A DNA stretch of 64,000 bases from Conyzicola lurida. Its GTDB lineage: Bacteria > Actinomycetota > Actinomycetes > Actinomycetales > Microbacteriaceae. Position 1 is the stretch's first letter. Every line of letters begins with the position of its first letter. Shown in pieces: positions 1-64,000 of this stretch. Made by a program: the position numbers and the translations under genes. Under the pieces are notes generated by a model. It saw only the letters and a program-made list of their open reading frames with translations, ran no database searches and was not told the origin of the DNA. Location: contig NZ_JACHMJ010000001.1 of NCBI RefSeq assembly GCF_014204935.1, positions 62,001-126,000 on the forward strand. The letters run 5' to 3'.

Positions 1-1383
1 CGCCCGCTCGGCACCCTGGGCCAGATCCTGAACGCGGTCGAAGAGGCCGACCGACTCGCTCGGGCCGCCACGGCGATCCGCGCCGGGCTCATCGACGACG
101 CCCGCATGTTCGCCGAGCTGCTCGTCGGGCTCGACCCCGAGGTCACCGAGCGTGACGGCTGGACGCCCGACGTCCGGGGCCGCCGCGAACTGGTCTTCGA
201 TCTCGCCGCCCGGTTGCGCATCCCCGAGCGCAGCGCCGAGAACCTCGTCGGCGAATCGAAGGTACTCGTCTGGAGTTTGGCGAGCACTCTCGGCTACCTG
301 CGCGAGGGGTACATCGAGTACGGTCACGCGAAAGTCATTATCGAGGTGTGCGGGGGCCTCAAAGACGAGGTGCAGCGCGGCTTCGAGATCGAGCTGCTGG
401 GGCACGCGATCGAGCTGACCGTGCCGAAGTTCAAGGCGCTCGCCCGCCGGCTGCGCGAGGCCCTCGACCCGCACACGGCCGACAAGCGGCACCGCGACGC
501 GGTGGAGGAACGACGGGTGTACCTCGATCCGCAAGAGGACGGCATGTCTCTGCTGAGCGTGCTGACCACGGCCGAGAAAGCGGCTGCGGCACACGACCGC
601 ATCACCCGCATCGCGCTGGCGCTCGGGGCGGTCGAAGCGGCGGCGGAAGGGGCGGCGGGCGACGGGGTAGGGGCGACCGACGCAGCCGAGCCCGACACAC
701 GCACTCTGGCGCAGAAGCGGGCCGACGTGTTCGCCGACCTGCTCATCGACGGCGACCTCTGCGAGACGGGAGAGCCGGCCGCCCACGGCATCCGGCCGAA
801 CGTGCTCGTCACGGTTCCCGTCCTCACGCTCGTCGGCGCCGAAGAGATCCCGGGCACCCTCGAGGGGTACGGACCCATCGCGCCCGAGACCGCCCGGGAT
901 CTCGCGGCCCGGGCACCGAGCTTCGCCAGGATCCTCACCGATCCGGTCAGCAGCGCCATCCTCGACTTCGACCGCTCCAAGTACGCCGTCCCGGCCGACC
1001 TGCGCACCATCATCCGACTGCAGAACGAGACCTGCACCGCGCCGGGCTGCACCCGGCCCGCATCCCAGTGCGACTACGACCACACTGTCGCGTGGCAAGA
1101 CGGCGGTACGACCTGCCTGAGCAATCTGAGCCCGCTCTGCCGCACCCACCACAACCTCAAACACCACACCCGCGTACAACTCCGCAATCTCGGCAACGGC
1201 CAGATGGAGTGGACCACACCCACCGGGCACGTCGCGGTCACCCGCCCCACCACGGAACTCGGTGCGGGCATGCTGAAACGCGGTTCGCCCCGTGGAGCGG
1301 AGAAGACCGAGCCTCCGCCACCGGAGGCGTTGCCCGAGCCGCCGCCGTCCGAGCAGTCCCCGCCACAACCCTTCGATTCCTGA
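1..1383 (+). CDS. DUF222 / HNH endonuclease domain protein, 5' end outside window
   Basis: The reading frame is open from base 1, so the start lies upstream of the window. The visible 460 residues are a DUF222-type helical region followed by a C-terminal HNH nuclease domain. The HNH part starts with the segment [17 protein letters not shown], continues with [10 protein letters not shown], then [14 protein letters not shown], giving the Cys pair and the DH...H...HH residues expected for a zinc-bound HNH fold. The extreme C-terminus is Pro/Glu rich. Members of this family are abundant, often multicopy, in Actinobacteria. Their biological role is unsettled (mobile-element-associated nuclease or repair). 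Function here is inferred from the domain only. Confidence 0.88.
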
Positions 1384-1412
1384 CAGTCGAGCGCCGGGCG
1401 TGGCTCTCATGG

Positions 1413-1469
1413 TTGACCCCTCGGCGGCGCGGTGTTAGCGTTGCTAACATCAAGCACGAAACAGTGCTT
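1413..1469 (+). promoter_or_regulatory. Promoter with two inverted repeats upstream of the SDR gene
   Basis: A -35 box TTGACC (1413-1418) is followed after 17 bp by TAGCGT (1436-1441). The perfect inverted repeat GTTAGC-GTT-GCTAAC (1434-1448) covers the -10, as expected for a repressor site. A second perfect inverted repeat, AAGCAC-N6-GTGCTT (1452-1469), lies in the 5' leader and could be another operator or a hairpin. The cognate regulator is not identifiable in the adjacent genes. Confidence 0.5.
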
Positions 1470-1491
1470 ACAATCCAGCCAAGGAGTCACC

Positions 1492-2226
1492 ATGACCACC
1501 ACATCCCGCGTCGCCCTCGTCACCGGTGGATCCGGAGGCATCGGTCGTGTCACCGTCGAACGCCTCGTCGCCGACGGGTTCGCCGTCGCCGTGCACTACG
1601 CCGGCAACCGCGCGAAGGCCGACGACACCGTCGCGCAGATCGTCGCCGCGGGCGGAGAGGCCGTGGCCGTCGGCGGCGACGTCGCCGACGAGATCGCGAT
1701 GACCGAGCTGTTCGACACGGTCGAAGCGGAATTCGGCGGAATCGACGTCGTGGTGAACACCGCCGGACGCATGATCCTCGGGCCGGTCGCCGAGTTCGAC
1801 CTCGACCAGTTCGACGCGATGATGCGCACCAACGTGCGCGGCACCTTCGTCGTCAGCCAGCTGGCGGCGAAGCGTGTGCGCGCCGGCGGCGCTATCGTCA
1901 ACTTCTCCTCCACCGTGGTGAAGCTGGCGATGCCGACCTATGCGCCGTACGCGGCGACCAAGGGAGCGGTCGACGCGATGACCCTGATCCTCGCCCGCGA
2001 GCTCCGCGGGCGGGACATCACCGTCAACGTCGTCGCCCCCGGCCCGACCGCCACCCCGCTGTTCCTCGACGGCAAGGACGACGCCACCGTCGAGCGTCTC
2101 TCCAAGGCCGCGCCCCTCGAGCGACTCGGCGAGCCCGCCGACATCGCCGAGGCCGTCGCGTTCCTCGCCGGTCCCGCGCGCTGGGTCAACGGCCAGGTCA
2201 TCTACGTGAACGGCGGCATCGCCTAG
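1492..2226 (+). CDS. Short-chain dehydrogenase/reductase (classical SDR)
   Basis: 244 residues, the normal size of a classical NAD(P)H-dependent oxidoreductase of the Rossmann-fold SDR superfamily. The cofactor motif TGGSGGIG is at the N-terminus (about residues 11-18), NTAG sits near residue 87, a catalytic Ser lies in NFSSTV and the YAATK stretch supplies the Tyr/Lys pair. The C-terminus ends with the usual [11 protein letters not shown]. The ATG at 1492 is chosen because AAGGAG lies 5-6 bp upstream; an in-frame start at 1432 would run through the promoter. The substrate cannot be read from sequence. It stands alone, with an operator-like promoter in front. Confidence 0.9.
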
Positions 2227-2360
2227 TCAGCGACGATCCGCCGGCACCGGCACCACCCGATAGCAGCCACCGCCTGAGTGCTCTGCCCAGCCGGGCACGA
2301 TACTGTCGGATTCCGGGTGTATCCGAATCTCGCCCGCGCAATCACGACTTTAGGAAGTGC

Positions 2361-3404
2361 ATGCTCACCGTCAACGCCTACGCGGCCCCGTCCGCCACTG
2401 AGCCCCTCATCAAGACCACGATCGAACGCCGCGATGTCGGCCCGGCCGACGTGCTCATCGAGATCAAGTACTCCGGCATCTGCCACTCTGACATCCACAC
2501 CGTCCGCGGCGAATGGGGCGACATCCAGTACCCCCAGGTTGTCGGCCACGAAATCGTCGGCATCGTCAGCGAGGTCGGATCCGAGGTCACGAAGCACAAG
2601 GTCGGCGACCGCGTCGGAGTCGGCTGCATGGTCAACTCGTGCGGCGAGTGCGACAGCTGCCTCGCGGGCAAAGAGAACTACTGCCTCAAGGGCAACACCG
2701 GAACCTACACCGCCGTCGACCGCGACGGTTCGATCACGCAGGGTGGCTACTCCACCCACATCGTGGTCGTCGAGGACTTCGTGCTCAAGGTCCCCGAGTC
2801 GATCCCCTTCGAGAAGGCCGCGCCGCTGCTCTGCGCCGGCGTCACCACCTTCTCGCCCCTCGCCCACTGGAACGCCGGCCCCGGCAGCAAGGTCGCGGTC
2901 GTCGGAATGGGCGGACTCGGCCACATGGCCGTCAAGATCGCGCACGCCATGGGCTGCGAGGTCACGGTGCTCTCGCAGACCCTGAGCAAGCAGGAAGACG
3001 GACTCCGCCTCGGCGCCGACGACTACTTCGCCACGAGCGACCCCGAGACCTTCAGGAAGAACTCGAGCCGCTTCGACCTCATCATCAACACGGTGAGCGC
3101 GTCGATCGACATCAACGCGTACCTCGGCCTCCTCGCCGTCGACGGCACGCTCGTCAACGTCGGCGCCCCGAGCGAGCCGCTCGGCGTCCAGGCGTTCAGC
3201 CTCATCGGCAAGCGCCGCTCGTTCGCCGGATCCAACATCGGCAGCATCCAGGAGACGCAGGACATGCTCGACTTCTGCGCCGAGCACGGCATCGCCCCCG
3301 AGACCGAGCTCATCGCGGCCGACTACATCAACGAGGCCTACGAGCGCGTGCTGAAGAGCGACGTGCGCTACCGCTTCGTGATCGACATCGCCACGCTCGC
3401 GTAA
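2361..3404 (+). CDS. Zinc-dependent alcohol dehydrogenase, cinnamyl-alcohol/YahK type
   Basis: 347-residue medium-chain dehydrogenase that should oxidise primary alcohols or reduce aldehydes with NAD(P)H. The catalytic zinc ligands are visible in GICHSDIH (Cys) and GHEIVG (His-Glu). The structural zinc lobe has the four cysteines in [15 protein letters not shown]. The Rossmann motif [11 protein letters not shown] lies near residue 180. Overall layout and the YPQVVGHE segment match the YahK/AdhC (CAD-like) branch. An SD-like AGGAAG precedes the ATG. A short-chain dehydrogenase lies 134 bp upstream, but the gap carries its own leader, so co-transcription is uncertain. Physiological substrate is unknown; aldehyde detoxification is the usual inference. 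Confidence 0.9.
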
Positions 3405-3421
3405 GCACCGCCACCCACGTT

Positions 3422-3501
3422 CGCCCGCCCGACAGGACGCGACCGGCCCCCGCGGCCGATCCGTCCTGTCGGACGGGCGTTCGCCGTTGACGGGCCTGTG
3501 G
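3422..3501. repeat. Intergenic repeat family B, copy 1
   Basis: An 18-base arm (3422-3439, containing CCGACAGGACG) is repeated inverted at 3462-3479 (CGTCCTGTCGG) with one mismatch, around a GC-rich centre that is itself partly symmetric. A degenerate third unit (CGGGCCTGTGG) starts about 30 bp after the second. The same L-R1-R2 layout recurs at 9611 and 24641. It lies downstream of the dehydrogenase gene and could also act as its terminator. Confidence 0.65.
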
Positions 3502-3608
3502 GCGCCGTCGTCGAGCGCGGTCCCGCGGGCGGATGACGCGGCTGAACAACCGGTGAATACTGCCGCGCGGCACTCCGGCCCCGCGGTCGCTCTGGCATCG
3601 TCGACACG

Positions 3609-4673
3609 GTGAGAATCTCCCCTCCGGCCACCGCCATGATCTACTCGGGGCCCGCCGACCCACATCGACCACTCGCCGTCGACTCGGTCGACCTGCGGCC
3701 CGGCGACGCCCTCGTCGAGATCGAGCTCGCGACGGTCTGCGGCTCTGACGTGCACACCGTCGGCGGGCACCGGTCCACTCCCACGCCGACGGTGCTCGGA
3801 CACGAACAGGTCGGCCGCGTGGTCGCGCTCGGAGACGGGGCGGTGCGCGCCGACGGCACCGCGCTCGCCATCGGCGACCGCGTCGTCTGGTCGGCCACCG
3901 TGAGTTGCGGCGACTGCGACCGGTGCACGGCCGGGCTCACCCAGAAGTGCCGGGCGTTGCGCAAGTTCGGCCACGAGCGGGTGGATGACGCGTGGACACT
4001 CAACGGCGGGTTTGCCACACACGCGCACCTTCCGCGCGGCATGGCCGTGGTCGCGGTGCCGGACCACATCCCCGCCGACGTGCTCGCGCCGCTCGCCTGC
4101 GGCACGGCCACCGCCTGGGCCGCGGTCGCCGCCGCGCTCGACGGCCGCGAGCCGCGCGGCCTCTCCCTGGTCGTCACCGGCGGCGGGCTGATCGGACTCA
4201 GCGCTGCCGCCATCGCCTCGAGCCTCGGCGCACGCGTGACCCTCGCCGACCCCGATCCGGCGAGGCGCGACCTCGCTACGCGCTTCGGCGCATCGGTCGT
4301 GCTCGACCCCACGTCGCAAACTGCCGAGCCGTGCGACGCCGCGATCGAGGCGTCCGGCTCGCGGCACGCGGTGGCGGCGGCGATCGATGCTCTGGATGTC
4401 GGCGGCGTCGCCGCCCTCGTCGGCAGCGTGTTCCCCGGAGATGCCGTGCCCCTCGACCCGGAGTCGATCGTGCGACGCCTCGCTACCGTGCGGGGAGTGC
4501 ACAACTACACGCCGCGGCACCTCGTGGACGCCGCAGACTGGGTCGCCCAGCACCACGACGCGTTCCCGTTCGCCGAACTCGTGGGGGAGCGGTTCGCGCT
4601 CGCCGAGCTGGACTCGGCGATCGCGCTGGCCGCGGCCGGCACCCACGTGCGCGTCGCCGTGTCAGCGGGTTGA
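3609..4673 (+). CDS. Zinc-binding dehydrogenase, MDR family
   Basis: 354 residues from the GTG at 3609; an in-frame ATG at 3636 (MIYSGPADP) would give 345 and is a fair alternative. It is a medium-chain dehydrogenase: catalytic zinc Cys in TVCGSDVHTV, His-Glu in LGHEQVGRV, structural zinc cysteines in CGDCDRCTAGLTQKC, and nucleotide-binding VTGGGLIGLSAAA near residue 190. The divergence from the 2361 gene is large, so this is not a recent duplicate. Its style resembles the alcohol dehydrogenases annotated as associated with phosphonate catabolism, but no phosphonate genes are nearby, so that link is weak. The stop codon lies inside a family A repeat. Confidence 0.82.
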   Translation: MRISPPATAMIYSGPADPHRPLAVDSVDLRPGDALVEIELATVCGSDVHTVGGHRSTPTPTVLGHEQVGRVVALGDGAVRADGTALAIGDRVVWSATVSCGDCDRCTAGLTQKCRALRKFGHERVDDAWTLNGGFATHAHLPRGMAVVAVPDHIPADVLAPLACGTATAWAAVAAALDGREPRGLSLVVTGGGLIGLSAAAIASSLGARVTLADPDPARRDLATRFGASVVLDPTSQTAEPCDAAIEASGSRHAVAAAIDALDVGGVAALVGSVFPGDAVPLDPESIVRRLATVRGVHNYTPRHLVDAADWVAQHHDAFPFAELVGERFALAELDSAIALAAAGTHVRVAVSAG

Positions 4674-4688
4674 GCGTGTCGAAACCCG
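4666..4688 (+). repeat. Family A hairpin repeat at convergent gene ends
   Basis: CGGGTT (4666-4671), core GAGCGTGTCGA (4672-4682), AACCCG (4683-4688): a 6-bp stem around the conserved core. It occupies the 16-bp gap between two convergent genes and supplies the TGA stop (4671-4673) of the upstream one. It may double as a bidirectional terminator. Confidence 0.75.
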
Positions 4689-4689
4689 G

Positions 4690-5640
4690 CTACTTCTTCG
4701 GCGGCGCGGGCATCACCCGGATCGCCCCGAACTTGCCAGCGATCGCCCGGAGGACCGCCGGCGTCAGTGCGAACACCGCGCCCACCATCGCGCCGGTGGA
4801 GGCGACGAAGATCCAGAAGCCGAGCCAGCCCCCGTCGTTGCGCGCCGCATACATGTGGTTGAGGTTGTCGATCGCGCCTGTCGTCAGCACGAGGAACACG
4901 TGCACCGCGGTGAAGATCAGGAAGAAAATCAGCGTGGCGTAGTGCACGGTGCGGGCGCGCTTCTCGTTGACCACGCGGTTGAAGAGAGTGTCTTTCTGAG
5001 GCCAGCCCGGCGACATCCTGAGCCCGGTGATCACCGCGACCGGGCCGGCGATGAAAATCACGACGAAGTAGCTGATCACCTGCAGCGCGTTGTAGTTGAC
5101 CCAGCCGTTCTCGCTCGGCCAGTCGAGCGAGGCGTACTGCAGGCCGGCGGAGATCGCGTTCGGCACGATGTCCCAGTTCGTCGGCACGACGCGCACCCAC
5201 TGGCCGGTAGCGAAGAGCACCACGATGTAGACCACGCCGTTGACGACCCACAGCGTATCGACGCAGATGTGCAGCCAGAGGTCGATGCTGAGGCGCCGCG
5301 GCGCGCTCTTGGTCTTCACGAACCGGGTGTTGTCCCGGGTCCAGAAGGCGCTCGGCCGCTTCTTCGAGTGCAGCTGTAGTCCCGACCGCACGATGAAGAT
5401 CAGGAAGAACGTGTTGAGACCGTGCTGCCAGCCGAGCCAGGCGGGCAGGCCGACCGGTGCGCCGTCGGGTAGGGCGGAGGTGCCGTGGAAGTCGGCGATG
5501 AAGTCCTGCGTCGCCGGCAGCTCGCGGATCCAGCGAGCGAGCACCACGATCACGACGGCGGCGACGACCGACGCCACGATCACCCAGACCAGCCGAGGGG
5601 CTCTGCGTGGTGCCGTCGTCTCCGGCGCACTGGTGTTCAC
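4690..5640 (-). CDS. Cytochrome b/b6-domain integral membrane protein
   Basis: 316 residues with about six hydrophobic helices: near residues 19-40, 68-85, 120-150, 190-215, 238-262 and 272-298. Histidines placed inside or beside helices (WQHGLN, LWLHICVD, RTVHYATL, TAVHVFLV) fit bis-haem ligation, as in the cytochrome b561/thiosulfate-reductase cytochrome-b group. Such proteins pass electrons between the quinone pool and a periplasmic or membrane oxidoreductase. No partner molybdopterin subunit is adjacent, so the electron partner is unknown. The gene diverges from the ArsR gene with only 69 bp between start codons, so their promoters are close together. Confidence 0.75.
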   Translation of the reverse strand: MNTSAPETTAPRRAPRLVWVIVASVVAAVVIVVLARWIRELPATQDFIADFHGTSALPDGAPVGLPAWLGWQHGLNTFFLIFIVRSGLQLHSKKRPSAFWTRDNTRFVKTKSAPRRLSIDLWLHICVDTLWVVNGVVYIVVLFATGQWVRVVPTNWDIVPNAISAGLQYASLDWPSENGWVNYNALQVISYFVVIFIAGPVAVITGLRMSPGWPQKDTLFNRVVNEKRARTVHYATLIFFLIFTAVHVFLVLTTGAIDNLNHMYAARNDGGWLGFWIFVASTGAMVGAVFALTPAVLRAIAGKFGAIRVMPAPPKK

Positions 5641-5672
5641 GGGAATAGTCTCCCATTTTCCCGGCTCGGCTC

Positions 5673-5718
5673 TTGCGCGCGCGACGGCACCGCGCTAACG
5701 TACAACCAAATGGTTGTA
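5673..5718 (+). promoter_or_regulatory. Leaderless promoter and operator of the ArsR gene
   Basis: TTGCGC (5673-5678), 17-bp spacer, TAACGT (5696-5701). Transcription should begin about at the ATG (5710), so the mRNA is probably leaderless. The perfect inverted repeat TACAACC-AAAT-GGTTGTA (5701-5718) spans the end of the -10, the start site and the first codons. This is the position expected for an autorepressing ArsR operator. Confidence 0.65.
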
Positions 5719-6060
5719 GATGAGCTGAGCGACACCGATGTGGATCGCATTTTCCAGGCACTGGCGGATGCGACCCGACGCGACATCCTGAACCGCACGA
5801 TGCGGGGGGAACAGTCGGTCTCGGCGCTCGCCCAGCACTACTCGATGAGTTTCGCCGCCGTGCAGAAACACGTGGCGGTACTCGAGAGAGCGGCCCTGGT
5901 GACCAAACAGAGGCGCGGACGGGAGCAACTCGTGCAGGGCAATGCCGAGACCCTCCGCCGGGCGGCGCAGCTGCTCGACGCGTACGAACAGATCTGGCGC
6001 AACCGCGTCGACCGCATCGGAGACCTCCTCTCCGAACCCGCGAAAGGAATGAAAGAGTGA
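5710..6060 (+). CDS. ArsR-family transcriptional regulator
   Basis: 116-residue winged-helix repressor. The segment IFQALADATRRDILNRTM followed by SVSALAQHYSMSFAAVQKHVAVLERAAL is the characteristic ArsR helix-turn-helix, with the recognition helix around SFAAVQKH. No metal-binding CxC motif is present, so this belongs to the non-metal group commonly paired with SRPBCC/AHSA1 proteins. The start at 5710 is chosen because it fits the promoter and operator; longer in-frame readings would run through the promoter. Its last codons overlap the next gene by 4 bp (GTGA), giving a two-gene operon, probably autorepressed. Confidence 0.9.
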   Translation: MVVDELSDTDVDRIFQALADATRRDILNRTMRGEQSVSALAQHYSMSFAAVQKHVAVLERAALVTKQRRGREQLVQGNAETLRRAAQLLDAYEQIWRNRVDRIGDLLSEPAKGMKE

Positions 6061-6554
6061 CAGTACTCAGCTCGCAGAAAGACCCCGAAGCGCTGACCCT
6101 CACGATCGTCGCCGAGTTCGACGCCCCGGTCGAGCGGGTCTGGCAGGTCTGGGAGGACCCGCGCCAGCTCGAGCGCTGGTGGGGGCCGCCCACCTGGCCG
6201 GCCACGTTCACCCAGCACGACTTCGTCGCCGGGGGCAGCTCGAAGTACCACATGACCGGTCCCGAGGGCGAGATCGCCGGCGGCTGGTGGGACAACGTGG
6301 TGGTCGCGGCGCCGAGCCGGTTCGAGTGGGTCGACGGGTTCTCCGACGAGAACGGCGACCGCAGCACCGAGATGCCGACCATCGACGGCGCCGTGACGAT
6401 CGCCGAGGTCGACGGCAAGACCCGCATGACGACGGTGTCGACGTTCGGCTCCGTGGAGCAGCTCGAACAGCTGGTGCAGATGGGCATGGAAGAGGGCCTG
6501 AAGCTGGCGATGGGCCAGATCGACGGGCTGCTGGTCGAGGTGCCGGCGAACTAG
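6057..6554 (+). CDS. SRPBCC (AHSA1-like) domain protein
   Basis: 165 residues. The START-like fold of the activator-of-Hsp90-homologue type is indicated by the N-terminal FDAPVERVWQVWEDPRQLERWWGPP and the C-terminal MGMEEGLKLAMGQIDGLL helix. These proteins bind small hydrophobic ligands, though the ligand is usually unknown. The GTG start overlaps the ArsR stop, a standard pairing in which the ArsR protein controls the SRPBCC gene. A strong terminator follows 7 bp after the stop, so the operon ends here. Confidence 0.88.
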   Translation: MTVLSSQKDPEALTLTIVAEFDAPVERVWQVWEDPRQLERWWGPPTWPATFTQHDFVAGGSSKYHMTGPEGEIAGGWWDNVVVAAPSRFEWVDGFSDENGDRSTEMPTIDGAVTIAEVDGKTRMTTVSTFGSVEQLEQLVQMGMEEGLKLAMGQIDGLLVEVPAN

Positions 6555-6561
6555 TAAGTCC

Positions 6562-6601
6562 GGGATGTCGGAAGGCGCATCGTTGCGCCTTCCGACATCC
6601 C
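6562..6601 (+). terminator. Strong hairpin terminator of the ArsR-SRPBCC operon
   Basis: A perfect 18-bp stem (6562-6579 with 6584-6601) closes a TCGT tetraloop. There is no good U tract, common for terminators in high-GC actinobacteria. The arms begin with GGGATGTCGG. Confidence 0.8.
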
Positions 6602-6610
6602 GTGTCAAAA

Positions 6611-6744
6611 TTGCCGGGTTCTTGTTCCCGACGTTAGGCCTCCAGTGAAGATCTCGACGGTTTCGCGCAGCTAGCGCGCTGACTCGTCGAATCGCCGTTT
6701 CTCGGCTCGCGTGTCAGCGCTTCCTCTGACACCCCGGGAGACAC
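6611..6744 (+). promoter_or_regulatory. Leader of the ABC-F gene with a possible upstream peptide
   Basis: A weak promoter (TTGCCG 6611-6616, TTAGGC near 6634) could start transcription close to GTG 6645. That codon opens a 9-codon frame (VKISTVSRS, stop TAG 6672-6674). Further down, GTGTCAG (6711-6717) pairs perfectly with CTGACAC (6726-6732), just in front of the GGGAG ribosome site (6735-6739) of the ABC-F gene. Short leader peptides followed by hairpins are known to induce antibiotic-resistance ABC-F genes by ribosome stalling. Here this remains an inference. Confidence 0.3.
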
Positions 6745-8337
6745 GTGCTCAAGAATCCTTCAATCACCCTGACCGACCTCGGTCATACCTGGCCGGACGG
6801 CTCGACCGCCCTATCCGGCCTCACCGGAACATTCGGCGTCGGCCGCACCGGTCTGGTCGGCGCCAACGGCTCCGGCAAGTCCACGCTGTTGCGGCTCGTC
6901 GCGGGCCTGCTCGAACCGACGACCGGCCGCGTCGTCACGATCGGCGACGTCGACTACCTGCCGCAGACCCTCACGCTCGCCACCGACGCGACGGTCGCCG
7001 ACCTGCTCGGCGTCGGCGACACCCTGGCCGCGCTGCGTGCCATCGAGTCGGGCGACGTCGCGGTCGAGCACTTCGAGACGGTCGGCGACGACTGGGATCT
7101 CGAGACCCGCGCCGACGAAGCCCTGCGCCACGCGGGACTCTCGTCGGCCGACCTCGACCGTCGGGTCGGCGAGCTCTCCGGTGGCGAGACCGTGCTGGTC
7201 GCGATCGCCGGGCTACGGCTGCGGCGCGCGCCGATCACCCTGCTCGACGAGCCGACGAACAACCTCGACCGCGGTGCCCGCGCCCGTCTCGCCGACATGG
7301 TGCGCTCGTGGCCGGGAACGCTCGTGGTGGTCAGCCACGACACCGCCCTGCTCGAACTGATGGACGACACGGCCGAGCTGCACGACTCGCGCCTCACCGT
7401 CTTCGGCGGACCGTACAGCGAGTGGCGCGCCCACCTCGACCGCGAGCAAGAGGCGGCGCAGCAGGCGGCGCGCACCGCGCAGCAGGCGGTGAAGACCGAG
7501 AAGCGCCAGCGCATCGAGGCCGAGACCAAGCTCGCCCACCGCGCGCGCACCGGCGCGAAGATGAACGAGAACCGCGTCGCGCCGAAGATCGTGATGAACC
7601 AGTGGAAGGCAAACGCGCAGGTGTCGGCGGGCAAGCTGCGCAACGACCACGAGGGCGCCCTGCGGTCGGCGCAGGCGGCCCTCGACGCCGCGGACGCCCG
7701 CGTGCGGGACGACGCGACGGTGCGCATCGATCTGCCGGATCCGGATGTCGCCAACGGCCGGAGTATCGCGGAGCTGCGGGGTACGAACCGCTCGGTGCTC
7801 ATCCAAGGCCCCGAACGCATCGCGCTCGTCGGGCCGAACGGCGTGGGCAAGACCACGCTGGTCGAGGATCTCGTGCTCGGCCGTGCGCCCTCGGGCCCCG
7901 CCACCGCGGTCGCGCTCACCGACCGCATCGGCTACCTGCCGCAGAGGCTCGACGGTCTCGACGACGCCGCGACCGTGCTGCAGAACGTGCAGGCCGCGGC
8001 GCCCTCGGTCGCGGTCGGGCTGATCCGCAACCGGCTCGCGCGCTTCCTGCTGCGCGGGGCGACGGTGGAGCGGCCGGTGGCGACGCTGTCGGGCGGCGAG
8101 CGGTTCCGCGTCGCCCTCGCGCGCCTGCTCCTCGCCGACCCGACGCCGCAGCTGCTCGTGCTCGACGAGCCGACGAACAACCTCGACCTGCAGAGCGTCG
8201 ACCAGCTCGTCGACGCGCTGGTGTCGTTCCGCGGCGCGGTGCTCGTGGTCAGCCACGACGACGCGTTCCTGGCGCGGCTGGGGCTGACCGCGACGGTGGA
8301 GCTCGACGCGCAGGGGGAATTGACGGTGGTGGAGTAG
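6745..8337 (+). CDS. ABC-F family ATPase (translation factor or ribosome protection)
   Basis: 530 residues, two ABC domains and no membrane segments, the mark of the ABC-F group that acts on ribosomes. Domain 1 has Walker [10 protein letters not shown] (about 38-46), signature LSGGE (about 142) and Walker [12 protein letters not shown] charged helical linker rich in Gln/Ala/Lys/Arg (about 230-300) corresponds to the P-site tRNA interaction motif. Domain 2 has GPNGVGKTT (about 362), [16 protein letters not shown] and [10 protein letters not shown]. Start is GTG with GGGAG 5 bp upstream. Whether it is a housekeeping EttA/Uup-like factor or protects against a ribosome-targeting antibiotic cannot be decided here. 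Confidence 0.9.
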
Positions 8338-8363
8338 CGCGGTCTGTATCGAACCCTCGCCGC

Positions 8364-8414
8364 GTTGCCGCAAATCGACCCGTCCTGAGCCGCTTTGGGT
8401 CGATTCGCGGCAAC
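8364..8414 (+). terminator. Long inverted repeat, probable terminator of the ABC-F gene
   Basis: An 18-base arm (8364-8381, starting GTTGCCGC) pairs with 8397-8414, with a single mismatch in the middle, around a 15-base loop. It lies 27 bp after the ABC-F stop. It could instead be a copy of a small repeat; I see no second copy in this window. Confidence 0.55.
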
Positions 8415-8498
8415 CGGCGGGCCGAAGCGGGTATGTCCAGCCCTACCCGCCGTCATCCCGGTATCGATAGGTTCGATCCAGAATCTCTGGGGGTCCCG

Positions 8499-8804
8499 TT
8501 GCCGAATACCGATCACGACGCGTCGCGGCTGGCGAGCGTCGCGCTCGCCGTCGTTGTGCTGTTCACCGTGCTGCTCGCCGCGCCGCCCTTCATGCAGGAC
8601 GACGAGGCGCAGGCAGACTGCGGCGACCTCGTCGCCGACCGGTTGAACGGCGAGGCCGGCGATGCCGAGGCCGAGTGGCAGTACCTTCCCGCCCCGCACT
8701 GGCAGTGCGAGTGGCGCGGGGTGCCCGCCGCCGAGCTCGGCTGGTGGGCGGACGACGACGGCGCGACCTCCGCGCGGCTGCTAGTGCCGGCGGAGAAACC
8801 CTGA
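8499..8804 (+). CDS. Small membrane-anchored protein of unknown function
   Basis: About 101 residues from a TTG start that has GGGGG just upstream; an ATG at 8433 in the same frame would add 22 residues and is the alternative. One hydrophobic segment near the N-terminus (SVALAVVVLFTVLLAAPPF) is followed by an acidic extracytoplasmic part with two cysteines (ADCGDLV and HWQCEWRG) that could form a disulfide. Trp is frequent (EWQYLPAPHWQCEW, LGWWADDD). I do not recognise a family. The next gene starts 36 bp downstream. Confidence 0.5.
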   Translation: MPNTDHDASRLASVALAVVVLFTVLLAAPPFMQDDEAQADCGDLVADRLNGEAGDAEAEWQYLPAPHWQCEWRGVPAAELGWWADDDGATSARLLVPAEKP

Positions 8805-8840
8805 CCGCACCGTGCGGACGGGATGTGATGGACTCGGGGT

Positions 8841-9599
8841 ATGGCATTCCCGTACCCGAGTTACGTCGCCGTGGGCGACAGCTTCACCGAGGGCGTCGGC
8901 GACGAGACCCCGGACGGCGGCGTGCGCGGCTGGGCCGACCTCGTGGCCCTCGGCCTCGCGCTCGCCAGCCCGGAACCCGTGAGCTACGCCAACCTCGCGA
9001 TCCGCGGCCGGTTGCTCGCCCCGATCGTCGGCGACCAGCTCGACGCGGGGATCGCGCTCGCGCCGCGCCTGCTCAGCCTGAACGGCGGCGGCAACGACAT
9101 CATGCGGCCGCGCGTCTCGATCGCCGCGATCACCGACCAGCTGGTCGGCGCCGTCGAGCGGGCCGCGCAGAGCGGCACCCACGTGCTGCTGGTCAGCGGG
9201 GCGAATCCCACCCGGCACCTCCCGCTCGGGAGGTTCATCGAGTCCCGGGGCAACGAGTTCGCCCGCGGCATCCGGGCCCGCCTGCCGCTCGCCAACACGA
9301 CGTTCGTCGACAACTGGGCCGACGACGAACTCGCCCAGCTCAAGTACTGGTCGCGCGACAAGCTGCACCTCGGCCCGCTCGGGCACGAGCGCGTCGCCGG
9401 CAACGTGCTCGCGGCGCTCGGCGTCGAGGTCCCGGGCGCGACGGGCGCTGTCGGCATGCAGCACGAGCAGCGCACGAGCGAGTACTGGCGCGAGTACGTG
9501 CTGCCGTGGATCGGCCGCCGCCTCACCGGGCGTTCGTCGGGCGACAACCGCGCGCCGAAGATCGCGACGCTGCAGCCGGTCGAGCTGCCGGAGCGCTGA
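8841..9599 (+). CDS. SGNH/GDSL-family hydrolase (esterase/lipase)
   Basis: 252-residue cytoplasmic hydrolase with the SGNH blocks in order: GDSFTEGVGDE (block I, nucleophile Ser near residue 14), the Gly of ANLAIRG (block II), GGNDIM (block III, Asn), and DKLHLGPLGHERVA with the catalytic Asp-x-x-His pair near the C-terminus. No signal peptide is visible. The family hydrolyses acyl esters or deacetylates carbohydrates; the substrate is not predictable. It is followed by a family B repeat and a convergent gene. Confidence 0.85.
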   Translation: MAFPYPSYVAVGDSFTEGVGDETPDGGVRGWADLVALGLALASPEPVSYANLAIRGRLLAPIVGDQLDAGIALAPRLLSLNGGGNDIMRPRVSIAAITDQLVGAVERAAQSGTHVLLVSGANPTRHLPLGRFIESRGNEFARGIRARLPLANTTFVDNWADDELAQLKYWSRDKLHLGPLGHERVAGNVLAALGVEVPGATGAVGMQHEQRTSEYWREYVLPWIGRRLTGRSSGDNRAPKIATLQPVELPER

Positions 9600-9610
9600 G
9601 CCCGGCCCTT

Positions 9611-9690
9611 CAACAGGACGCGGCCCGCCGCGCGGGGCGATCCGTCCTGTCGAGCGTGCGACGGGCGCGATCCGTCCTGTCGAGCGGGCG
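9611..9690. repeat. Intergenic repeat family B, copy 2
   Basis: Left unit CAACAGGACG (9611-9620), right unit R1 CGTCCTGTCG (9643-9652) and R2 CGTCCTGTCG (9673-9682), exactly 30 bp after R1. Each right unit is followed by an AGCG-x-GCG string. The layout matches the copies at 3422 and 24641. It lies between two convergent genes. Confidence 0.65.
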
Positions 9691-9720
9691 AAGAAGAGAC
9701 GTCGGATGCCGCGGCCGCCG

Positions 9721-10362
9721 CTACAGCGTCAGCCCGGGGCGGCGCTCGGCCAGGTCGTCCAGCACGAGATCGACCGCGTCGTGCGCGAGGTCGCGCGGCC
9801 GCGCCAACGTGGCCCGCGCGTGGCGCGCGAACGAGTCCCAGTCGCCGCCGCCCGCGCGCAGCTCGCGCAGCGGAGACAGCAGCGCCGCGCGCCGCAACCA
9901 GACCGAGTTCTCGCCCGCCCAGCGGTCGACCGCCACGGTCGCTTTGGCCCGGGACGCGGCATCCAACCCCTGAATCAGCGGCCCGATCACGTCGGTGGCC
10001 AGCGGGTCGACCAGCGCGGTCACCCGGGCGGAGCGCACGAAGCCCTCGATGCGGGTCAGATCGTCGTTGTCGAGCAGGGCGAGGTTCGACTGCAGCAGCA
10101 CGACCGCGGCGAGCCGGCGCTCGAACACGCCGCCCGCCCAGAGCTCGGAGGCCAGCGCCGTGATGTCGTCGGCGCCGAGCGAGCGGTAGCGGCGGGACGC
10201 GTCGCGCACGGCGCCGCGCACCGCCCCGACCGAGGCGCCGTAGAAGGCGAGGCCGCCGCCGATGCGCTCCTCGGCGTCCTGCGCGCGGTAGTAGTCGCCC
10301 TCGCGCTGCAGTGCCGCGTCGATGAAGTCGCCGGCATCGCTCACCAACCCATTCTCGGGCAT
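9721..10362 (-). CDS. DNA alkylation repair (AlkD-like, HEAT-repeat) protein
   Basis: 213 residues, almost entirely helical, with repeating pairs of amphipathic helices as in the AlkD family of HEAT-like DNA glycosylases, which remove bulky alkylated bases such as 3- and 7-methylpurines. Recognisable parts are the N-terminal FIDAALQREGDYYRAQDAEER, the central LASELWAGGVFERRLAAVVLLQ, DPLATDVIGPLIQ and the terminal VDRWAGENSVWLRRAALLSPLRELR. The WLRRAAL helix is the conserved part of AlkD. The gene diverges from mntP, and its start is only 20 bp from the riboswitch. Confidence 0.78.
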   Translation of the reverse strand: MPENGLVSDAGDFIDAALQREGDYYRAQDAEERIGGGLAFYGASVGAVRGAVRDASRRYRSLGADDITALASELWAGGVFERRLAAVVLLQSNLALLDNDDLTRIEGFVRSARVTALVDPLATDVIGPLIQGLDAASRAKATVAVDRWAGENSVWLRRAALLSPLRELRAGGGDWDSFARHARATLARPRDLAHDAVDLVLDDLAERRPGLTL

Positions 10363-10366
10363 CGTT

Positions 10367-10522
10367 TATGATCGAGTCTTGAAGGGGAGTAGTTCCCGGT
10401 TCCGGCCTCAGCGAGGCCCGGAGGTAAGTCGACATACTGGCGGGCAATCCCGCCCGGCTTGCCACTCGGTCTGAACGACCGAGCGAACGAGACCTTCGGC
10501 ACATCGATGCCGAAGCCTCCCT
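10367..10522 (+). ncRNA. yybP-ykoY manganese riboswitch with its promoter
   Basis: A -10 box TATAAT-like TATGAT (10367-10372) should start the RNA near 10379. The aptamer follows at 10382-10522. It begins with AAGGGGAGTAG, has the ACTGGCG helix (10436 onward) closed by CGCC, and the conserved ACGAGACCTTCGGC (10487-10500) in front of a GGC...GCC stem. The final CTCCC (10517-10521) pairs with GGGAG (10385-10389) to close P1. These are the diagnostic elements of the yybP-ykoY class, which senses Mn2+ and switches on Mn exporters. The downstream gene is mntP, which supports the call. Confidence 0.92.
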
Positions 10523-10563
10523 AAAAACGGCCTCGGCAGCTACCGCAAAGGTTCCCTGCGCTC

Positions 10564-11133
10564 ATGGCCCTCTGGTCTGTCTTCCTCATTGCCCTCGGCG
10601 TCTCCGCCGACGCGTTCGCCGTCTCGCTCGGCCGCGGCCTCCACATGAGACGCCTCAACTACCGGCACGCGTTCCTCATCGCCCTCACCTTCGGCGCGTT
10701 CCAGGCGCTCATGCCGCTCATCGGCTGGCTACTGGGCACGCAGCTCGAGCAGTACATCACGAGCGTCGACCACTGGATCACCTTCGGCCTGCTCGCGATC
10801 ATCGGCGGAAAGATGCTCTGGGAGGCGTTCGCGAAGCACGAGGACAAGGACGAGACCGACGACCGCCTGCACGTGCGCCAACTGCTCCTGCTCGCCGTCG
10901 CGACGAGCGTCGACGCCCTCGCCGTCGGCATCTCGTTCGCGTTCCTCTCCGTGTCGATCGGGGAATCCATCGCGCTCATCGGCGTGACGACGTTCGTGCT
11001 CTCCTTCGTCGGCGTGCTGATCGGGCACCGCGTCGGACTGCGGTTCTCGAAGCCGGCGGAGATTGCCGGCGGCGTCATCCTGATTCTCATCGGCACCAAG
11101 ATCTTGCTCGACCACCTCGGCGTCTGGGGCTAG
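10564..11133 (+). CDS. mntP: Manganese efflux pump MntP
   Basis: 189 residues with six predicted transmembrane helices. The two halves carry the repeated motifs GVSADAFAVSLGRGL (residues about 12-26) and ATSVDALAVGISFAF (about 115-129), whose Asp residues form the Mn2+ path. The cytoplasmic loop KHEDKDETDDRLHVR is charged. It exports Mn2+ to prevent toxicity. Expression is expected to be induced by Mn2+ through the yybP-ykoY riboswitch that occupies the leader. Length and motif spacing match the family. Confidence 0.95.
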   Translation: MALWSVFLIALGVSADAFAVSLGRGLHMRRLNYRHAFLIALTFGAFQALMPLIGWLLGTQLEQYITSVDHWITFGLLAIIGGKMLWEAFAKHEDKDETDDRLHVRQLLLLAVATSVDALAVGISFAFLSVSIGESIALIGVTTFVLSFVGVLIGHRVGLRFSKPAEIAGGVILILIGTKILLDHLGVWG

Positions 11134-11205
11134 CAGACAAACGCCCCCGTGCCCATGGGCGGAGCCGCGCGGGGTGATCTGAGAAAGTTTCTCTAGAGTT
11201 ACTGG

Positions 11206-12327
11206 ATGCGCACCCCCAGAATCGACCCGCCGGTCACGCCCGCGGTCAGCCCGCTGACCAGAATGCTCACCGACCGGTTGGGGACGCTGGGACTCCGCAG
11301 CGGCCAGATCCTGCTGGCCCTCCTGCTCGCGAGCGTGCTCGTCTTCGCGCTCGTGCAGCTCAAGCTCGTCGTGATCCCGCTGCTGATCGCGCTCATCATC
11401 GCGTCGGCGGCGTCGCCCGTGCTGCGCTGGTTCCGGTCGAAGGGCCTGTCGGCGGCGGTCTCCACCTGGATCACCCTGCTGTCGGGCATCATCGTCTTCG
11501 GCGGCGTCGTCACGCTGATCGTGATCGCGGTCGAGAACCAGTTCGCCGAGCTCGCCGAGGCGGCCGTCGACGGCATCGAAGAGCTGCAGACCTTCCTGGT
11601 CGAGGGCCCGCTGCCGATCGACCAGGCCCAGATCGACGAGGCCGCCGCCGGCATCACCGACTTCCTCACGAGCAGCCAGTTCGGCACCGGCGCGCTCGCC
11701 GGAGTCACCGTCGCCGGGGAGCTCATCACGGGCGCCGTGCTCTCCGTCGTCATCCTGTTCTTCTTTATGAAGGACGGCGACCGCATCTGGTCGTTCTTCC
11801 TCAGCCCGCTCAAGGGCGAGCGCCTCGCCCGTGGCCGCCGCATCGGCACCACGGCGGTCAGCACCCTCGGCGGCTACGTGCGGGGCACGGCGACCGTTGC
11901 ATTCGTGGATGCCGCGGCGATCGGTATCGGCCTGCTCGTGCTCGGCGTCCCGCTGGCCCTGCCTCTCGCGATCCTGGTGTTCATCGGAGCGTTCATCCCG
12001 CTCGTCGGTGCGACCGCGACCGGAATCCTCGCGGCCCTCGTCGCGCTCGTCGCCAACGGCTGGGGCGTGGCGCTCATCGTCATCATCATCGTGATCGCGG
12101 TCAACCAGCTCGAGGGCAACTTCCTGCAGCCCGTCGTGATGGCGCAGTCGCTCAAGCTGCACCCGCTCGTCATCCTGATCGCGTTGACCGCCGGCACGAT
12201 CCTCGGCGGCATCACCGGCGCCGTGCTGTCGGTGCCGATCGCGGCCGTCGGCTGGGCGATCGTCAAGGTCTGGAACGCACCGACCGCGCTGGCCGCGCCC
12301 GCGCCGCCGCGGCGGAAGAAGCGCTAG
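11206..12327 (+). CDS. AI-2E family transporter (UPF0118)
   Basis: 373 residues with about eight transmembrane helices. Typical features are the N-terminal pair LALLLASVLVFALV and VVIPLLIALIIASAASPVLRWF, a large soluble segment (about 110-165) with EELQTFLVEGPLPID, then FFFMKDGDRIWSFFLSPL, and the C-terminal FIGAFIPLVGATATGILAALVAL and NQLEGNFLQPVVMAQSLKLHPLVILIAL. These match the PerM/AI-2E exporter family. Proposed substrates include autoinducer-2 and Na+/H+, so the specificity is open. The C-terminus ends in a basic RRKKR string. Probably transcribed alone. Confidence 0.9.
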   Translation: MRTPRIDPPVTPAVSPLTRMLTDRLGTLGLRSGQILLALLLASVLVFALVQLKLVVIPLLIALIIASAASPVLRWFRSKGLSAAVSTWITLLSGIIVFGGVVTLIVIAVENQFAELAEAAVDGIEELQTFLVEGPLPIDQAQIDEAAAGITDFLTSSQFGTGALAGVTVAGELITGAVLSVVILFFFMKDGDRIWSFFLSPLKGERLARGRRIGTTAVSTLGGYVRGTATVAFVDAAAIGIGLLVLGVPLALPLAILVFIGAFIPLVGATATGILAALVALVANGWGVALIVIIIVIAVNQLEGNFLQPVVMAQSLKLHPLVILIALTAGTILGGITGAVLSVPIAAVGWAIVKVWNAPTALAAPAPPRRKKR

Positions 12328-12358
12328 CCGCCCCTGCGGTGTACGGCGCTGCTGCGCG

Positions 12359-12440
12359 GTGTGCGGGTGTGCGGGTGTGTGCGGCGCTGAGCGACGTCGC
12401 GCTCGCGGAGGTTTGTCGCGGCGGCGCTGAGGTTTGTCGC
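12359..12440. repeat. Low-complexity stretch downstream of the AI-2E gene
   Basis: Short direct repeats of GTGTGCGG(GT) at 12359-12384 are followed by two copies of GAGGTTTGTCGC (12408 and 12429). No gene is visible in 12328-12503. It looks like slippage-prone spacer. Confidence 0.4.
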
Positions 12441-12503
12441 CGGCGCGGCTGTTCGTGCGGGCGCGTGCGCGACAAAGCACAGCGCGCAGCGGCACCGCCC
12501 CGG

Positions 12504-12527
12504 CAACCGACCGGTCGGTTGTAAACT
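12504..12527 (+). promoter_or_regulatory. TetR operator and leaderless promoter
   Basis: CAACCGACCGGTCGGTTG (12504-12521) is a perfect 18-bp palindrome, typical of TetR-family operators. It abuts TAAACT (12522-12527), a -10 that places the transcription start about at ATG 12534. The regulator should therefore repress its own leaderless promoter. Confidence 0.65.
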
Positions 12528-12533
12528 TCGGGC

Positions 12534-13094
12534 ATGGTCAGAGACGCGGGCGCCACGAAGCAGAGACTGCTGGATGCCGCGACCGCCGAATTCGCCCAAC
12601 ACGGCATCGCCGGGGCGAGGGTCGACCGCATCGCCCGCGCCGCCGACAGCAACAAGGCGATGATCTACTCTTACTTCGGCAGCAAGGACGCCCTGTTCGA
12701 CGCGGTCTTCGCCGCCGTCGTGGTGTCCACGGTCGAGGCGGCCAAATTCGACCCGTCCGACCTGCCCGGGTACGCCGGCCGCCTGTTCGATTCATTCGAG
12801 CGCGACCCGCGCATCTCCCGCCTCACCACCTGGTACCAGCTCGAGCGCCCGGACGGAGCCGCCCTGCAGACCCTCGTCGTGTCGAACGAGGCGCGCATCG
12901 ACCGCCTGCGCGAGGCCCGCGAGTCGGGACTCCTGCCCCGCCGCTACTCCCCGGTCGAGCTGCTCACCCTCGTGCGCTCGATCGCCATGTCGTGGTCGCT
13001 CGTTTCGCCCGAGATCGGTGCCGTCGCCACGGGCCACTTGCGCGCCCGTCGCCGCGAGGTCGTCGTCGAGTCGGTGCGGCTGCTGCTCACCTGA
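12534..13094 (+). CDS. TetR/AcrR-family transcriptional regulator
   Basis: 186 residues. The N-terminal helix-turn-helix is clear: TKQRLLDAATAEFAQHGIAGARVDRIARAADSNKAMIYSYFGSKDALFDAV, with the recognition helix at about 40-47. The C-terminal ligand-binding part (FDSFERDPRISRLTTWYQLERPDG) is of the TetR_C group common in actinobacterial exporters' regulators. It runs convergently into the ABC exporter operon with an 8-bp overlap of the 3' ends. It is a plausible regulator of that exporter, but the exporter promoter lies 2.4 kb away and I found no copy of the palindrome there. Confidence 0.88.
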   Translation: MVRDAGATKQRLLDAATAEFAQHGIAGARVDRIARAADSNKAMIYSYFGSKDALFDAVFAAVVVSTVEAAKFDPSDLPGYAGRLFDSFERDPRISRLTTWYQLERPDGAALQTLVVSNEARIDRLREARESGLLPRRYSPVELLTLVRSIAMSWSLVSPEIGAVATGHLRARRREVVVESVRLLLT

Positions 13095-14691
13095 GCTCCC
13101 TCCGCCGCATCAGCACCAACGAGACGGATGCCGCGACCGCCGCGATCGCCACCAACCAGTAGCCCCCGGTGAGGTCGACCCGGTCGGTCACGACCGAGGG
13201 CGTGTGGGTGAAGGGCGAGAGGTCGCGCAGCCAGTCCGGGAACCCGACCAGTCCGCCGAACACCCCGAGGAACGCGCCGACCCCGAGCAGCGCCCAGCCG
13301 AGCGCCGCCGTGACCGAGGGCAGCAGCACGAACACGAGCGCGACCACCCCGAGGTAGGAGAGCGCGGCGGGCAACTGCGCGGCGGCCGCGGCGAACGACT
13401 CCCCGATCTGCGCCTCGTCGTCGCCGCTCGCGAAGACGGCCAGGGTCGAGGCGAGTCCGCCGGCCGCGAGCACGAGCGTGATCGCGATCACGCCGAGCAC
13501 GAGGTAGTCCGCCAGCCAGCGCACCCGGCCGAGGGGCGTCGACAGCAGCAGCTCCGCGGTGCCGCCGGACTCCTCCTGCCGTGCGCGGATCACCGCCTGC
13601 ACCGCGCACGCCGCGGCGAGCACCCCGACCAGCTCGAACATCGCCGAGATGAGCACCTGCGTCACCGTCCCGGATCCCGGGACGAGCGACTTCAGCACGC
13701 CCTCGAGCTCGGGGTTCTCGGCCGCGGCCTGCACGATCACTCCAGAGAGGCTGCCGGAGATCAGTCCGAACACCGCGCCGCCGATGCTCCAGCCGACGAT
13801 CGTCGGCCACTGCAGCCGCCAGGCGAGCGAGAACGAGCCGCGCAACCACGGCCGTGCGACGATCCGTCCGGGCGTGCTCGGCAGCAGCGACGCCCCGCTG
13901 TCACGACGGGACTGCAGCACGAACACCGCCGCGGTGCACACCGCGGCGAGGGCGACGCAGAGCAGCAACGGGGTCAGGTCGTTCGCGGTGTACGCCGCGA
14001 CGTGCTGGCCCCAGCCGATGGGGGAGAGCCAGCTGGGCCAGGCACTCGTCATCGACAGCTGGTCCTCCGACGGGGTGCCGAGGGCGTCACCCACCCCGCG
14101 CAGCACGAACGCGAGCAGCACGAGCGCGACGGCGATCGAGTTCGCCCCGCGCGAGGTGTGCGCGAACTGGGCCGCGAGCAGCGCGACCGCGAGGAACGTG
14201 ATTCCGACCGCGCCCGTCGCCAGGCCCGCGACGAGAGACCCGTCGAGGGGCATGCCGCCCGCCACGAGGCCGAGCGCCACCGCCGCGCCAAGCACGAGAT
14301 TCGCCAGCACACCGTGCACGAGTGTCGCCACGGTCGGGGTGGTCCGTGCCGCCGGCGTCGCCGCGATCAGTTCGGCCCGGCCCGACTCCTCCTCCGCGCG
14401 GGAGTGCCGCACGGCGAGGAACGTGCTCATCAGTGCCGCCATCAGCGCGAGGTAGGTGAAGATCTGAAAGAACACGAACGCGTTCAGCCCGGCACCCTGC
14501 GGCAGGCCGCGCAGCAGCAGGATCGCCGGGTTGTTGACCGCGAGCCGCATGATGCCGGCGCGCTCCCGGTCGTCGCCATAGGTGTCGTCGATGGCGCTGG
14601 CCGAGAACAGCGCGAGCAGGGCGGTGCAGACGATCCAGATCGCGAGCTGCACCCGGTCACGGCGGACCCGGTGCCGGACGAGCGTGATCAC
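13087..14691 (-). CDS. ABC-2-type exporter permease
   Basis: 534 residues with about twelve transmembrane helices in two similar halves. Each half has a charged loop after the second or third helix ([23 protein letters not shown] in the first, [24 protein letters not shown] in the second); the repeated RxEEExGxAEL(I/L)xxTP motif shows internal duplication of an ABC-2 permease. This architecture is that of actinobacterial permeases annotated as polyketide-antibiotic exporters. It overlaps the ATPase gene by 4 bp (ATGA), so the two are translationally coupled. The exported compound is unknown. Confidence 0.85.
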
Positions 14692-15584
14692 GAGACCGGG
14701 TCCCCGTAGTGCCGCAGGAACAGCTCTTCGAGCGACGGCGGCGCGATCACGAGCCCCTGCACGCCGAGCCTGCCGAGCGCGGGCAGCACCGCGCCGAGTT
14801 CTGCATTGTCGACCGTGAAGCGCACCCGCCCGCCCGTGGTCGCGAGGTCGCCCGCCGACGGGATCGTGGCCAACGCGTCATCCGGAAGCCCCGCCGCAAA
14901 CGAGATCTCGATGCGGGTCAGGTGCCGCAGCCCCGCGAGCGTTCCGGTCTCGACGGTCGTGCCGGCGCGGATGATGCTCACCCGGTCGCAGAGCTGCTCG
15001 ACCTCGCTCAGGATGTGGCTCGAGAGCAGGACGGTCGCACCGTCCGCCGCGACCCGGCGGATCTCGGCGTCGAACACCGCCTCCATGACGGGGTCGAGCC
15101 CGCTCGTCGGTTCGTCGAGGATGTACAGGTCGGCGGGGGTCGCGAACGCGGCGATGAGCGCGACCTTCTGCCGGTTGCCCTTCGAGTAGGCGCGGCCCTT
15201 CTTGCCCGGGTCGAACTGGAACGCGTCGATCAGGCGCGCACGTCGGGCCGGGTCGGCGGCGCCGCCTCGCAGCCGCCCGATCAGGTCGATGGCCTCGCCC
15301 CCGGAGAGGTTCGGCCAGATGCTCACGTCGCCCGGCACGTAGGCGACACGGCGGTGCAGTTCGACGGCGTCGGTCCACGGGTCGCGGCCGAAAAGGGTCG
15401 CCGTGCCGCCGGTCGCCCGGGCGAGGCCGAGGAGAATGCGGATGGTGGTCGACTTGCCCGCGCCGTTCGGCCCGAGGAAGCCGTGCACCTCGCCGGCGCT
15501 CACGCCGAGATCGAGGCCGTCGAGCGCGCGGACGCGCCCGAATCGCTTGTCGAGGCCACGCGCCTCGATGACGAGATCACTCAT
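14688..15584 (-). CDS. ABC exporter ATP-binding subunit
   Basis: 298 residues. Walker [11 protein letters not shown] (about residue 39), Q-loop region [18 protein letters not shown], signature-like [15 protein letters not shown] (the usual LSGGQ replaced by YSKGN, as in several drug exporters), Walker [14 protein letters not shown], and H-loop [10 protein letters not shown]. The C-terminal extension (about 210-298), with the ending [14 protein letters not shown], is typical of drug-export ATPases of the DrrA group. The ATG at 15584 is chosen because the longer open frame reads through repeat DNA. Operon with the permease. Confidence 0.9.
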
Positions 15585-15625
15585 GAGACAGCAACGTACG
15601 CCCAAGTCGGTGGCCCCGTAAGAGG

Positions 15626-15745
15626 CGGGTTGAGCCTGTCGAAACCCGGGAATTGCCCGTAAACCTCGGTCGCAGGCTCCCTCGGCGCTGGGGTCGCAGA
15701 ATCGCTGGCGCGATTCCCAAAGCTCCACCGCGCAAGCTCAACCCG
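15626..15745. repeat. Family A element, degenerate inverted doublet
   Basis: The first unit is complete: CGGGTT (15626-15631), GAGCCTGTCGA (15632-15642), AACCCG (15643-15648). An inverted, truncated unit CAAGCTCAACCCG lies at 15733-15745. The 84 bp between them has no gene. The doublet sits between the divergent ABC ATPase and SulP genes, and its right end overlaps the SulP promoter region. Confidence 0.6.
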
Positions 15746-15766
15746 CTAGGGGCCCTACAGTGAACC

Positions 15767-17275
15767 GTGCCCAGAACGCCCCTCTCGCCGCGCGAGCTCA
15801 ACACCCGCGGTAACCAGCCGTGGTCCGCCATCCTGCGTAACCCGGCCCTCATCGGAACCGAGGCGCTCGCCGGCGCGGTCACCGTGCTCGCTCTGATCCC
15901 CGAGGTCATCTCCTTCTCGATCATCGCGGGAGTCGACCCGGTCAACAGCCTCGTCGCCTCTGCCGTGCTCGCCATCACGATGTCGTTCCTCGGCGGGCGG
16001 CCCGCCATGGTCACCGCCGCAGCCGGATCGGTGGCCCTCGTCGTCGCGCCGCTCGTGCACGCGGAGGGGGTCGAGTATCTCCTCCCCACCGTCATCCTCG
16101 CCGGACTTATCCAGATCGTGTTCGGCGTCACCGGTCTCGCGCGGCTGATGCGCTACATCCCGCGGTCGGTGATGATCGGCTTCGTCAACGCCCTCGGCAT
16201 CCTGATCTTCGTCGCCCAGATCGCGAGCCTCGTCGACGTGCCGTGGCAGGTCTACCCGCTGTTCGTGCTCACACTGCTGATCATCTGGCTGTTCCCGAAG
16301 CTCACCACGATCGTGCCCGCGCCCCTCGTGGCGATCGTCGCCATCACCGCGATCACCGTCGCGGTCGGCATCACCGTGCCCACCGTGGGCGACGAGGGCC
16401 ACGTCACCGGGGGCCTGCCCGGCATCACCCCGTTCGCCGTGCCGTTCACTCTCGACACGCTCTTGCTGATCGCCCCGACCGCGATCGCCGTCGCGTTCGT
16501 CGGCCTGATCGAGACCCTGCTCACCGCGAAGCTGGTCGACGACATGACCGACAGCCCGTCGTCGAAGAAGCGTGAGTCCTGGGGTCTCGGCGTCGCGAAC
16601 ATCCTCTCCGGCCTCTGGGGCGGCGTCGCCGGCTGCGCCATGATCGGCCAGACCGTCGTCAACGTGAAGATCGGCCGTGCGCGCACGCGCCTGTCGACCC
16701 TGTTCGCGGGCGTCTTCCTGCTGCTGTTCGTCGCGGTGTTCTCGAGCGTCATGGCCGTCATCCCGATGGTGGCACTGGCCGCCGTCATGATGGTGGTCGC
16801 GGTGCGCACGGTCGACTGGCACAGCGTGCGGCCGAGCGTCATCAGACGGATGCCGCGTTCCGAGACCATCGTCATGGTGATCACGGTCGCCACCGTCGTC
16901 GTCACCAGCAACCTGGCGATCGGCGTCGGAGTCGGTGCCGTGCTGGCCGCTCTGCTGCTGTTGCAGCGGGCGTCGCAGGCGTTCAGCGTGACGCGATACG
17001 GGGCGCCGGATGCCGCGACCGTCGAGTACCGCGTGCGGGGCGCGCTGTTCTTCGCCTCGAGCAACGAGCTCGCCGACCACTTCTTCCACGCGGACGATCC
17101 CGCGCGGGTGATCATCGACCTGAGCGAGTCGCGCATCTGGGACGCGTCGAGCGTGGCCGCCCTCGACGCGATCGAGACGAAGTACGCGGGCCTCGGGTCG
17201 ACCGTGGAGGTGCGCGGCCTCGACGAGCGCAGCGCGCGGCTGCGGGCGACGCTGAGCGGGCACCTGAACCAATAG
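15767..17275 (+). CDS. SulP-family anion permease with STAS domain
   Basis: 502 residues. The membrane part (residues about 25-400) has 10-12 helices including ALAGAVTVLALIPEVISFSIIAGVDP, which is the SulP signature region, and IPRSVMIGFVNALGILIF. The C-terminal soluble part (about 415-502) is a STAS domain with RVIIDLSESRIWDASSVAALDAIE, carrying the DxSxxxxxDSS-like phosphorylation motif. SulP proteins move sulfate, bicarbonate or dicarboxylates; the substrate is not defined here. GTG start with TACAGT (15756-15761) placed for a leaderless transcript. Confidence 0.9.
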   Translation: MPRTPLSPRELNTRGNQPWSAILRNPALIGTEALAGAVTVLALIPEVISFSIIAGVDPVNSLVASAVLAITMSFLGGRPAMVTAAAGSVALVVAPLVHAEGVEYLLPTVILAGLIQIVFGVTGLARLMRYIPRSVMIGFVNALGILIFVAQIASLVDVPWQVYPLFVLTLLIIWLFPKLTTIVPAPLVAIVAITAITVAVGITVPTVGDEGHVTGGLPGITPFAVPFTLDTLLLIAPTAIAVAFVGLIETLLTAKLVDDMTDSPSSKKRESWGLGVANILSGLWGGVAGCAMIGQTVVNVKIGRARTRLSTLFAGVFLLLFVAVFSSVMAVIPMVALAAVMMVVAVRTVDWHSVRPSVIRRMPRSETIVMVITVATVVVTSNLAIGVGVGAVLAALLLLQRASQAFSVTRYGAPDAATVEYRVRGALFFASSNELADHFFHADDPARVIIDLSESRIWDASSVAALDAIETKYAGLGSTVEVRGLDERSARLRATLSGHLNQ

Positions 17276-17294
17276 CACCGGTACCGTGGTCTCC

Positions 17295-17936
17295 ATGACC
17301 ACCATCACCTGCCGCGCCATCCTCTTCGACATGGACGGCACCCTCGTCGACTCGACCGTCGTCGTCGAGCAGGTGTGGGCTCGCTTCGCCGACCGCTTCG
17401 GGCTCGACCTCGACACGATCCTCGCCTCGTCGCACGGCCGCCGCATGGAGGACTCCATCGTGCGCTTCGGCCCCGACGGCGTCGACGTGGTCGCGGTGCA
17501 GGAGGACCTCTCCGCGTTCGAGTTCGAGACGACCGAGGGCGTCGTCGCGGTGCCCGGCGCCGCGGACTTCCTCGCCTCCCTCCCGTCCGACCGGATCGCC
17601 CTCGTCACCTCGGCCGGCCGTCGTCTCGCGCTCATGCGGATGGAATCGGTCGGCGTTCCCGTCCCCGGCGTCGTCATCACCTCCGAGGACGTCGACCGCG
17701 GCAAGCCGCACCCCGACCCGTACCTCGCCGCAGCCGCACTGCTCGGCGTCGACCCCGCCGACACCGTGGTGTTCGAAGACGCCGACGCGGGCATCGAATC
17801 GGGACTCACCGCCGGCATGCGCGTGGTCGTCGTCGGCGACGCGGCGGGGGAGATCGCGACCGACCTCCCGGCGATCAGCGACTACCGCGACATCCACGCC
17901 ACCGTCGTCGACGGCCTGATCACCCTGACCGTCTGA
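17295..17936 (+). CDS. HAD-superfamily phosphatase (sugar-phosphatase/beta-phosphoglucomutase type)
   Basis: 213 residues. HAD motif I is FDMDGTLVDST near the N-terminus with the nucleophile Asp and general acid Asp; motif II is LVTSAGRRLA; motif III is the Lys of DRGKPHPDPYL; motif IV is VVFEDADAGIESGLTAGM. The small alpha-helical cap lies between motifs I and II. This is the subfamily I group of sugar-phosphate phosphatases. ATG 17295 is preferred over GTG 17286 because TACCGT (17282-17287) fits as the -10 of a leaderless transcript. It lies 19 bp after the SulP gene. Confidence 0.88.
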   Translation: MTTITCRAILFDMDGTLVDSTVVVEQVWARFADRFGLDLDTILASSHGRRMEDSIVRFGPDGVDVVAVQEDLSAFEFETTEGVVAVPGAADFLASLPSDRIALVTSAGRRLALMRMESVGVPVPGVVITSEDVDRGKPHPDPYLAAAALLGVDPADTVVFEDADAGIESGLTAGMRVVVVGDAAGEIATDLPAISDYRDIHATVVDGLITLTV

Positions 17937-17973
17937 CCCTGCAAATCCCAGCCAGCCGTGTTTGGCTAGTGGG

Positions 17974-18801
17974 GTGAGCACACCGACCCCGCGCCCGGCG
18001 CGCCCCCAGACCGTTCTGTCCGTCGTCCGCACCGAATGGGTCACCCCGCAGCTGGTACGCGTGATCGCCGGCGGTCCCGAGTTCGCGAACCTCGGCCTCA
18101 ACGAGTTCACCGACAAGTACAGCAAGCTCGTCTTCGTCAAGCCCGAGCTCGGCATCGAGCCGCCCTACGACGTGCCGGCGCTGCGCGAGACGCTCGCCCA
18201 GGACGACTGGCCGGTCGTTCGCACGTACACGATCCGTCGGGTGGATGTCGCGAACGAACAGCTCGCGATCGACTTCGTGGTGCACGGCACCGAGGGTGTC
18301 GCCGGACCCTGGGCCGCCTCTGCCCAACCGGGCGACCCGGTCGTGCTCGCCGGAATCGGCGGCGCGTACGCCCCCGCCGACGACACCGACTGGCACGTCT
18401 TCGTCGGCGACGAGTCGGCGCTGCCCGCCATCTCCTCCGCCCTCGAGGTGCTGCCTGCCGATGCCGCCGGTGTCGCCTACCTCGAGGTGCACGACGACAG
18501 CGACGTGCAGCTGCTGGCAGTGCCCGACAACGTGCTCGTCAACTGGATTGTGCGCGGCGACGACGACCGTCGCCCCGAAACACTCGCCGAGGCAGTGCTC
18601 GCCGGTGTCTGGCCGGATGACGCCAGGGTGCAGGTCTTCGCGCACGGGGAGCGCGAGTCGATGAAGGCGGTGCGAGCCGCGCTCGCCGCCCGCGGCATCC
18701 CGCGCGCCAACTTCTCGCTCTCGGGTTACTGGGCGCACGGACGCACCGAGGACAAGTTCCAGGCCGAGAAGCGCGAGCCCATCGGCAAGATCGCCGACTG
18801 A
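17974..18801 (+). CDS. Siderophore-interacting protein (FAD-dependent ferric-siderophore reductase)
   Basis: 275 residues. The FAD-binding domain shows RTYTIRRVD (RxYTxR motif, about residue 85) and the VVHGTEGVAGPWAASAQPGDPV segment that contacts the flavin. The NAD(P)H-binding half has FVGDESALPAISSALEVLP, and the C-terminus has NFSLSGYWAHGRTED, the conserved SIP ending. The family releases iron from ferric siderophores in the cytoplasm using NAD(P)H. GTG 17974 is chosen; an in-frame TTG lies four codons upstream. No siderophore importer is adjacent. Confidence 0.92.
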   Translation: MSTPTPRPARPQTVLSVVRTEWVTPQLVRVIAGGPEFANLGLNEFTDKYSKLVFVKPELGIEPPYDVPALRETLAQDDWPVVRTYTIRRVDVANEQLAIDFVVHGTEGVAGPWAASAQPGDPVVLAGIGGAYAPADDTDWHVFVGDESALPAISSALEVLPADAAGVAYLEVHDDSDVQLLAVPDNVLVNWIVRGDDDRRPETLAEAVLAGVWPDDARVQVFAHGERESMKAVRAALAARGIPRANFSLSGYWAHGRTEDKFQAEKREPIGKIAD

Positions 18802-18809
18802 GGAGCGGG

Positions 18810-20003
18810 TCAGCAGTCCGACGCCACCGTTTCGCCGTTCTGAATGCGGGCGAACCAGTCGAGCACCGGCTCGAGAGCGCCGACCGCGGTTTCGCCGTGC
18901 CCGAGCGACGATAGTGACAGGTAGCCGACCGTCTCGCCCGCCGCGCATGCCCGGTCGGTGTACGCGCGGGTCACGGCGGGATCGACGAGCGTGTCCTGCT
19001 CGCCCTGCGCGATAAACACGGGGACGCCGATGGCGGTCGCGCCGGGTGAATTGTCGGCGAGAATGCCCGCCCACGGTTCGACCTCGCGCGGGTCGGCGGC
19101 GAAGTAGCCGCCGAGCAGGGGAGTGGCGAGCGCCTCGAGTTCGCTCTCCTGCGACGAGCAGAGCCCGGCCACCCGCGGAACTGCGGCCACGGCCGCCGCG
19201 GTCAGGATCGTCGACAGCTCGGCACCGCGGTGCGCGTAGGCCGAGGAGTAGGCGTCGAGCGCGTACGCCGAGAGCGCGAGTGCGGCCGGGTCCTCGACGC
19301 CCGAGGCGAAGAGCGCGGCGAGGTCGGTGGGCGGCGCGGCGGCCGCGACCCCGCGCAGCGTGAGGTCGGGCGCGTACTCGGCGGCGAGCTGGCCGGCGAA
19401 CAGTGCCGCGTGTGCGCCCTGCGAGAAGCCCCAGAGGTAGAGGTCGTGGCTCGCGCCGGTCTCGGGCAGGGCACGGGCGGCTCGGGCCGCATCGAGCACG
19501 TTCGCACCCTCCGTCGCGCCGACGAGATACGAGCCGGGGCCTGCCGCTCCCAGGCCGGAGTAGTCGGTCGCGGCGACGACGGCGCCGGCGTCGAGCAGCT
19601 CGCGCAGCCCGAGGATCTGGTCGAAGGGCGACTCGCTGAGCGACGGCGCGCAGGCGACGGCGGCGCCCGTCGTCGGGTGTCCCCACGACACGATGGGCCG
19701 GCCGAACATCGGGGCGGGCGAGTCCGGCGCGATGACCAGACCCGAGACGAGGATGTCGCTGCCGACCGCATCGGTGGAGTGGTACAGCACGCGCCATGCG
19801 TTCGACCCCTCCGGCGCGTCCTCGACCGGCTCGGACCGCACAATCTCGCCGGGTTCCCCGTGCGGCAGCGGGTCGGGCAGCTCGTAGAAGGTGTCGGCGA
19901 TCGCGGGTGATGCCGGTTCGGGGTCGACGGCGCTGCAGCCCGCGAGGAGCACCGCCGCGGCGACGGCGACGGCGAGAGCGCCTCGGGTCCGCGGTGCTGT
20001 CAT
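18810..20003 (-). CDS. Secreted lipoprotein lipase of the fungal-LIP-like family
   Basis: 397 residues. An N-terminal lipoprotein signal (TRGALAVAVAAAVLLAGC) has the lipobox LAGC, so the enzyme should be anchored outside the membrane. The alpha/beta-hydrolase core contains the nucleophile elbow WGFSQGAHAA, an ATDYSGLGAAGPGSYLVG oxyanion region, the acid region FIAQGEQDTLVDP and a late His in SLGHGETAV. This arrangement is typical of secretory lipases resembling the Candida LIP family. It hydrolyses acyl esters. It ends 8 bp from the convergent siderophore gene. Confidence 0.85.
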   Translation of the reverse strand: MTAPRTRGALAVAVAAAVLLAGCSAVDPEPASPAIADTFYELPDPLPHGEPGEIVRSEPVEDAPEGSNAWRVLYHSTDAVGSDILVSGLVIAPDSPAPMFGRPIVSWGHPTTGAAVACAPSLSESPFDQILGLRELLDAGAVVAATDYSGLGAAGPGSYLVGATEGANVLDAARAARALPETGASHDLYLWGFSQGAHAALFAGQLAAEYAPDLTLRGVAAAAPPTDLAALFASGVEDPAALALSAYALDAYSSAYAHRGAELSTILTAAAVAAVPRVAGLCSSQESELEALATPLLGGYFAADPREVEPWAGILADNSPGATAIGVPVFIAQGEQDTLVDPAVTRAYTDRACAAGETVGYLSLSSLGHGETAVGALEPVLDWFARIQNGETVASDC

Positions 20004-20065
20004 CCCGTCATTGTGGCGGCCGCGCGGGGCGCAGGGCAAACACGGCAACCGCTTCTCCGCCGTAT

Positions 20066-20092
20066 CCGTGGCCGCCTATCGTGGCCGGATGG
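20066..20092 (+). repeat. 27-bp duplicated leaderless promoter, copy 1
   Basis: The 27 bases at 20066-20092 are identical to 20556-20582. They contain TATCGT (20077-20082) as a -10 and end in the ATG of the downstream gene, so both neighbouring genes start from the same sequence. Confidence 0.75.
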
Positions 20093-20463
20093 CGCTTCCC
20101 CTCCGGTTCCGGGTGATCCAGCTGCTCTGGGCGGCCGGGTTCCTCGTCGGCACCACGACGCACATCGCCGATCTGGTGACCGGGGGACCCGACGTCTACG
20201 CGGGGTATCCCGAGGGTGCGCGGTTGTTCTGGGTGGCGCTCACCGTGCTCGACCCGCTCACCGTCGTGCTCGTCCTCCTGCGGAAGCGCGCCGGCATCGC
20301 GCTCGGCGCCGCGGTGATGATCGCCGACGTGTCGGTGAACCTGACGGTCGCCGCGACCATCGGCGGGTTCGGCGCGTTCGGGCTCGTGAACCAGACGGTC
20401 TTCTGCGTCTTCGTGCTGGCCACGGCGTACCCCCTGTGGCGCGTTTTCGCCATGCCACGCTGA
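20089..20463 (+). CDS. Four-helix small membrane protein
   Basis: 124 residues with four hydrophobic segments (about 8-26, 45-62, 67-87 and 95-116). Length and layout resemble small DoxX-like or unassigned actinobacterial membrane proteins; I cannot name a family. ATG 20089 lies 7 bp after a -10, giving a leaderless message. The stop codon falls in the loop of a long hairpin. Confidence 0.65.
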   Translation: MALPLRFRVIQLLWAAGFLVGTTTHIADLVTGGPDVYAGYPEGARLFWVALTVLDPLTVVLVLLRKRAGIALGAAVMIADVSVNLTVAATIGGFGAFGLVNQTVFCVFVLATAYPLWRVFAMPR

Positions 20464-20482
20464 GGTGGCATAGCGAAAACGC
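20441..20482 (+). terminator. Hairpin enclosing the stop codon of the small membrane protein gene
   Basis: An 18-base arm (20441-20458, starting GCGTTTTCGC) pairs with 20465-20482 with one mismatch. The loop holds TGA (20461-20463). The left arm is therefore coding (ending RVFAMPR). Confidence 0.7.
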
Positions 20483-20555
20483 GGATCCCTGTCGCGCGTC
20501 GGCCCGCGGCATTGTGCGTGCGAGGTCAGGGGACGGCAAGGCCTCGGCGCCCAGC

Positions 20556-20582
20556 CCGTGGCCGCCTATCGTGGCCGGATGG
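20556..20582 (+). repeat. 27-bp duplicated leaderless promoter, copy 2
   Basis: Identical to 20066-20092. TATCGT (20567-20572) should drive a leaderless message from ATG 20579 of the DUF72 gene. Confidence 0.75.
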
Positions 20583-21307
20583 TCACGCGCATCGGCACCT
20601 CCGGCTGGAGCTACGACCACTGGGACGGTGTGCTCTACCGCCCGGGTCTGCCCGCCCGCGACCGACTGGCCGCCTACGTCGAGCGCTTCGACACGGTCGA
20701 GCTCAACGCGAGCTTCTACCGCTGGCCGCGGGAGTCGAGCTTCGCGAGCTGGCGGCGCCGACTGCCCGACGGGTTCGCGCTCTCGGTGAAGGCGCCGCGC
20801 GGCCTCACCCACGCGAAGAAGCTCTACGCGCCCGAGGTGTGGATCGACCGCATAGCCCGCTGCTGGCACGAGTTGGGCGACAGACGCGCGGTGCTGCTCG
20901 TGCAGCTGCCGCCGGGCATGCCGCGCGACGACGCCCGGCTCGACTACTTCCTCGGGGCGCTGCCCGACTGGATCCGCGTCGCGGTGGAGTTTCGGCACGA
21001 GAGCTGGCACGTCGAGGACGTGTTCCGCCTGCTCGAGCGGCACGGCGCGGCCTACTGTGTCATCAGCGGCGCCGACCTGCCCTGCATCCTGCGGGCCACC
21101 GCGCCGTTCGTGTACCTGCGGCTGCACGGTCCCGATCAGCACTCGCTCTACGGCGGCAGCTACTCCGACCAGGATCTCGCCTGGTGGGCCGACCGCATCC
21201 ACGAGTGGGAGGCATCCGGCCACGAGGTTTTCGCCTACTTCAACAACGACGGCGGGGGCAACGCGGTGCGCAACGCGCAGACCCTGCGGCACCTCGTGGG
21301 TCCCTGA
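20579..21307 (+). CDS. DUF72 (YecE-like) protein
   Basis: 242 residues with the TIM-barrel-like DUF72 fold: N-terminal RIGTSGWSYDHWDGVLYRPG, then ERFDTVELNASFYRWP, FALSVKAPRGLTHAKKL, VAVEFRHESWH and FVYLRLHGPD, and near the end HEVFAYFNNDGGGNAVRNA. All these blocks are standard for the family. The molecular function is not established. The ATG at 20579 follows a promoter identical to that of the preceding gene. The TGA stop is provided by a family A repeat. Confidence 0.9.
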   Translation: MVTRIGTSGWSYDHWDGVLYRPGLPARDRLAAYVERFDTVELNASFYRWPRESSFASWRRRLPDGFALSVKAPRGLTHAKKLYAPEVWIDRIARCWHELGDRRAVLLVQLPPGMPRDDARLDYFLGALPDWIRVAVEFRHESWHVEDVFRLLERHGAAYCVISGADLPCILRATAPFVYLRLHGPDQHSLYGGSYSDQDLAWWADRIHEWEASGHEVFAYFNNDGGGNAVRNAQTLRHLVGP

Positions 21308-21321
21308 GCCTGTCGACGGGC
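21301..21321 (+). repeat. Family A hairpin repeat at the DUF72 stop codon
   Basis: TCCCT, core GAGCCTGTCGA (21306-21316), then CGGGCC; the CCC/GGG stem is shorter than in other copies. The stop TGA (21305-21307) lies across the stem-core border. Confidence 0.65.
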
Positions 21322-21336
21322 CGCCACAATAGACGA

Positions 21337-22575
21337 ATGACCCCGCTCGCCACCGTCGTGCGCACGCCAAGCGCCGTCTACCTGCTCGGCACCTCCTTGG
21401 TCGGCCGCCTCCCGAGCGCGATGGCCGCCCTCGCGATCGTGCAGCTCGTGCGTCTGCAGGGTGGCGACTACGCGCTCGCCGGCGCCATGACCGCGGTGTA
21501 CATCGTCTCGGGCGCCGTCGGCCAGCCGCTTCTGAGCCGCTGGGTCGACCGCGCGGGGCAGACGCTCGTGCTCGTCGTCTCGGCCGTGGTCAGCTCGCTC
21601 TCCTTCGCCGCGGTCGCGCTCTTCGCGGGGGACGCTCCCGCGCTCGCCTTGGTGGGCGCGGTGCTCGCCGGGTTCTTCGCCCCGCCCCTGGAGCCGTCGC
21701 TGCGTGCGCTCTGGCCGCGCATCGTCGCCCCCGGCGCACCGCTCAAGGCCGCGTTCAGCCTCGACGCCGGCGCGCAGGAAGTCATCTTCATCGTCGGGCC
21801 GTTGCTCACGGTGCTCGGCATCTCGGCCTTCGGGGCCACCGGCAACGTGCTGTTCGCCGCGGCACTCGGCCTCGTCGGCACCGTCGCCTTCGCGCTGAAC
21901 CGGGTGTCGCGCACGACGGGCGCATCCGCCCCCGGCACTGCTCCTCGCCGGTCGCCGGTGACGAATGCGGGCTTCCGGCGCCTGGTGGCGTTCACCTTCG
22001 GGGTGGGTGTTCCGGTAGGGGTTCTCACGATCTCGGTCACGGTGTTCGGCGAGAACCACGGCGTCGACGGATTCGCCGGCTGGGCGCTCGCCGCCAACGC
22101 GTTCGGCGCCCTCGCGGGGGCGACGGCTCTCGCGCTGCGTCCGCTGCGCCGCGAGCCGCAGCGCCTGCTCGCGCTGTGCGGCCTGTCGCTCGCGGTCGGC
22201 TACCTGCCGCTCGCGCTCGCCGACCTGCCGCCCGCGGTCTGGCTGGCGCTCGCCGTCGTGGCGGGGTTCATGCTGCCGCCGACTCTGGCGCAGGTGTTCG
22301 AGACCGTGCCGCGCGTCAGCGACAGCGGTGCTCTCACGGAGGCAAACGCCTGGGTCGTGAGCGCGATGAGCGTGGGTGTGGCGGCGGGCACGCTCGGCGG
22401 CGGCCTCGTGGCCGGCATCGACGCGGCAGTGCCGGTCATGGTGCTTTGCGGCTCGGCCCTCACGGCGGCGCTCGCCCTGCTCGTGCTCCCGTCGCGCATG
22501 CGTCCGGTCGCCGAGCCTGCTGCGGTCGCTGAGCCTGTCGAAGCGACATCCCTCCCAGAATCGAGCCAAGCGTGA
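21337..22575 (+). CDS. Major facilitator superfamily transporter
   Basis: 412 residues with about twelve helices. The first half has the motif-A-like loop QPLLSRWVDRAGQTLVL between helices 2 and 3, and a central cytoplasmic loop (about residues 188-212, RVSRTTGASAPGTAPRRS) separates the two halves. The second half starts at FRRLVAFTFGVGVPVGVL. Substrate is unknown, but the closest style is the small-drug/multidrug exporter group. The last residues (AEPVEATSLPES) are encoded by an inserted family A repeat. Stop and next start overlap by 4 bp (GTGA), so it is co-transcribed with the adenosine deaminase gene. Confidence 0.85.
   Translation: MTPLATVVRTPSAVYLLGTSLVGRLPSAMAALAIVQLVRLQGGDYALAGAMTAVYIVSGAVGQPLLSRWVDRAGQTLVLVVSAVVSSLSFAAVALFAGDAPALALVGAVLAGFFAPPLEPSLRALWPRIVAPGAPLKAAFSLDAGAQEVIFIVGPLLTVLGISAFGATGNVLFAAALGLVGTVAFALNRVSRTTGASAPGTAPRRSPVTNAGFRRLVAFTFGVGVPVGVLTISVTVFGENHGVDGFAGWALAANAFGALAGATALALRPLRREPQRLLALCGLSLAVGYLPLALADLPPAVWLALAVVAGFMLPPTLAQVFETVPRVSDSGALTEANAWVVSAMSVGVAAGTLGGGLVAGIDAAVPVMVLCGSALTAALALLVLPSRMRPVAEPAAVAEPVEATSLPESSQA
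22525..22547 (+). repeat. Family A hairpin repeat inside the MFS gene 3' end
   Basis: GTCGCT (22525-22530), core GAGCCTGTCGA (22531-22541), AGCGAC (22542-22547): perfect 6-bp stem with a sequence different from the CGGGTT/AACCCG type. A partial copy (GGTCGCCGAGCCTG) precedes it at 22506-22519. It is translated in frame as AEPVEAT. Confidence 0.75.
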
Positions 22576-23633
22576 TCTCCTACCCCGACTACCTCCGCCT
22601 GCTGCCGAAGACCGAGCTGCACTGCCACTTCGTCTCCACGATGCAGCCGGCCCGGCTGCTCGAGCTCGCGGACAAGAACAACGTCGCCCTCGCGTCGCGC
22701 GACATCGACACGCTCCTCGACTCGGACAACCTGCTCGACTTCCTGGCGCTGTTCAACGCCGCCCACGACGTGCTCGTGACGGGCGACGACCTCGCCCAGC
22801 TCGCCTACGACGGCGTGCGCGACGCGGTCGCCGAGGGCAACCTGCGCTACCGCGAGACGTTCATCAACCCGCAGAACTTCCCGGGGCGCAGCTACGCCGA
22901 CGTGGTCGACCCGATCCTCGACGGACTTCGCGCGGCCGAGGTCGATCTCGGCGTCGGGTTCGGCTTGGTCGTCGCGATCAACCGCAACCTCGGGGCGAGC
23001 TCGGCGACCGAGCTGGTGCAGACCGTGATCGACAACCCGCGCGACGGCGTCTTCGGCATCGGCCAGGACGACCTCTCGCCCGACGGTACCGAGAGCCCCG
23101 GCGCCTGGGTCGACGCCTACGCGCTGGCCGGACGCCACGGTCTCCAACGCACCGCCCACGTGGGGGAGACACTCGCGGCCGATCCCCGCGGCATCCTCGT
23201 CGCCCTCGACGATCTCGGCTGCGAACGCATCGACCACGGCTACCGCAGCGTCGACGACCCCGAGGTCTTCGCCCGCCTGCTCGACTCGCAGGTGCCGATC
23301 ACGTGCACGCCGCACTCGACGCGCGTGCTCAGCGGCTGGCAGTTCGGGCCGGAACACCGCATCGCGCGCATGATCGCCGGCGGCCTCAACGTGACTCTCT
23401 CGACCGACGACGCGGTGTTCTTCCGCACCGACATCGGCCGCGAGTACACCGACGTACTCCCCGCCATGGGCTTCGGGCCGGATGCCGCCAAACAGATCTC
23501 CCTCGCCGGTGCGAGCGCCGCGTGGTGCGAGCCGGGCCAACGGTCCCGGCTCGAGGCCGCGTTCCGGGCCGAGCACCTCGCCCTCGACGCGCTGCTAGCG
23601 GGTGAGCCTGTCGAAGCCTCGCCGCCCGGATGA
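22572..23633 (+). CDS. Adenosine deaminase family protein
   Basis: 353 residues. Metal and catalytic residues are placed as in the amidohydrolase fold: ELHCHF (HxH, about residues 16-18), RTAHVGET (His-x-x-Glu, about 195-200), CERIDHGYR, and STDDAVFF (Asp pair near 278). These hydrolytically convert adenosine to inosine in purine salvage; a change of substrate (adenine, modified adenosines) cannot be excluded because the usual HLDGS after HxH is replaced by HFVST. Overlap with the upstream MFS permease by 4 bp suggests nucleoside or base uptake as that partner's role. The C-terminus GEPVEASPPG derives from a family A repeat. Confidence 0.87.
   Translation: MISYPDYLRLLPKTELHCHFVSTMQPARLLELADKNNVALASRDIDTLLDSDNLLDFLALFNAAHDVLVTGDDLAQLAYDGVRDAVAEGNLRYRETFINPQNFPGRSYADVVDPILDGLRAAEVDLGVGFGLVVAINRNLGASSATELVQTVIDNPRDGVFGIGQDDLSPDGTESPGAWVDAYALAGRHGLQRTAHVGETLAADPRGILVALDDLGCERIDHGYRSVDDPEVFARLLDSQVPITCTPHSTRVLSGWQFGPEHRIARMIAGGLNVTLSTDDAVFFRTDIGREYTDVLPAMGFGPDAAKQISLAGASAAWCEPGQRSRLEAAFRAEHLALDALLAGEPVEASPPG
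23604..23614 (+). repeat. Family A core inside the adenosine deaminase 3' end
   Basis: Core GAGCCTGTCGA is intact; the flanks (GCGGGT and AGCCTC) no longer pair well, suggesting a decayed copy. It is translated in frame as EPVEA, the same peptide as in the MFS gene. Confidence 0.6.
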
Positions 23634-23690
23634 CGCGGGGTCATCCGCGCGCCCGACGCGGGCCGCGCAGCCGGCTGCGAGTATCGGAAA

Positions 23691-24326
23691 GTGCCACCGA
23701 GATCCCGCCCCGCCGCTGCGCTCGTTTCCGCCGTCATCGTCGCGCTCGTCGCGGTCGCCGCGGGATCGCTGACCCCGTTCGGCCAGCAGTACCTGCCCGA
23801 GTGGCTGAGCTCGCTCGCGAACTCGTCGGGCAGTTGGACGATGATCGGGCTCCTCGCCGTGTACCTCTCGCGGGCGCGCGGGTTTGTCGCGGCGATCCTC
23901 GGTATCGCGGCGCTGCTCCTGCTCAACGAGACCTACGCCGCCGTGTCGACGGCGCGCGGGTATCCGTACGCGGGAGGACTGGCGAGCGAGTGGACCTACG
24001 TCGCCGCGGTCGCCGGCCCGATCGTGGGGCTGGCGGCGTCATGGCTGCGCTCGTCGCGGCCGGTTCTCGTCGCACTCGCCGTGGCCGTGCCGAGCGCGGT
24101 GCTGATCGGCGAGGGTGTGTACGGGTTGATCCTCATCGCCGACAGCACGAGCCCGGTCTACTGGTGGCTGCAGATCGTGGGCGGCGCCGTGTTCGTCACG
24201 GTCGTCTCCGTCCGGAAGCTCCGGCGGCCCGGAGTCATCGCGCTGGCGGCCGCGCTGACCGTCGTCGGCGCGGCCGTGTTCTACGCGTTCTACGCCGTCT
24301 GGCTCCCGGCGCTGATCGGCGCCTGA
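23691..24326 (+). CDS. Integral membrane protein, unknown function
   Basis: 211 residues with about six to seven hydrophobic helices (about 9-27, 49-60, 64-82, 100-118, 124-146, 155-172 and 180-203). Pro, Gly and Ala are abundant, and there are few charged residues outside RSSRP and RKLRRP loops. I do not recognise a named family, though small unassigned actinobacterial membrane proteins of this length are common. GTG 23691 follows GTATCGG, a possible leaderless -10. The next small gene begins 42 bp later. Confidence 0.65.
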   Translation: MPPRSRPAAALVSAVIVALVAVAAGSLTPFGQQYLPEWLSSLANSSGSWTMIGLLAVYLSRARGFVAAILGIAALLLLNETYAAVSTARGYPYAGGLASEWTYVAAVAGPIVGLAASWLRSSRPVLVALAVAVPSAVLIGEGVYGLILIADSTSPVYWWLQIVGGAVFVTVVSVRKLRRPGVIALAAALTVVGAAVFYAFYAVWLPALIGA

Positions 24327-24367
24327 CGCACTGGCGCATCCCGGTCGGCGGTGGCAGGGTGGTCGGC

Positions 24368-24622
24368 ATGGGACCCCTGATCGCCGTCGCGCTGGGCGCC
24401 ACCGGCGTGGTGCTCTTCTTCGTTCCGGCGCTCGTCAAGGCCGATACCCGACGCCGCCGTCGCACCGACCCGCGCTACCGGCCGATGGGGTCGTTCGGCG
24501 TCGTGGACGAGCTGTTCCACCCGACCGCGTACTCGGCGTTCCAGGAGGCCGAGGCCGAGCAGGAGCTGCCCGCGCCGGCCCCGTCCCCGGGCGACCTCCC
24601 TCGCCGCCGCACGGGCCGGTGA
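24368..24622 (+). CDS. Small single-pass membrane protein
   Basis: 84 residues. One N-terminal helix (LIAVALGATGVVLFFVPAL) is followed by a basic cytoplasmic stretch (KADTRRRRRTDPRYRP), then a conserved-looking GSFGVVDELFHPTAYSAFQEAEAEQE and a Pro-rich tail. Related small proteins with the FGxxDExFHPxA pattern occur in Microbacteriaceae as unknowns. The ATG is the only good start. Function unknown. Confidence 0.65.
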   Translation: MGPLIAVALGATGVVLFFVPALVKADTRRRRRTDPRYRPMGSFGVVDELFHPTAYSAFQEAEAEQELPAPAPSPGDLPRRRTGR

Positions 24623-24640
24623 TCCGCTCCCATTCCCCGT

Positions 24641-24712
24641 CGACAGGATGCCGCGGCCGGTGCCGCGCAGCTCGTCCTGTCGGACGTGCGTCACGGGCAT
24701 TCGGTCCTGTCG
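24641..24712. repeat. Intergenic repeat family B, copy 3
   Basis: Left unit CGACAGGATG (24641-24650), R1 CGTCCTGTCG (24673-24682) and R2 CGGTCCTGTCG (24702-24712), again about 30 bp after R1. It lies between two convergent genes and also contains the GGATGCCGCG 10-mer (24646). Confidence 0.65.
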
Positions 24713-24724
24713 ACGAGCGCGGGG

Positions 24725-25597
24725 CTACCGCAGAGTAGCGGTAGCCGCCTCCCGCACCGCCTCCGCCACCCGGTCCAGCGTCGCCGACCGCAGCTGCCAC
24801 TGCTGCCAGTAGAGCGCCACGTCGGTCGCGTCGCCGGCGGGGTCCAGCTCGACGAGCCGGTCCGATGCCTGCAGGTCGGGGATCATGCCCCAGCCGAGAC
24901 CGAGTTCCACGGCCCGCACGAAGTCGGCCGACGACGGCACGAACTGGCGCGGGGGATCGGCCCGCCGTCGCCCGGCCCGCCGGAGGAACGCGTCCTGCAG
25001 GTCGTCCTTCGTGTCGAAGACCACGACCGGCGCGACGGCCAGGGCCGCGGGCGTCGCGCCCTCGGGGAACCAGCGCGCGGCGAACTCCGCGCTGCAGCGG
25101 GCGCGGTACCGCATCGTGCCGAGCCGCGACGAGGTGCAGCCCTGGATCGGCCGGGCGACCGCGGTCACCGCCGCCATCACCGCACCCGAGCGGAGAAGCG
25201 CGGTGGTGTGGTCCTGGTCGTCGAGGTGCAAGTCGAACACGGTGCCCGGCGGCAGCGCAGCGAGGGCGGGGAGGATCCACGTGGCGAGCGAGTCGGCGTT
25301 GACGGCGATCGGCACGCTCGCCGGGCGGCCGTCGTCGAGCTCGTCGCCGAGTTCGCGGTGCGTGTCGGCGGTGAGGATCTCGATCTGGCGCGCCAACCGC
25401 AGCACCGCCTGCCCCGACTCGGTCACCTCCACGGGCTTGGTGCGCTGCAGCAGCACGCTGCCCACCGCCGACTCGAGCGCCTTGATGCGCTGGCTCACGG
25501 CCGAGGGCGTGACGTGCAGCCGCCGGGCCGCCGCCTCGAAGGTGCCCTCGGAGACGGTCACGCTGAGCGCACGGAGCTGGGAGAGGTCGAATTCCAT
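24725..25597 (-). CDS. lysG: LysR-family regulator of ArgP/LysG type
   Basis: 290 residues. The N-terminal winged helix (LSQLRALSVTVSEGTFEAAARRLHVTPSAVSQRIKALESAVGSVLLQRTKPVEVTESGQAVLRLARQ, first 70 residues) is the LysR DNA-binding domain; the VLLQRTKPVEVTESG string is characteristic of the ArgP/LysG branch. The remainder is the two-lobed effector domain. It diverges from a lysE-type exporter gene with 72 bp between starts. In Corynebacterium LysG activates lysE when basic amino acids accumulate, so the same role is inferred here. An inverted repeat lies next to its start. Confidence 0.88.
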   Translation of the reverse strand: MEFDLSQLRALSVTVSEGTFEAAARRLHVTPSAVSQRIKALESAVGSVLLQRTKPVEVTESGQAVLRLARQIEILTADTHRELGDELDDGRPASVPIAVNADSLATWILPALAALPPGTVFDLHLDDQDHTTALLRSGAVMAAVTAVARPIQGCTSSRLGTMRYRARCSAEFAARWFPEGATPAALAVAPVVVFDTKDDLQDAFLRRAGRRRADPPRQFVPSSADFVRAVELGLGWGMIPDLQASDRLVELDPAGDATDVALYWQQWQLRSATLDRVAEAVREAATATLR

Positions 25598-25598
25598 G

Positions 25599-25613
25599 AT
25601 TAGCAATGCTAAT
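25599..25613. promoter_or_regulatory. Inverted repeat in the lysG-lysE intergenic region
   Basis: ATTAGC-AAT-GCTAAT, perfect 6-3-6 dyad, immediately upstream of the lysG start and 57 bp upstream of lysE. Position and AT content against a GC-rich background fit the LysG binding site. Confidence 0.65.
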
Positions 25614-25669
25614 GGTGCGTAAGTATCCGTAGCTGGACTGTTCGGTCGCGGCATCCGTACCGTGGGTCT

Positions 25670-26299
25670 ATGGCACTCCAGCACCTTCTCGTCCTGCTCT
25701 CCGGTCTCGGCTTCGGGCTCTCCCTCATCGTCGCGATCGGCGCACAGAACGCCTTCGTGCTGCGTCAGGGGTTGCTGCGCGAGCACGTGCTGCCGGTCGT
25801 GCTGGTCTGCGCGCTCTCCGACATCGTGCTGATCGTCGCGGGCATCGCCGGGGCGGGAGCGGTCTTCGCCCTCGCGCCCGTGCTCATTACCGTCGTCACC
25901 TACGCGGGTGCCGCCTTCCTGCTCGGCTACGCGGTGTTCGCCGCTCGGCGGGCGATCCGTCCGTCGGCGCTCGCGGCCGGCGGACCCGCCGTGGCGAAGA
26001 CGCTCGCCGCGACCGTCGCCACCTGTCTCGCTCTCACCTGGCTGAATCCGCACGTCTACCTCGACACCGTGGTGCTGCTCGGATCGATCGCCAACACGCA
26101 CGGTGACGAGCGCTGGTGGTTCGGGGCGGGTGCCGCGATCGGCAGTCTGGTCTGGTTCACCGCCCTCGGCTTCGGCGCACGGCTGCTGCAGCCGGTCTTC
26201 GCACGGCCCATGGCCTGGCGCGTGCTCGACGGGATCATCGCGCTGGTGATGGCGGCGCTCGCCGTGTCCCTCGTGATCCGGGCGCTGACCGGCGCGTAG
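25670..26299 (+). CDS. lysE: LysE/ArgO-type amino-acid exporter
   Basis: 209 residues with about six hydrophobic helices. The LysE family motifs are present: [27 protein letters not shown] near the N-terminus and [20 protein letters not shown] in the middle, with the conserved Asn-Pro-His/Asp residues. It should export lysine and arginine. TACCGT (25658-25663) lies so that the message starts at the ATG. Divergent lysG is the expected activator. The TetR gene follows 32 bp downstream but has its own promoter. Confidence 0.92.
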
Positions 26300-26305
26300 C
26301 AGCGC

Positions 26306-26325
26306 TAACACCCCCGTGTTATCGT
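26306..26325 (+). promoter_or_regulatory. Operator and leaderless promoter of the second TetR gene
   Basis: TAACAC-CCCC-GTGTTA (26306-26321) is a perfect dyad. It overlaps TATCGT (26320-26325), a -10 whose start point would be ATG 26332. Autorepression by the encoded TetR protein is the simplest reading. Confidence 0.6.
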
Positions 26326-26331
26326 CGGGGA

Positions 26332-27024
26332 ATGAGCACCCGCGACGACATCCTTGCCGCGACCGCCGAGCTGCTGGTGGAGTCGGCCACGGGCGACATC
26401 TCCACCCGCGCGATCTGCGAGCGGGCCGGCGTGCAGGCGCCGACGCTCTACCGGCACTTCGGCGACAAGGACGCGCTGCTCGCCGCGGTCGTCGACGAGG
26501 CATTCGAGCAGTACCTCGGCAGCAAGAGGCTCGTCGTCGCCACCGACGACCCGGTCGAGCGGCTGCGCAACGGCTGGGACTCGCACAACGCTTGGGCACT
26601 CGCCCACCCCGCCTACTACCGCATCATCTTCTCGCCATTCGCGACGGGTTCGATCGCGGCGGCGGAGGCGATGGCGATCCTCCGCACCCACCTCGACCTC
26701 TGCGCGGAGGCCGGCCTGCTGCGCGTCGCGCCCGAGGTCGCGGCGCAGATGATCATGGCGGCCAACGTCGGCGTCTCCCTGATGCAGCTGACGCGCGGCG
26801 AGCTGTATCCCGATCCCGGCCTGTCGACCAGGGTGCGCGATGCCGTGCACGCGCGGGTGTTCGTGGCCGACATCCCGCCCTCGACCTCTGAAAAAGGGCG
26901 GTCGGATGTCGCGACCGCAGCCACCACCCTGGCCGCGCTCGTCGCCGCCGACGACGCCGCGCCGCTCGCGCCGACCGAGCGTGCGCTGCTGCTCGACTGG
27001 CTCGCGCGCCTCGGCGACGCGTGA
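26332..27024 (+). CDS. TetR-family transcriptional regulator
   Basis: 230 residues. Helix-turn-helix: TRDDILAATAELLVESATGDISTRAICERAGVQAPTLYRHFGDKDALLAAVVDEAF, with the recognition helix QAPTLYRHF. The C-terminal half (GWDSHNAWALAHPAYYRIIFSPF...LRVAPEVAAQMIMAANVGVSLMQL) is a TetR_C ligand-binding domain. The effector is unknown. A dyad over the -10 suggests autoregulation; palindromic ACCGGTCG repeats just downstream could be additional sites. Confidence 0.88.
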   Translation: MSTRDDILAATAELLVESATGDISTRAICERAGVQAPTLYRHFGDKDALLAAVVDEAFEQYLGSKRLVVATDDPVERLRNGWDSHNAWALAHPAYYRIIFSPFATGSIAAAEAMAILRTHLDLCAEAGLLRVAPEVAAQMIMAANVGVSLMQLTRGELYPDPGLSTRVRDAVHARVFVADIPPSTSEKGRSDVATAATTLAALVAADDAAPLAPTERALLLDWLARLGDA

Positions 27025-27100
27025 CCCGTCGACCGGTCACGCGTGATCGGGCCGACCGTCGCCGCATAACCGGTCGACCGGTCGACCGGTCGACCGGTCG
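27021..27100. repeat. Palindromic and tandem ACCGGTCG repeats
   Basis: GTGACC (27021-27026) pairs with GGTCAC (27035-27040). Downstream, four perfect tandem copies of ACCGGTCG fill 27069-27100; because the unit overlaps its own reverse complement the whole array is palindromic. It lies between the TetR stop and the MerR promoter. Confidence 0.75.
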
Positions 27101-27118
27101 ACACCATGCCGCAATGGA

Positions 27119-27168
27119 TTGTCGCTACTGTGAGCACGAGCAGTGTTCAGTACATTGCCCGGAAGAGG
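27119..27168 (+). promoter_or_regulatory. Candidate MerR-type promoter and ribosome site
   Basis: TACTG (27126-27130) and CAGTA (27148-27152) form a dyad. TACATT (27151-27156) can serve as a -10, with a 19-bp gap to TACTGT, the long spacer used by MerR regulators, although TACTGT is a poor -35. GGAAGAGG (27161-27168) is the ribosome site for GTG 27174. Confidence 0.35.
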
Positions 27169-27173
27169 GTGCT

Positions 27174-27623
27174 GTGACGATCGACCCCCACGAAACCATC
27201 CCGGTTCTCGAGACGGCGCCGACCCCCGAGCCCGCACCCGAGACCGCTCCCCTCGCGCTCGGCGGGCTGTCGTTCGGCGAGGCCGCCGCGGTCTCCGGAC
27301 TCACCCCCGAGGCGCTGCGCTACTACGAGAACGAAGGGCTGACGCTCAACCCCTCCGAGACGCCGGGTCGCGGTCGGCGGCGGTACTTCGAGCGTGACAT
27401 GAGCTGGATCCGCGCGCTGATGATGCTGCGGCGCAAGGGCATGCGGCTGCGCGACGTGCGCGCGTTCACCGACCTGTCGCGCGACGCGGGCACCGAGCCC
27501 GAACGTCTGACGATCCTGCAGACGAGGCACGCCAAGCTGACCGACAAAATCGCCGATCTGCAGGCGCAGCTCGTCGTGGTCGAAAACAAGATGGACTTCT
27601 ACCGGGGCGCCGGCGAGCAGTAG
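27174..27623 (+). CDS. MerR-family transcriptional regulator
   Basis: 149 residues from GTG 27174. An acidic/Pro-rich N-terminal tail (about 25 residues) precedes the MerR winged helix: LSFGEAAAVSGLTPEALRYYENEGLTLNPSETPGRGRRRYFERDMSWIRALMMLRRKGMRLRDVRAF. A C-terminal coiled coil (LTILQTRHAKLTDKIADLQAQLVVVENKMDFY) forms the dimer. There are no metal-binding cysteines at the C-terminus, so a small organic effector is likely. The start is set by GGAAGAGG upstream and by codon usage. An in-frame ATG at 27114 would add a Cys-rich stretch, but that stretch has unusual, low-GC third positions. Confidence 0.83.
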   Translation: MTIDPHETIPVLETAPTPEPAPETAPLALGGLSFGEAAAVSGLTPEALRYYENEGLTLNPSETPGRGRRRYFERDMSWIRALMMLRRKGMRLRDVRAFTDLSRDAGTEPERLTILQTRHAKLTDKIADLQAQLVVVENKMDFYRGAGEQ

Positions 27624-27720
27624 CGGGCGGCATTTTACGTGATTCCGTGAGGGAGTATCGCGTCAAGATGTCGCGTTATTCTGCGGGATACAGTGGTGAA
27701 TTCGACTACTGGAGGCGTCA

Positions 27721-28053
27721 TTGGGAACGTTGCTCTACGGCAACCCGAGCATTGAAGTGGCCTTCGACGATCGCGCGCTTATGCACCTCCAGATCGTGAT
27801 CACCGCGAAGCTGCGGCGCAACGAGAGTTTCGTCTTCTCGTGGAAGGACGCCGCCGAATTGGGCAGCGGACGCAGCACCATCTGGCTGCACCCGAGCAGC
27901 ACGCTGTACTACCGGTATCTCGGCAGCCGCCTGCCCACGATCAACCGCGACTGGATCGACGTCTTGATGGAATCGGCGAACAGCAGTGGCGGACTCTTCT
28001 TCACCCCGGAGCCCGGCACGGCCCCCGTGACGCCGCCCGCGCGTCGCTCCTAG
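27721..28053 (+). CDS. Conserved Microbacteriaceae-type small protein (DUF7882-like), unknown
   Basis: 110 residues from TTG 27721, which has GGAGG 5 bp upstream. The sequence opens with GTLLYGNPSIEVAFDDRALMHLQIVITAKLRRNESFVFSWKD, then STIWLHPSSTLYYRYLG, and INRDWIDVLMESANSSGGLFF, a pattern I recognise from small conserved proteins of this family that are often mislabelled ATP-dependent DNA ligase. No ligase motif (KxDG) is present. The tail is Pro-rich and probably disordered. Function unknown; it stands alone. Confidence 0.75.
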   Translation: MGTLLYGNPSIEVAFDDRALMHLQIVITAKLRRNESFVFSWKDAAELGSGRSTIWLHPSSTLYYRYLGSRLPTINRDWIDVLMESANSSGGLFFTPEPGTAPVTPPARRS

Positions 28054-28195
28054 CTCGACCGACTCTCCGAGGTCGGTGCCCGCCATCGCCCGTTCTCATC
28101 GCCCCGGTCCGGTCTGACCCACGCCGGCGCCGCCGACCGGTGCGGCCGTGGCGTCGGAGGAACCCGTGGAGTACTGAGCCGTCTACGGTTGAGTC

Positions 28196-29074
28196 ATGGC
28201 ACCCGCTCCCCGATCCGCACCGATCGGCGCCGTCGGGCTGGTCATCGCCGGTCTCTCGCTGCAGGAGGTCGGGGCCTCGTTCGCCGTGCACCTCTTCGAC
28301 GACGTCGGGGCGGTCGGCACGGTGTCGCTGCGGCTCGGGTTCTCCGCGATCATCCTGCTGCTGGTTTGCCGCCCCACGGTGCGCGGCCACGGCCGCAGCG
28401 CCTGGCTGACGGTCGCCGGGTTCGGCCTCGCACTCGCGGGCATGAACTTCCTCTTCTACGAGGCGCTCGCCCGCATCCCTCTGGGTGCCGCGGTGACGAT
28501 CGAGGTGCTCGGCCCGCTCGTGCTCTCCGTCGTCACGAGCCGCAAGCTCTCGGCCTGGCTCTGGGCGGTCGTCGCGTTCGCCGGAGTGTTGCTGCTCGGC
28601 CAGGGCAGCTTCGGCCACCTCGACCCGGTCGGCGTGCTGTTCGCCGCGGGCGCCGGGGCCACCTGGGCCGCTTACATCCTGCTCTCGGCCGCGACCGGCC
28701 GGCACTTCCCGCGCTTCGACGGCCTCGCGATCGCGATGGGTATCGGGGCGGTCGTCGCGCTGCCGTTCGGGGTCGCCGTCACCGGGGCCGGGCTGTTCGA
28801 CCCGTTGATCCTGCTGCTCGGCGCCGCGGTCGCCGTGCTCTCGTCGACGCTGCCCTACGCGTTCGAGCTGATGGCACTGCGACGTTTGCCCGCCGCGACG
28901 TTCTCGATCCTGATGTCGCTCGCGCCGGCGATCGCCACTCTCGCCGGTCTCGTGATCCTGGGCCAGCAGTTCACCCCGGTCGCCGCGCTCGCGATCGGGC
29001 TCGTGATCGTCGCGAGCATCGGGGCGGTGCGTTCCGCCCGCCCACGCCCGCCGGCCGAGCCGCTCGCGGTCTGA
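28196..29074 (+). CDS. EamA/DMT-family exporter, RhtA-like
   Basis: 292 residues with ten helices in two EamA repeats (about 12-140 and 150-285). Features include IGLV-type start GAVGLVIAGLSLQEVGASFAVHLF, NFLFYEALARIPLGAAVTIEVLGPL, and in the second half STLPYAFELMALRRLPAATFSILMSLAPAIATLAGLVIL. The second set matches the threonine/homoserine exporter RhtA. It exports amino acids or related compounds. TACGGT (28184-28189) lies correctly for a leaderless start at ATG 28196. Confidence 0.85.
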   Translation: MAPAPRSAPIGAVGLVIAGLSLQEVGASFAVHLFDDVGAVGTVSLRLGFSAIILLLVCRPTVRGHGRSAWLTVAGFGLALAGMNFLFYEALARIPLGAAVTIEVLGPLVLSVVTSRKLSAWLWAVVAFAGVLLLGQGSFGHLDPVGVLFAAGAGATWAAYILLSAATGRHFPRFDGLAIAMGIGAVVALPFGVAVTGAGLFDPLILLLGAAVAVLSSTLPYAFELMALRRLPAATFSILMSLAPAIATLAGLVILGQQFTPVAALAIGLVIVASIGAVRSARPRPPAEPLAV

Positions 29075-29123
29075 CCGCCGCCTGGGGCACGTGCACGCCC
29101 TGACCGCGGTCGGTGTTCGTAAC

Positions 29124-29212
29124 TCAGGCTGTTTCAGGCGCGCGGATGCCGCGGCCGCGGTATCTCGCGGGTGGCGAGGACCCGCGGCGCGGCATCCGGC
29201 AATTCAGCCTGA
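29124..29212. terminator. Nested inverted repeats between convergent genes
   Basis: TCAGGCTG (29124-29131) pairs with CAGCCTGA (29205-29212), and inside it GGATGCCGCG (29144-29153) pairs with CGCGGCATCC (29188-29197). The element fills most of the 158-bp gap between two convergent genes and is a plausible bidirectional terminator. Confidence 0.6.
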
Positions 29213-29232
29213 ATGTCGAACAGGGTGACGGG

Positions 29233-29931
29233 TTAGGAGATACCCATGAACGGGATCAGCAGCGCGAGTACCGCGGAGACGCCGAAGATCACGACGGATG
29301 TGCCGATCAGTACGAACTGGGTGCGGGTCTGGCTGACCAGGGCGGCAACACCGAGGAGGAACAGCGAGATCGACATGAGCACCGTGTACAGCGTGAGCTT
29401 GTCGCCCTGAGCGCCGAGGTCGTCGCCCTCCTTGACCTTCGCGTCGGCTTTGTCCTTGGTGTCGGAGTAGCCCGAGAACAGCGAGTCCTGGTACTCCTCG
29501 TCGTCGAGCGGGCTGTAGTAGAACTCCTCGTCCGCTTCGTTCTGCTCGGTGGCGCGGTCGATCGCGCCCTGGAAGTCTTCGGAGACACCCTGGAAAACGA
29601 GGGTGTCGTACTTCTCCTGCGCGATCGCCGCGGCCGCCTCGTCGGCGCCGTTGATGTCGATGCTCAGCAGCGTGAGGTCGTTCCAGAGGGCGTTGTCCTG
29701 CTGGTACTGCTGGTTGCCCTCGAGGTAGAGCGACTCGGCCTCGGTCGAGAGAGTGCCGCCGACCGCGTAGGCGGTCGCGCCGGCGCCGCCGTAGAGGGCG
29801 GCCTGGAACGAGGCGTAGGCCACGAAGATCGAGACGACACCGAGCAGGATGGCGATGACCAGCTCGAGGTTGTTGGAGAAGCTCCCCGAGATGCCCTTGG
29901 GCGTGGACGTGGTCGATGATTCGGTGGACAC
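29233..29931 (-). CDS. Membrane protein with an extracytoplasmic acidic domain, unknown
   Basis: 232 residues. One helix near the N-terminus (NLELVIAILLGVVSIFVAYASFQAALYGG) is followed by about 125 mostly polar, acidic residues (IDRATEQNEADEEFYYSPLDDEEYQDSLFSGY) and then two C-terminal helices (LYTVLMSISLFLLGVAALV and FVLIGTSVVIFGVSAVLALLIPF). The GTG start has GGAG 5 bp upstream. No family recognised. The pattern of a helix, a loop rich in Asp/Glu and Gln, and two helices suggests a sensor-like or assembly role, but nothing specific is shown. Confidence 0.6.
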   Translation of the reverse strand: MSTESSTTSTPKGISGSFSNNLELVIAILLGVVSIFVAYASFQAALYGGAGATAYAVGGTLSTEAESLYLEGNQQYQQDNALWNDLTLLSIDINGADEAAAAIAQEKYDTLVFQGVSEDFQGAIDRATEQNEADEEFYYSPLDDEEYQDSLFSGYSDTKDKADAKVKEGDDLGAQGDKLTLYTVLMSISLFLLGVAALVSQTRTQFVLIGTSVVIFGVSAVLALLIPFMGIS

Positions 29932-30089
29932 AATGCTCCGGTCTGTGGCTGCGGGAGGGTGCTGAGGCTGGCCCAGTTTATTGGTTCGCTAAGCCTGTTA
30001 ACCCGGCGCCCGATACCCCACTTCGGGGAGCATCTGTCGCGTTTTAGCGGGCCGGACTACGCTCGAGAGCGACGACCCAAGGGACAACG

Positions 30090-30563
30090 ATGGCCACCAA
30101 GGATTCCGCAGACTTCGACCCGCGATTCGACCCCGCGTTCCAGCGCGGATTCGGCGGCGGGCCCACCACCGACGCGCCGGCGCGGGCGGTCCCACGGCCG
30201 CCGGCGCCCGCGCCCGCTCAGATCGGGCTGCCCCTGGTCGTCCAGGCTCCGGTCACGCCCGAGGGCACCATTCCCGACCTCCAGGGCGGGCCGGATGCCG
30301 CGGCCGACGTCGACGCCCCGAAGCGGATCAACCCGTTCCTGATCGCGCTCGCCGCGGCCAGCATCCTGCTGATCGCGGGCGGTCTCTGGGGGGTCCAGGC
30401 CGCGCGCGAGCCGTTCCTGCAGACCGACGTTGCCGCGCAGGCCGACTACGTGGGGCTGCAGATGCTGATGGAGTTCGCACCGATGGCGATCATCCTCGGC
30501 CTGGCAACCGGGTTGGGAGTGCTGTTCTTCCTCGCGGCGGCGTGGCAGCGCGCGCGGCGCTAG
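30090..30563 (+). CDS. Two-helix membrane protein with FDP-rich N-terminus
   Basis: 157 residues. The cytoplasmic N-terminus starts with ATKDSADFDPRFDPAFQRGFGGG, a repeated FDP motif, followed by a Pro/Ala-rich linker to about residue 80. Two hydrophobic helices follow (NPFLIALAAASILLIAGGLWGVQ and FAPMAIILGLATGLGVLFFLAAAW) and a basic end (QRARR). AAGGGAC lies upstream of the ATG. Related proteins beginning DPRFDPAFQ are common in Microbacteriaceae; function is unknown. Its 3' end overlaps the convergent esterase gene by 4 bp. Confidence 0.7.
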   Translation: MATKDSADFDPRFDPAFQRGFGGGPTTDAPARAVPRPPAPAPAQIGLPLVVQAPVTPEGTIPDLQGGPDAAADVDAPKRINPFLIALAAASILLIAGGLWGVQAAREPFLQTDVAAQADYVGLQMLMEFAPMAIILGLATGLGVLFFLAAAWQRARR

Positions 30564-31192
30564 TTCCAGACCGAGCGGATGAACGCGTTCACGTCGTCGA
30601 GCTCGGGTCGGGCGATCGAGTGCGGCAGCTCCTCGTAGATGCGTGCCGTGAGGGTCGAGTGTTCGGGCAGCCACTCCTCGGTGTAGGCGATCTTGTCGGG
30701 CGTGATCACCTGGTCGAGCGTGCCGCGGCCCCAGAAGACGGGCGGTTTACGCGTCGCGAGCTCGGCATCGCCGGGGTGCTGGTCGAGCACCGCGAAGCCG
30801 GAGAGGTTGACCGCGAACGCGAAGCGGTCGGGGGCGTTGCGCAGCAGCTGCATGGCCATCGCGCCGCCCTGCGAGAACCCGAGCAGACCGACGGACGTCG
30901 ACTCGGTCGTGTCGAGCCAGTCGAGGATGGCGCGGGCGGCGTCGTTCGCGGCGGACGCGACCTCCACGGGGTCCACCTGGCTGGCCAGCGGCGCCCACGA
31001 GTAGCTGCCCTGCTGGAGCGTGAGCGGGGCGCGCACCGACGCGATCACCGGGCCGAGCGGGAGCTGCGGGGAGAGACCGAAGAGGTCGCCCTCGTGCGAG
31101 CCGAAGCCGTGCAGCAGCACGAGCAACGGGCGGTCCGCGCGTTCGCGTTCGGGGGCCGACCAGAGGACGGCGGCGGGGTCGATGGTGACCAT
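30560..31192 (-). CDS. Phospholipase/carboxylesterase-type alpha/beta hydrolase
   Basis: 210 residues. The fold is shown by LLVLLHGFGSHEGDLFGLSPQLP (oxyanion strand), the nucleophile elbow LLGFSQGGAMAMQLL, the acid strand VFWGRGTLDQVITPDK and the late His of YEELPHSIA. Length and motif order match the small acyl-protein-thioesterase-like esterases. It is cytoplasmic, hydrolysing short acyl esters. The ATG at 31192 is preceded by GAGGAAC; the longer open frame would run into the carD leader. Transcribed away from carD. Confidence 0.88.
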   Translation of the reverse strand: MVTIDPAAVLWSAPERERADRPLLVLLHGFGSHEGDLFGLSPQLPLGPVIASVRAPLTLQQGSYSWAPLASQVDPVEVASAANDAARAILDWLDTTESTSVGLLGFSQGGAMAMQLLRNAPDRFAFAVNLSGFAVLDQHPGDAELATRKPPVFWGRGTLDQVITPDKIAYTEEWLPEHSTLTARIYEELPHSIARPELDDVNAFIRSVWN

Positions 31193-31287
31193 GGTTCCTC
31201 GTTTCTCGTGACCCCTCACGCTAGCCGGAACTTCTCCGGGCCCGCTCCGCTGACCGCCGCGCAGCCCGGCAGGGCGCGGAATACAGG

Positions 31288-31454
31288 TGGTAGAATTGTC
31301 ATCCCTTTCAACCCCGTCCACCCCGGATGCGCCGCAACGACGCTGCGCACGCAGACCCGATACACGCTCGTGGCCGTGAGCCGCCGAGCTACTGCTCGGC
31401 CACCGCGGCCCGCACGTACACCGTTTCTCGAGACACTGATTTGAGGCTTTCCAG
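31288..31454 (+). promoter_or_regulatory. Promoter and leader of carD
   Basis: TGGTAGAAT (31288-31296) is an extended -10 (TGN-TAGAAT). No good -35 is seen, which extended -10 promoters can do without. The transcript would have a leader of about 150 nt. The 262-bp gap contains no gene that I can support. Confidence 0.5.
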
Positions 31455-31946
31455 ATGATTTTCGAAGTAGGGGAAACCGTCGTCTACCCGCACCACGGTG
31501 CAGCAACGATCACGGCCGTGAAGACGCGCACGATCAAGGGTGTCGACAAGACCTACCTCACACTCAACGTGCACGCGAGCGATCTGACGATCGAGCTGCC
31601 GCAGGAGAACGTCGAGCTCATCGGCGTGCGCGACGTGATCGACGCCAAGGGCGTCGAGGCGGTGTTCGATGTGCTGCGCAGCGAGTGGGTCGAAGAGCCG
31701 GGCAACTGGTCGCGCCGCTTCAAGGCCAACACCGAGAAGATGGGCAGCGGAAGCGTCTACAGCGTGAGCGAGGTCGTGCGCGACCTGTGGCGCCGCGACC
31801 AGGACAAGGGCGTGTCCGCCGGCGAGAAGCGCATGCTGCTCAAGGCCCGCCAGATCCTGGTCTCCGAGCTCGCCCTCGCGCGCCAGTCCACCGAAGAAGA
31901 GGCCACCGCGGCCCTCGACGAGGTCCTGGCCAGCATCCCCGTCTGA
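31455..31946 (+). CDS. carD: RNA-polymerase-binding transcription factor CarD
   Basis: 163 residues, the normal length. The N-terminal RNAP-interacting (Tudor-like) domain is [25 protein letters not shown]...YLTLNV, and the C-terminal DNA-binding helical domain has [20 protein letters not shown]...[38 protein letters not shown], which is the block surrounding the conserved Trp that wedges open the upstream fork of the promoter bubble. It stabilises open complexes at housekeeping promoters. Here carD is a single gene convergent with nei, rather than followed by ispD/ispF. Confidence 0.95.
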
Positions 31947-31970
31947 CCCCGGCGGGTTGGTTGACCAGAA

Positions 31971-32747
31971 CTACGTCTGGCACCGCGGACACCAGTAGGT
32001 GTCCCGCTCCGTGAGCGCCGTCGCGCCGAGCTTGCCGCGGCGGATCCGCGTGCCACAGCGCAGACACGGCTTGCCCGCCCGCCCGTACACCCAGGCGTTG
32101 CGGCCGGAGCGCAGATCTCCGGTCGTCGACCGGTCGACGCGGCCGCGGTTGGCCACGAGGAGCCGTTTCGCGAGCGCGACGGTGGCCGCGGCATCCGGGT
32201 CTTCGGAGACCGGCCTGGTCGGCAGCATGCCGCGCAGAAAACAGAGCTCGTTGGCGTAGACGTTGCCGATGCCGGCGAGGTTGCGCTGGTCGAGCAGCGC
32301 CACGAATACGGGCACCTCGGGTGACGCGGTCACCCGGGCGAGCGCGAGCGTCGCGTCGAAGTCGCCGAGCAGGTCGGGGCCGAGGTAGCCCACCACGTCG
32401 TCTTTGTCGGTCGTGGGCACGAACTCGACGACGCCGAGCGAGAAGCCCACGGTCACCCAGTCGGCCGTGCTCAGGATGACGCGGGCCTGATGGGCCGGGC
32501 GCCGCCACGGCGTGCCCGGCCGGTACAGGTGCCACGACCCCTCCATCTTGAGGTGCGTGTGCAGCGTGAGGTCGCCGATGTGGTGCAGCAGGTGCTTGCC
32601 GCGGCTCGCGACGTCGTGCACGGTCTCCCCGGTGAGGTCGACCGTCGCGAAGGCGGGGACGCGCACGTCGCACCCGGTCAGCACCTGACCGCCGATCGCC
32701 TTGTTGAGGTTGTCGGCGGTGAGCCAGACGGTATCGCCCTCGGGCAT
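31971..32747 (-). CDS. nei: Endonuclease VIII / formamidopyrimidine-type DNA glycosylase
   Basis: 258 residues. The N-terminus after Met is PEGDTVWLTADNL, with the catalytic Pro2-Glu3 of the Fpg/Nei family in the endonuclease-VIII style (PEGD instead of PELPE). The middle has LDQRNLAGIGNVYANELCF, the H2TH helix region, and the C-terminal zinc finger has CLRCGTRI...YWCPRCQ with four cysteines. It removes oxidised pyrimidines and cuts the abasic site. Its ATG overlaps the lhr stop by one base (TGATG), so it is translated with the helicase. The same pair is known in mycobacteria. Confidence 0.93.
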   Translation of the reverse strand: MPEGDTVWLTADNLNKAIGGQVLTGCDVRVPAFATVDLTGETVHDVASRGKHLLHHIGDLTLHTHLKMEGSWHLYRPGTPWRRPAHQARVILSTADWVTVGFSLGVVEFVPTTDKDDVVGYLGPDLLGDFDATLALARVTASPEVPVFVALLDQRNLAGIGNVYANELCFLRGMLPTRPVSEDPDAAATVALAKRLLVANRGRVDRSTTGDLRSGRNAWVYGRAGKPCLRCGTRIRRGKLGATALTERDTYWCPRCQT

Positions 32748-35700
32748 CAGGCGCGCATCGACAGACCGCGGGGCGTCGCGCTGAATCCGGCGTCGCCCAG
32801 GGCGATGCCGAGCGGGCTGCCGGTGATCGATTCGCCGTCGACCTGTTCGATGCGCAGTTTGCCGAGACCGGTGCGCACGATCGAGGCCAGCGAGGCGGAT
32901 GCCGCGGCGAGCACCCCCTCGTCCGCGGTGAACGTCAGCACGGTCTTGCCGCCGCGTTCCACGTACACGGCCAGGTGCCCGTCGACGAGTACCACGAGCG
33001 ACCCGGCTTTGCGTCCGGGACGGTGGCCGCGGGGCGCGTCGGGTTCGGCGGCCGGCCAGGGCAGCGCCGCGCCGTAGGGCTGCGCGGGGTCGGTCGCTGC
33101 GAGGGTGACCGCGGCGGGCGGCTCGTTGCTCGCGTCGTCGCGGGTGAAGGCGCGCAACCGGTCGACGGTGGCGCCCGTGGCGAACTGTGCGGCACCGAGG
33201 CCCTCCACGAAGTAGCCGCGGCGGGCGCGGCCGATCTCCTCGAACCCGCTGAGCACCTTGTAGGCGAGGCTGAACCCGCCGCGCACACCCTCGCTCTGCA
33301 CCGCGCCGCGGGTGACGACGCCGTGCCGCTCGAGCAGCAGCTCGGCCATCGACTTGGCGCGGATCGTGGTGTCGCCCTCGGCGAGCGGCAGCAACGACCA
33401 GCGTCCGCCGACGTTCGGCGCACCGGCCTGGCTGGGCAGGGTCGGACGGGCGCGGCCGCGGTAGGCGCGGGAGCGCGACGGCGCCCGCTTCGGCGCGGCT
33501 TTGCCGCCGAGGAACGAGCGCAGCGGCGAGAACGTGTCGTTCGTGACGAGTCCGGCCCAGACCAGATCCCAGAGCGCGGTCGTGAGTTCCTTGTCGTCCA
33601 TGCTGCCGACGGCGCCCGAGAGCTGGCGGAAGAAGAACGCGCCGCCGCCGGCGAGGCTGGCGAGGATCGAGCGCTGCAGCTCGGTGGTCTCGTCGCCGCT
33701 CGGGTCCGCGAGGGTGAGCGGCGCGTTGTCGGCGAGGTGCAGGCTGACCCAGCCGTCGCTGCCGGGCAGCGAACCGCGCCCCGACCAGACCACCTCGCCG
33801 GTGAGAGTCAGCTCGTCCAGCCAGGCGGGGCTGTAGTTGCGCAGGCGTGCGGGCAGCACGAGGGTCTCCCAGGCGGATGCCGGCAGGGCGACGCCCGACA
33901 GCTGGTCGATCACCTGCACGAGTCCGTCGATGCCGGTGAGGTTGCTGCCGACGTGCTGCCACGCGGGCAGGAAGCGACCGAGGGTGGCGGCGTCGACCGG
34001 CTCCACCTCGTGGCGCAGGGCGGCGAGCGACCGGCTGCGCAGGCGGCGCAGCACCTCGGTGTCGCACCACTCGCTGCCCGTGGCTCCCGGGCGGAACTCG
34101 CCCTCGACCACGCGGCGTTCGCGCGAGAGCCGGCGCAGGGTGTCGAGCACGACCGCGACGCCGAGCCCGAACCGGGTCGCGACCGCGGACACGGTGAAGG
34201 GGCCGTGGGTGCGCGCGAAGCGCCCGACGAGGTCGCCGAGCGGGTCGGCGACCGGCTCGATGAACGCGGCGGGCACGCCGATCGGCAGGGGGACGCCGAG
34301 CGCGTCGCGTAGGCGAGCGGAGTCCTCGATGCCGGCCCAGCGCTCGGTACCCGCGATGGTGACGCGCAGCACGCGGTTGTCGCGGGCCAGGCCGACCATG
34401 AGCGGATTGAGCCTGTCGAAATCCTCGGGCAGGCCGTCGGTCTGAGTTTCGACAAGCTCAACCCGCTCCGCGATCTCCTCAGTCGACAACGGCCCGAGCA
34501 GGCGCAGCACGTCGACGATCCCCTCGGCGTCTTTCGCGCGACGGTCGGCGGCGAGACGCTGCAGCTCGAGCTCGGTCTGCTCGATGACGCCGGCGTCGAG
34601 CAGTTCGCGCAGTTCCGCGCGGCCGAGCAGCTCGGCGAGCAGCGTCGAGTCGAGCGAGAGGGCGGCGGCGCGGCGCTCGGCGAGCGGCGAATCGCCCTCG
34701 TACATAAACGCGGCGACGTACCCGAACAGCAGCGATCGGGCGAACGGCGACGGCACCTCGGTCTCGGTCTCGACGATGCGGATGCCGCGGCCCTCGATCT
34801 CGGACGCGATGGCGACGAGCGCCGGCAGGTCGTACACGTCTTGCAAGACTTCGCGCACGGTCTCGAGCACGATCGGGAAGCTCGGGAACTTGCGCGCGAC
34901 GTCGAGCAACTGCGACGCCCGCTGCCGCTGCTGCCAGAGCGGGCTGCGCTTGCCGGGGTTGTAGCGCGGCAACAGCAGGGCGCGCGCGGCGCACTCGCGG
35001 AACCGCGATGCGAACAGCGCCGACCCGCCGACCTCCTCGGTCACGATGTCCTGCAGCTCGCCGGGCTCGAACACGAACAGTTCGGCGCCGGGAGGCGCGG
35101 CATCGGTGTCGGGGATGCGCACCACGACGCCGTCGTCGCTGGCCATCGCCGCGCCATCCATGCCCAGCCTGTCTCGAACTCTCGCCCCGACGGCCAAGGC
35201 CCACGGCGCGTGCACCTGCATACCGAAGGGCGAGTGCAGGATGACGCGCCAGTCGCCGAGCTCGTCGCGGAATCTCTCCACGACCAGGGTCTTGTCGGTC
35301 GGCACGTGGCCGGTCGACTGCTTCTGGTCGGCGACGAACGTGATGAGGTTGTTGGCGGCGAACTCGTCGAGCCCGGCGGCCACCATCCGTTCCCGCACCT
35401 CGGTCCCTGAGCTTGTCGAAGGGTCTGTGCCCGTCGACAATTCCGGCGAAGCCGTCGAGATCTCCCGCGTAAACGCCCCGATCGCCCGCCCGAGTTCGGC
35501 GGGCCGGCCGAGGCCGTCGCCCTTCCAGAACGGCACCTTGCCCGGCTGCCCGTAGGCGGGGGAGACCAGGACACGGTCGTGGGTGATGTCCTCGATGCGC
35601 CAGCTCGTGGCGCCGAGGGCGAAGACGTCGCCGACGCGCGACTCGTAGACCATCTCTTCGTCGAGCTCGCCGACGCGCGCCGCCTTCTCGCCGACCATAA

Positions 35701-37381
35701 AGACCCCGAACAGTCCGCGGTCGGGGATCGTGCCGCCCGAGGTGACGGCGAGACGCTGGGCGCCGGGGCGGCCGGTGATGGTGTCGCCGACGCGGTCCCA
35801 GACGATGCGAGGACGCAGCTCGGCGAACTCGTCGCTCGGGTAGAGGCCGCTGAGCAGGTCGAGCGTCGCGACGTAGGCGCTGCGCGGCAGGGTGGCGAAC
35901 GGCGCACTGCGGCGCACGGTATCGAACCACTCCTCGACGCCGAGCGGGCCGAGGGCCACGGCGGCGACCGTCTGCTGGGCGAGCACGTCGAGCGGGTTCG
36001 CGGGGATGGAGATCGCCTCGATCTGGCCGGACAGCATGCGCTCGGCGGCGACCGCGGTGTGCAGCAGGTCGGCGCGGTGCTTGGGGAAGAGCACGCCCTT
36101 CGAGATCTCGCCGACCTGGTGGCCCGCGCGACCGATGCGCTGCAGTCCGCTCGCGACCGACGGCGGCGACTCGACCTGTACGACGAGGTCGACGGCGCCC
36201 ATGTCGATGCCGAGTTCGAGCGAGCTCGTCGCGACGACGCAGCGCAGGCGTCCGCTCTTCAGGTCGTCCTCGATGCCGGCGCGCTGGTCTTTGCTGACGC
36301 TGCCGTGGTGCGCGCGGGCGAGCAGGGGAGCGGCGCCGGAGGTGGAGCCTGCCTGCGCCATCATCTGGGCGGGCGCGGCAGCGGGTCGAGCCTGTCGTGG
36401 CCCCTCCGACGTGATTGCGCCGACGGCGGTTTCGACAAGCTCAACCCGCGATAGTTCCCGCTCCTCGTAGATCTCATTCAGCCGCGCCGTCAGCCGCTCG
36501 GCCAGGCGCCGCGAGTTGGCGAAGACGATGGTCGAGCGGTGGTCGAGGATCAGGTCGACGATCCGCTCCTCGACGTGCGGCCAGATCGAGCCCTGCGGCG
36601 TCGCCCCGGCGGCGGACCCCTCGAGCGCGGGCGCGCTGCCGAGCTCCGTCATGTCTTCGACCGGCACGACGACGCTGAGGTCGAACCGCTTGCTCGACTC
36701 GGGCTGCACGATCGTCACGGGGGCGTTGCCGGCGAGGAATCGCGCCACTTCTTCGCGCGGCCGCACGGTGGCGCTCAGCCCGATGCGCTGCGCGGGCTTC
36801 GCGAGCAGCGAGTCGAGCCGCTCGAGCGAGACCGCGAGGTGGGCGCCGCGCTTGGTCGACGCGACGGCGTGCACCTCGTCGATGATGACCGTCTCGACCC
36901 CCACGAGCGTCTCTTTCGCGGCGCTCGTGAGCATCAGGTACAGCGATTCAGGGGTGGTGATGAGGATGTCGGGAGGCGTGCGGGCCAGCACGCGCCGGTC
37001 GCCGGGAGTGGTGTCGCCCGAACGCACGCCGACGGTCACCTCGGGGGCCGCGAGCCCCAGGCGCTTCGCCGTCTGCGTGACGCCGACGAGCGGGGCGCGC
37101 AGGTTGCGCTCCACGTCGACGCCGAGCGCTTTGAGCGGGGAGATGTAGAGCACGCGGGTGCGGTGCAGCGGGTTCTCGGGCGGGGGAGTCGACGCCAGTT
37201 TGTCGATCGCCCAGAGGAACGCCGCGAGGGTCTTGCCCGAGCCGGTCGGGGCGACGACGAGGGCGTGGCTGCCGCTCGAGACTGCTGTCCACGCGCCGAG
37301 CTGCGCGGTCGTCGGCTGCGGGAAGGCACCCGAAAACCACTCCCGGGTCGCGGGAGAGAATTTGTCGAGCACGTCGCCCAT
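32747..37381 (-). CDS. lhr: Lhr-type ATP-dependent DNA helicase
   Basis: 1544 residues, the full-length two-part Lhr. The N-terminal helicase core contains Walker A APTGSGKT (about 44-51), DEVH in VIIDEVHAVAST, the Q-motif-like PQPTTAQLGAW, and RecA2 motifs LELGIDMGAVD and QRIGRAGHQVGE. A winged-helix and beta-barrel region follows (NPLDVLAQQTVAAVALG...), and the long Lhr C-terminal domain ends at SMRA. It unwinds DNA 3'-5' and is implicated in repair with nei. Start ATG 37381. Two family A doublets and a single unit are translated in frame inside it (RVELVET segments at about residues 305-330 and 970-995, and DPSTSSGTE near 655). Confidence 0.93.
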   Translation of the reverse strand: MGDVLDKFSPATREWFSGAFPQPTTAQLGAWTAVSSGSHALVVAPTGSGKTLAAFLWAIDKLASTPPPENPLHRTRVLYISPLKALGVDVERNLRAPLVGVTQTAKRLGLAAPEVTVGVRSGDTTPGDRRVLARTPPDILITTPESLYLMLTSAAKETLVGVETVIIDEVHAVASTKRGAHLAVSLERLDSLLAKPAQRIGLSATVRPREEVARFLAGNAPVTIVQPESSKRFDLSVVVPVEDMTELGSAPALEGSAAGATPQGSIWPHVEERIVDLILDHRSTIVFANSRRLAERLTARLNEIYEERELSRVELVETAVGAITSEGPRQARPAAAPAQMMAQAGSTSGAAPLLARAHHGSVSKDQRAGIEDDLKSGRLRCVVATSSLELGIDMGAVDLVVQVESPPSVASGLQRIGRAGHQVGEISKGVLFPKHRADLLHTAVAAERMLSGQIEAISIPANPLDVLAQQTVAAVALGPLGVEEWFDTVRRSAPFATLPRSAYVATLDLLSGLYPSDEFAELRPRIVWDRVGDTITGRPGAQRLAVTSGGTIPDRGLFGVFMVGEKAARVGELDEEMVYESRVGDVFALGATSWRIEDITHDRVLVSPAYGQPGKVPFWKGDGLGRPAELGRAIGAFTREISTASPELSTGTDPSTSSGTEVRERMVAAGLDEFAANNLITFVADQKQSTGHVPTDKTLVVERFRDELGDWRVILHSPFGMQVHAPWALAVGARVRDRLGMDGAAMASDDGVVVRIPDTDAAPPGAELFVFEPGELQDIVTEEVGGSALFASRFRECAARALLLPRYNPGKRSPLWQQRQRASQLLDVARKFPSFPIVLETVREVLQDVYDLPALVAIASEIEGRGIRIVETETEVPSPFARSLLFGYVAAFMYEGDSPLAERRAAALSLDSTLLAELLGRAELRELLDAGVIEQTELELQRLAADRRAKDAEGIVDVLRLLGPLSTEEIAERVELVETQTDGLPEDFDRLNPLMVGLARDNRVLRVTIAGTERWAGIEDSARLRDALGVPLPIGVPAAFIEPVADPLGDLVGRFARTHGPFTVSAVATRFGLGVAVVLDTLRRLSRERRVVEGEFRPGATGSEWCDTEVLRRLRSRSLAALRHEVEPVDAATLGRFLPAWQHVGSNLTGIDGLVQVIDQLSGVALPASAWETLVLPARLRNYSPAWLDELTLTGEVVWSGRGSLPGSDGWVSLHLADNAPLTLADPSGDETTELQRSILASLAGGGAFFFRQLSGAVGSMDDKELTTALWDLVWAGLVTNDTFSPLRSFLGGKAAPKRAPSRSRAYRGRARPTLPSQAGAPNVGGRWSLLPLAEGDTTIRAKSMAELLLERHGVVTRGAVQSEGVRGGFSLAYKVLSGFEEIGRARRGYFVEGLGAAQFATGATVDRLRAFTRDDASNEPPAAVTLAATDPAQPYGAALPWPAAEPDAPRGHRPGRKAGSLVVLVDGHLAVYVERGGKTVLTFTADEGVLAAASASLASIVRTGLGKLRIEQVDGESITGSPLGIALGDAGFSATPRGLSMRA
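34402..34466. repeat. Family A inverted doublet inside lhr (downstream)
   Basis: Left unit: GGATT (34404-34408), GAGCCTGTCGA (34409-34419), AATCC (34420-34424). Right unit, inverted: core TCGACAAGCTC (34449-34459) with AACCC after it. The stems covary with other copies. 65 bp, translated in frame on the minus strand as RVELVETQTDGLPEDFDRLN. Confidence 0.8.
35405..35423 (+). repeat. Family A single unit inside lhr
   Basis: CCCT (35405-35408), core GAGCTTGTCGA (35409-35419), AGGG (35420-35423). Translated on the minus strand as part of DPSTSSGTE. Confidence 0.72.
36381..36449. repeat. Family A inverted doublet inside lhr (upstream)
   Basis: Left unit: GGGTC (36383-36387), GAGCCTGTCGT (36388-36398), GGCCC (36399-36403), pairing with one wobble. 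Right unit inverted: core TCGACAAGCTC (36432-36442), AACCC after it. 69 bp, translated on the minus strand as RVELVETAVGAITS and on. Confidence 0.78.
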
Positions 37382-37436
37382 CCGACTATCTTCGCCGGTA
37401 CCGCCGACATTCGCCTGAGCGCGAGGGGCGATGCCC

Positions 37437-38147
37437 TCAGGGCTTATAGTTCGGGTCCCGGAATTCCTCGAACTCGCCGGGGCGCGCGGGCGTGGGCGGA
37501 GCCGCCGGCCGCACCGCGTCCGGAGGAGACGGGAACGTCGGAGGCGCGGGATACACCGGCGGCGCGGGGAGGGCCGGCGTCGGCTGCGCGACTGCCTCCG
37601 GCTGGGGAGTCGCGCCCCCGGCATCCGACACGGAGAGCGGGTCGGCGGCGACCGGCGGCACGAACGGGGCGGCCGGTGCGGCAGCGGCCCGGAAGGCCGA
37701 GCGCAGCAGCTGGAAGCAGCCGAGCGCGCCGAAGAGCAGGGCCAGCCCGAAGTTCGGGAGGTAGGAGCCCGCGACGCCGGGGATCGACAGGATCTGCTGC
37801 AGCTGGGTCCAGAACTCGGGGGAGACGAGGGAGGAGAAGACGTCCTGTCCGGTCTGTGCGGTCCAGAAGTCGAGCACGTCGCTCACCACACCGGCGGCGA
37901 AGGCGAGAAGCAGGGTGACGATCGTGACGATGGCCACCCGCACCGCGCCCTGGCGGCCGAGCACGCCGGCGCCGAAACGGTAGAGCGCGATCGCGAGGAA
38001 CGCGACACCGAATCCGACGATCGAGGCGACGAAACCGAAGCGCCACAGCACCACCCAGGCGACTATGCCGACCGGGATCGCGAGCAGCGAGAAGACGGTG
38101 CCTCTCGCGACGTTCTCGACGGGTGTGTCCTCGAATGCGTTGGTCAC
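37437..38147 (-). CDS. Membrane protein with proline-rich C-terminal tail, unknown
   Basis: 236 residues. Four hydrophobic helices (about 15-38, 42-60, 66-90 and 130-148) are followed by a disordered tail of about 75 residues rich in Pro and Ala (VAQPTPALPAPPVYPAPPTFPSPPD) that ends in the conserved-looking REFEEFRDPNYKP-like sequence. It lies 55 bp downstream of the lhr start side, in the same orientation as lhr and upstream of it, so it could share a transcript. Family not recognised. Confidence 0.65.
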   Translation of the reverse strand: MTNAFEDTPVENVARGTVFSLLAIPVGIVAWVVLWRFGFVASIVGFGVAFLAIALYRFGAGVLGRQGAVRVAIVTIVTLLLAFAAGVVSDVLDFWTAQTGQDVFSSLVSPEFWTQLQQILSIPGVAGSYLPNFGLALLFGALGCFQLLRSAFRAAAAPAAPFVPPVAADPLSVSDAGGATPQPEAVAQPTPALPAPPVYPAPPTFPSPPDAVRPAAPPTPARPGEFEEFRDPNYKP

Positions 38148-38270
38148 TGCTGTCTCCCCGGGTCTACGTGTTCCACCACGCTAGCGAGCGGCGGCCGATT
38201 AGTCGAGAGTAACTCCAATTCACCACGGAGAGTTGGACCGCGGCCGGGCGGGAATGAGTAAGAATGGAGC

Positions 38271-38813
38271 ATGAGCTCCGTAGGCACCCCAGATCCCAAT
38301 TCCGGCTGGCTGTCAGAGGAGGAGCTCGCTGAGACGCGTCGCCGACTTCCCCTGCTCTACGTCGAGGCGGTCCCCGTCCGGGTCGACGGCCTCGGCCGCG
38401 TCACCGAGGTCGGCATGCTGCTGCGGGCCTCGCCCGAGGGTGCCATCACGCGCACGCTCGTCTCGGGACGCGTCATGTACGGCGAGACCCTGCGCGATGC
38501 GCTGTTCCGCCACCTCGAGAAGGACCTCGGACCAATGGCCTTCCCGCTGCTTCCGGCTAGCCCCGTGCCGTTCTCGGTCGCCGAGTTCTTCCCGTGGCCG
38601 GGCGAGAGCCAGTTCACCGATGCCCGCCAGCACGCGGTCGCGCTCGCCTACGTCGTACCCGTCACGGGAACGTGCGACCCCCGCCAGGACGCCCTGGAAC
38701 TGACATGGATGTCGCCGGCCGAGGCCGTCTCCGCCGACACGGTCGCGGACCTCGAGGGCGGTCGCGGTGCCCTGGTGCGCGCCGCACTCGCGTCGGTCGG
38801 CGTGCTGCCCTAA
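38271..38813 (+). CDS. DUF4916-type NUDIX-fold protein
   Basis: 180 residues. It opens with PNSGWLSEEELAETRRRLPLLYVEAVPVRVDGLGRVTEVGMLLR, the pattern of actinobacterial DUF4916 proteins placed in the NUDIX superfamily. The usual NUDIX box (GxxxxxExxxREUxEExGU) is not intact: the corresponding stretch is GRVMYGETLRDALFRHLEKDLG, so the catalytic Glu residues are mostly missing and hydrolysis is uncertain. The later TWMSPAEAVSAD is typical. It might be a ligand-binding relative. Convergent with the DEAD-box helicase gene. Confidence 0.78.
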   Translation: MSSVGTPDPNSGWLSEEELAETRRRLPLLYVEAVPVRVDGLGRVTEVGMLLRASPEGAITRTLVSGRVMYGETLRDALFRHLEKDLGPMAFPLLPASPVPFSVAEFFPWPGESQFTDARQHAVALAYVVPVTGTCDPRQDALELTWMSPAEAVSADTVADLEGGRGALVRAALASVGVLP

Positions 38814-38828
38814 CCGGTCACCCTCAGC

Positions 38829-38849
38829 GGGTTGAGCCTGTCGAAACCC
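38829..38849 (+). repeat. Family A hairpin repeat downstream of the DUF4916 gene
   Basis: GGGTT (38829-38833), core GAGCCTGTCGA (38834-38844), AACCC (38845-38849). It lies 15 bp after the stop codon, just before a terminator. Confidence 0.78.
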
Positions 38850-38864
38850 TCACGCCGACAACCA

Positions 38865-38896
38865 AAAACGGCCCCCGCTTCCGCGGGGGCCGTTTT
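38865..38896. terminator. Bidirectional intrinsic terminator
   Basis: AAAACGGCCCCCGC (38865-38878) pairs perfectly with GCGGGGGCCGTTTT (38883-38896) over a TTCC loop. The A/T ends make a U tract on both strands, so it serves both convergent genes. Confidence 0.9.
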
Positions 38897-38909
38897 CAAT
38901 TGTGGCTAC

Positions 38910-40412
38910 CTAGCCCTGGGCGCGACGGCCCTGGCGACGCTCGCCGCCGGACTGCTCGGCGTAGCCGGAGTTGCCGCCGGTCGAGGTCGAGTAGGTGCGC
39001 GGTGCGGCGGCCGGACGGCCACCACCGGTTGCTCCGCCACGGCGGGCGCCGCCGGAGCGACCTCCGGCCGCGGGTGCACCGGCTGCTGCGGGGCGTCCGT
39101 TGCGGTCGCGACGGGGAGCAGCGTCGCCGCCACCCTCGCGGCCGGCGCGCTTGCGCTGCGCGTTGGCGCCCTGCGAGCGACCGCCCTGGCTCTGCCCGCG
39201 GACGGGCTCGGCGGCGCGGGGCTGCGGCTTGACGTACTCGGCGACCTCGCCGACGAGGGCGATGACGGCGGGCGAGTCGGCCGTGACGCGCTGCGGCGTG
39301 ACGGTGATCGCGGCCTTGCGCAGGAGCTGCGCGGTGTCCTTGCGCTGTTCGGGCAGGACGAGCGTGACGACCTCGCCCTCCTTGCCGGCACGGGCGGTGC
39401 GGCCCGAGCGGTGCAGGTACGCCTTGTGCTCGGCCGGCGGGTCGACGTGGATCACGAGCTCGATGTCATCGACGTGCACACCGCGCGCCGCGACATCCGT
39501 GGCCACGAGGACGCGCGAGGTGCCGGCGGCGAACGCGGCGAGGTTGCGGTCGCGGGCGACCTGCGAGAGGTTGCCGTGCAGGTCGACGGCGGGGATGCCG
39601 GAATCGGTGAGCTGGCGGGCGAGCTTCTTCGCGTGGTGCTTGGTGCGCATGAACAGGATGCGACGGCCCTGGCCCGAGGCGAGCTTCTCGATGAGGAGAC
39701 GCTTGGACTCGACCGAGTCGACCTCGAACACGTGGTGGGTCATGGCGGAGACGTGGCTGGTGGCCTCGTCGACCGAGTGCAGCACCTCGTTGTGGAGGTA
39801 GCGGCGCACGAGCTTGTCCACGCCGTTGTCGAGGGTCGCGCTGAACAGCATGCGCTGTCCGGTCGACGGGGTCTTGTCCATGATGCGGGTGACGACCGGC
39901 AGGAAGCCGAGGTCGGCCATGTGGTCCGCCTCGTCGAGGATCGAGATCTCGACCGAGTCGAGGTTGACGAAGCCCTGCTTCATGAGGTCCTCGAGGCGGC
40001 CGGGGCAGGCGACGACGATGTCGACACCGGCCTTGAGTGCCGCGACCTGGCGCTGCTGGCTGACGCCGCCGAAGATGGTGGTCGACTTGAGGCCGTACGC
40101 GTCGGCGAGTGGGGTCAGCGCGACGGTGATCTGCGTGGCGAGCTCACGGGTCGGCGCGAGGATCAGCGCGAGCGGACGGTTCGGGCGACGGCTTCCACCG
40201 GCGAGCTTGCCGCCGAGGCGGGCGACCATGGGGATGGAGAACGCGAGGGTCTTGCCGGAGCCGGTCTTTCCGCGGCCGAGGACGTCGCGGCCTGACAGGG
40301 TGTCGGGGAGCGTGTCGACCTGGATCGGGAACGGGGCGTCGATTCCCTGGGCGGCGAGAGCCGCGACGAGGGGAGCCGGAACGCCGAGCGCGGCGAAGGA
40401 GTTTTCAGACAT
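38910..40412 (-). CDS. DEAD-box ATP-dependent RNA helicase
   Basis: 500 residues. The helicase core (about 1-375) has the Q motif IDAPFPIQVDTLP, motif I GKTGSGKT, motif Ia PTRELATQI, motif II DEAD (SILDEADHMADLGF), motif III SAT (MLFSATLDN), motif V ATDVAARGVHVDD and motif VI HRSGRTAR. The C-terminal 120 residues are low-complexity Gly/Arg/Ala-rich with RGQSQGGRSQG and RNGRPAAAG, an RNA-binding tail. It belongs to the cold-shock/RNA-decay helicases of the RhlE/CsdA kind. The 5' leader is long (about 280 bp gap), often seen in cold-inducible helicase genes. Confidence 0.92.
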   Translation of the reverse strand: MSENSFAALGVPAPLVAALAAQGIDAPFPIQVDTLPDTLSGRDVLGRGKTGSGKTLAFSIPMVARLGGKLAGGSRRPNRPLALILAPTRELATQITVALTPLADAYGLKSTTIFGGVSQQRQVAALKAGVDIVVACPGRLEDLMKQGFVNLDSVEISILDEADHMADLGFLPVVTRIMDKTPSTGQRMLFSATLDNGVDKLVRRYLHNEVLHSVDEATSHVSAMTHHVFEVDSVESKRLLIEKLASGQGRRILFMRTKHHAKKLARQLTDSGIPAVDLHGNLSQVARDRNLAAFAAGTSRVLVATDVAARGVHVDDIELVIHVDPPAEHKAYLHRSGRTARAGKEGEVVTLVLPEQRKDTAQLLRKAAITVTPQRVTADSPAVIALVGEVAEYVKPQPRAAEPVRGQSQGGRSQGANAQRKRAGREGGGDAAPRRDRNGRPAAAGAPAAGGRSGGARRGGATGGGRPAAAPRTYSTSTGGNSGYAEQSGGERRQGRRAQG

Positions 40413-40698
40413 AGGGGTGGTGGTGCCTTTCGGGCATCGGTGTGCACACCCCCGCGCAGCGAAGAGCTGTTTGGAGAGGTGCTTGGCGAAGGTGGCGATG
40501 GCCACATCCGTTCGCCGGAGAAAGTTTCTACGAGCTCAGTGCTTCTGATTGGCACATGAACGAGAAGAGTAAGCGTTCAACGACGCAGGGGATCCGTCAT
40601 GGATCCGCAAGTGAGTTCAGGCTAGCACACGGGCTTTTCAGAACGCCGGATGCCGCGGCTCGGGCATCCGCCGGCCCCGGCCGCGGCATCCGCTCTGC
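40413..40698 (-). promoter_or_regulatory. Long leader region of the DEAD-box gene
   Basis: 286 bp without a supported gene. GGATCC occurs twice in a short imperfect dyad near 40590. The region nearer the DUF1684 end carries an inverted pair of the 10-mer GGATGCCGCG (40648) and CGCGGCATCC (40682-40691). Promoter position is unclear; a long 5' UTR is likely. Confidence 0.4.
40648..40691. terminator. Inverted pair of the GGATGCCGCG motif
   Basis: GGATGCCGCG (40648-40657) and CGCGGCATCC (40682-40691) pair with a GC-rich loop, next to the stop codon of the DUF1684 gene (stop at 40699). Plausible terminator for that gene. Confidence 0.5.
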
Positions 40699-41313
40699 CT
40701 AGTGGGCCCCGTCGTACCGCTCGCCCACGGGGATCTCGACGGCGACCCGGTTGCCGAGCGGTGCGAGCGGGCACGCCCACGCGGGGTCGTACGCGCACGA
40801 CGGGTTGTAGGCGAAGTTGAAGTCGAGCACGAGGGTGTTCGGAGCGCCCGACGAGTTGAGCGAGGCGCCCTTGATCGAGTCGACGAGGTAGCGGCCGCCG
40901 CCGTAGGTTCCGCCGGGCTTGCCCGCGAGGGCGTCGCGCACCGGGATGAATATGCCGCCGCCGTAGGAGGCGAGCCGCCAGACGTCGAGCGTGCCGACCC
41001 CCGGGACGTCGGCGATGCCGAGCCGCTCGAACGGCACGACGCCGTCGGTGCCGGTCTCGAAGTCGAATCGCGCGGGCTCGGCCTCCTGGACCTCGACCTC
41101 GAAGCGCCAGTCGGGGTCGTAGGGGCGCGTGGGCAGGCCGGTGAAGACCGCGAGGTCGTCGGGCAGCAGCGGCGACGACGGGTGTTCTGCGAACAGCCGG
41201 TCGCGCTCGCGGCGCCAGAGGTCGTGGGCCGCGTACAGGTCCGTGGACTCGCGCACGGCGGCGTAGATGGCGAACACCTGGCGCCGCCAGTCGGCGACTT
41301 CGAAAGCGGTCAT
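40699..41313 (-). CDS. DUF1684 family protein
   Basis: 204 residues. Typical blocks are VFAIYAAVRESTD...DLWRRERDRLFAEHPSSPLL near the N-terminus, then FEVEVQEAEPARF, YGGGIFIPVRDALAGKPGGTYGGGRYLVDSIKGA and the ending LVLDFNFAYNPSCAYDPAWACPLAPLGNRVAVEIPVGER. The PSCAY...WACPLAP cysteines are conserved in the family and could bind metal. Function is undescribed. It lies 9 bp downstream of the SDR gene in the same direction and is likely co-transcribed. Confidence 0.9.
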   Translation of the reverse strand: MTAFEVADWRRQVFAIYAAVRESTDLYAAHDLWRRERDRLFAEHPSSPLLPDDLAVFTGLPTRPYDPDWRFEVEVQEAEPARFDFETGTDGVVPFERLGIADVPGVGTLDVWRLASYGGGIFIPVRDALAGKPGGTYGGGRYLVDSIKGASLNSSGAPNTLVLDFNFAYNPSCAYDPAWACPLAPLGNRVAVEIPVGERYDGAH

Positions 41314-41322
41314 CTGCTCAGG

Positions 41323-42168
41323 CTAGTCGGCGGCCGCGACCCAGGTGCGGGTCATGCCGAGCACCGCGCCGCCGTCGAGATCGACGAGCTTGGTGCCCAC
41401 GAAGGCGCTCGCACCGGCGGAGGTCTGCACCCGCAACGTCGGCGCCGAGGAGTCGAGCACGGCGACGACGGCGGCCGCGGCATCCGCCGACGACTGGGCG
41501 TTCGCGAACGACTGGCCGGAGCGCGCGAGGTAGGCGTCGAGCGCCGGGCCGTAGGCGCCCGCGTCGGCGACCATGGACGCGCGGTCGAGTCCGATGTTGG
41601 GCACGAAGTCGCTGGCGACCGCGCCCGGCTCGACGATGCTGACGCGCACGCCGACCGTCTCGGCCACGGGCGCGAGGGATTCGAGGAACCCCTCGACGGC
41701 GAACTTGGCCGCGCAGTACGCCTCGCTGAACGGCTGGCCGACCGCGCCGCCCACGCTCGACACGGTGACGACCCGGCCGCCGCTCGCCCGCAGGTGGGGC
41801 AGCGCCGCCTTCGTGACCGCGACGACGCCGAAGAAGTTGACCTCCATCACGTCGCGCACGGTGTCGAGCGATTCGTTCTCGATCGTGCCGACGTGCCCGG
41901 CGCCCGCGTTGTTGACGAGCGCGTCGAGGCGGCCGTGGGTGTCGACGACGCCGTCGATGCAGGCGGCGATCGAGTCCGCGTCGGTGACGTCGAGCTGCCG
42001 GATGTCGAGGGTGACACCGATCGCGCGGGCGGCGTCGCGCAGTCGGTGGGCCTTGGCGAGGTCGCGCATGGTCGCGACGACGGTGTGGCCGCCGCCGGCC
42101 GCCTGCACCGCGATTTCGAGGCCGATTCCGCTCGAGGAGCCGGTAATGAGGGTCACGGGAGATGTCAT
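41323..42168 (-). CDS. Short-chain dehydrogenase/reductase
   Basis: 281 residues. N-terminal TGSSSGIG cofactor motif, NNAGAG, catalytic Ser in VVTVSSVGG and the YCAAKFAVEG Tyr/Lys motif. The longer length and the C-terminal AHxLxx-type helix (FANAQSSADAAAAVVAVL) resemble the retinol-dehydrogenase-like SDRs. Cofactor and substrate unknown. It is transcribed with DUF1684 and diverges from the GyrI-like gene with 48 bp between starts. Confidence 0.9.
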   Translation of the reverse strand: MTSPVTLITGSSSGIGLEIAVQAAGGGHTVVATMRDLAKAHRLRDAARAIGVTLDIRQLDVTDADSIAACIDGVVDTHGRLDALVNNAGAGHVGTIENESLDTVRDVMEVNFFGVVAVTKAALPHLRASGGRVVTVSSVGGAVGQPFSEAYCAAKFAVEGFLESLAPVAETVGVRVSIVEPGAVASDFVPNIGLDRASMVADAGAYGPALDAYLARSGQSFANAQSSADAAAAVVAVLDSSAPTLRVQTSAGASAFVGTKLVDLDGGAVLGMTRTWVAAAD

Positions 42169-42216
42169 GTTCCCGAGGCTACGCCCGTGTCGGTGGGCGG
42201 GTGTTCAATGCGTGCC

Positions 42217-42822
42217 ATGGACAAGATCGATTTCCGTGCGGAGAGGAAGGATCTGTACTCTCCCTCCTCCACCGCGTTCAGCGTCGTCGAGGTACCGAGG
42301 TTCGAGTTCTTCGCGGTGTCGGGTCGAGGAGACCCGAACTCCAGCGCCGAGTACGCCGACGCCGTGGCCGCGCTCTACTCGGTCTCGTACGCCGCGAAGT
42401 TCGCGAGCAAGCGGGTGTTCGAGCGCGACTACGTCGTCGCGCCGCTCGAGGGGTTGTGGCCGATGTCCGCCCGGAGCCTGCCGAAGAGTGAGTGGACCTG
42501 GACGATGCTGCAGCGTCAGCCCGACTGGCTGACCGCCGAGGTGCGTGAGCACGCGCTCGAGGCCGCACGCACCAAGCAACTCGCGGCCGTCGACCGGGTG
42601 CGCTTCGAGGTGATGACCGAGGGGCTGAGCGTGCAGATCCTGCACGTCGGCCCGTACGACGACGAGGCGCCCACGATCGCTCGGCTGCACGACGAGTACC
42701 TGCCGCAGCAGGGCTATGTCGAGAACGGCGAGCACCACGAGATCTACCTCAGCGACGCCCGACGGGTGGAGCCGGCGAAGCTCACGACCGTGCTGAGGCA
42801 GCCGGTTGCTGTCGCGTCGTGA
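42217..42822 (+). CDS. GyrI-like small-molecule-binding protein
   Basis: 201 residues. The sequence MDKIDFRAERKDLYSPSSTAFSVVEVPRFEFFAVSGRGDPNSSAEYADAVAALYSVSYAAKF, then DYVVAPLEGLWP and VQILHVGPYDDEAPTIARLHDEYLPQQGYV, is that of the stand-alone GyrI-like (SOUL/BmrR-effector) proteins that bind hydrophobic compounds. ATG 42217 is preferred over ATG 42208, with TTCAAT (42204) as a possible leaderless -10. The stop codon touches that of the opposite-strand gene (42822/42823). Confidence 0.85.
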   Translation: MDKIDFRAERKDLYSPSSTAFSVVEVPRFEFFAVSGRGDPNSSAEYADAVAALYSVSYAAKFASKRVFERDYVVAPLEGLWPMSARSLPKSEWTWTMLQRQPDWLTAEVREHALEAARTKQLAAVDRVRFEVMTEGLSVQILHVGPYDDEAPTIARLHDEYLPQQGYVENGEHHEIYLSDARRVEPAKLTTVLRQPVAVAS

Positions 42823-43329
42823 CTACGCGGGCAGGCGCCACGATGCCGCGAGCCGGCGGATCGCGATACCGCGCCACTGCCAGAAGCCCCAGTAGGCGAC
42901 CCACATCAGCGGGGTGAGCAGTCCAGCCGAGAATTCCAGCTGGTCGCGGTAGAGCGTGCGCCCGTCGGGCTGCGCCGAGACCGCCATCCGGTGGTGCCAC
43001 GACGTGGTGAGGGTGAGCGGCCAGGTGAGCCCACGGCCGGTGTCGTGCACGATACGCACGAGCACGGGGTTCTCGTGCCGGCCGTGCACGTGGTCGAGGC
43101 GCTCCTCGGTGTGGATGTCGATGATCTGCTCGCCGACGGCGATCAGCCCGAGCGGCTTCATGGCGACGCGGTGTTCGCCGTCGCTCCAGGTGTCGGTGTA
43201 CCCGCCGGGGTCGAGCGACTCGAACGCCACCAGCGGGGCTGAGACCTGCTGGAACACCGCCGGGCTACGCAGCGCGTGCCACGCCGCATCCGGCTCGCAA
43301 TCGAGCACCATCTTCAGCAGAACTCTCAT
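42823..43329 (-). CDS. SRPBCC-family protein
   Basis: 168 residues. The fold is suggested by the N-terminal VLLKMVLDCEPDAAWHALRSPAVFQQVSAPLVAFE, the central DHVHGRHENPVLVRIVHDTGRG and the C-terminal LLTPLMWVAYWGFWQWRGIAIRRLA helix typical of polyketide-cyclase-like START proteins of about this length. The ligand is unknown. End-to-end with the GyrI-like gene; diverges from the next gene with 33 bp between starts. Confidence 0.72.
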   Translation of the reverse strand: MRVLLKMVLDCEPDAAWHALRSPAVFQQVSAPLVAFESLDPGGYTDTWSDGEHRVAMKPLGLIAVGEQIIDIHTEERLDHVHGRHENPVLVRIVHDTGRGLTWPLTLTTSWHHRMAVSAQPDGRTLYRDQLEFSAGLLTPLMWVAYWGFWQWRGIAIRRLAASWRLPA

Positions 43330-43362
43330 GGCTCCAGTGTGGTCCTCGGTTAGGCTTTTGCG

Positions 43363-43896
43363 GTGCCAACACCCCACGGACAGTCCCAATACCAGGTTCG
43401 CTTCGACTGGGGCATCCCCGGCGCCTCGGCCATCGGCGGCGACGCCGACGTCGTCGTCTGGGTCGACCAGCTCGGGTTCGACGCCTCTGGTTCAGGCACC
43501 GACGATCTCGAACTGCCCGAGGGCGGCGTGGTGCTCGGCACCATCCAGTGCCGCCGCGCGCTCGCCGACTGGGCGCTCGGGCGGCAGGGCGACCTCGGCG
43601 ACCGGTTCACGATCGCGGTCGTCGCCGCCGGGGAGCCGCGCGACGACGGCAGCCTGCGGTTCGCGGTCGAGGACCTGCTCGCGGCCGGTGCCGTGATCGA
43701 CGCGCTCGCCGACGTGGGCATCGACTACTGCTCTCCGGAGTCGGCGGCCGCGGCATCCGCCTATACCGGCCTCGTCAACGCCACGAGCCATCTCATCTCG
43801 TCGTCGGCGAGCGGCCAGGCCCTCGGGCGACCGTCGATCTCGCTCGACCCGGTCGACGAGATCGTCGTACTGCGGGAATTCGCCGCGAGCGCCTGA
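43363..43896 (+). CDS. 2-phosphosulfolactate phosphatase (ComB)-like protein
   Basis: 177 residues. The opening QYQVRFDWGIPGASAIGGDADVVVWVDQLGF resembles ComB-family proteins, in which the segment YxVRFDWGxxGAxAI is conserved. The remaining sequence (GGVVLGTIQCRRALADWALG...FTIAVVAAGE...FAVEDLLAAGAVIDALADVGID, with AAAASAYTGL) matches the shorter actinobacterial members. Whether it is a true 2-phosphosulfolactate phosphatase is doubtful, since no coenzyme M pathway is expected in this lineage. GTG 43363 follows TAGGCT (43351-43356), leaderless. Confidence 0.65.
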   Translation: MPTPHGQSQYQVRFDWGIPGASAIGGDADVVVWVDQLGFDASGSGTDDLELPEGGVVLGTIQCRRALADWALGRQGDLGDRFTIAVVAAGEPRDDGSLRFAVEDLLAAGAVIDALADVGIDYCSPESAAAASAYTGLVNATSHLISSSASGQALGRPSISLDPVDEIVVLREFAASA

Positions 43897-43932
43897 CGTT
43901 TTCACCTCTACATCCGATCTAAGGAGCGCATC

Positions 43933-44235
43933 ATGAAGGCAGTACTGGGCGACGTTGTTCTCGCCGAATCCCCCAAGGAAGACCTCATCTCGATCGAGGG
44001 CAACTGGTACTTCCCGCCGTCGAGCGTGAAGACCGAGCTGCTCGTCGAGAGCGCCACCCCGTACCACTGCCCGTGGAAGGGCGACTGCCAGTACTTCTCC
44101 GTGAAGGACGGCGACACTCTGCTGCAGGACCGCGCGTTCAGCTACCCCGACCCGATCCCGACCGCGTTCGACCGTGTCGGCAAGGACTTCTCGGGCTACG
44201 TCGCGTTCTGGAAAGAGGTCAAGGTCGTCGACTAG
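43933..44235 (+). CDS. DUF427 family protein
   Basis: 100 residues. It has the family pattern EGNWYFPPSSVKTELLVESATPYHCPWKGDCQYFSVKDGD...FSYPDPIPTAFDRVGKDFSGYVAFWKEVKV. The CPWKGxCxYF block is diagnostic. AAGGAG lies 10 bp upstream of the ATG. Function unknown. Confidence 0.93.
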   Translation: MKAVLGDVVLAESPKEDLISIEGNWYFPPSSVKTELLVESATPYHCPWKGDCQYFSVKDGDTLLQDRAFSYPDPIPTAFDRVGKDFSGYVAFWKEVKVVD

Positions 44236-44252
44236 TCCCGTAGTCTGCCCGG

Positions 44253-44726
44253 ATGACGGTGGTTGCACCGTCGCCGGGCCGACCAGGGGGCACCATGACG
44301 ACGACCGACACACCGCGACGCTCGCTCGGGGTGCGCCTCTTCTGGACGCCCGTCGTGATCATCGCCCTCGTCGGGATCGCGTTCGCGGTCTGGGCGATCG
44401 CGCCGTTGGTCGAAGACGACCACGGCGTGGTGGGGCTCGTCATCTACACGGCGGTCGGTGCAATGGTCGGCGCGGGTCTCGGCGTGATCGTCGGACTCAG
44501 CGCGCTGCTCGGCAACTACCTCGCCTTCGCGAGCGTCGCCACGACCCCGGCGCGTTTCGTCGGCGTCAGCCTCGCGGCGGGCAGCTCGGTCGCGCTCGCG
44601 GGCTACGTGATGCTGGTATTCGCCGGGGCGGTCGAGCCCTTCGGCTGGATCATCGTTGCGCTCGCCGTGGTGCTGCCGGTGGTGCTGTGCGTGGGCATCA
44701 GCCGCTGGGCGCGGGCAGCCGGGTAA
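44253..44726 (+). CDS. Small membrane protein, four helices, unknown
   Basis: 157 residues from ATG 44253; an in-frame ATG at 44295 is a possible alternative. Four hydrophobic segments (about 30-52, 60-86, 92-120 and 125-148) follow a Pro/Arg-rich N-terminus. TAGTCT (44241-44246) fits a leaderless start at 44253. No family recognised. Confidence 0.6.
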   Translation: MTVVAPSPGRPGGTMTTTDTPRRSLGVRLFWTPVVIIALVGIAFAVWAIAPLVEDDHGVVGLVIYTAVGAMVGAGLGVIVGLSALLGNYLAFASVATTPARFVGVSLAAGSSVALAGYVMLVFAGAVEPFGWIIVALAVVLPVVLCVGISRWARAAG

Positions 44727-44727
44727 C

Positions 44728-45057
44728 TCAGAGCCGGCGCGTCGAGATCTCCAGCAGCCACGGACCCTCGGCGCGGTTCCACGCGAGCACGTCCTCGACG
44801 TCGTCGTAGTCGCACTCCTGAAGTTCGAGCACGGCGGCCCAGGCGCGGCAGAGGGCGACAGGGTGCGTTGTCTCCGCCGTGGGGGTGCCCGTGATCAGGA
44901 TGTCGCGGCCCTCGACCTGCACGGTCCATTGCAGTGGCGCGAGTCCGTCGACGAGCCCGGCCGTTGCCACGGCGCTGGCGATCGACGAAGCCATCATTCC
45001 GTGAACCCATCCGTCCGACTGACCGTCGTGGTGAATCCCGATGTCTCCGACTGACAC
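44728..45057 (-). CDS. Small soluble protein, unknown function
   Basis: 109 residues from GTG 45057, with GAGAGGGG six bases upstream. The sequence has a Trp-rich end (AWAAVLELQECDYDDVEDVLAWNRAEGPWLLEISTRRL). It contains two His-Gly/His-Asp pairs near the N-terminus but no known motif. End-to-end with the membrane protein gene (44726/44728). Confidence 0.55.
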   Translation of the reverse strand: MSVGDIGIHHDGQSDGWVHGMMASSIASAVATAGLVDGLAPLQWTVQVEGRDILITGTPTAETTHPVALCRAWAAVLELQECDYDDVEDVLAWNRAEGPWLLEISTRRL

Positions 45058-45171
45058 AGTTATCCCCTCTCGAGTACGACGAGTGGCGACCAGGGTCTGG
45101 GGTTACCGTGCCTCCACGATACGACCATTGACAGGTGTCGTGAAAAAAATCTCGTGAGCGGATGTAGCGAT

Positions 45172-45759
45172 TCAGCGGGCGTTCGCGCGATGCGTGCGCA
45201 CCTTGGCGCGGTTGCCGCAGCGCTTCATCGAGCACCAGCGGCGGTTGTTCGAGCGCGACTCGTCGTAGAAGACGAGTCCGCAGTCGTCGGCGGCGCACTC
45301 GCGGATGCGCTCCTGCCGCTCGGGGGCGAACAGTTCGACGGCCTCGCGGGCCATCGCCGAGAGCGCCTGTCCGGCGCGAGCGTTGGCGCGGCCGGCCTGG
45401 CGGGTGCCCCCGGCCAGTGTGGGCGGGATATCGGGCGTGGCCGCGAAGAGGTTGATCACGTCGACGTCGGCCGCGGCGGGCCCCTCGCCCCGGCTGGCCG
45501 CGAACGCGCTGCGGGCGATCACCGCGCGCAGCGCGACGCCGTCGGAGAGGTCGCGCTCGCTCGCCTCGGTGTGGACACCGGGGAAGCGGCCCTCGAGCCA
45601 GGCGGCGAGGTCGTCGGGGGTATGCAGGATCTCCCACGCGGGGTTGTCGCCCATTGCGCCGGTGTAGGCGAAATCGAGCGATACCGCTCCGGAATCGAAC
45701 CACCACTGGTGGCCGTCGCTCGAGCGGAACCACTGGCCAGTAGGTTTCGGTGACTGCAC
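45172..45759 (-). CDS. CGNR zinc-finger / ABATE-domain regulator-like protein
   Basis: 195 residues from GTG 45759 (TTG 45768 would add three). The N-terminal ABATE-like part includes WFDSGAVSLDFAYTGA and the C-terminal zinc finger has ECAADDCGLVFYDESRSNNRRWCSMKRCGNRAKVRTHR with the CGNR motif and four cysteines. Such proteins are suspected stress-response regulators that bind nucleic acid. It diverges from an SRPBCC gene with overlapping promoters. Both starts are probably leaderless. Confidence 0.85.
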   Translation of the reverse strand: MQSPKPTGQWFRSSDGHQWWFDSGAVSLDFAYTGAMGDNPAWEILHTPDDLAAWLEGRFPGVHTEASERDLSDGVALRAVIARSAFAASRGEGPAAADVDVINLFAATPDIPPTLAGGTRQAGRANARAGQALSAMAREAVELFAPERQERIRECAADDCGLVFYDESRSNNRRWCSMKRCGNRAKVRTHRANAR

Positions 45760-45781
45760 GGTAACCAATATAGTGGGTTAC
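45760..45781. promoter_or_regulatory. Overlapping divergent leaderless promoters and shared dyad
   Basis: The 22 bp between the two start codons hold TATAGT (45769-45774, plus strand) for the SRPBCC gene and TATATT (complement of 45767-45772) for the CGNR gene. The -10 boxes overlap. GTAACC (45761-45766) and GGTTAC (45776-45781) form an inverted repeat around them. Only one polymerase or repressor could occupy the site at a time. Confidence 0.6.
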
Positions 45782-46204
45782 ATGAATTCCGCCCCAGACC
45801 AGACTCCCCAGCCTACAGGCTCCAAGAAGGATGCCGGTTGGGAAGTCGGAGTGCGCGAGACGGTGGACACCCCGCTGCCCGTCGTGTGGCAGTTCCTCGT
45901 CAGCCGCGGCATCCCGATCTGGCTCGGAACCGGCGAGTTCCGTGGCGTCAAGGGCTTCAAGTACACGATGGCCGACGGCGTCGCGGGCGAGGTTCTCGTC
46001 TACACCGAGGGCTCGAAGATCCGCGTCACCTGGCGTCCCGACGACTGGCCGCACGACACCGTGCTGATGCTCAGCGTCAAAGAGGTCGAGGCGGGGACCA
46101 CGATCGCCATCCACCACGAGCAGCTGGCCGACCGCGACGAACGCCGCATGATGCTCGGCCACTGGAAGAACGTCGTCGCCGACCTGGCCGCCACGTTCCG
46201 CTAG
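45782..46204 (+). CDS. SRPBCC (AHSA1-like) domain protein
   Basis: 140 residues. After a polar N-terminus, WEVGVRETVDTPLPVVWQFLVSRGIPIWLGTGE and the later YTEGSKIRVTWRPDDWPHDTVLMLSVKEVEAGTTIAIHHEQLADRDERRMMLGHWKNVVADLAATF match AHSA1-type START proteins. Divergent from the CGNR gene and probably leaderless from ATG 45782; the GTG at 45773 lies inside the -10 and is rejected. Ligand unknown. Confidence 0.83.
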   Translation: MNSAPDQTPQPTGSKKDAGWEVGVRETVDTPLPVVWQFLVSRGIPIWLGTGEFRGVKGFKYTMADGVAGEVLVYTEGSKIRVTWRPDDWPHDTVLMLSVKEVEAGTTIAIHHEQLADRDERRMMLGHWKNVVADLAATFR

Positions 46205-46240
46205 TCGCTGCATTCCGCCGGCCGCTGCTTTTTCTCGGCG

Positions 46241-46690
46241 CTACCGCCGCGCCCAGCTGATCGCGTTCGCGAGGTCGAAGCTGCGCGAGCACTTGCCGCA
46301 GGCGAGCAACCGCTTCGGCTGCCGGTACCCGTAGTGGATGTGGCCCCTCGGGCAGGTGCCGACCCACGGAGCGAGCTCGTCGGCGATCGCCCCGTCGTGC
46401 AGTCGTTTGCCCTCGTAGCCGAGTTCGGCCGCGGTCGCCTTCCAGCGCTCGCCGTGCCCGGCCCGCGAACCGGCCATCGCGTGGGCCACCTCGTGCAGCA
46501 GCACCTGGTGGATCTCGTCGTCCTCGTAGCGCGCCGCGAGGTACTTCGACACCGAGATGCGCTTGGTCGTGTAGTTGCACAGGCCCGCGCGGGTTTTCGC
46601 GTTGTCGAACCCGAAGGTCCACACGCTCGGATCGAGGTGCAGCGCGATCAGGGCGTCCGCCCACTGTCGCACTCGTACTAGTTCAGCCAC
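46241..46690 (-). CDS. SprT-like zinc metalloprotease-domain protein
   Basis: 149 residues. Catalytic HEVAHAMAG (HExxH) near residue 66, with the third ligand probably in GHGERW. A C-terminal zinc ribbon has CPRGH and CGKCSRSF. This is the SprT/SPRTN-like fold, known in eukaryotes for DNA-protein crosslink repair; the bacterial role is unproven. Transcribed in the same direction as the TPR gene, 9 bp downstream of it. Confidence 0.88.
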   Translation of the reverse strand: MAELVRVRQWADALIALHLDPSVWTFGFDNAKTRAGLCNYTTKRISVSKYLAARYEDDEIHQVLLHEVAHAMAGSRAGHGERWKATAAELGYEGKRLHDGAIADELAPWVGTCPRGHIHYGYRQPKRLLACGKCSRSFDLANAISWARR

Positions 46691-46699
46691 CTGACGAAA

Positions 46700-47221
46700 C
46701 TAGCTCCCGGCACCGTCGATAAAGGTCTCGGTGATCTGGATGGCGATCATCGCGGCATCCACCTCGTCTGGGGAGGACTTGATGCGAACGTGCACCTTCA
46801 GGGCGTCGCTGAAGTCGCGGCGCGCGGCGTCGTAGTCCTCCATGTCGAAGTTCACGCGGCCGCGCTGCTGCAGCGCGAAGGCTTCGGTCGCCGACCAGTC
46901 GTGGGCGTGCGCCTCGTTGACGCAGTCGGTGAGGTCGGCGAGGGCCGGCTCGAGCTTGCCGAGAGCCTGCTGTACCTGGGCGCGGCGCACGCGGGCGAGG
47001 GCGAGCATCTCGCGGTCGCCGCCGAACCGCGCCTGGCGCACGGCCTGGTTCGCGATGTCCCATGCCTCGTCGAGCTTTCCGGCGAGACGGAGGAGTCCGA
47101 CCTTCTCGTCGAGGGCCGCAGCGCTGCGGAGCTCGCCGAGTTCCTCGAGGCGTTCCTCGAGAGCGACAGGGTCGACCTGTTCGCGAAGGGTGGTGGGGTC
47201 GTAACCCAAAACGATTGCCAC
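46700..47221 (-). CDS. TPR-like helical protein, unknown function
   Basis: 173 residues from GTG 47221, which has AAGGA upstream; GTG 47242 is an alternative. The helices DEKVGLLRLAGKLDEAWDIANQAVRQARFGGDREMLALARVRRAQVQQALGKLEPALADLTDCVNEAHAHDWSATEAFALQQRGRVNFDMEDYDAARRDFSDALKVHVRI form about three to four TPR-like repeats. Such proteins mediate protein contacts. Upstream of and likely co-transcribed with the SprT-like gene. Confidence 0.75.
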   Translation of the reverse strand: MAIVLGYDPTTLREQVDPVALEERLEELGELRSAAALDEKVGLLRLAGKLDEAWDIANQAVRQARFGGDREMLALARVRRAQVQQALGKLEPALADLTDCVNEAHAHDWSATEAFALQQRGRVNFDMEDYDAARRDFSDALKVHVRIKSSPDEVDAAMIAIQITETFIDGAGS

Positions 47222-47255
47222 GGGGGATGTCCTTAGGTTCACTTGCGACTCAAGG

Positions 47256-48449
47256 TTAACCCGGCGCGACCGTTCCGAGCGGCACCTCGATCAGCTTGTC
47301 GTCACCCTCCTGCACCGATCCGCGGCCGTCCGTGTTGCTCGTGAGCATCCAGAGCGTGCCGTCCGGGCCCGGCGTCACGTCGCGGATCCGGCCGTACACG
47401 CCCTCGAACCACGGCTGTGTCGCGACCCCGTCGGCCGTCGTCACCGACCAGAGCCGCTGCCCCTTGAGTGCCGCGAGGTAGAAGGCACCCCGGGTGAATG
47501 CCAGCCCGCTGGGGCTCGCGTCGTCTGTACCCCACTGCGCCACCGGGTTGGTGAAAGCCGGGTCGGATGCCACGCCCTCCACGACAGGCCAGCCGTAGTT
47601 GGCCTCCGCCTCGATGGCGTTCAACTCGTCCCAGGTGTCTTGGCCGAATTCGGCCGCCCACAGCTGGCCGCTGTCGTCCCACGCGATGCCCTGCGGATTG
47701 CGGTGGCCGAGCGAGTAGACCAAGGTCCCCGTGAACGGGTTGTCGTCGGGCGCGGCGCCGGCGGGCGTCATCCGGAGCACTTTGCCGTTTAAGGAGTCGG
47801 GGTCTTGGGCCGCGTCGCGCACGCTGGCGTCGCCGGTCGTGGCGTAGAGCATGCCGTCGGGCCCGAAAGCGATGCGTCCGCCGTTGTGGTTGCCGGCCTT
47901 GGTGATGCCGGTGAGGATCGGCTCCGCGGCACCGATCGCGTACGCGCCCGGTTCGCCGCCGAGGGGCATGCGCACGATGCGGTTGTCGTCGGCACCGGTG
48001 AAGTAGGCGTAGAGCCAGAGGCCGGCCCCTGAGCGTGTCGAAGGGCTCGTCCCATCGCCCGCACTCTCCGCCCCCAGCACCGCGAGCCCGAGCAGGCCGC
48101 CCTCGCCGCCCGGCACCACGCCCGCGACCTCGCCGACCACACGCACTGAGCCGTCCGCGGTGATCTCTTTCACGAGGGCGGTGTCGCGCTCGCTGACGAG
48201 GGTCGATCCGCTCGCGAGCCGCGCGATGGACCACGGCGACGTCAGCCCCGTGGCGATGACGACGGGGTCGCCCGACGGGAGCGCGAGCGGCTCGGCCGTG
48301 GCGGTCGGCGTGCCCGTGCCGGTCGGCACCGGAGCCGGTTCGCCCGCCGGCTGCGTCGCGCATCCGGCGAGCAGCGCCGTCACGCCGAGAATCGCGGACA
48401 ATCGCGCGGCGGTGGTGTGCCGTGTGCTGTTCCGTCCCGCCGAGTCCAT
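47256..48449 (-). CDS. PQQ-dependent sugar dehydrogenase-like lipoprotein
   Basis: 397 residues. The signal ARLSAILGVTALLAGC has a lipobox, so the protein is membrane-anchored outside the cell. The beta-propeller domain shows GNHNGGRIAFGPDGMLYATTGD (the His-Asn-Gly-Gly-Arg PQQ site), LGHRNPQGIAWDDSGQLWAAEFGQDTWDELN, and the terminal GPDGTLWMLTSNTDGRG. It is of the soluble glucose/sorbosone dehydrogenase group, oxidising aldoses. Whether PQQ is made by this organism cannot be seen. The segment GDGTSPSTRSGAG is encoded by an in-frame family A unit. Confidence 0.88.
   Translation of the reverse strand: MDSAGRNSTRHTTAARLSAILGVTALLAGCATQPAGEPAPVPTGTGTPTATAEPLALPSGDPVVIATGLTSPWSIARLASGSTLVSERDTALVKEITADGSVRVVGEVAGVVPGGEGGLLGLAVLGAESAGDGTSPSTRSGAGLWLYAYFTGADDNRIVRMPLGGEPGAYAIGAAEPILTGITKAGNHNGGRIAFGPDGMLYATTGDASVRDAAQDPDSLNGKVLRMTPAGAAPDDNPFTGTLVYSLGHRNPQGIAWDDSGQLWAAEFGQDTWDELNAIEAEANYGWPVVEGVASDPAFTNPVAQWGTDDASPSGLAFTRGAFYLAALKGQRLWSVTTADGVATQPWFEGVYGRIRDVTPGPDGTLWMLTSNTDGRGSVQEGDDKLIEVPLGTVAPG
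48028..48046 (+). repeat. Family A unit inside the sugar dehydrogenase gene
   Basis: CCCT (48028-48031), core GAGCGTGTCGA (48032-48042), AGGG (48043-48046). It lies on a loop-coding segment and is translated in frame. Confidence 0.72.
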
Positions 48450-48502
48450 GTTCCAGTCTCTCCCGGGCATCCGGGAGAGACAACTGTCGTGGCGGGTGGC
48501 CC

Positions 48503-49360
48503 CTACGGGCGCACCTGGAAGATGCTCTTCGCGGGCGGCGGCGACTGGATGGCGGTGGCGTCCGTGACGATGGGTGCTCCGGCGATGAAGTCGCGCAGCT
48601 CGGCCCCGGCCACGACCTTCGACGGGTGCGGGCCGCCGGCCAAGAGCCGCGGCATCCATTCGAGGGGCAGGGGAGTCTGTGACCCGACGAGCACGACATT
48701 GCCGAACCGGCGGCCCTTGAGGATCTGGGTCTCGGCGAGCACGGCGACATCGGCGACCACCGAGGCGAGGGTCGATGTCTGGCCGCGGGCGAAGGCGAGG
48801 CCGGGTCCGTCGGCGACGTTGACCAGCACGATGCCGTCCTTCGACAGCAGCGAGACGGCCGACTCGTAGAACTCGAGGCTCGTGACGTGCGCCGGCGTGC
48901 GGGCGCCGCTGAAGATGTCGATCACCAGGAGGTCGACCGAACCGCGGAGGCCGGGCGGGAACTTGCCGACGACCTCCCGGGCGTCGCCGTGACGCACGCG
49001 GATCTGCGCCCGGGGCGACCACGGCAGGTTCGCACGCACGAAGTCCACGAGGTCGCTCTCGATCTCGACCACCTGCTGCCGCGAACCGGGACGCGTGGCC
49101 TCGATGTAGCGCGGCAGGGTGAACGCGCCGGCACCGAGGTGCACGGCCGTGATCGGCTGGCCCGGGTCGCCGATCTGGTCGATCACGTGGCCCATGCGCT
49201 GGATGTACTCGAAGAACAGCTCCGAGGGGTCGTCGATGTTCACGTGGGACTGCGGCGTGCCGTCCACCACGAGGGTGAACGATCCGGGAACCCAGCGGTC
49301 GGGTTCGATCACGGCGCGGTAGCCGCTGTGGGCCAGCACGATCGACGGGAGTTCTTGCAT
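48503..49360 (-). CDS. Spermidine-synthase-like methyltransferase-fold protein
   Basis: 285 residues. The Rossmann SAM-binding site is VHLGAGAFTLPRYIEATRP, followed by VEIESDLVDFVRANL and IRVRHGDAREVVGKFP, then DLLVIDIFSGARTPAHVTSLEFYE, the spermine/spermidine-synthase pattern. True spermidine synthases have GGGDG in the first motif; here GAGAFT replaces it, so polyamine synthesis is doubtful, and a related transferase role is possible. It is 53 bp from the sugar dehydrogenase in the same direction. Confidence 0.8.
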   Translation of the reverse strand: MQELPSIVLAHSGYRAVIEPDRWVPGSFTLVVDGTPQSHVNIDDPSELFFEYIQRMGHVIDQIGDPGQPITAVHLGAGAFTLPRYIEATRPGSRQQVVEIESDLVDFVRANLPWSPRAQIRVRHGDAREVVGKFPPGLRGSVDLLVIDIFSGARTPAHVTSLEFYESAVSLLSKDGIVLVNVADGPGLAFARGQTSTLASVVADVAVLAETQILKGRRFGNVVLVGSQTPLPLEWMPRLLAGGPHPSKVVAGAELRDFIAGAPIVTDATAIQSPPPAKSIFQVRP

Positions 49361-49387
49361 GTGATGAGCCTACGGCGGGCCGCGGGA

Positions 49388-50056
49388 TCAGGAGACGGGA
49401 GGGCGCTCCGCCAGGACCTCGTCGATCAGGCGGATGCACTCGGCCAGCCGCTCCTCGCGGTTGCCGCGCACGAACTGGCCGCGCTCGCCGTGGATCAGCA
49501 GCTCGTCGACGAACCACTGCGTCATCGTCGCGCGGAACTGCTCTCCGTCACGAATACCGTCCTGCTGGAACTCCACGTCGCGGTGGTCGGTGAGCAGGTA
49601 GAGGGCGCGCGGCGGGAGGTCCGGCAGGGCGTCACGGGCCGCCGTCGATTCGTTGCCGAGGTAGCGCCGCTCCCAGATCTGGGTGGCGAGAGCATCGGTG
49701 TCGCAGAAAAGAACGGGCGAACCAGCGGATGCCGCGGCGTTCTCTAATCTCTGCTGCTCGAGTGCGATCACCGCGAAGTCCTCGCTGGTCCAGTCGGCGC
49801 TGCGGAATTCGGCGTCGTCTTCCCAGCCGATGCCGAGCTCGGCGATTTTGGCGACCGTGTAGTCGCGCCCGTACTCGGAGACCCAGAGGGTGTTCGCCCA
49901 GACGCCGCCGCGCGAGCGGTAGTGCTGCACCAGATCCTGCGTGAGAGTGGTCTTGCCCGTGGACTCGGCTCCGACGAGGATGACGCGTGCCGTCAGCTTC
50001 TCCCGTTCCCGGGGAAGCAGCGAATCCCAGCCGGAATAGGGGTCTGGCGCGGTCAT
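49388..50056 (-). CDS. NadR-type AAA kinase (ribosylnicotinamide-kinase-like)
   Basis: 222 residues. Walker A GAESTGKTTL near residue 28; the rest (WVSEYGRDYTVAKIAELGIGWEDDAEFRSADWTSEDFAVIALEQQRLENAA, PVLFCDTDALATQIWERRYLG, LYLLTDHRDVEFQQDGIRDGEQFRATMTQWF) is the C-terminal kinase part of NadR. It phosphorylates nicotinamide riboside to NMN. The NadR adenylyltransferase domain is missing, so this is a stand-alone kinase. A good promoter is upstream. Confidence 0.88.
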   Translation of the reverse strand: MTAPDPYSGWDSLLPREREKLTARVILVGAESTGKTTLTQDLVQHYRSRGGVWANTLWVSEYGRDYTVAKIAELGIGWEDDAEFRSADWTSEDFAVIALEQQRLENAAASAGSPVLFCDTDALATQIWERRYLGNESTAARDALPDLPPRALYLLTDHRDVEFQQDGIRDGEQFRATMTQWFVDELLIHGERGQFVRGNREERLAECIRLIDEVLAERPPVS

Positions 50057-50075
50057 TCCTTAGAGCTCCGTGGGT

Positions 50076-50104
50076 CTTATAGCCGAATCCACGATTGTGG
50101 TCAA
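50076..50104 (-). promoter_or_regulatory. Promoter of the NadR-type kinase gene
   Basis: On the minus strand TTGACC (50099-50104) and TATAAG (50076-50081) are separated by 17 bp, a good housekeeping-type promoter. Its start region overlaps that of rpoB on the other strand. Confidence 0.6.
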
Positions 50105-50112
50105 GGAATAGC

Positions 50113-50208
50113 TAGACAAGGACGGTTGTTTCGTCCTATAGTTGTTCTTTGCGCTCCCAGACAACCATGCAGTCATATTGTGGACAGTTGGTGCGCCCCG
50201 AGTATAGC
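50113..50208 (+). promoter_or_regulatory. Two candidate rpoB promoters
   Basis: P1: TAGACA (50113-50118), 18-bp spacer, TATAGT (50137-50142). P2: TGGACA (50181-50186), 16-bp spacer, TATAGC (50203-50208). Both fit sigma-A consensus moderately. The gap 50057-50306 (250 bp) contains no gene that I can support. Confidence 0.5.
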
Positions 50209-50248
50209 GGCGGGGTAGGCCTTCAGAGGCCCTGGTGAGCTTTTCATT

Positions 50249-50266
50249 ACCGACAGTCGGTTTTTT
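50249..50266 (+). terminator. Small hairpin with T tract in the rpoB leader
   Basis: ACCGA (50249-50253), loop CAG, TCGGT (50257-50261), then TTTTT. A small intrinsic-terminator-like structure 40 bp before the rpoB start, which could be an attenuator. The stem is short. Confidence 0.4.
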
Positions 50267-50306
50267 ACCGGCATAAGGCCCGACGGGGTCCACGGAGGTT
50301 ATTTCC

Positions 50307-53300
50307 TTGGCTGCTGCGCGCAACGCGTCCACCAAAAAGTCCACTAAGAACGGCCGCACCGCATCGCGTGTGTCGTTCGCAAAGATTACCGACACGCTGA
50401 CGGTTCCCGATCTGCTCGCATTGCAGACCGAGAGCTTCGACTGGCTCGTCGGAAACGACATCTGGAAAAAGCGCATCGAGGAAGGTCTGGCCCAGGGCCG
50501 CACCGACCTCCCCACGCGCTCTGGTCTCGATGAGATCTTCGAGGAGATTTCTCCGATCGAAGACCTCGGCGAAACCATGCAGCTGTCGTTCACCGGCCCC
50601 GAGCTCGAAGAGCCGAAGTACACGATCGACGAGTGCAAGGAACGCGGCAAGACCTACGCGGCTCCTCTCTACGTCAACGCGGAATTCATGAACCACCTCA
50701 CCGGTGAGATCAAGACCCAGACGGTCTTCATGGGCGACTTCCCGCTCATGACGATCAAGGGAACCTTCATCATCAACGGCACGGAGCGCGTCGTCGTCTC
50801 CCAGCTGGTTCGTTCTCCCGGTGTCTACTTCGACCGCACCCCCGAGAAGCTGTCCGACAAGGACATCTACTCCGCTCGCATCATCCCGAGCCGTGGTGCA
50901 TGGCTCGAGTTCGAGATCGACAAGCGCGACCAGGTCGGTGTCCGCATCGACCGCAAGCGCAAGCAGAGCGTCACGGTGTTCCTCAAGGCCCTCGGCCTGA
51001 CGAGCGAGCAGATCCTCGAGGAGTTCAAGGGCTTCCCGTCGATCGAGCTCACCCTCGAGAAGGACAACATCCTCACGAAGGAAGAAGCCCTCAAGGACAT
51101 CTACCGCAAGCTCCGTCCCGGCGAGCAGGTTGCCGCCGAGGCCGCGCGTGCGCTCCTCGACAACTTCTACTTCAACTCGAAGCGTTACGACCTCGCGAAG
51201 GTGGGTCGTTACAAGATCAACCGCAAGCTCGGCATCGACGCTCCGCTGTCCGACTCGGTACTGAGCCTCGAGGACATCCTCGCGACCATCAAGTACCTCG
51301 TCTCGCTGCACGACGAGTCCGCCCCCAACGTCACGGTGCACGACAACAGCCTGTCGACCGTCAAGGGCGTTCGCGACGGCAAGAAGGTCGACGTCCGTCT
51401 CGACGTCGACGACATCGACCACTTCGGCAACCGTCGCATCCGCGCGGTGGGCGAGCTCATCCAGAACCAGGTCCGCACCGGTCTCTCCCGCATGGAGCGC
51501 GTCGTCCGCGAGCGCATGACCACGCAGGACATCGAAGCGATCACCCCGCAGACCCTGATCAACGTGCGCCCCGTCGTCGCTGCGATCAAGGAGTTCTTCG
51601 GTACCTCGCAGCTCTCGCAGTTCATGGACCAGAACAACCCGCTCGCGGGTCTGACCCACAAGCGCCGCCTGTCGGCTCTTGGCCCGGGTGGTCTGTCGCG
51701 TGAGCGTGCAGGCGTCGAGGTCCGAGACGTCCACCCCTCGCACTACGGCCGCATGTGCCCGATCGAGACCCCGGAAGGCCCGAACATCGGTCTGATCGGT
51801 TCGCTCGCATCGTTCGCACGCATCAACGCGTTCGGATTCATCGAGACGCCGTACCGTCGTGTCGTCAATGGCAAGGTCACCACCACCATCGACTACCTGA
51901 CCGCGAGCGAAGAGGACGACTACATCGTCGCCCAGGCAAACGCTCCGCTCACCGCCGACGCCCACTTCGCCGACCCTCGCGTGCTCGCACGTAAGAAGGG
52001 TGGCGAGGTCGACCTCATCCCCGTCGAGACCATCGGTTACATGGATGTCTCGCCGCGCCAGATGGTGTCCGTCGCAACGTCGCTCATTCCCTTCCTCGAG
52101 CACGACGATGCAAACCGCGCACTCATGGGTGCCAACATGCAGCGCCAGGCTGTCCCGCTGCTCCGCAGCGAGAGCCCGCTCGTCGGAACCGGTATGGAGG
52201 GCTACGCGGCTATCGACGCCGGCGACGTGCTCACCAACGAGAAGGCCGGTGTGGTCGCCGAGGTTTCGGCCGACGTCATCGTCGTCCAGCTCGACGAGGG
52301 CGGAACGCAGGAGTACTACCTGCGCAAGTTCGACCGCTCCAACCAGGGCACCAGCTACAACCACCGGGTCATCGTCAACGCGGGCGACCGCGTCGAGGTC
52401 GGCGAAGTGCTGGCTGACGGTCCCGCGACGGAGAACGGCGAGCTCGCGCTCGGCAAGAACCTCCTCGTCGCGTTCATGCCGTGGGAGGGTCACAACTTCG
52501 AAGACGCGATCATCCTGAGTCAGAACCTGGTGAAGGACGACGTCCTCTCCTCGATTCACATCGAAGAGTACGAAGTCGACGCCCGCGACACGAAGCTCGG
52601 CAAGGAAGAGATCACCCGCGACCTCCCGAACGTCAGCCCGGAACTCCTGGCCGACCTCGACGAGCGTGGAATCATCCGTATCGGTGCAGAGGTTCGCCCC
52701 GGCGACATCCTCGTCGGAAAGGTCACGCCGAAGGGCGAGACCGAGCTTTCCGCCGAAGAGCGCCTGCTGCGCGCCATCTTCAACGAGAAGAGCCGCGAAG
52801 TGCGCGACACCTCGCTGAAGGTTCCCCACGGTGAAGAGGGCACGATCATCGCCGTCAAGGAGTTCTCCGCGGAGAACGACGACGAGCTCGGCTCGGGCGT
52901 CAACCAGCGCGTTGTCGTCTACATCGCCCAGAAGCGCAAGATCACCGCTGGTGACAAGCTCGCCGGCCGTCACGGCAACAAGGGTGTTATCTCGAAGATC
53001 CTTCCGGTCGAGGACATGCCGTTCCTCGCCGACGGAACTCCGGTCGACATCATCCTGAACCCGCTCGGTATCCCCGGCCGCATGAACTTCGGCCAGGTCC
53101 TCGAGACCCACCTCGGGTGGATCGCGAAGCAGGGTTGGGACATCGACGGCAAGCCGAAGTGGGCCGAGAAGATTTCGGATGAAGCACGCAGTGCAGCGCC
53201 CGGAACCAAGGTCGCCACCCCGGTGTTCGACGGTGCGCTCGAAGCCGAAATCGAAGGACTGCTCGACTCCACCACGCTCACGCGTGACGGAGAGCGTCTC

Positions 53301-53831
53301 ATCGACTCCAGCGGTAAGACCCGCCTTTTCGACGGCCGCTCCGGCGAGCCGTTCCCGCAGCCTGTCTCCGTTGGTTACATGTACATCCTCAAGCTGCACC
53401 ACCTTGTCGACGACAAGATCCACGCACGCTCGACGGGTCCGTACTCGATGATCACGCAGCAGCCGCTCGGTGGAAAGGCGCAGTTCGGCGGACAGCGCTT
53501 CGGTGAGATGGAAGTGTGGGCTCTCGAGGCCTATGGAGCCGCGTACGCGCTCCAGGAGCTTCTCACCATCAAGTCCGACGACATCCTCGGCCGCGTGAAG
53601 GTTTACGAGGCCATCGTCAAGGGCGAGAACATCCAGGAGCCCGGTATTCCGGAGAGCTTCAAGGTTCTCATCAAGGAGATGCAGTCACTGTGTCTGAACG
53701 TCGAGGTTCTCTCGGCCGACGGATCCATCGTGAACCTGCGCGACACGGATGACGAAGTCTTCCGCGCCGCTGAGGAACTCGGCATCAACATCTCTACCCG
53801 GTTCGAGTCCTCGTCTATTGACGAGATCTAG
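50307..53831 (+). CDS. rpoB: RNA polymerase beta subunit
   Basis: 1174 residues, actinobacterial length. All standard regions are present, including the rifampicin region [39 protein letters not shown] (about residues 430-470), with wild-type Asp516, His526 and Ser531 (E. coli numbering). Then [19 protein letters not shown], and the C-terminal [38 protein letters not shown]. The TTG start at 50307 follows GGAGG. Codon use favours GGT/CGT more than in its neighbours, a sign of high expression. Operon with rpoC. Confidence 0.99.
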
Positions 53832-53875
53832 ACCGAACCCGACAACTACTTCAGTTATCTAAGAGAGAAGCTAAA

Positions 53876-57757
<3,882 letters not shown>

Positions 57758-57778
57758 GTAGTTAAGTAGTGCCACATG

Positions 57779-57808
57779 AAGGGCCCCTCACCACGGTGAG
57801 GGGCCCTT
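57779..57808 (+). terminator. Intrinsic terminator of the rpoBC operon
   Basis: GGGCCCCTCAC (57781-57791) and GTGAGGGGCCC (57796-57806) form an 11-bp stem over CACG, with flanking AA/TTT. It lies 24 bp after the rpoC stop. Confidence 0.9.
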
Positions 57809-57884
57809 TGTGGTTTCCCGCGCGACTACTCTTTCTACAGATGCAGTCCCCACAAGGGACGCCTCGCAATGACGGGAGACAACC

Positions 57885-59327
57885 ATGACCGCGTACGTAT
57901 CGCTCTTCGACCTGCTCTCGGTGGGCATCGGCCCGTCGAGCTCGCACACCGTCGGACCCATGCGGGCGGCGCGCACCTTCGCCCTGCGCCTCGTCGATAC
58001 CGGGATCATCGACGACGTGCGTTCGGTCACCTGCTCGCTCTTCGGCTCGCTCGGCGCCACGGGCATCGGGCATGGCACTCCCGACGCGGTGGTCGCCGGC
58101 CTCGAGGGACTCGATCCCGAGACCTGTGACCCGGTGCTGGTGCACGGCGCCTGGACGGGGCTGGCCGACAGCGGACGGCGTGTGCCGGTCGGGGCTGTTT
58201 CCGGCGCCCGGATGCTCGCACGAGCGTTGCCGAGAGGCACTCGCGAAACACTGCGGCTTGCCGGCACCCACGAGATCACCTTCCATCGTGACGACATCCA
58301 ACTTGTCCCTCAGACGCGCCTGCCCGAGCACCCGAACGCCCTCACCCTCGCGGCCTGGGGCGACGACGCCGAGACCCCGCTGCTGAGCGAGACGTACTAC
58401 TCGATCGGCGGCGGGTTCATCCGCCGCGAGGGCGAGGAGGCGAAGCTCGCCTCGCGCAAGCCACACCCGCTGCCGTTCGGCACGGCCGACGAGCTGCTCG
58501 CCATCTGCGCGCGCGACGGTATCGCGATCGACGAGGTCGCCTGGCGCAACGAGCTCGCGCTGCACCCCGACAGCGACATCGGCGCGCGTGTCGACGCGAT
58601 CTGGGCCGCGATGGCGTCGTGCGTCGAGAACGGGCTGAACACGCCCGGCATGCTCCCGGGGCCGCTCGGCGTGAAGCGGCGCGCGTCGCTGCTGCGAGCC
58701 AAGCTCGAGGCCGACCTGCCGCGCATCGACCGCGAGCGGTCGGGGGAGTGGCTGCAGGCGTTCGCGCTGGCCGTCAACGAGGAGAACGCCGCGGGGGGCC
58801 GCGTCGTCACCGCGCCCACCAACGGTGCCGCCGGCATCCTGCCCGCGGTCGGCTACTACTACCTGCGCTTCGTGCCGGGCGCGAGTGCCGAGGGAATGCG
58901 CCGCTACCTGCTCACAGCGACCGCGATCGGCTCGCTGTTCAAGGCGAACGCGTCGATCTCGGGGGCGGAGGCCGGCTGCCAGGGCGAGGTCGGCTCGGCG
59001 TGCGCCATGGCGGCCGGAGCGCTCTGCGCGGTGCTCGGCGGCACACCCCAGCAGGTGGAGAACGCGGCGGAGATCGCGATGGAACACCACCTCGGCCTCA
59101 CCTGCGACCCGGTCGGCGGCCTCGTGCAGATCCCGTGCATCGAGCGCAACGCGATCGCCAGCTCGACCGCGGTGAGCGCGGCCCGGCTCGCGCTGCTCGG
59201 CGACGGCACGCACGTGGTGAGCCTCGACACCGTCATCGAGACGATGCGGCAAACCGGAATCGACATGTCTACGAAGTACAAGGAGACAAGCGAGGGTGGC
59301 CTCGCTGTGAACGTGATCGAGTGCTGA
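57885..59327 (+). CDS. sdaA: L-serine ammonia-lyase (L-serine dehydratase)
   Basis: 480 residues, single-chain form with the beta-like part first and the alpha-like part last. It deaminates L-serine to pyruvate and ammonia with a [4Fe-4S] cluster. Visible motifs are SVGIGPSSSHTVGPMRAAR at the N-terminus, PTNGAAGILPAVGYYYL, SGAEAGCQGEVGSACAMAAGAL with the cluster cysteines, and MEHHLGLTCDPVGGLVQIPCIERN with further ligands. The terminal STKYKETSEGGLAVNVIEC ends in the conserved C-terminal Cys that caps the active site. It has its own promoter region and is not linked to rpoBC. Confidence 0.97.
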   Translation: MTAYVSLFDLLSVGIGPSSSHTVGPMRAARTFALRLVDTGIIDDVRSVTCSLFGSLGATGIGHGTPDAVVAGLEGLDPETCDPVLVHGAWTGLADSGRRVPVGAVSGARMLARALPRGTRETLRLAGTHEITFHRDDIQLVPQTRLPEHPNALTLAAWGDDAETPLLSETYYSIGGGFIRREGEEAKLASRKPHPLPFGTADELLAICARDGIAIDEVAWRNELALHPDSDIGARVDAIWAAMASCVENGLNTPGMLPGPLGVKRRASLLRAKLEADLPRIDRERSGEWLQAFALAVNEENAAGGRVVTAPTNGAAGILPAVGYYYLRFVPGASAEGMRRYLLTATAIGSLFKANASISGAEAGCQGEVGSACAMAAGALCAVLGGTPQQVENAAEIAMEHHLGLTCDPVGGLVQIPCIERNAIASSTAVSAARLALLGDGTHVVSLDTVIETMRQTGIDMSTKYKETSEGGLAVNVIEC

Positions 59328-59398
59328 CACCCCGCGCCCCCCGGTAAGGGGTATGGTTATGCCTCTCTCAAAAGGTTACGTTTGCACTCTATTCTCGA

Positions 59399-59434
59399 GA
59401 TGCCGCGCGGGGGGCCCACGGCATCCTTATTTTT
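59399..59434 (+). terminator. Hairpin with T tract between sdaA and pilB
   Basis: GATGCCG (59399-59405) pairs with CGGCATC (59419-59425), and TTATTTTT follows at 59428-59434. It ends the sdaA message, or attenuates the pil operon, whose first ATG is 14 bp downstream. Confidence 0.65.
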
Positions 59435-59447
59435 GTGAGGTGATGCA

Positions 59448-61118
59448 ATGGCAACCCTCACCGAAATTCTGATTCTGCGCGGAGTCGTCCCCATCGAAAA
59501 TCTTGACTCCATCTCGGGTGCCTGGGGTGAAGACGAAGACGCCGTCAAGGCGCTCGTCGACAAAGGCATAGTCACCGAGGTGCAGGTTGCCTCGGCGCGT
59601 GCCGCCCAGGCCGAGCTGCCGTTCGTCGAGTTGATGGAGTTCCCGGTCGATCGAACGGCCGTCTCGCTCGTTCCCGCGGCCATGTGCCGGCGGTACCAGA
59701 TCCTGCCGATCGGAATCATCGGCGACATCCTGACTCTGGCAATGGTCGACCCGGGTGACGTCTTCGCCATCGACGACGTGCGCGCCGCGGCCCGCATGCA
59801 GATCCGCCCTGTCGTCGCCGCGCCCAGCGACCTGCGCCAGGCGATCGACCGCTACCACCGCGCCGACGGCGAGCTGAGCGACCTCACCACCGCCCTCGAA
59901 GAAGAGAGCAGCACGACCGACGTCGTGATGGCGGGCGAGAACGACTCGATGGAAGACGACGCGCCCATCGTGCGTTTCGTCAACCTGCTGATCAGCCAAG
60001 GCATCCAGGACAAGGCGTCCGACATCCACATCGAGCCGGGCGAGCGCGAAGTGCACGTGCGCTACCGCATCGACGGCGTGCTGCACCAGATGCAGTCGGC
60101 GCCCAAGGCGATTCAGAACGGCGTCATCTCCCGCCTGAAGATCATGAGCGAGATCGACATCGCCGAACGACGCAAACCACAAGACGGCCGGATGTCGGTG
60201 ACCCACGGTGGCCGGAAGATCGACCTCCGCGTCGCGACCTTGCCGACCGTCTGGGGCGAGAAGGTCGTTATGCGAATTCTCGACACCTCGTCGACGACCG
60301 TGTCGATGGACAACCTCGCGCTGCTGCCGCGCAACATGGCCGCGTACAAGTCGTCGTACACGAAGCCGTACGGCATGATCCTCGTCACCGGTCCGACGGG
60401 TTCGGGTAAGTCGACGACCCTGTACACGACCCTCGGCGCCGTGGCCCGGCCCGAGATCAACGTCATCACGGTCGAAGACCCGGTGGAATACCGCATGCCG
60501 GGCATCAACCAGGTGCAGGTCAACGCCAAGGCGGGCCTCACGTTCGCGTCGGCGCTGCGCTCCATCCTGCGTTCCGACCCCGACGTCGTGCTGATCGGTG
60601 AGATCCGCGACCACGAGACCGCGCAGATCGCCATCGAAGCGTCGCTCACGGGTCACCTCGTGCTCTCCACGCTGCACACCAACGACGCCCCGAGCGCCAT
60701 CACGCGTCTCACCGAGATGGACATCGAGCCCTTCCTCGTCGGTTCCGCTCTCGATTGCGTCGTGGCCCAGCGTCTCGCGCGCCGCCTCTGCGACCGCTGC
60801 AAGGCGCCGTACCAGCACGACCCCGAGCAGCTCGCCGCACTGCGGTTCGCGTTCGACCCGAACCGCCCGCCGCCCACGCTGTACAAGCCGGTCGGCTGCA
60901 CCAACTGCTCGAACACCGGATACCGCGGCCGCATCGCGCTGCACGAGGTCATGATGGTCACCGAGCAGATCGAACGCCTCGCCGTCGCCCGCGCCTCGAG
61001 CGCCGAGATCGGCAAGGTCGCCATGGAGCAGGGGCTCATCCCGCTGCGCTGGGACGGGTGGGCGAAGGTGCAAATGGGTCTGACGTCGGTCGAAGAGATT
61101 ATGAGAGTGGTTGTCTAA
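59448..61118 (+). CDS. pilB: Type IV pilus assembly ATPase PilB
   Basis: 556 residues. N-terminal MshEN/T2SSE_N-like domain (TEILILRGVVPIENLDSISGAWGEDEDAVKALVDKGIVTEVQVASARAAQAELPFVEL...), then the secretion ATPase with Walker A GPTGSGKSTT (about 316), the Asp box, Walker B DVVLIGEIRDHETA and the His box. A zinc-binding Cys4 motif CDRCK...CTNCSNTGYRGR lies near residues 450-485. PilB drives pilus extension. AGGTGATGCA precedes the ATG. First gene of the visible pil operon; pilT follows after one base. Confidence 0.96.
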   Translation: MATLTEILILRGVVPIENLDSISGAWGEDEDAVKALVDKGIVTEVQVASARAAQAELPFVELMEFPVDRTAVSLVPAAMCRRYQILPIGIIGDILTLAMVDPGDVFAIDDVRAAARMQIRPVVAAPSDLRQAIDRYHRADGELSDLTTALEEESSTTDVVMAGENDSMEDDAPIVRFVNLLISQGIQDKASDIHIEPGEREVHVRYRIDGVLHQMQSAPKAIQNGVISRLKIMSEIDIAERRKPQDGRMSVTHGGRKIDLRVATLPTVWGEKVVMRILDTSSTTVSMDNLALLPRNMAAYKSSYTKPYGMILVTGPTGSGKSTTLYTTLGAVARPEINVITVEDPVEYRMPGINQVQVNAKAGLTFASALRSILRSDPDVVLIGEIRDHETAQIAIEASLTGHLVLSTLHTNDAPSAITRLTEMDIEPFLVGSALDCVVAQRLARRLCDRCKAPYQHDPEQLAALRFAFDPNRPPPTLYKPVGCTNCSNTGYRGRIALHEVMMVTEQIERLAVARASSAEIGKVAMEQGLIPLRWDGWAKVQMGLTSVEEIMRVVV

Positions 61119-61119
61119 C

Positions 61120-63285
61120 GTGCCTACCTACGACCCCGACGGCGAACTGCCGCCGCCCCCGCCCTCGAACGCCTTCAACCCCGCGTCGTACCTGAACGCG
61201 CCGCCGCCCACCACACCGCCGGCGTCGTTCGGGAGCTACACGCAGCCCCCGCCCCCGCCCGGCTACGAGCAGCCGTTCGATCCGACGGGCTTCCCGCCGC
61301 CGTTCGCCGCCGCGGACCCCTCTGCCCCTCCTGTGCCCTTCGGCAGCGAGCAGAACTTCGACGCGGCCTTCGACCCGGCCGCGTTCGCGCCGCCGACCGG
61401 TGCCTACGAGACCACCTCGTACGACAGCGCCTTCGACCCGACCGCCTTCGCGGCCCCCGCCACCGACTACACCCAGGCGTTCGACCCCTCGGCATACACC
61501 CCGCCCACGTCGTACGACGAGGCTTTCGACCCGAACTCGTTCGCCGCTCCGCCGGCGCCGGCAGCGCCATCCTTCGAGGACGTCCTGTTCGCCCCCGTCG
61601 ACGAGTCGGTTCCCGTCTTCGACACGTCGGCGTTCGACATGCCGGCCCCGACCGCGGCCGTGCCGCCGACGTATGAGGCGCCGATTCCCGAGGCGGCTGC
61701 CCCGGCAGCGCCCGCTTGGGAGGCTCCGGCCGCCGCCGCTGCTACTGCGTCGGCCGCTCCCGCCGCTCCTGCTGCTCCCGCGTGGGAGGCACCCGCAGCT
61801 ACCGCTCCCGTCTGGGAGGCCCCGGCCCCGACTCCCGCCGTGCCGGCACCGGTTGCCTCCGCAGCGCCCGTCGCCGACCTGCAGCCGCCCGCCCCGGCCG
61901 TGCCGAGCTACACGCTGCCGATCCCGGTCGAGGCGCCCACCGAGGTGCTGCCGACCGCGGCCCCCGTCGTCGCGCCGGCTGCCACGTTGCCCAAACCCGC
62001 CGCGGCCCCCGTCGCATCCTCGATTCCGGGCGAATCGCTCGGCCGCCACGCGGAGCGCCCCGAGCCCACCTTCGATGCCAGCGCGCCCATCGTGCCAGCC
62101 ACTCTGCCCCAAGAACTCGGCGTCGGCCAGGTCGGCAGCGACCTCGACCTCGTTGCCGCGCTCAACGCCGTCGTGCAGCTGCGCGCATCCGATCTCCACA
62201 TCGGTGTCAACGCGGTGCCGATGATCCGCGTCGACGGCGGCCTGCGCCCCATCCCCGGTTTCGAGGAGTGGGACGCCGACAAGGTCATGACGGCCCTGCA
62301 CAGCATCATGTCGCCCGAGCACCGCGACCTGTTCGCGAACGAGCTCGAGCTCGACTTCGCCTACACGCTCTCCGAGAAGTCGCGTTTCCGCGTCAACATC
62401 TACCAGCAGCGCAACGTGCTCGGCGCCGCCTTCCGACTCATCCCCACCGAGATCAAGCAGCTCGCCGCCCTCGGCATCCCCGAGCGCATCGGCAAGTTCG
62501 CCCAGCTGCCCCGCGGCCTCGTGCTCGTCACCGGGCCCACGGGTTCGGGCAAGTCGACGACTCTCGCCGCGCTCATCGACCTCGTCAACTCGACCCGTGC
62601 CGACCACATCGTGACGGTCGAAGACCCCATCGAGTTCATGCACGAGAACAAGAAGTCGCTCGTCAACCAGCGCGAGGTCGGCCACGACACGCACAGCTTC
62701 AACAACGCGCTCAAGCACGTGCTGCGGCAGGACCCCGACGTGATCCTCATCGGCGAGCTCCGTGACCTCGAGACCATCTCCGTCGCGCTGACCGCTGCCG
62801 AGACCGGCCACCTCGTCTTCGCGACCCTGCACACGCAGGACGCACCGCAGACGATCGACCGCGTCATCGACGTCTTCCCGCCCCACCAGCAGGACCAGGT
62901 GCGCGCCCAGCTCGCCGCCACCCTGCAGGGCGTCGTCTGCCAGACCCTGATCAAGAAGGCCCACGGCGAAGGCCGCGCGGTCGCGACCGAGGTGCTCATC
63001 ACGACGCCCGCCGTCGCAAACCTCATCCGCGAGGGCAAGACGTACCAGATCCACTCGGCCATGCAGGCGGGTCGTGAAATGGGCATGCACACCATGGACC
63101 AGCATCTCGCCGACCTCGTCAACGCGCGCCAGATCACGCACCAGGCCGCGCACGAGAAGGCGCACGACCTCGAAGACCTCAAGCAGCTCATCTCTCGCAG
63201 CGAGGTGGGTGGCGGTGGCCAGGACTTCTCAGGCCAGGCATCCGGTATTAACTTCGACGACTCGTTCTCGAACAAGGGGGCCTGA
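61120..63285 (+). CDS. pilT: Type IV pilus retraction ATPase PilT with long N-terminal extension
   Basis: 721 residues from GTG 61120; in-frame TTG 61111 overlaps pilB. The C-terminal 395 residues (from about 326) are a complete PilT: ASDLHIGVNAVPMIRVDG, Walker A GPTGSGKSTT (about 471), DPDVILIGELRDLETI, AETGHLVFATLHTQDA and the late MHTMDQHLADLV. The N-terminal 325 residues are Pro/Ala-rich and disordered, with five FDP repeats (FDPTGF, FDPAAF, FDPTAF, FDPSAY, FDPNSF, spaced about 15-17 except the first). PilT normally has only about 350-370 residues. It retracts pili; the tail may dock a partner. Confidence 0.95.
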   Translation: MPTYDPDGELPPPPPSNAFNPASYLNAPPPTTPPASFGSYTQPPPPPGYEQPFDPTGFPPPFAAADPSAPPVPFGSEQNFDAAFDPAAFAPPTGAYETTSYDSAFDPTAFAAPATDYTQAFDPSAYTPPTSYDEAFDPNSFAAPPAPAAPSFEDVLFAPVDESVPVFDTSAFDMPAPTAAVPPTYEAPIPEAAAPAAPAWEAPAAAAATASAAPAAPAAPAWEAPAATAPVWEAPAPTPAVPAPVASAAPVADLQPPAPAVPSYTLPIPVEAPTEVLPTAAPVVAPAATLPKPAAAPVASSIPGESLGRHAERPEPTFDASAPIVPATLPQELGVGQVGSDLDLVAALNAVVQLRASDLHIGVNAVPMIRVDGGLRPIPGFEEWDADKVMTALHSIMSPEHRDLFANELELDFAYTLSEKSRFRVNIYQQRNVLGAAFRLIPTEIKQLAALGIPERIGKFAQLPRGLVLVTGPTGSGKSTTLAALIDLVNSTRADHIVTVEDPIEFMHENKKSLVNQREVGHDTHSFNNALKHVLRQDPDVILIGELRDLETISVALTAAETGHLVFATLHTQDAPQTIDRVIDVFPPHQQDQVRAQLAATLQGVVCQTLIKKAHGEGRAVATEVLITTPAVANLIREGKTYQIHSAMQAGREMGMHTMDQHLADLVNARQITHQAAHEKAHDLEDLKQLISRSEVGGGGQDFSGQASGINFDDSFSNKGA

Positions 63286-63287
63286 CA

Positions 63288-64000
63288 ATGGCCGCCACAA
63301 ATACCAAGACTTTTGCCTATACCGCTCGGGATGGCGCGGGGAAGGTCGTCAAGGGACGTGTCGAGGGCACGACCGAAGCCGTCGCGATCGGCAAGCTCCG
63401 CACCATGGGCGTCTCGCCCATCACGGTCGCCGAGTCCAGCGGTGGCACCGGCCTCAATCGCGAGATCAGCTTCGGCTCCTTCGGCCAGAAGCGCGTAGAC
63501 CTAAAGGATCTCGCCGTCATGAGCCGCCAGCTGGCGACCATGCTGGCCGCCGGTCTGTCGCTCCTGCGCGCGCTGACAATCCTCGCCGACCAGACCGAAA
63601 ACAAGAAGCTCGGCGAAACCCTCAACGACGTGCGGTCCCAGATCGAGAGCGGCTGGTCATTCTCGGACAGCCTCGCCAAGCACCCTGACGTATTCCCGCG
63701 GCTCATGGTCTTCCTCGTCAAGGCCGGCGAGACCGGCGGATTCCTTGACGGCGCGCTCGAATCGATCGCGGGTAACTTCGAGTCCGACGTGAAGCTGCGC
63801 GCGACGATCAAATCGGCTCTGACTTATCCAATCGCGGTGCTGATCATGGCGTTTCTCGCGGTCATCGGCATGCTCATCTTCATCGTGCCGGTGTTCGAAG
63901 CCATGTTCGCGGATTTCGGTGGGGAATTGCCGTTCGCGACGCAGGTTCTTGTCGTCCTTTCGGCGAACATGATCTGGATCGTTCCGCTTCTCGCGGTCAT
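63288..64000 (+). CDS. pilC: Type IV pilus inner-membrane platform protein PilC, 3' end outside window
   Basis: The first 237 residues are visible. FAYTARDGAGKVVKGRVEGTTEAVAIGKLRTMG is the usual PilC/GspF N-terminus; the T2SF domain follows with VMSRQLATMLAAGLSLLRALTILADQTENKKL...FSDSLAKHPDVFPRLMVFLVKAGETGGFLDGALESIA, then the first hydrophobic helix ALTYPIAVLIMAFLAVIGMLIFIVPVFEAMF. The ATG at 63288 is 2 bp after the pilT stop. It forms the platform on which PilB and PilT act. Confidence 0.95.
   Translation, partial: MAATNTKTFAYTARDGAGKVVKGRVEGTTEAVAIGKLRTMGVSPITVAESSGGTGLNREISFGSFGQKRVDLKDLAVMSRQLATMLAAGLSLLRALTILADQTENKKLGETLNDVRSQIESGWSFSDSLAKHPDVFPRLMVFLVKAGETGGFLDGALESIAGNFESDVKLRATIKSALTYPIAVLIMAFLAVIGMLIFIVPVFEAMFADFGGELPFATQVLVVLSANMIWIVPLLAV

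Follow-up and report, generated by a model that had tools for sequence, protein, structure and literature searches.

The window analysed here, a stretch of 64,000 nucleotides of Conyzicola lurida DNA, carries a short hairpin repeat whose presence is confirmed, and with a modest leaning we read it as a REP-like repeat that is defined by its centre, moved by a factor other than a Y1 transposase and often kept as a hairpin at gene 3' ends. With its REP-like behaviour, hundreds of copies, a centre shared across phyla and no recognisable Y1 gene in the unit-rich genomes tested, it points to a different mobiliser or a different way of spreading.

According to this reading, the units would be small, non-autonomous hairpin repeats, REP-like in kind, with the centre and not an end tag as their mark. 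A trans-acting factor, not a recognisable Y1/RAYT transposase, would recognise the folded centre in single-stranded nucleic acid, upon which single units or inverted doublets would be copied into new sites, and phages, plasmids or other transferred DNA may carry units into other phyla. Most surviving copies would lie behind genes; there the inverted doublets, which fold strongly, probably act as transcript ends in both directions, through termination or protection of mRNA ends.

Units in the window and their anatomy

The window holds 14 exact cores, whereas 200 dinucleotide shuffles gave an expectation of 0.34 and a maximum of 3; nine of these cores also have complementary pairs -1, -2 and -3, for which the shuffles gave an expectation of 0.01 and a maximum of 1. 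The 14 consist of 11 of the 12 units, ten direct and two inverted, that the initial annotation had named and that are all present in the sequence, plus three others at 16462 (-), 22715 (-) and 40308 (+), which have no stem and lie within predicted genes; the core at 40308 is found again as coding sequence in the relative G330. The positions named were nearly all right, with 48032 to be corrected to 48031, and the unit at 36388 is present but has T as its last core letter, a single departure from the sequence that had been called invariant. The twelve units are as follows.

4665..4686, + strand: unit of GGGT/ACCC type in a convergent gap; the stop predicted for gene 3636-4673 is the TGA of this unit
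15625..15646, + strand: unit of GGGT/ACCC type in a divergent gap
21299..21320, + strand: degenerate unit with T.C replacing T-A; the stop predicted for gene 20579-21307 is the TGA of this unit; missing in G330, which is about 20 nt shorter there
22524..22545, + strand: unit of TCGC/GCGA type, close to the 3' end of predicted gene 21337-22575
23597..23618, + strand: degenerate unit without pair -1, close to the 3' end of predicted gene 22572-23633
34402..34423, + strand: unit of GGAT/ATCC type within the Lhr-type helicase gene, in an inverted pair with 34445-34466
34445..34466, - strand: unit without pair -3, inverted partner of 34402-34423
35402..35423, + strand: unit of TCCC/GGGT type within the Lhr-type helicase gene; four relatives have a gap over the 39-column alignment block that holds it
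36381..36402, + strand: degenerate unit with core end T and without pair -1, in the Lhr-type helicase gene and in an inverted pair with 36428-36449
36428..36449, - strand: unit of GGGT/ACCG type, inverted partner of 36381-36402; in the linker holding it, G330 carries a doublet with a different stem type
38827..38848, + strand: unit of GGGT/ACCC type in a convergent gap, with a predicted stop codon 13 nt before it
48024..48045, + strand: unit of GCCCC..GGG type within predicted gene 47256-48383 (opposite strand)

The flanks are complementary, as had been claimed, but the four to six pairs ascribed to the stems are generally too many: among 174 own-genome cores, pairs -1, -2 and -3 lie far above shuffles and pair -4 weakly above them. 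All three pairs are found in 9 of the 12 named units, counting 21306 with T.C replacing the inner T-A, and one of the three is missing in each of 23604, 36388 and 34459 (-). The stems do change together, with both-side changes in 16 cells against 5.3 in shuffles for the 12 window units. Units are also in excess outside the window, and this excess and the covariation were the two points on which the hairpin had been staked beforehand.

In the unit thus described, a foot specific to the lineage and three pairs that covary accompany the constant TGAGCNTGTCGAA. In sequence logos, which were built from units with two paired positions (the counts on the 174 cores did not carry that requirement), the foot reads GCG, CGGT, CCGTTC, CCCGCT or TGGGT by lineage, and the centre is the same throughout. 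When a single strand is folded, its constant part can form a collar on paper, in the order T-A, tandem G.A and A.G, and G-C, and this collar is also present in a relative with a longer loop, TTGAGTAG..stem..TATCGAAA. As the initial annotation supposed, the core may be a protein site and the hairpin may be the form that moves. No match above the Rfam gathering score was obtained in the window, and among L194, L199 and L202 only a tRNA was; model R1 scored 150 of 5,040 candidates.

Placement, spread and retention

Genome-wide, cores number 375 (187 + 188) against 47 (21 + 26) for the reversed pattern, and TGAGCNTGTCGAA itself 110 + 113 against 0 + 1; the positions of each pattern were taken from the matches listed, about 150 places per pattern. 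In 20 own-genome stretches chosen for unit richness, so that the figures describe unit-rich regions, 73 of 100 stem-bearing units are intergenic against 8.5% of random positions, and 34 of 100 lie in convergent gaps against about 1%. For these counts a stem meant a run of at least three pairs from the T-A pair, with G.T allowed, the core at window 40308 being included though a coding coincidence, and genes were called with a simple codon-usage finder. A unit is carried by 23 of 54 convergent gaps versus 4 of 76 divergent ones, and neighbouring units are inverted in 21 of 24 pairs. No clear strand bias by chromosome half was seen (24/15 and 28/33; origin not located).

Within one genus, copies per species are 223, 84, 9, 7, 6 and 6, and copy number is patchy within a class as well; the 223 and 84 copies of two species against six to nine in four make the mobiliser question testable. 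One exact 21-mer form is found in Actinobacteria, Chloroflexi, Proteobacteria and other groups, and related units are found on megaplasmids and viral contigs. A viral scan with CCCTGAGCNTGTCGAAGGG matched at least 120 stretches, and one with GGGTTGAGCNTGTCGAAACCC gave no match. Phage matches of a 31-nt query were weak or partial and were not counted as evidence.

Between relatives, the doublets of three convergent gaps are kept in the sister species G330, with compensatory double changes in two of their units; gene conversion or replacement of whole units fits these changes as well as point selection does, because they swap common stem types. There is one clean presence/absence site, a 64-nt three-unit cluster present here and missing in G330, although the difference might be a deletion in G330, since even the nearest relatives share no more than about 82-86% identity in this region; at that identity precise empty sites, unit ends and the target duplications expected of a MITE are unreadable. 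The same site in G333 is likewise without units and has a longer unrelated gap. In a Sphingobium pair of about 93% identity, a unit lies at the same place in both, which favours slow or past movement.

Part of this evidence would also suit a functional 3'-end RNA hairpin, a terminator or mRNA-end protector kept by selection and spread by ordinary transfer and gene conversion with no dedicated mobiliser, an explanation that we hold to be unlikely though worth weighing. For this explanation as for our own reading it counts that units at gene ends run with the gene by 26:8 and 22:10 and that 11 of 54 lie exactly 8 nt past the stop codon, that inverted doublets fold strongly (median z -6.4 and -6.1 for doublet gaps), and that the three convergent gaps retain their doublets with compensatory change; at one of these gaps the doublet's place is taken in G333 by a long perfect hairpin of unrelated sequence. 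Against it speak the 223 versus 6-9 copies inside one genus and the units within genes, which run both ways (15:12). Moreover, the three single units that were folded did no better than shuffles and the logos show no T-rich position after the unit; a single-unit terminator was rejected on the folding. The stop-codon spacing was seen in this genome only, not clearly in the smaller samples of other lineages, and was rejected as a general rule.

Candidates for the mobilising factor

REP repeats are generally linked to RAYT transposases, and a RAYT had been suggested for these units as well, a suggestion that the searches did not support. Y1_Tnp (PF01797) had no match in the own genome or in 17 further genomes, among them seven hairpin-rich ones from several families (E up to 1). 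Y1 genes are present in 19 of 33 foreign genomes carrying the 21-mer, and no hairpin stood beside any of the 30 foreign Y1 loci examined, out of 76 matches (flanks up to 1.5 kb). A RAYT was rejected as the mobiliser on these two absences. There is still the scenario of a classical REP/REPIN that was moved by a RAYT (TnpA_REP) and orphaned here after loss of the transposase gene. The units agree with such elements in size class, in polarity, with the foot 5' of the hairpin, in forming inverted doublets and in lying at 3' ends, and loss of RAYTs with survival of their REPs is suspected in a passage of PMC6006769; the same two absences, in genomes of several families and at foreign loci, and the missing GTAG foot make this scenario rather improbable.

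A DUF222-HNH protein, which we take to be 13E12-like, was also considered as the mover of the units. In G271, among the stretches fetched, four copies of its gene have flanking units both upstream and downstream, another has one upstream only, and similarity between the copies stops near the units; the family occurs in most of the actinobacterial genomes tested (21 of 25 genomes), and a member lies at window 1-1383. Nevertheless, among 30 DUF222 loci a unit outside G271 was seen only at G308, G310 and G000 (1.3 kb away), DUF222 copy number does not track unit number, the G271 copies are paralogues that may go back to one event, and four unit-bearing genomes, three of them non-actinobacterial, gave no DUF222 match. 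As the bracketing is confined to G271, the protein was rejected as a general mobiliser, and we regard this role as very improbable. At 213 foreign or viral loci (1,159 ORF products) no candidate nuclease was seen as a common gene near the hairpins; judged by eye from the sequences and not by family search, the larger ORF clusters resemble structural genes of phages and an ABC transporter, while others are probably antisense ORFs. Inverted pairs at gene ends likewise mark uptake sequences and would suit a signal for DNA uptake or for some other genome-wide purpose, but such a signal is scarcely credible given a stem free in sequence yet covarying, an occurrence common to many phyla but uneven inside a genus, and a copy number of only a few hundred.

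Relation to known repeats

Returning to the reading of a centre-defined REP-like repeat, the likeness to REPs claimed earlier agrees in placement and pairing (3' ends, inverted doublets, copies in genes). The sequence had also been called unlike known REPs, in line with literature searches with motif strings, which found no paper on the repeat or carrying its motif.

GTAG REPs and REPINs (PMC3733652, PMC3116915, PMC8266576) resemble the units in being palindromes of 20-40 nt with a 5' foot followed by a hairpin, in having hundreds of copies, mostly extragenic, at gene 3' ends and some within genes, and, as REPINs, in forming inverted doublets that fold into a long hairpin. They differ in bearing GTAG or a near variant at the 5' foot, which the units here lack; in keeping the tag constant, whereas here the centre is constant and the foot varies by lineage; and in having a RAYT with adjoining cognate repeats, unlike the rich genomes and Y1 loci described above. 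A passage of PMC8266576 indicates that a mismatch within the stem of E. coli REPs matters, and by analogy the G.A pairs of the unit might matter too.

The CGTC-tagged REPs are likewise palindromic repeats of several phyla, mostly inverted dimers and said to be without a dedicated transposase (Di Nocera et al. 2013, PMC3733652). Their marks are CGTC at the end, stems of 8-9 bp and loops of 4-5 bases, whereas the units here show no CGTC foot in the logos and have three pairs that vary around a centre of 13 constant nt; the main text of that paper does not mention Actinobacteria. Tentatively, the units could represent a further large superfamily beside the GTAG and CGTC repeats, with a constant folded centre (TGAG..CGAA collar), members in many phyla, a non-Y1 factor reading the folded centre and feet evolved by the host.

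Intrinsic terminators share the strong folding of doublets at convergent gene ends, but the repeat may be set apart from them by its constant centre, its patchy and cross-phylum occurrence, its weak single units and logos without a T-run. Rickettsia palindromic elements, set apart by their description (PMC3733652) in sequence and host range, likewise have copies within protein-coding genes. For genome annotation it is of consequence that the present repeat sits within predicted genes and provides predicted stop codons.

Abundance and anatomy of the repeat

The exact core GAGCNTGTCGA occurs 14 times in the window against 0.34 expected, and with all three adjoining pairs complementary 9 times against 0.01 expected. 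The whole genome, a single contig of 3.64 Mb, holds 375 exact cores (47 for the reversed pattern) and 223 copies of TGAGCNTGTCGAA (1 for the reversed pattern). The genome-wide covariance-model search proposed in the initial annotation, with a model built from the 12 window units and 150 of 5,040 candidates scored, returned at least 147 matches at E up to 1. The hairpin repeat is real. Among the model matches listed, 15 of 147 fall at about 0.84-2.0 Mb, 32% of the chromosome.

With no stem filter applied, Watson-Crick pairing at -1/13, -2/14 and -3/15 is found in 86-88% of the genome's own cores (n=174), 88-94% of those from Betaproteobacteria and sphingomonads (n=72), and 85-88% (n=40) and 81-87% (n=62) of those from G271 and G187, two unrelated unit-rich genomes. 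Shuffling gives 42-60% in the first three sets and 64-85% in G187, where the stem is nearly constant and pair -1 is not clearly above shuffles (59 of 500). Pair -4/16 lies slightly above shuffles in the own, G271 and G187 sets and shows no excess in the beta/sphingomonad set (n=72). The foot varies by lineage, being GCG or CGGT here, CCCGCT in G271, TGGGT in G187 and CCGTTC in Betaproteobacteria and sphingomonads; the centre is constant in the logos because it served as the search key, and may fold as T-A, G.A, A.G and G-C enclosing a five-base loop. The collar recurs in a longer relative, TTGAGTAG..stem..TATCGAAA, which has seven copies in the 464 kb sampled from this genome for context (20 unit-rich stretches plus the window), and occurs in genus relatives and Anaerolineae loci as well.

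Longer hairpins sharing the TGAG/TCGAA collar (own genome, genus, Anaerolineae MAGs)
L194, L200, L201, L203, L210, L211; L047, L085, L094, L186

Placement at gene ends and folding of doublets

In these 464 kb, 100 of 147 cores have at least three stem pairs in a row, and 73 of these 100 stem-bearing units lie between genes, compared with 8.5% of random positions. Convergent gaps hold 34 of them (random, 1.1%), tandem gaps 32 (4.6%) and divergent gaps 7 (2.8%), while 27 lie within predicted genes, at least one as a coding coincidence; counted by gap, a unit is present in 23 of 54 convergent, 24 of 166 tandem and 4 of 76 divergent ones. Sense units outnumber antisense units at gene ends (26:8 in convergent gaps by nearest gene, 22:10 in tandem gaps), and within genes 15 run with the gene and 12 against it.

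The distance from stop codon to foot is exactly 8 nt in 11 of 54 sense units and 5-10 nt in 23, the predicted stop being the TGA of the centre in 8; no such peak appears on the opposite side of the units. A stop triplet stands at the 8-nt distance in 11 out of 51 sense units, against 1 among the 45 others, so the spacing relates to the gene. With 8 nt between stop codon and foot, the stem lies just outside the footprint of a ribosome standing on the stop codon, and this spacing would be in keeping with a role as RNA or with a constraint linked to translation. In the other lineages examined, no such peak stood out clearly.

Of 24 pairs of adjacent units no more than 60 nt apart, 21 are in inverted arrangement. 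Where a gap holds inverted units, the median folding z is -6.4 (convergent, n=14) or -6.1 (tandem, n=11), compared with -2.1 (n=11) and -2.0 (n=17) for single or same-way units and -2.5 (n=24) and -0.9 (n=119) for unit-free gaps; three single window units, as RNA or DNA, folded no better than shuffles.

Distribution and the search for a mobiliser

At least one match was found in 222 of 296 genomes of the class, mostly one or few, and only eight have 12 or more (223 in the own genome, then 143, 129, 104, 41, 36, 18 and 12). Six genomes of the genus carry 223, 84, 9, 7, 6 and 6 copies, two of the last-listed low-copy ones being incomplete assemblies (82% and 63%). The exact 21-mer GGGTTGAGCCTGTCGAAACCC occurs in 93 stretches from named genomes, including Agromyces, Pseudarthrobacter, Leifsonia, Acidovorax, Polaromonas and Sphingobium, Anaerolineae and Spirochaetaceae MAGs, and single MAGs labelled Bacteroidetes and Woesearchaeota, in which misbinned contigs are possible. 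Related units are carried by Sphingobium megaplasmids and by at least 120 stretches of viral contigs.

In the REP literature, end tags define both GTAG REPs, which are linked to RAYTs, and CGTC REPs, which apparently have no dedicated transposase, and untagged families are mentioned in other bacteria (Di Nocera et al., PMC3733652); REPINs are by definition inverted REP doublets (Bertels and Rainey, PMC3116915), and roles of foot, bulge and loop have been shown for TnpA_REP (PMC8266576; see also PMC12306157, PMC6006769). The present family behaves like these elements, but it lacks the GTAG foot and no RAYT was found for it, and we therefore do not assign it to REP/REPIN. No description of it was found in the literature searched, which mostly lacked subscription papers.

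Whole-genome family searches covered PF01797 (Y1_Tnp) and PF02720 (DUF222). The REP-type transposase envisaged in the initial annotation did not emerge, as the own genome has no Y1_Tnp match; there was none in the 18 genomes searched, and none of 30 foreign Y1 loci examined had units beside it. Clustering of proteins encoded near hairpins yielded no mobiliser candidate. In G271, DUF222-HNH genes are bracketed by units: of five paralogues about 81-83% identical (L244-L248), four are flanked on both sides and one upstream only, and their mutual similarity stops near the units. Such bracketing is not general among the loci examined, and we rejected DUF222-HNH as a general mobiliser. The window has one such gene, with no unit near it within the window.

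1-1383: DUF222-HNH gene (PF02720 and a sub-threshold HNH match), truncated by the left window edge

Retention and presence/absence differences between relatives

The repeat is probably mobile and partly retained. In three convergent gaps, units in inverted order are kept in the own genome and its sister species G330, the remaining gap sequence having diverged. Of the retained units, one has its -2/14 pair altered from G-C to C-G and a second from G-C to A-T; both changes convert one common stem type to another, so a swap for a different copy of the unit is no less likely an origin than point selection. In G330, a middle unit persists as a remnant. A divergent gap is 64 nt longer than in G330, the extra sequence being three units, and two segments of about 2.4 and 1.5 kb, with units at both ends, are missing in G330 and the further relative G333. 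No units were present at the remaining large differences in the regions compared.

L199:8024-10403: unit-bordered segment, one predicted gene, ABC-ATPase-like
L202:8630-10095: unit-bordered segment, one predicted gene, iron-containing alcohol dehydrogenase

At window site 35414, within an Lhr-type helicase gene, a 39-column block is gapped in four relatives; the neighbouring linkers differ in sequence among relatives, and G330 has a doublet of another type. Two Sphingobium plasmids, about 93% identical, carry a unit at the identical place. Among phage protease homologues, one hairpin copy matches a 7-residue extra segment, a second copy being less clear, and units in predicted viral-contig genes are read through as short extra peptides, e.g., PSTGSGQ and PSTSSG.

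Viral contigs L407, L332, L408, L410: predicted phage genes with units inside them, resembling protease and portal genes on reading of the sequences

A second kind of repeat, about 70 nt long and strongly folding, lies at L199:16367-16440 (own genome, near 2.116 Mb); Rfam gave no match for it, and G329, G330 and G333 contain many copies that are 80-96% identical. The convergent gap L202:6432-6513 holds an inverted unit doublet in two species, and its orthologue in G333 (L478) has instead a long, perfectly paired hairpin whose sequence is unrelated.
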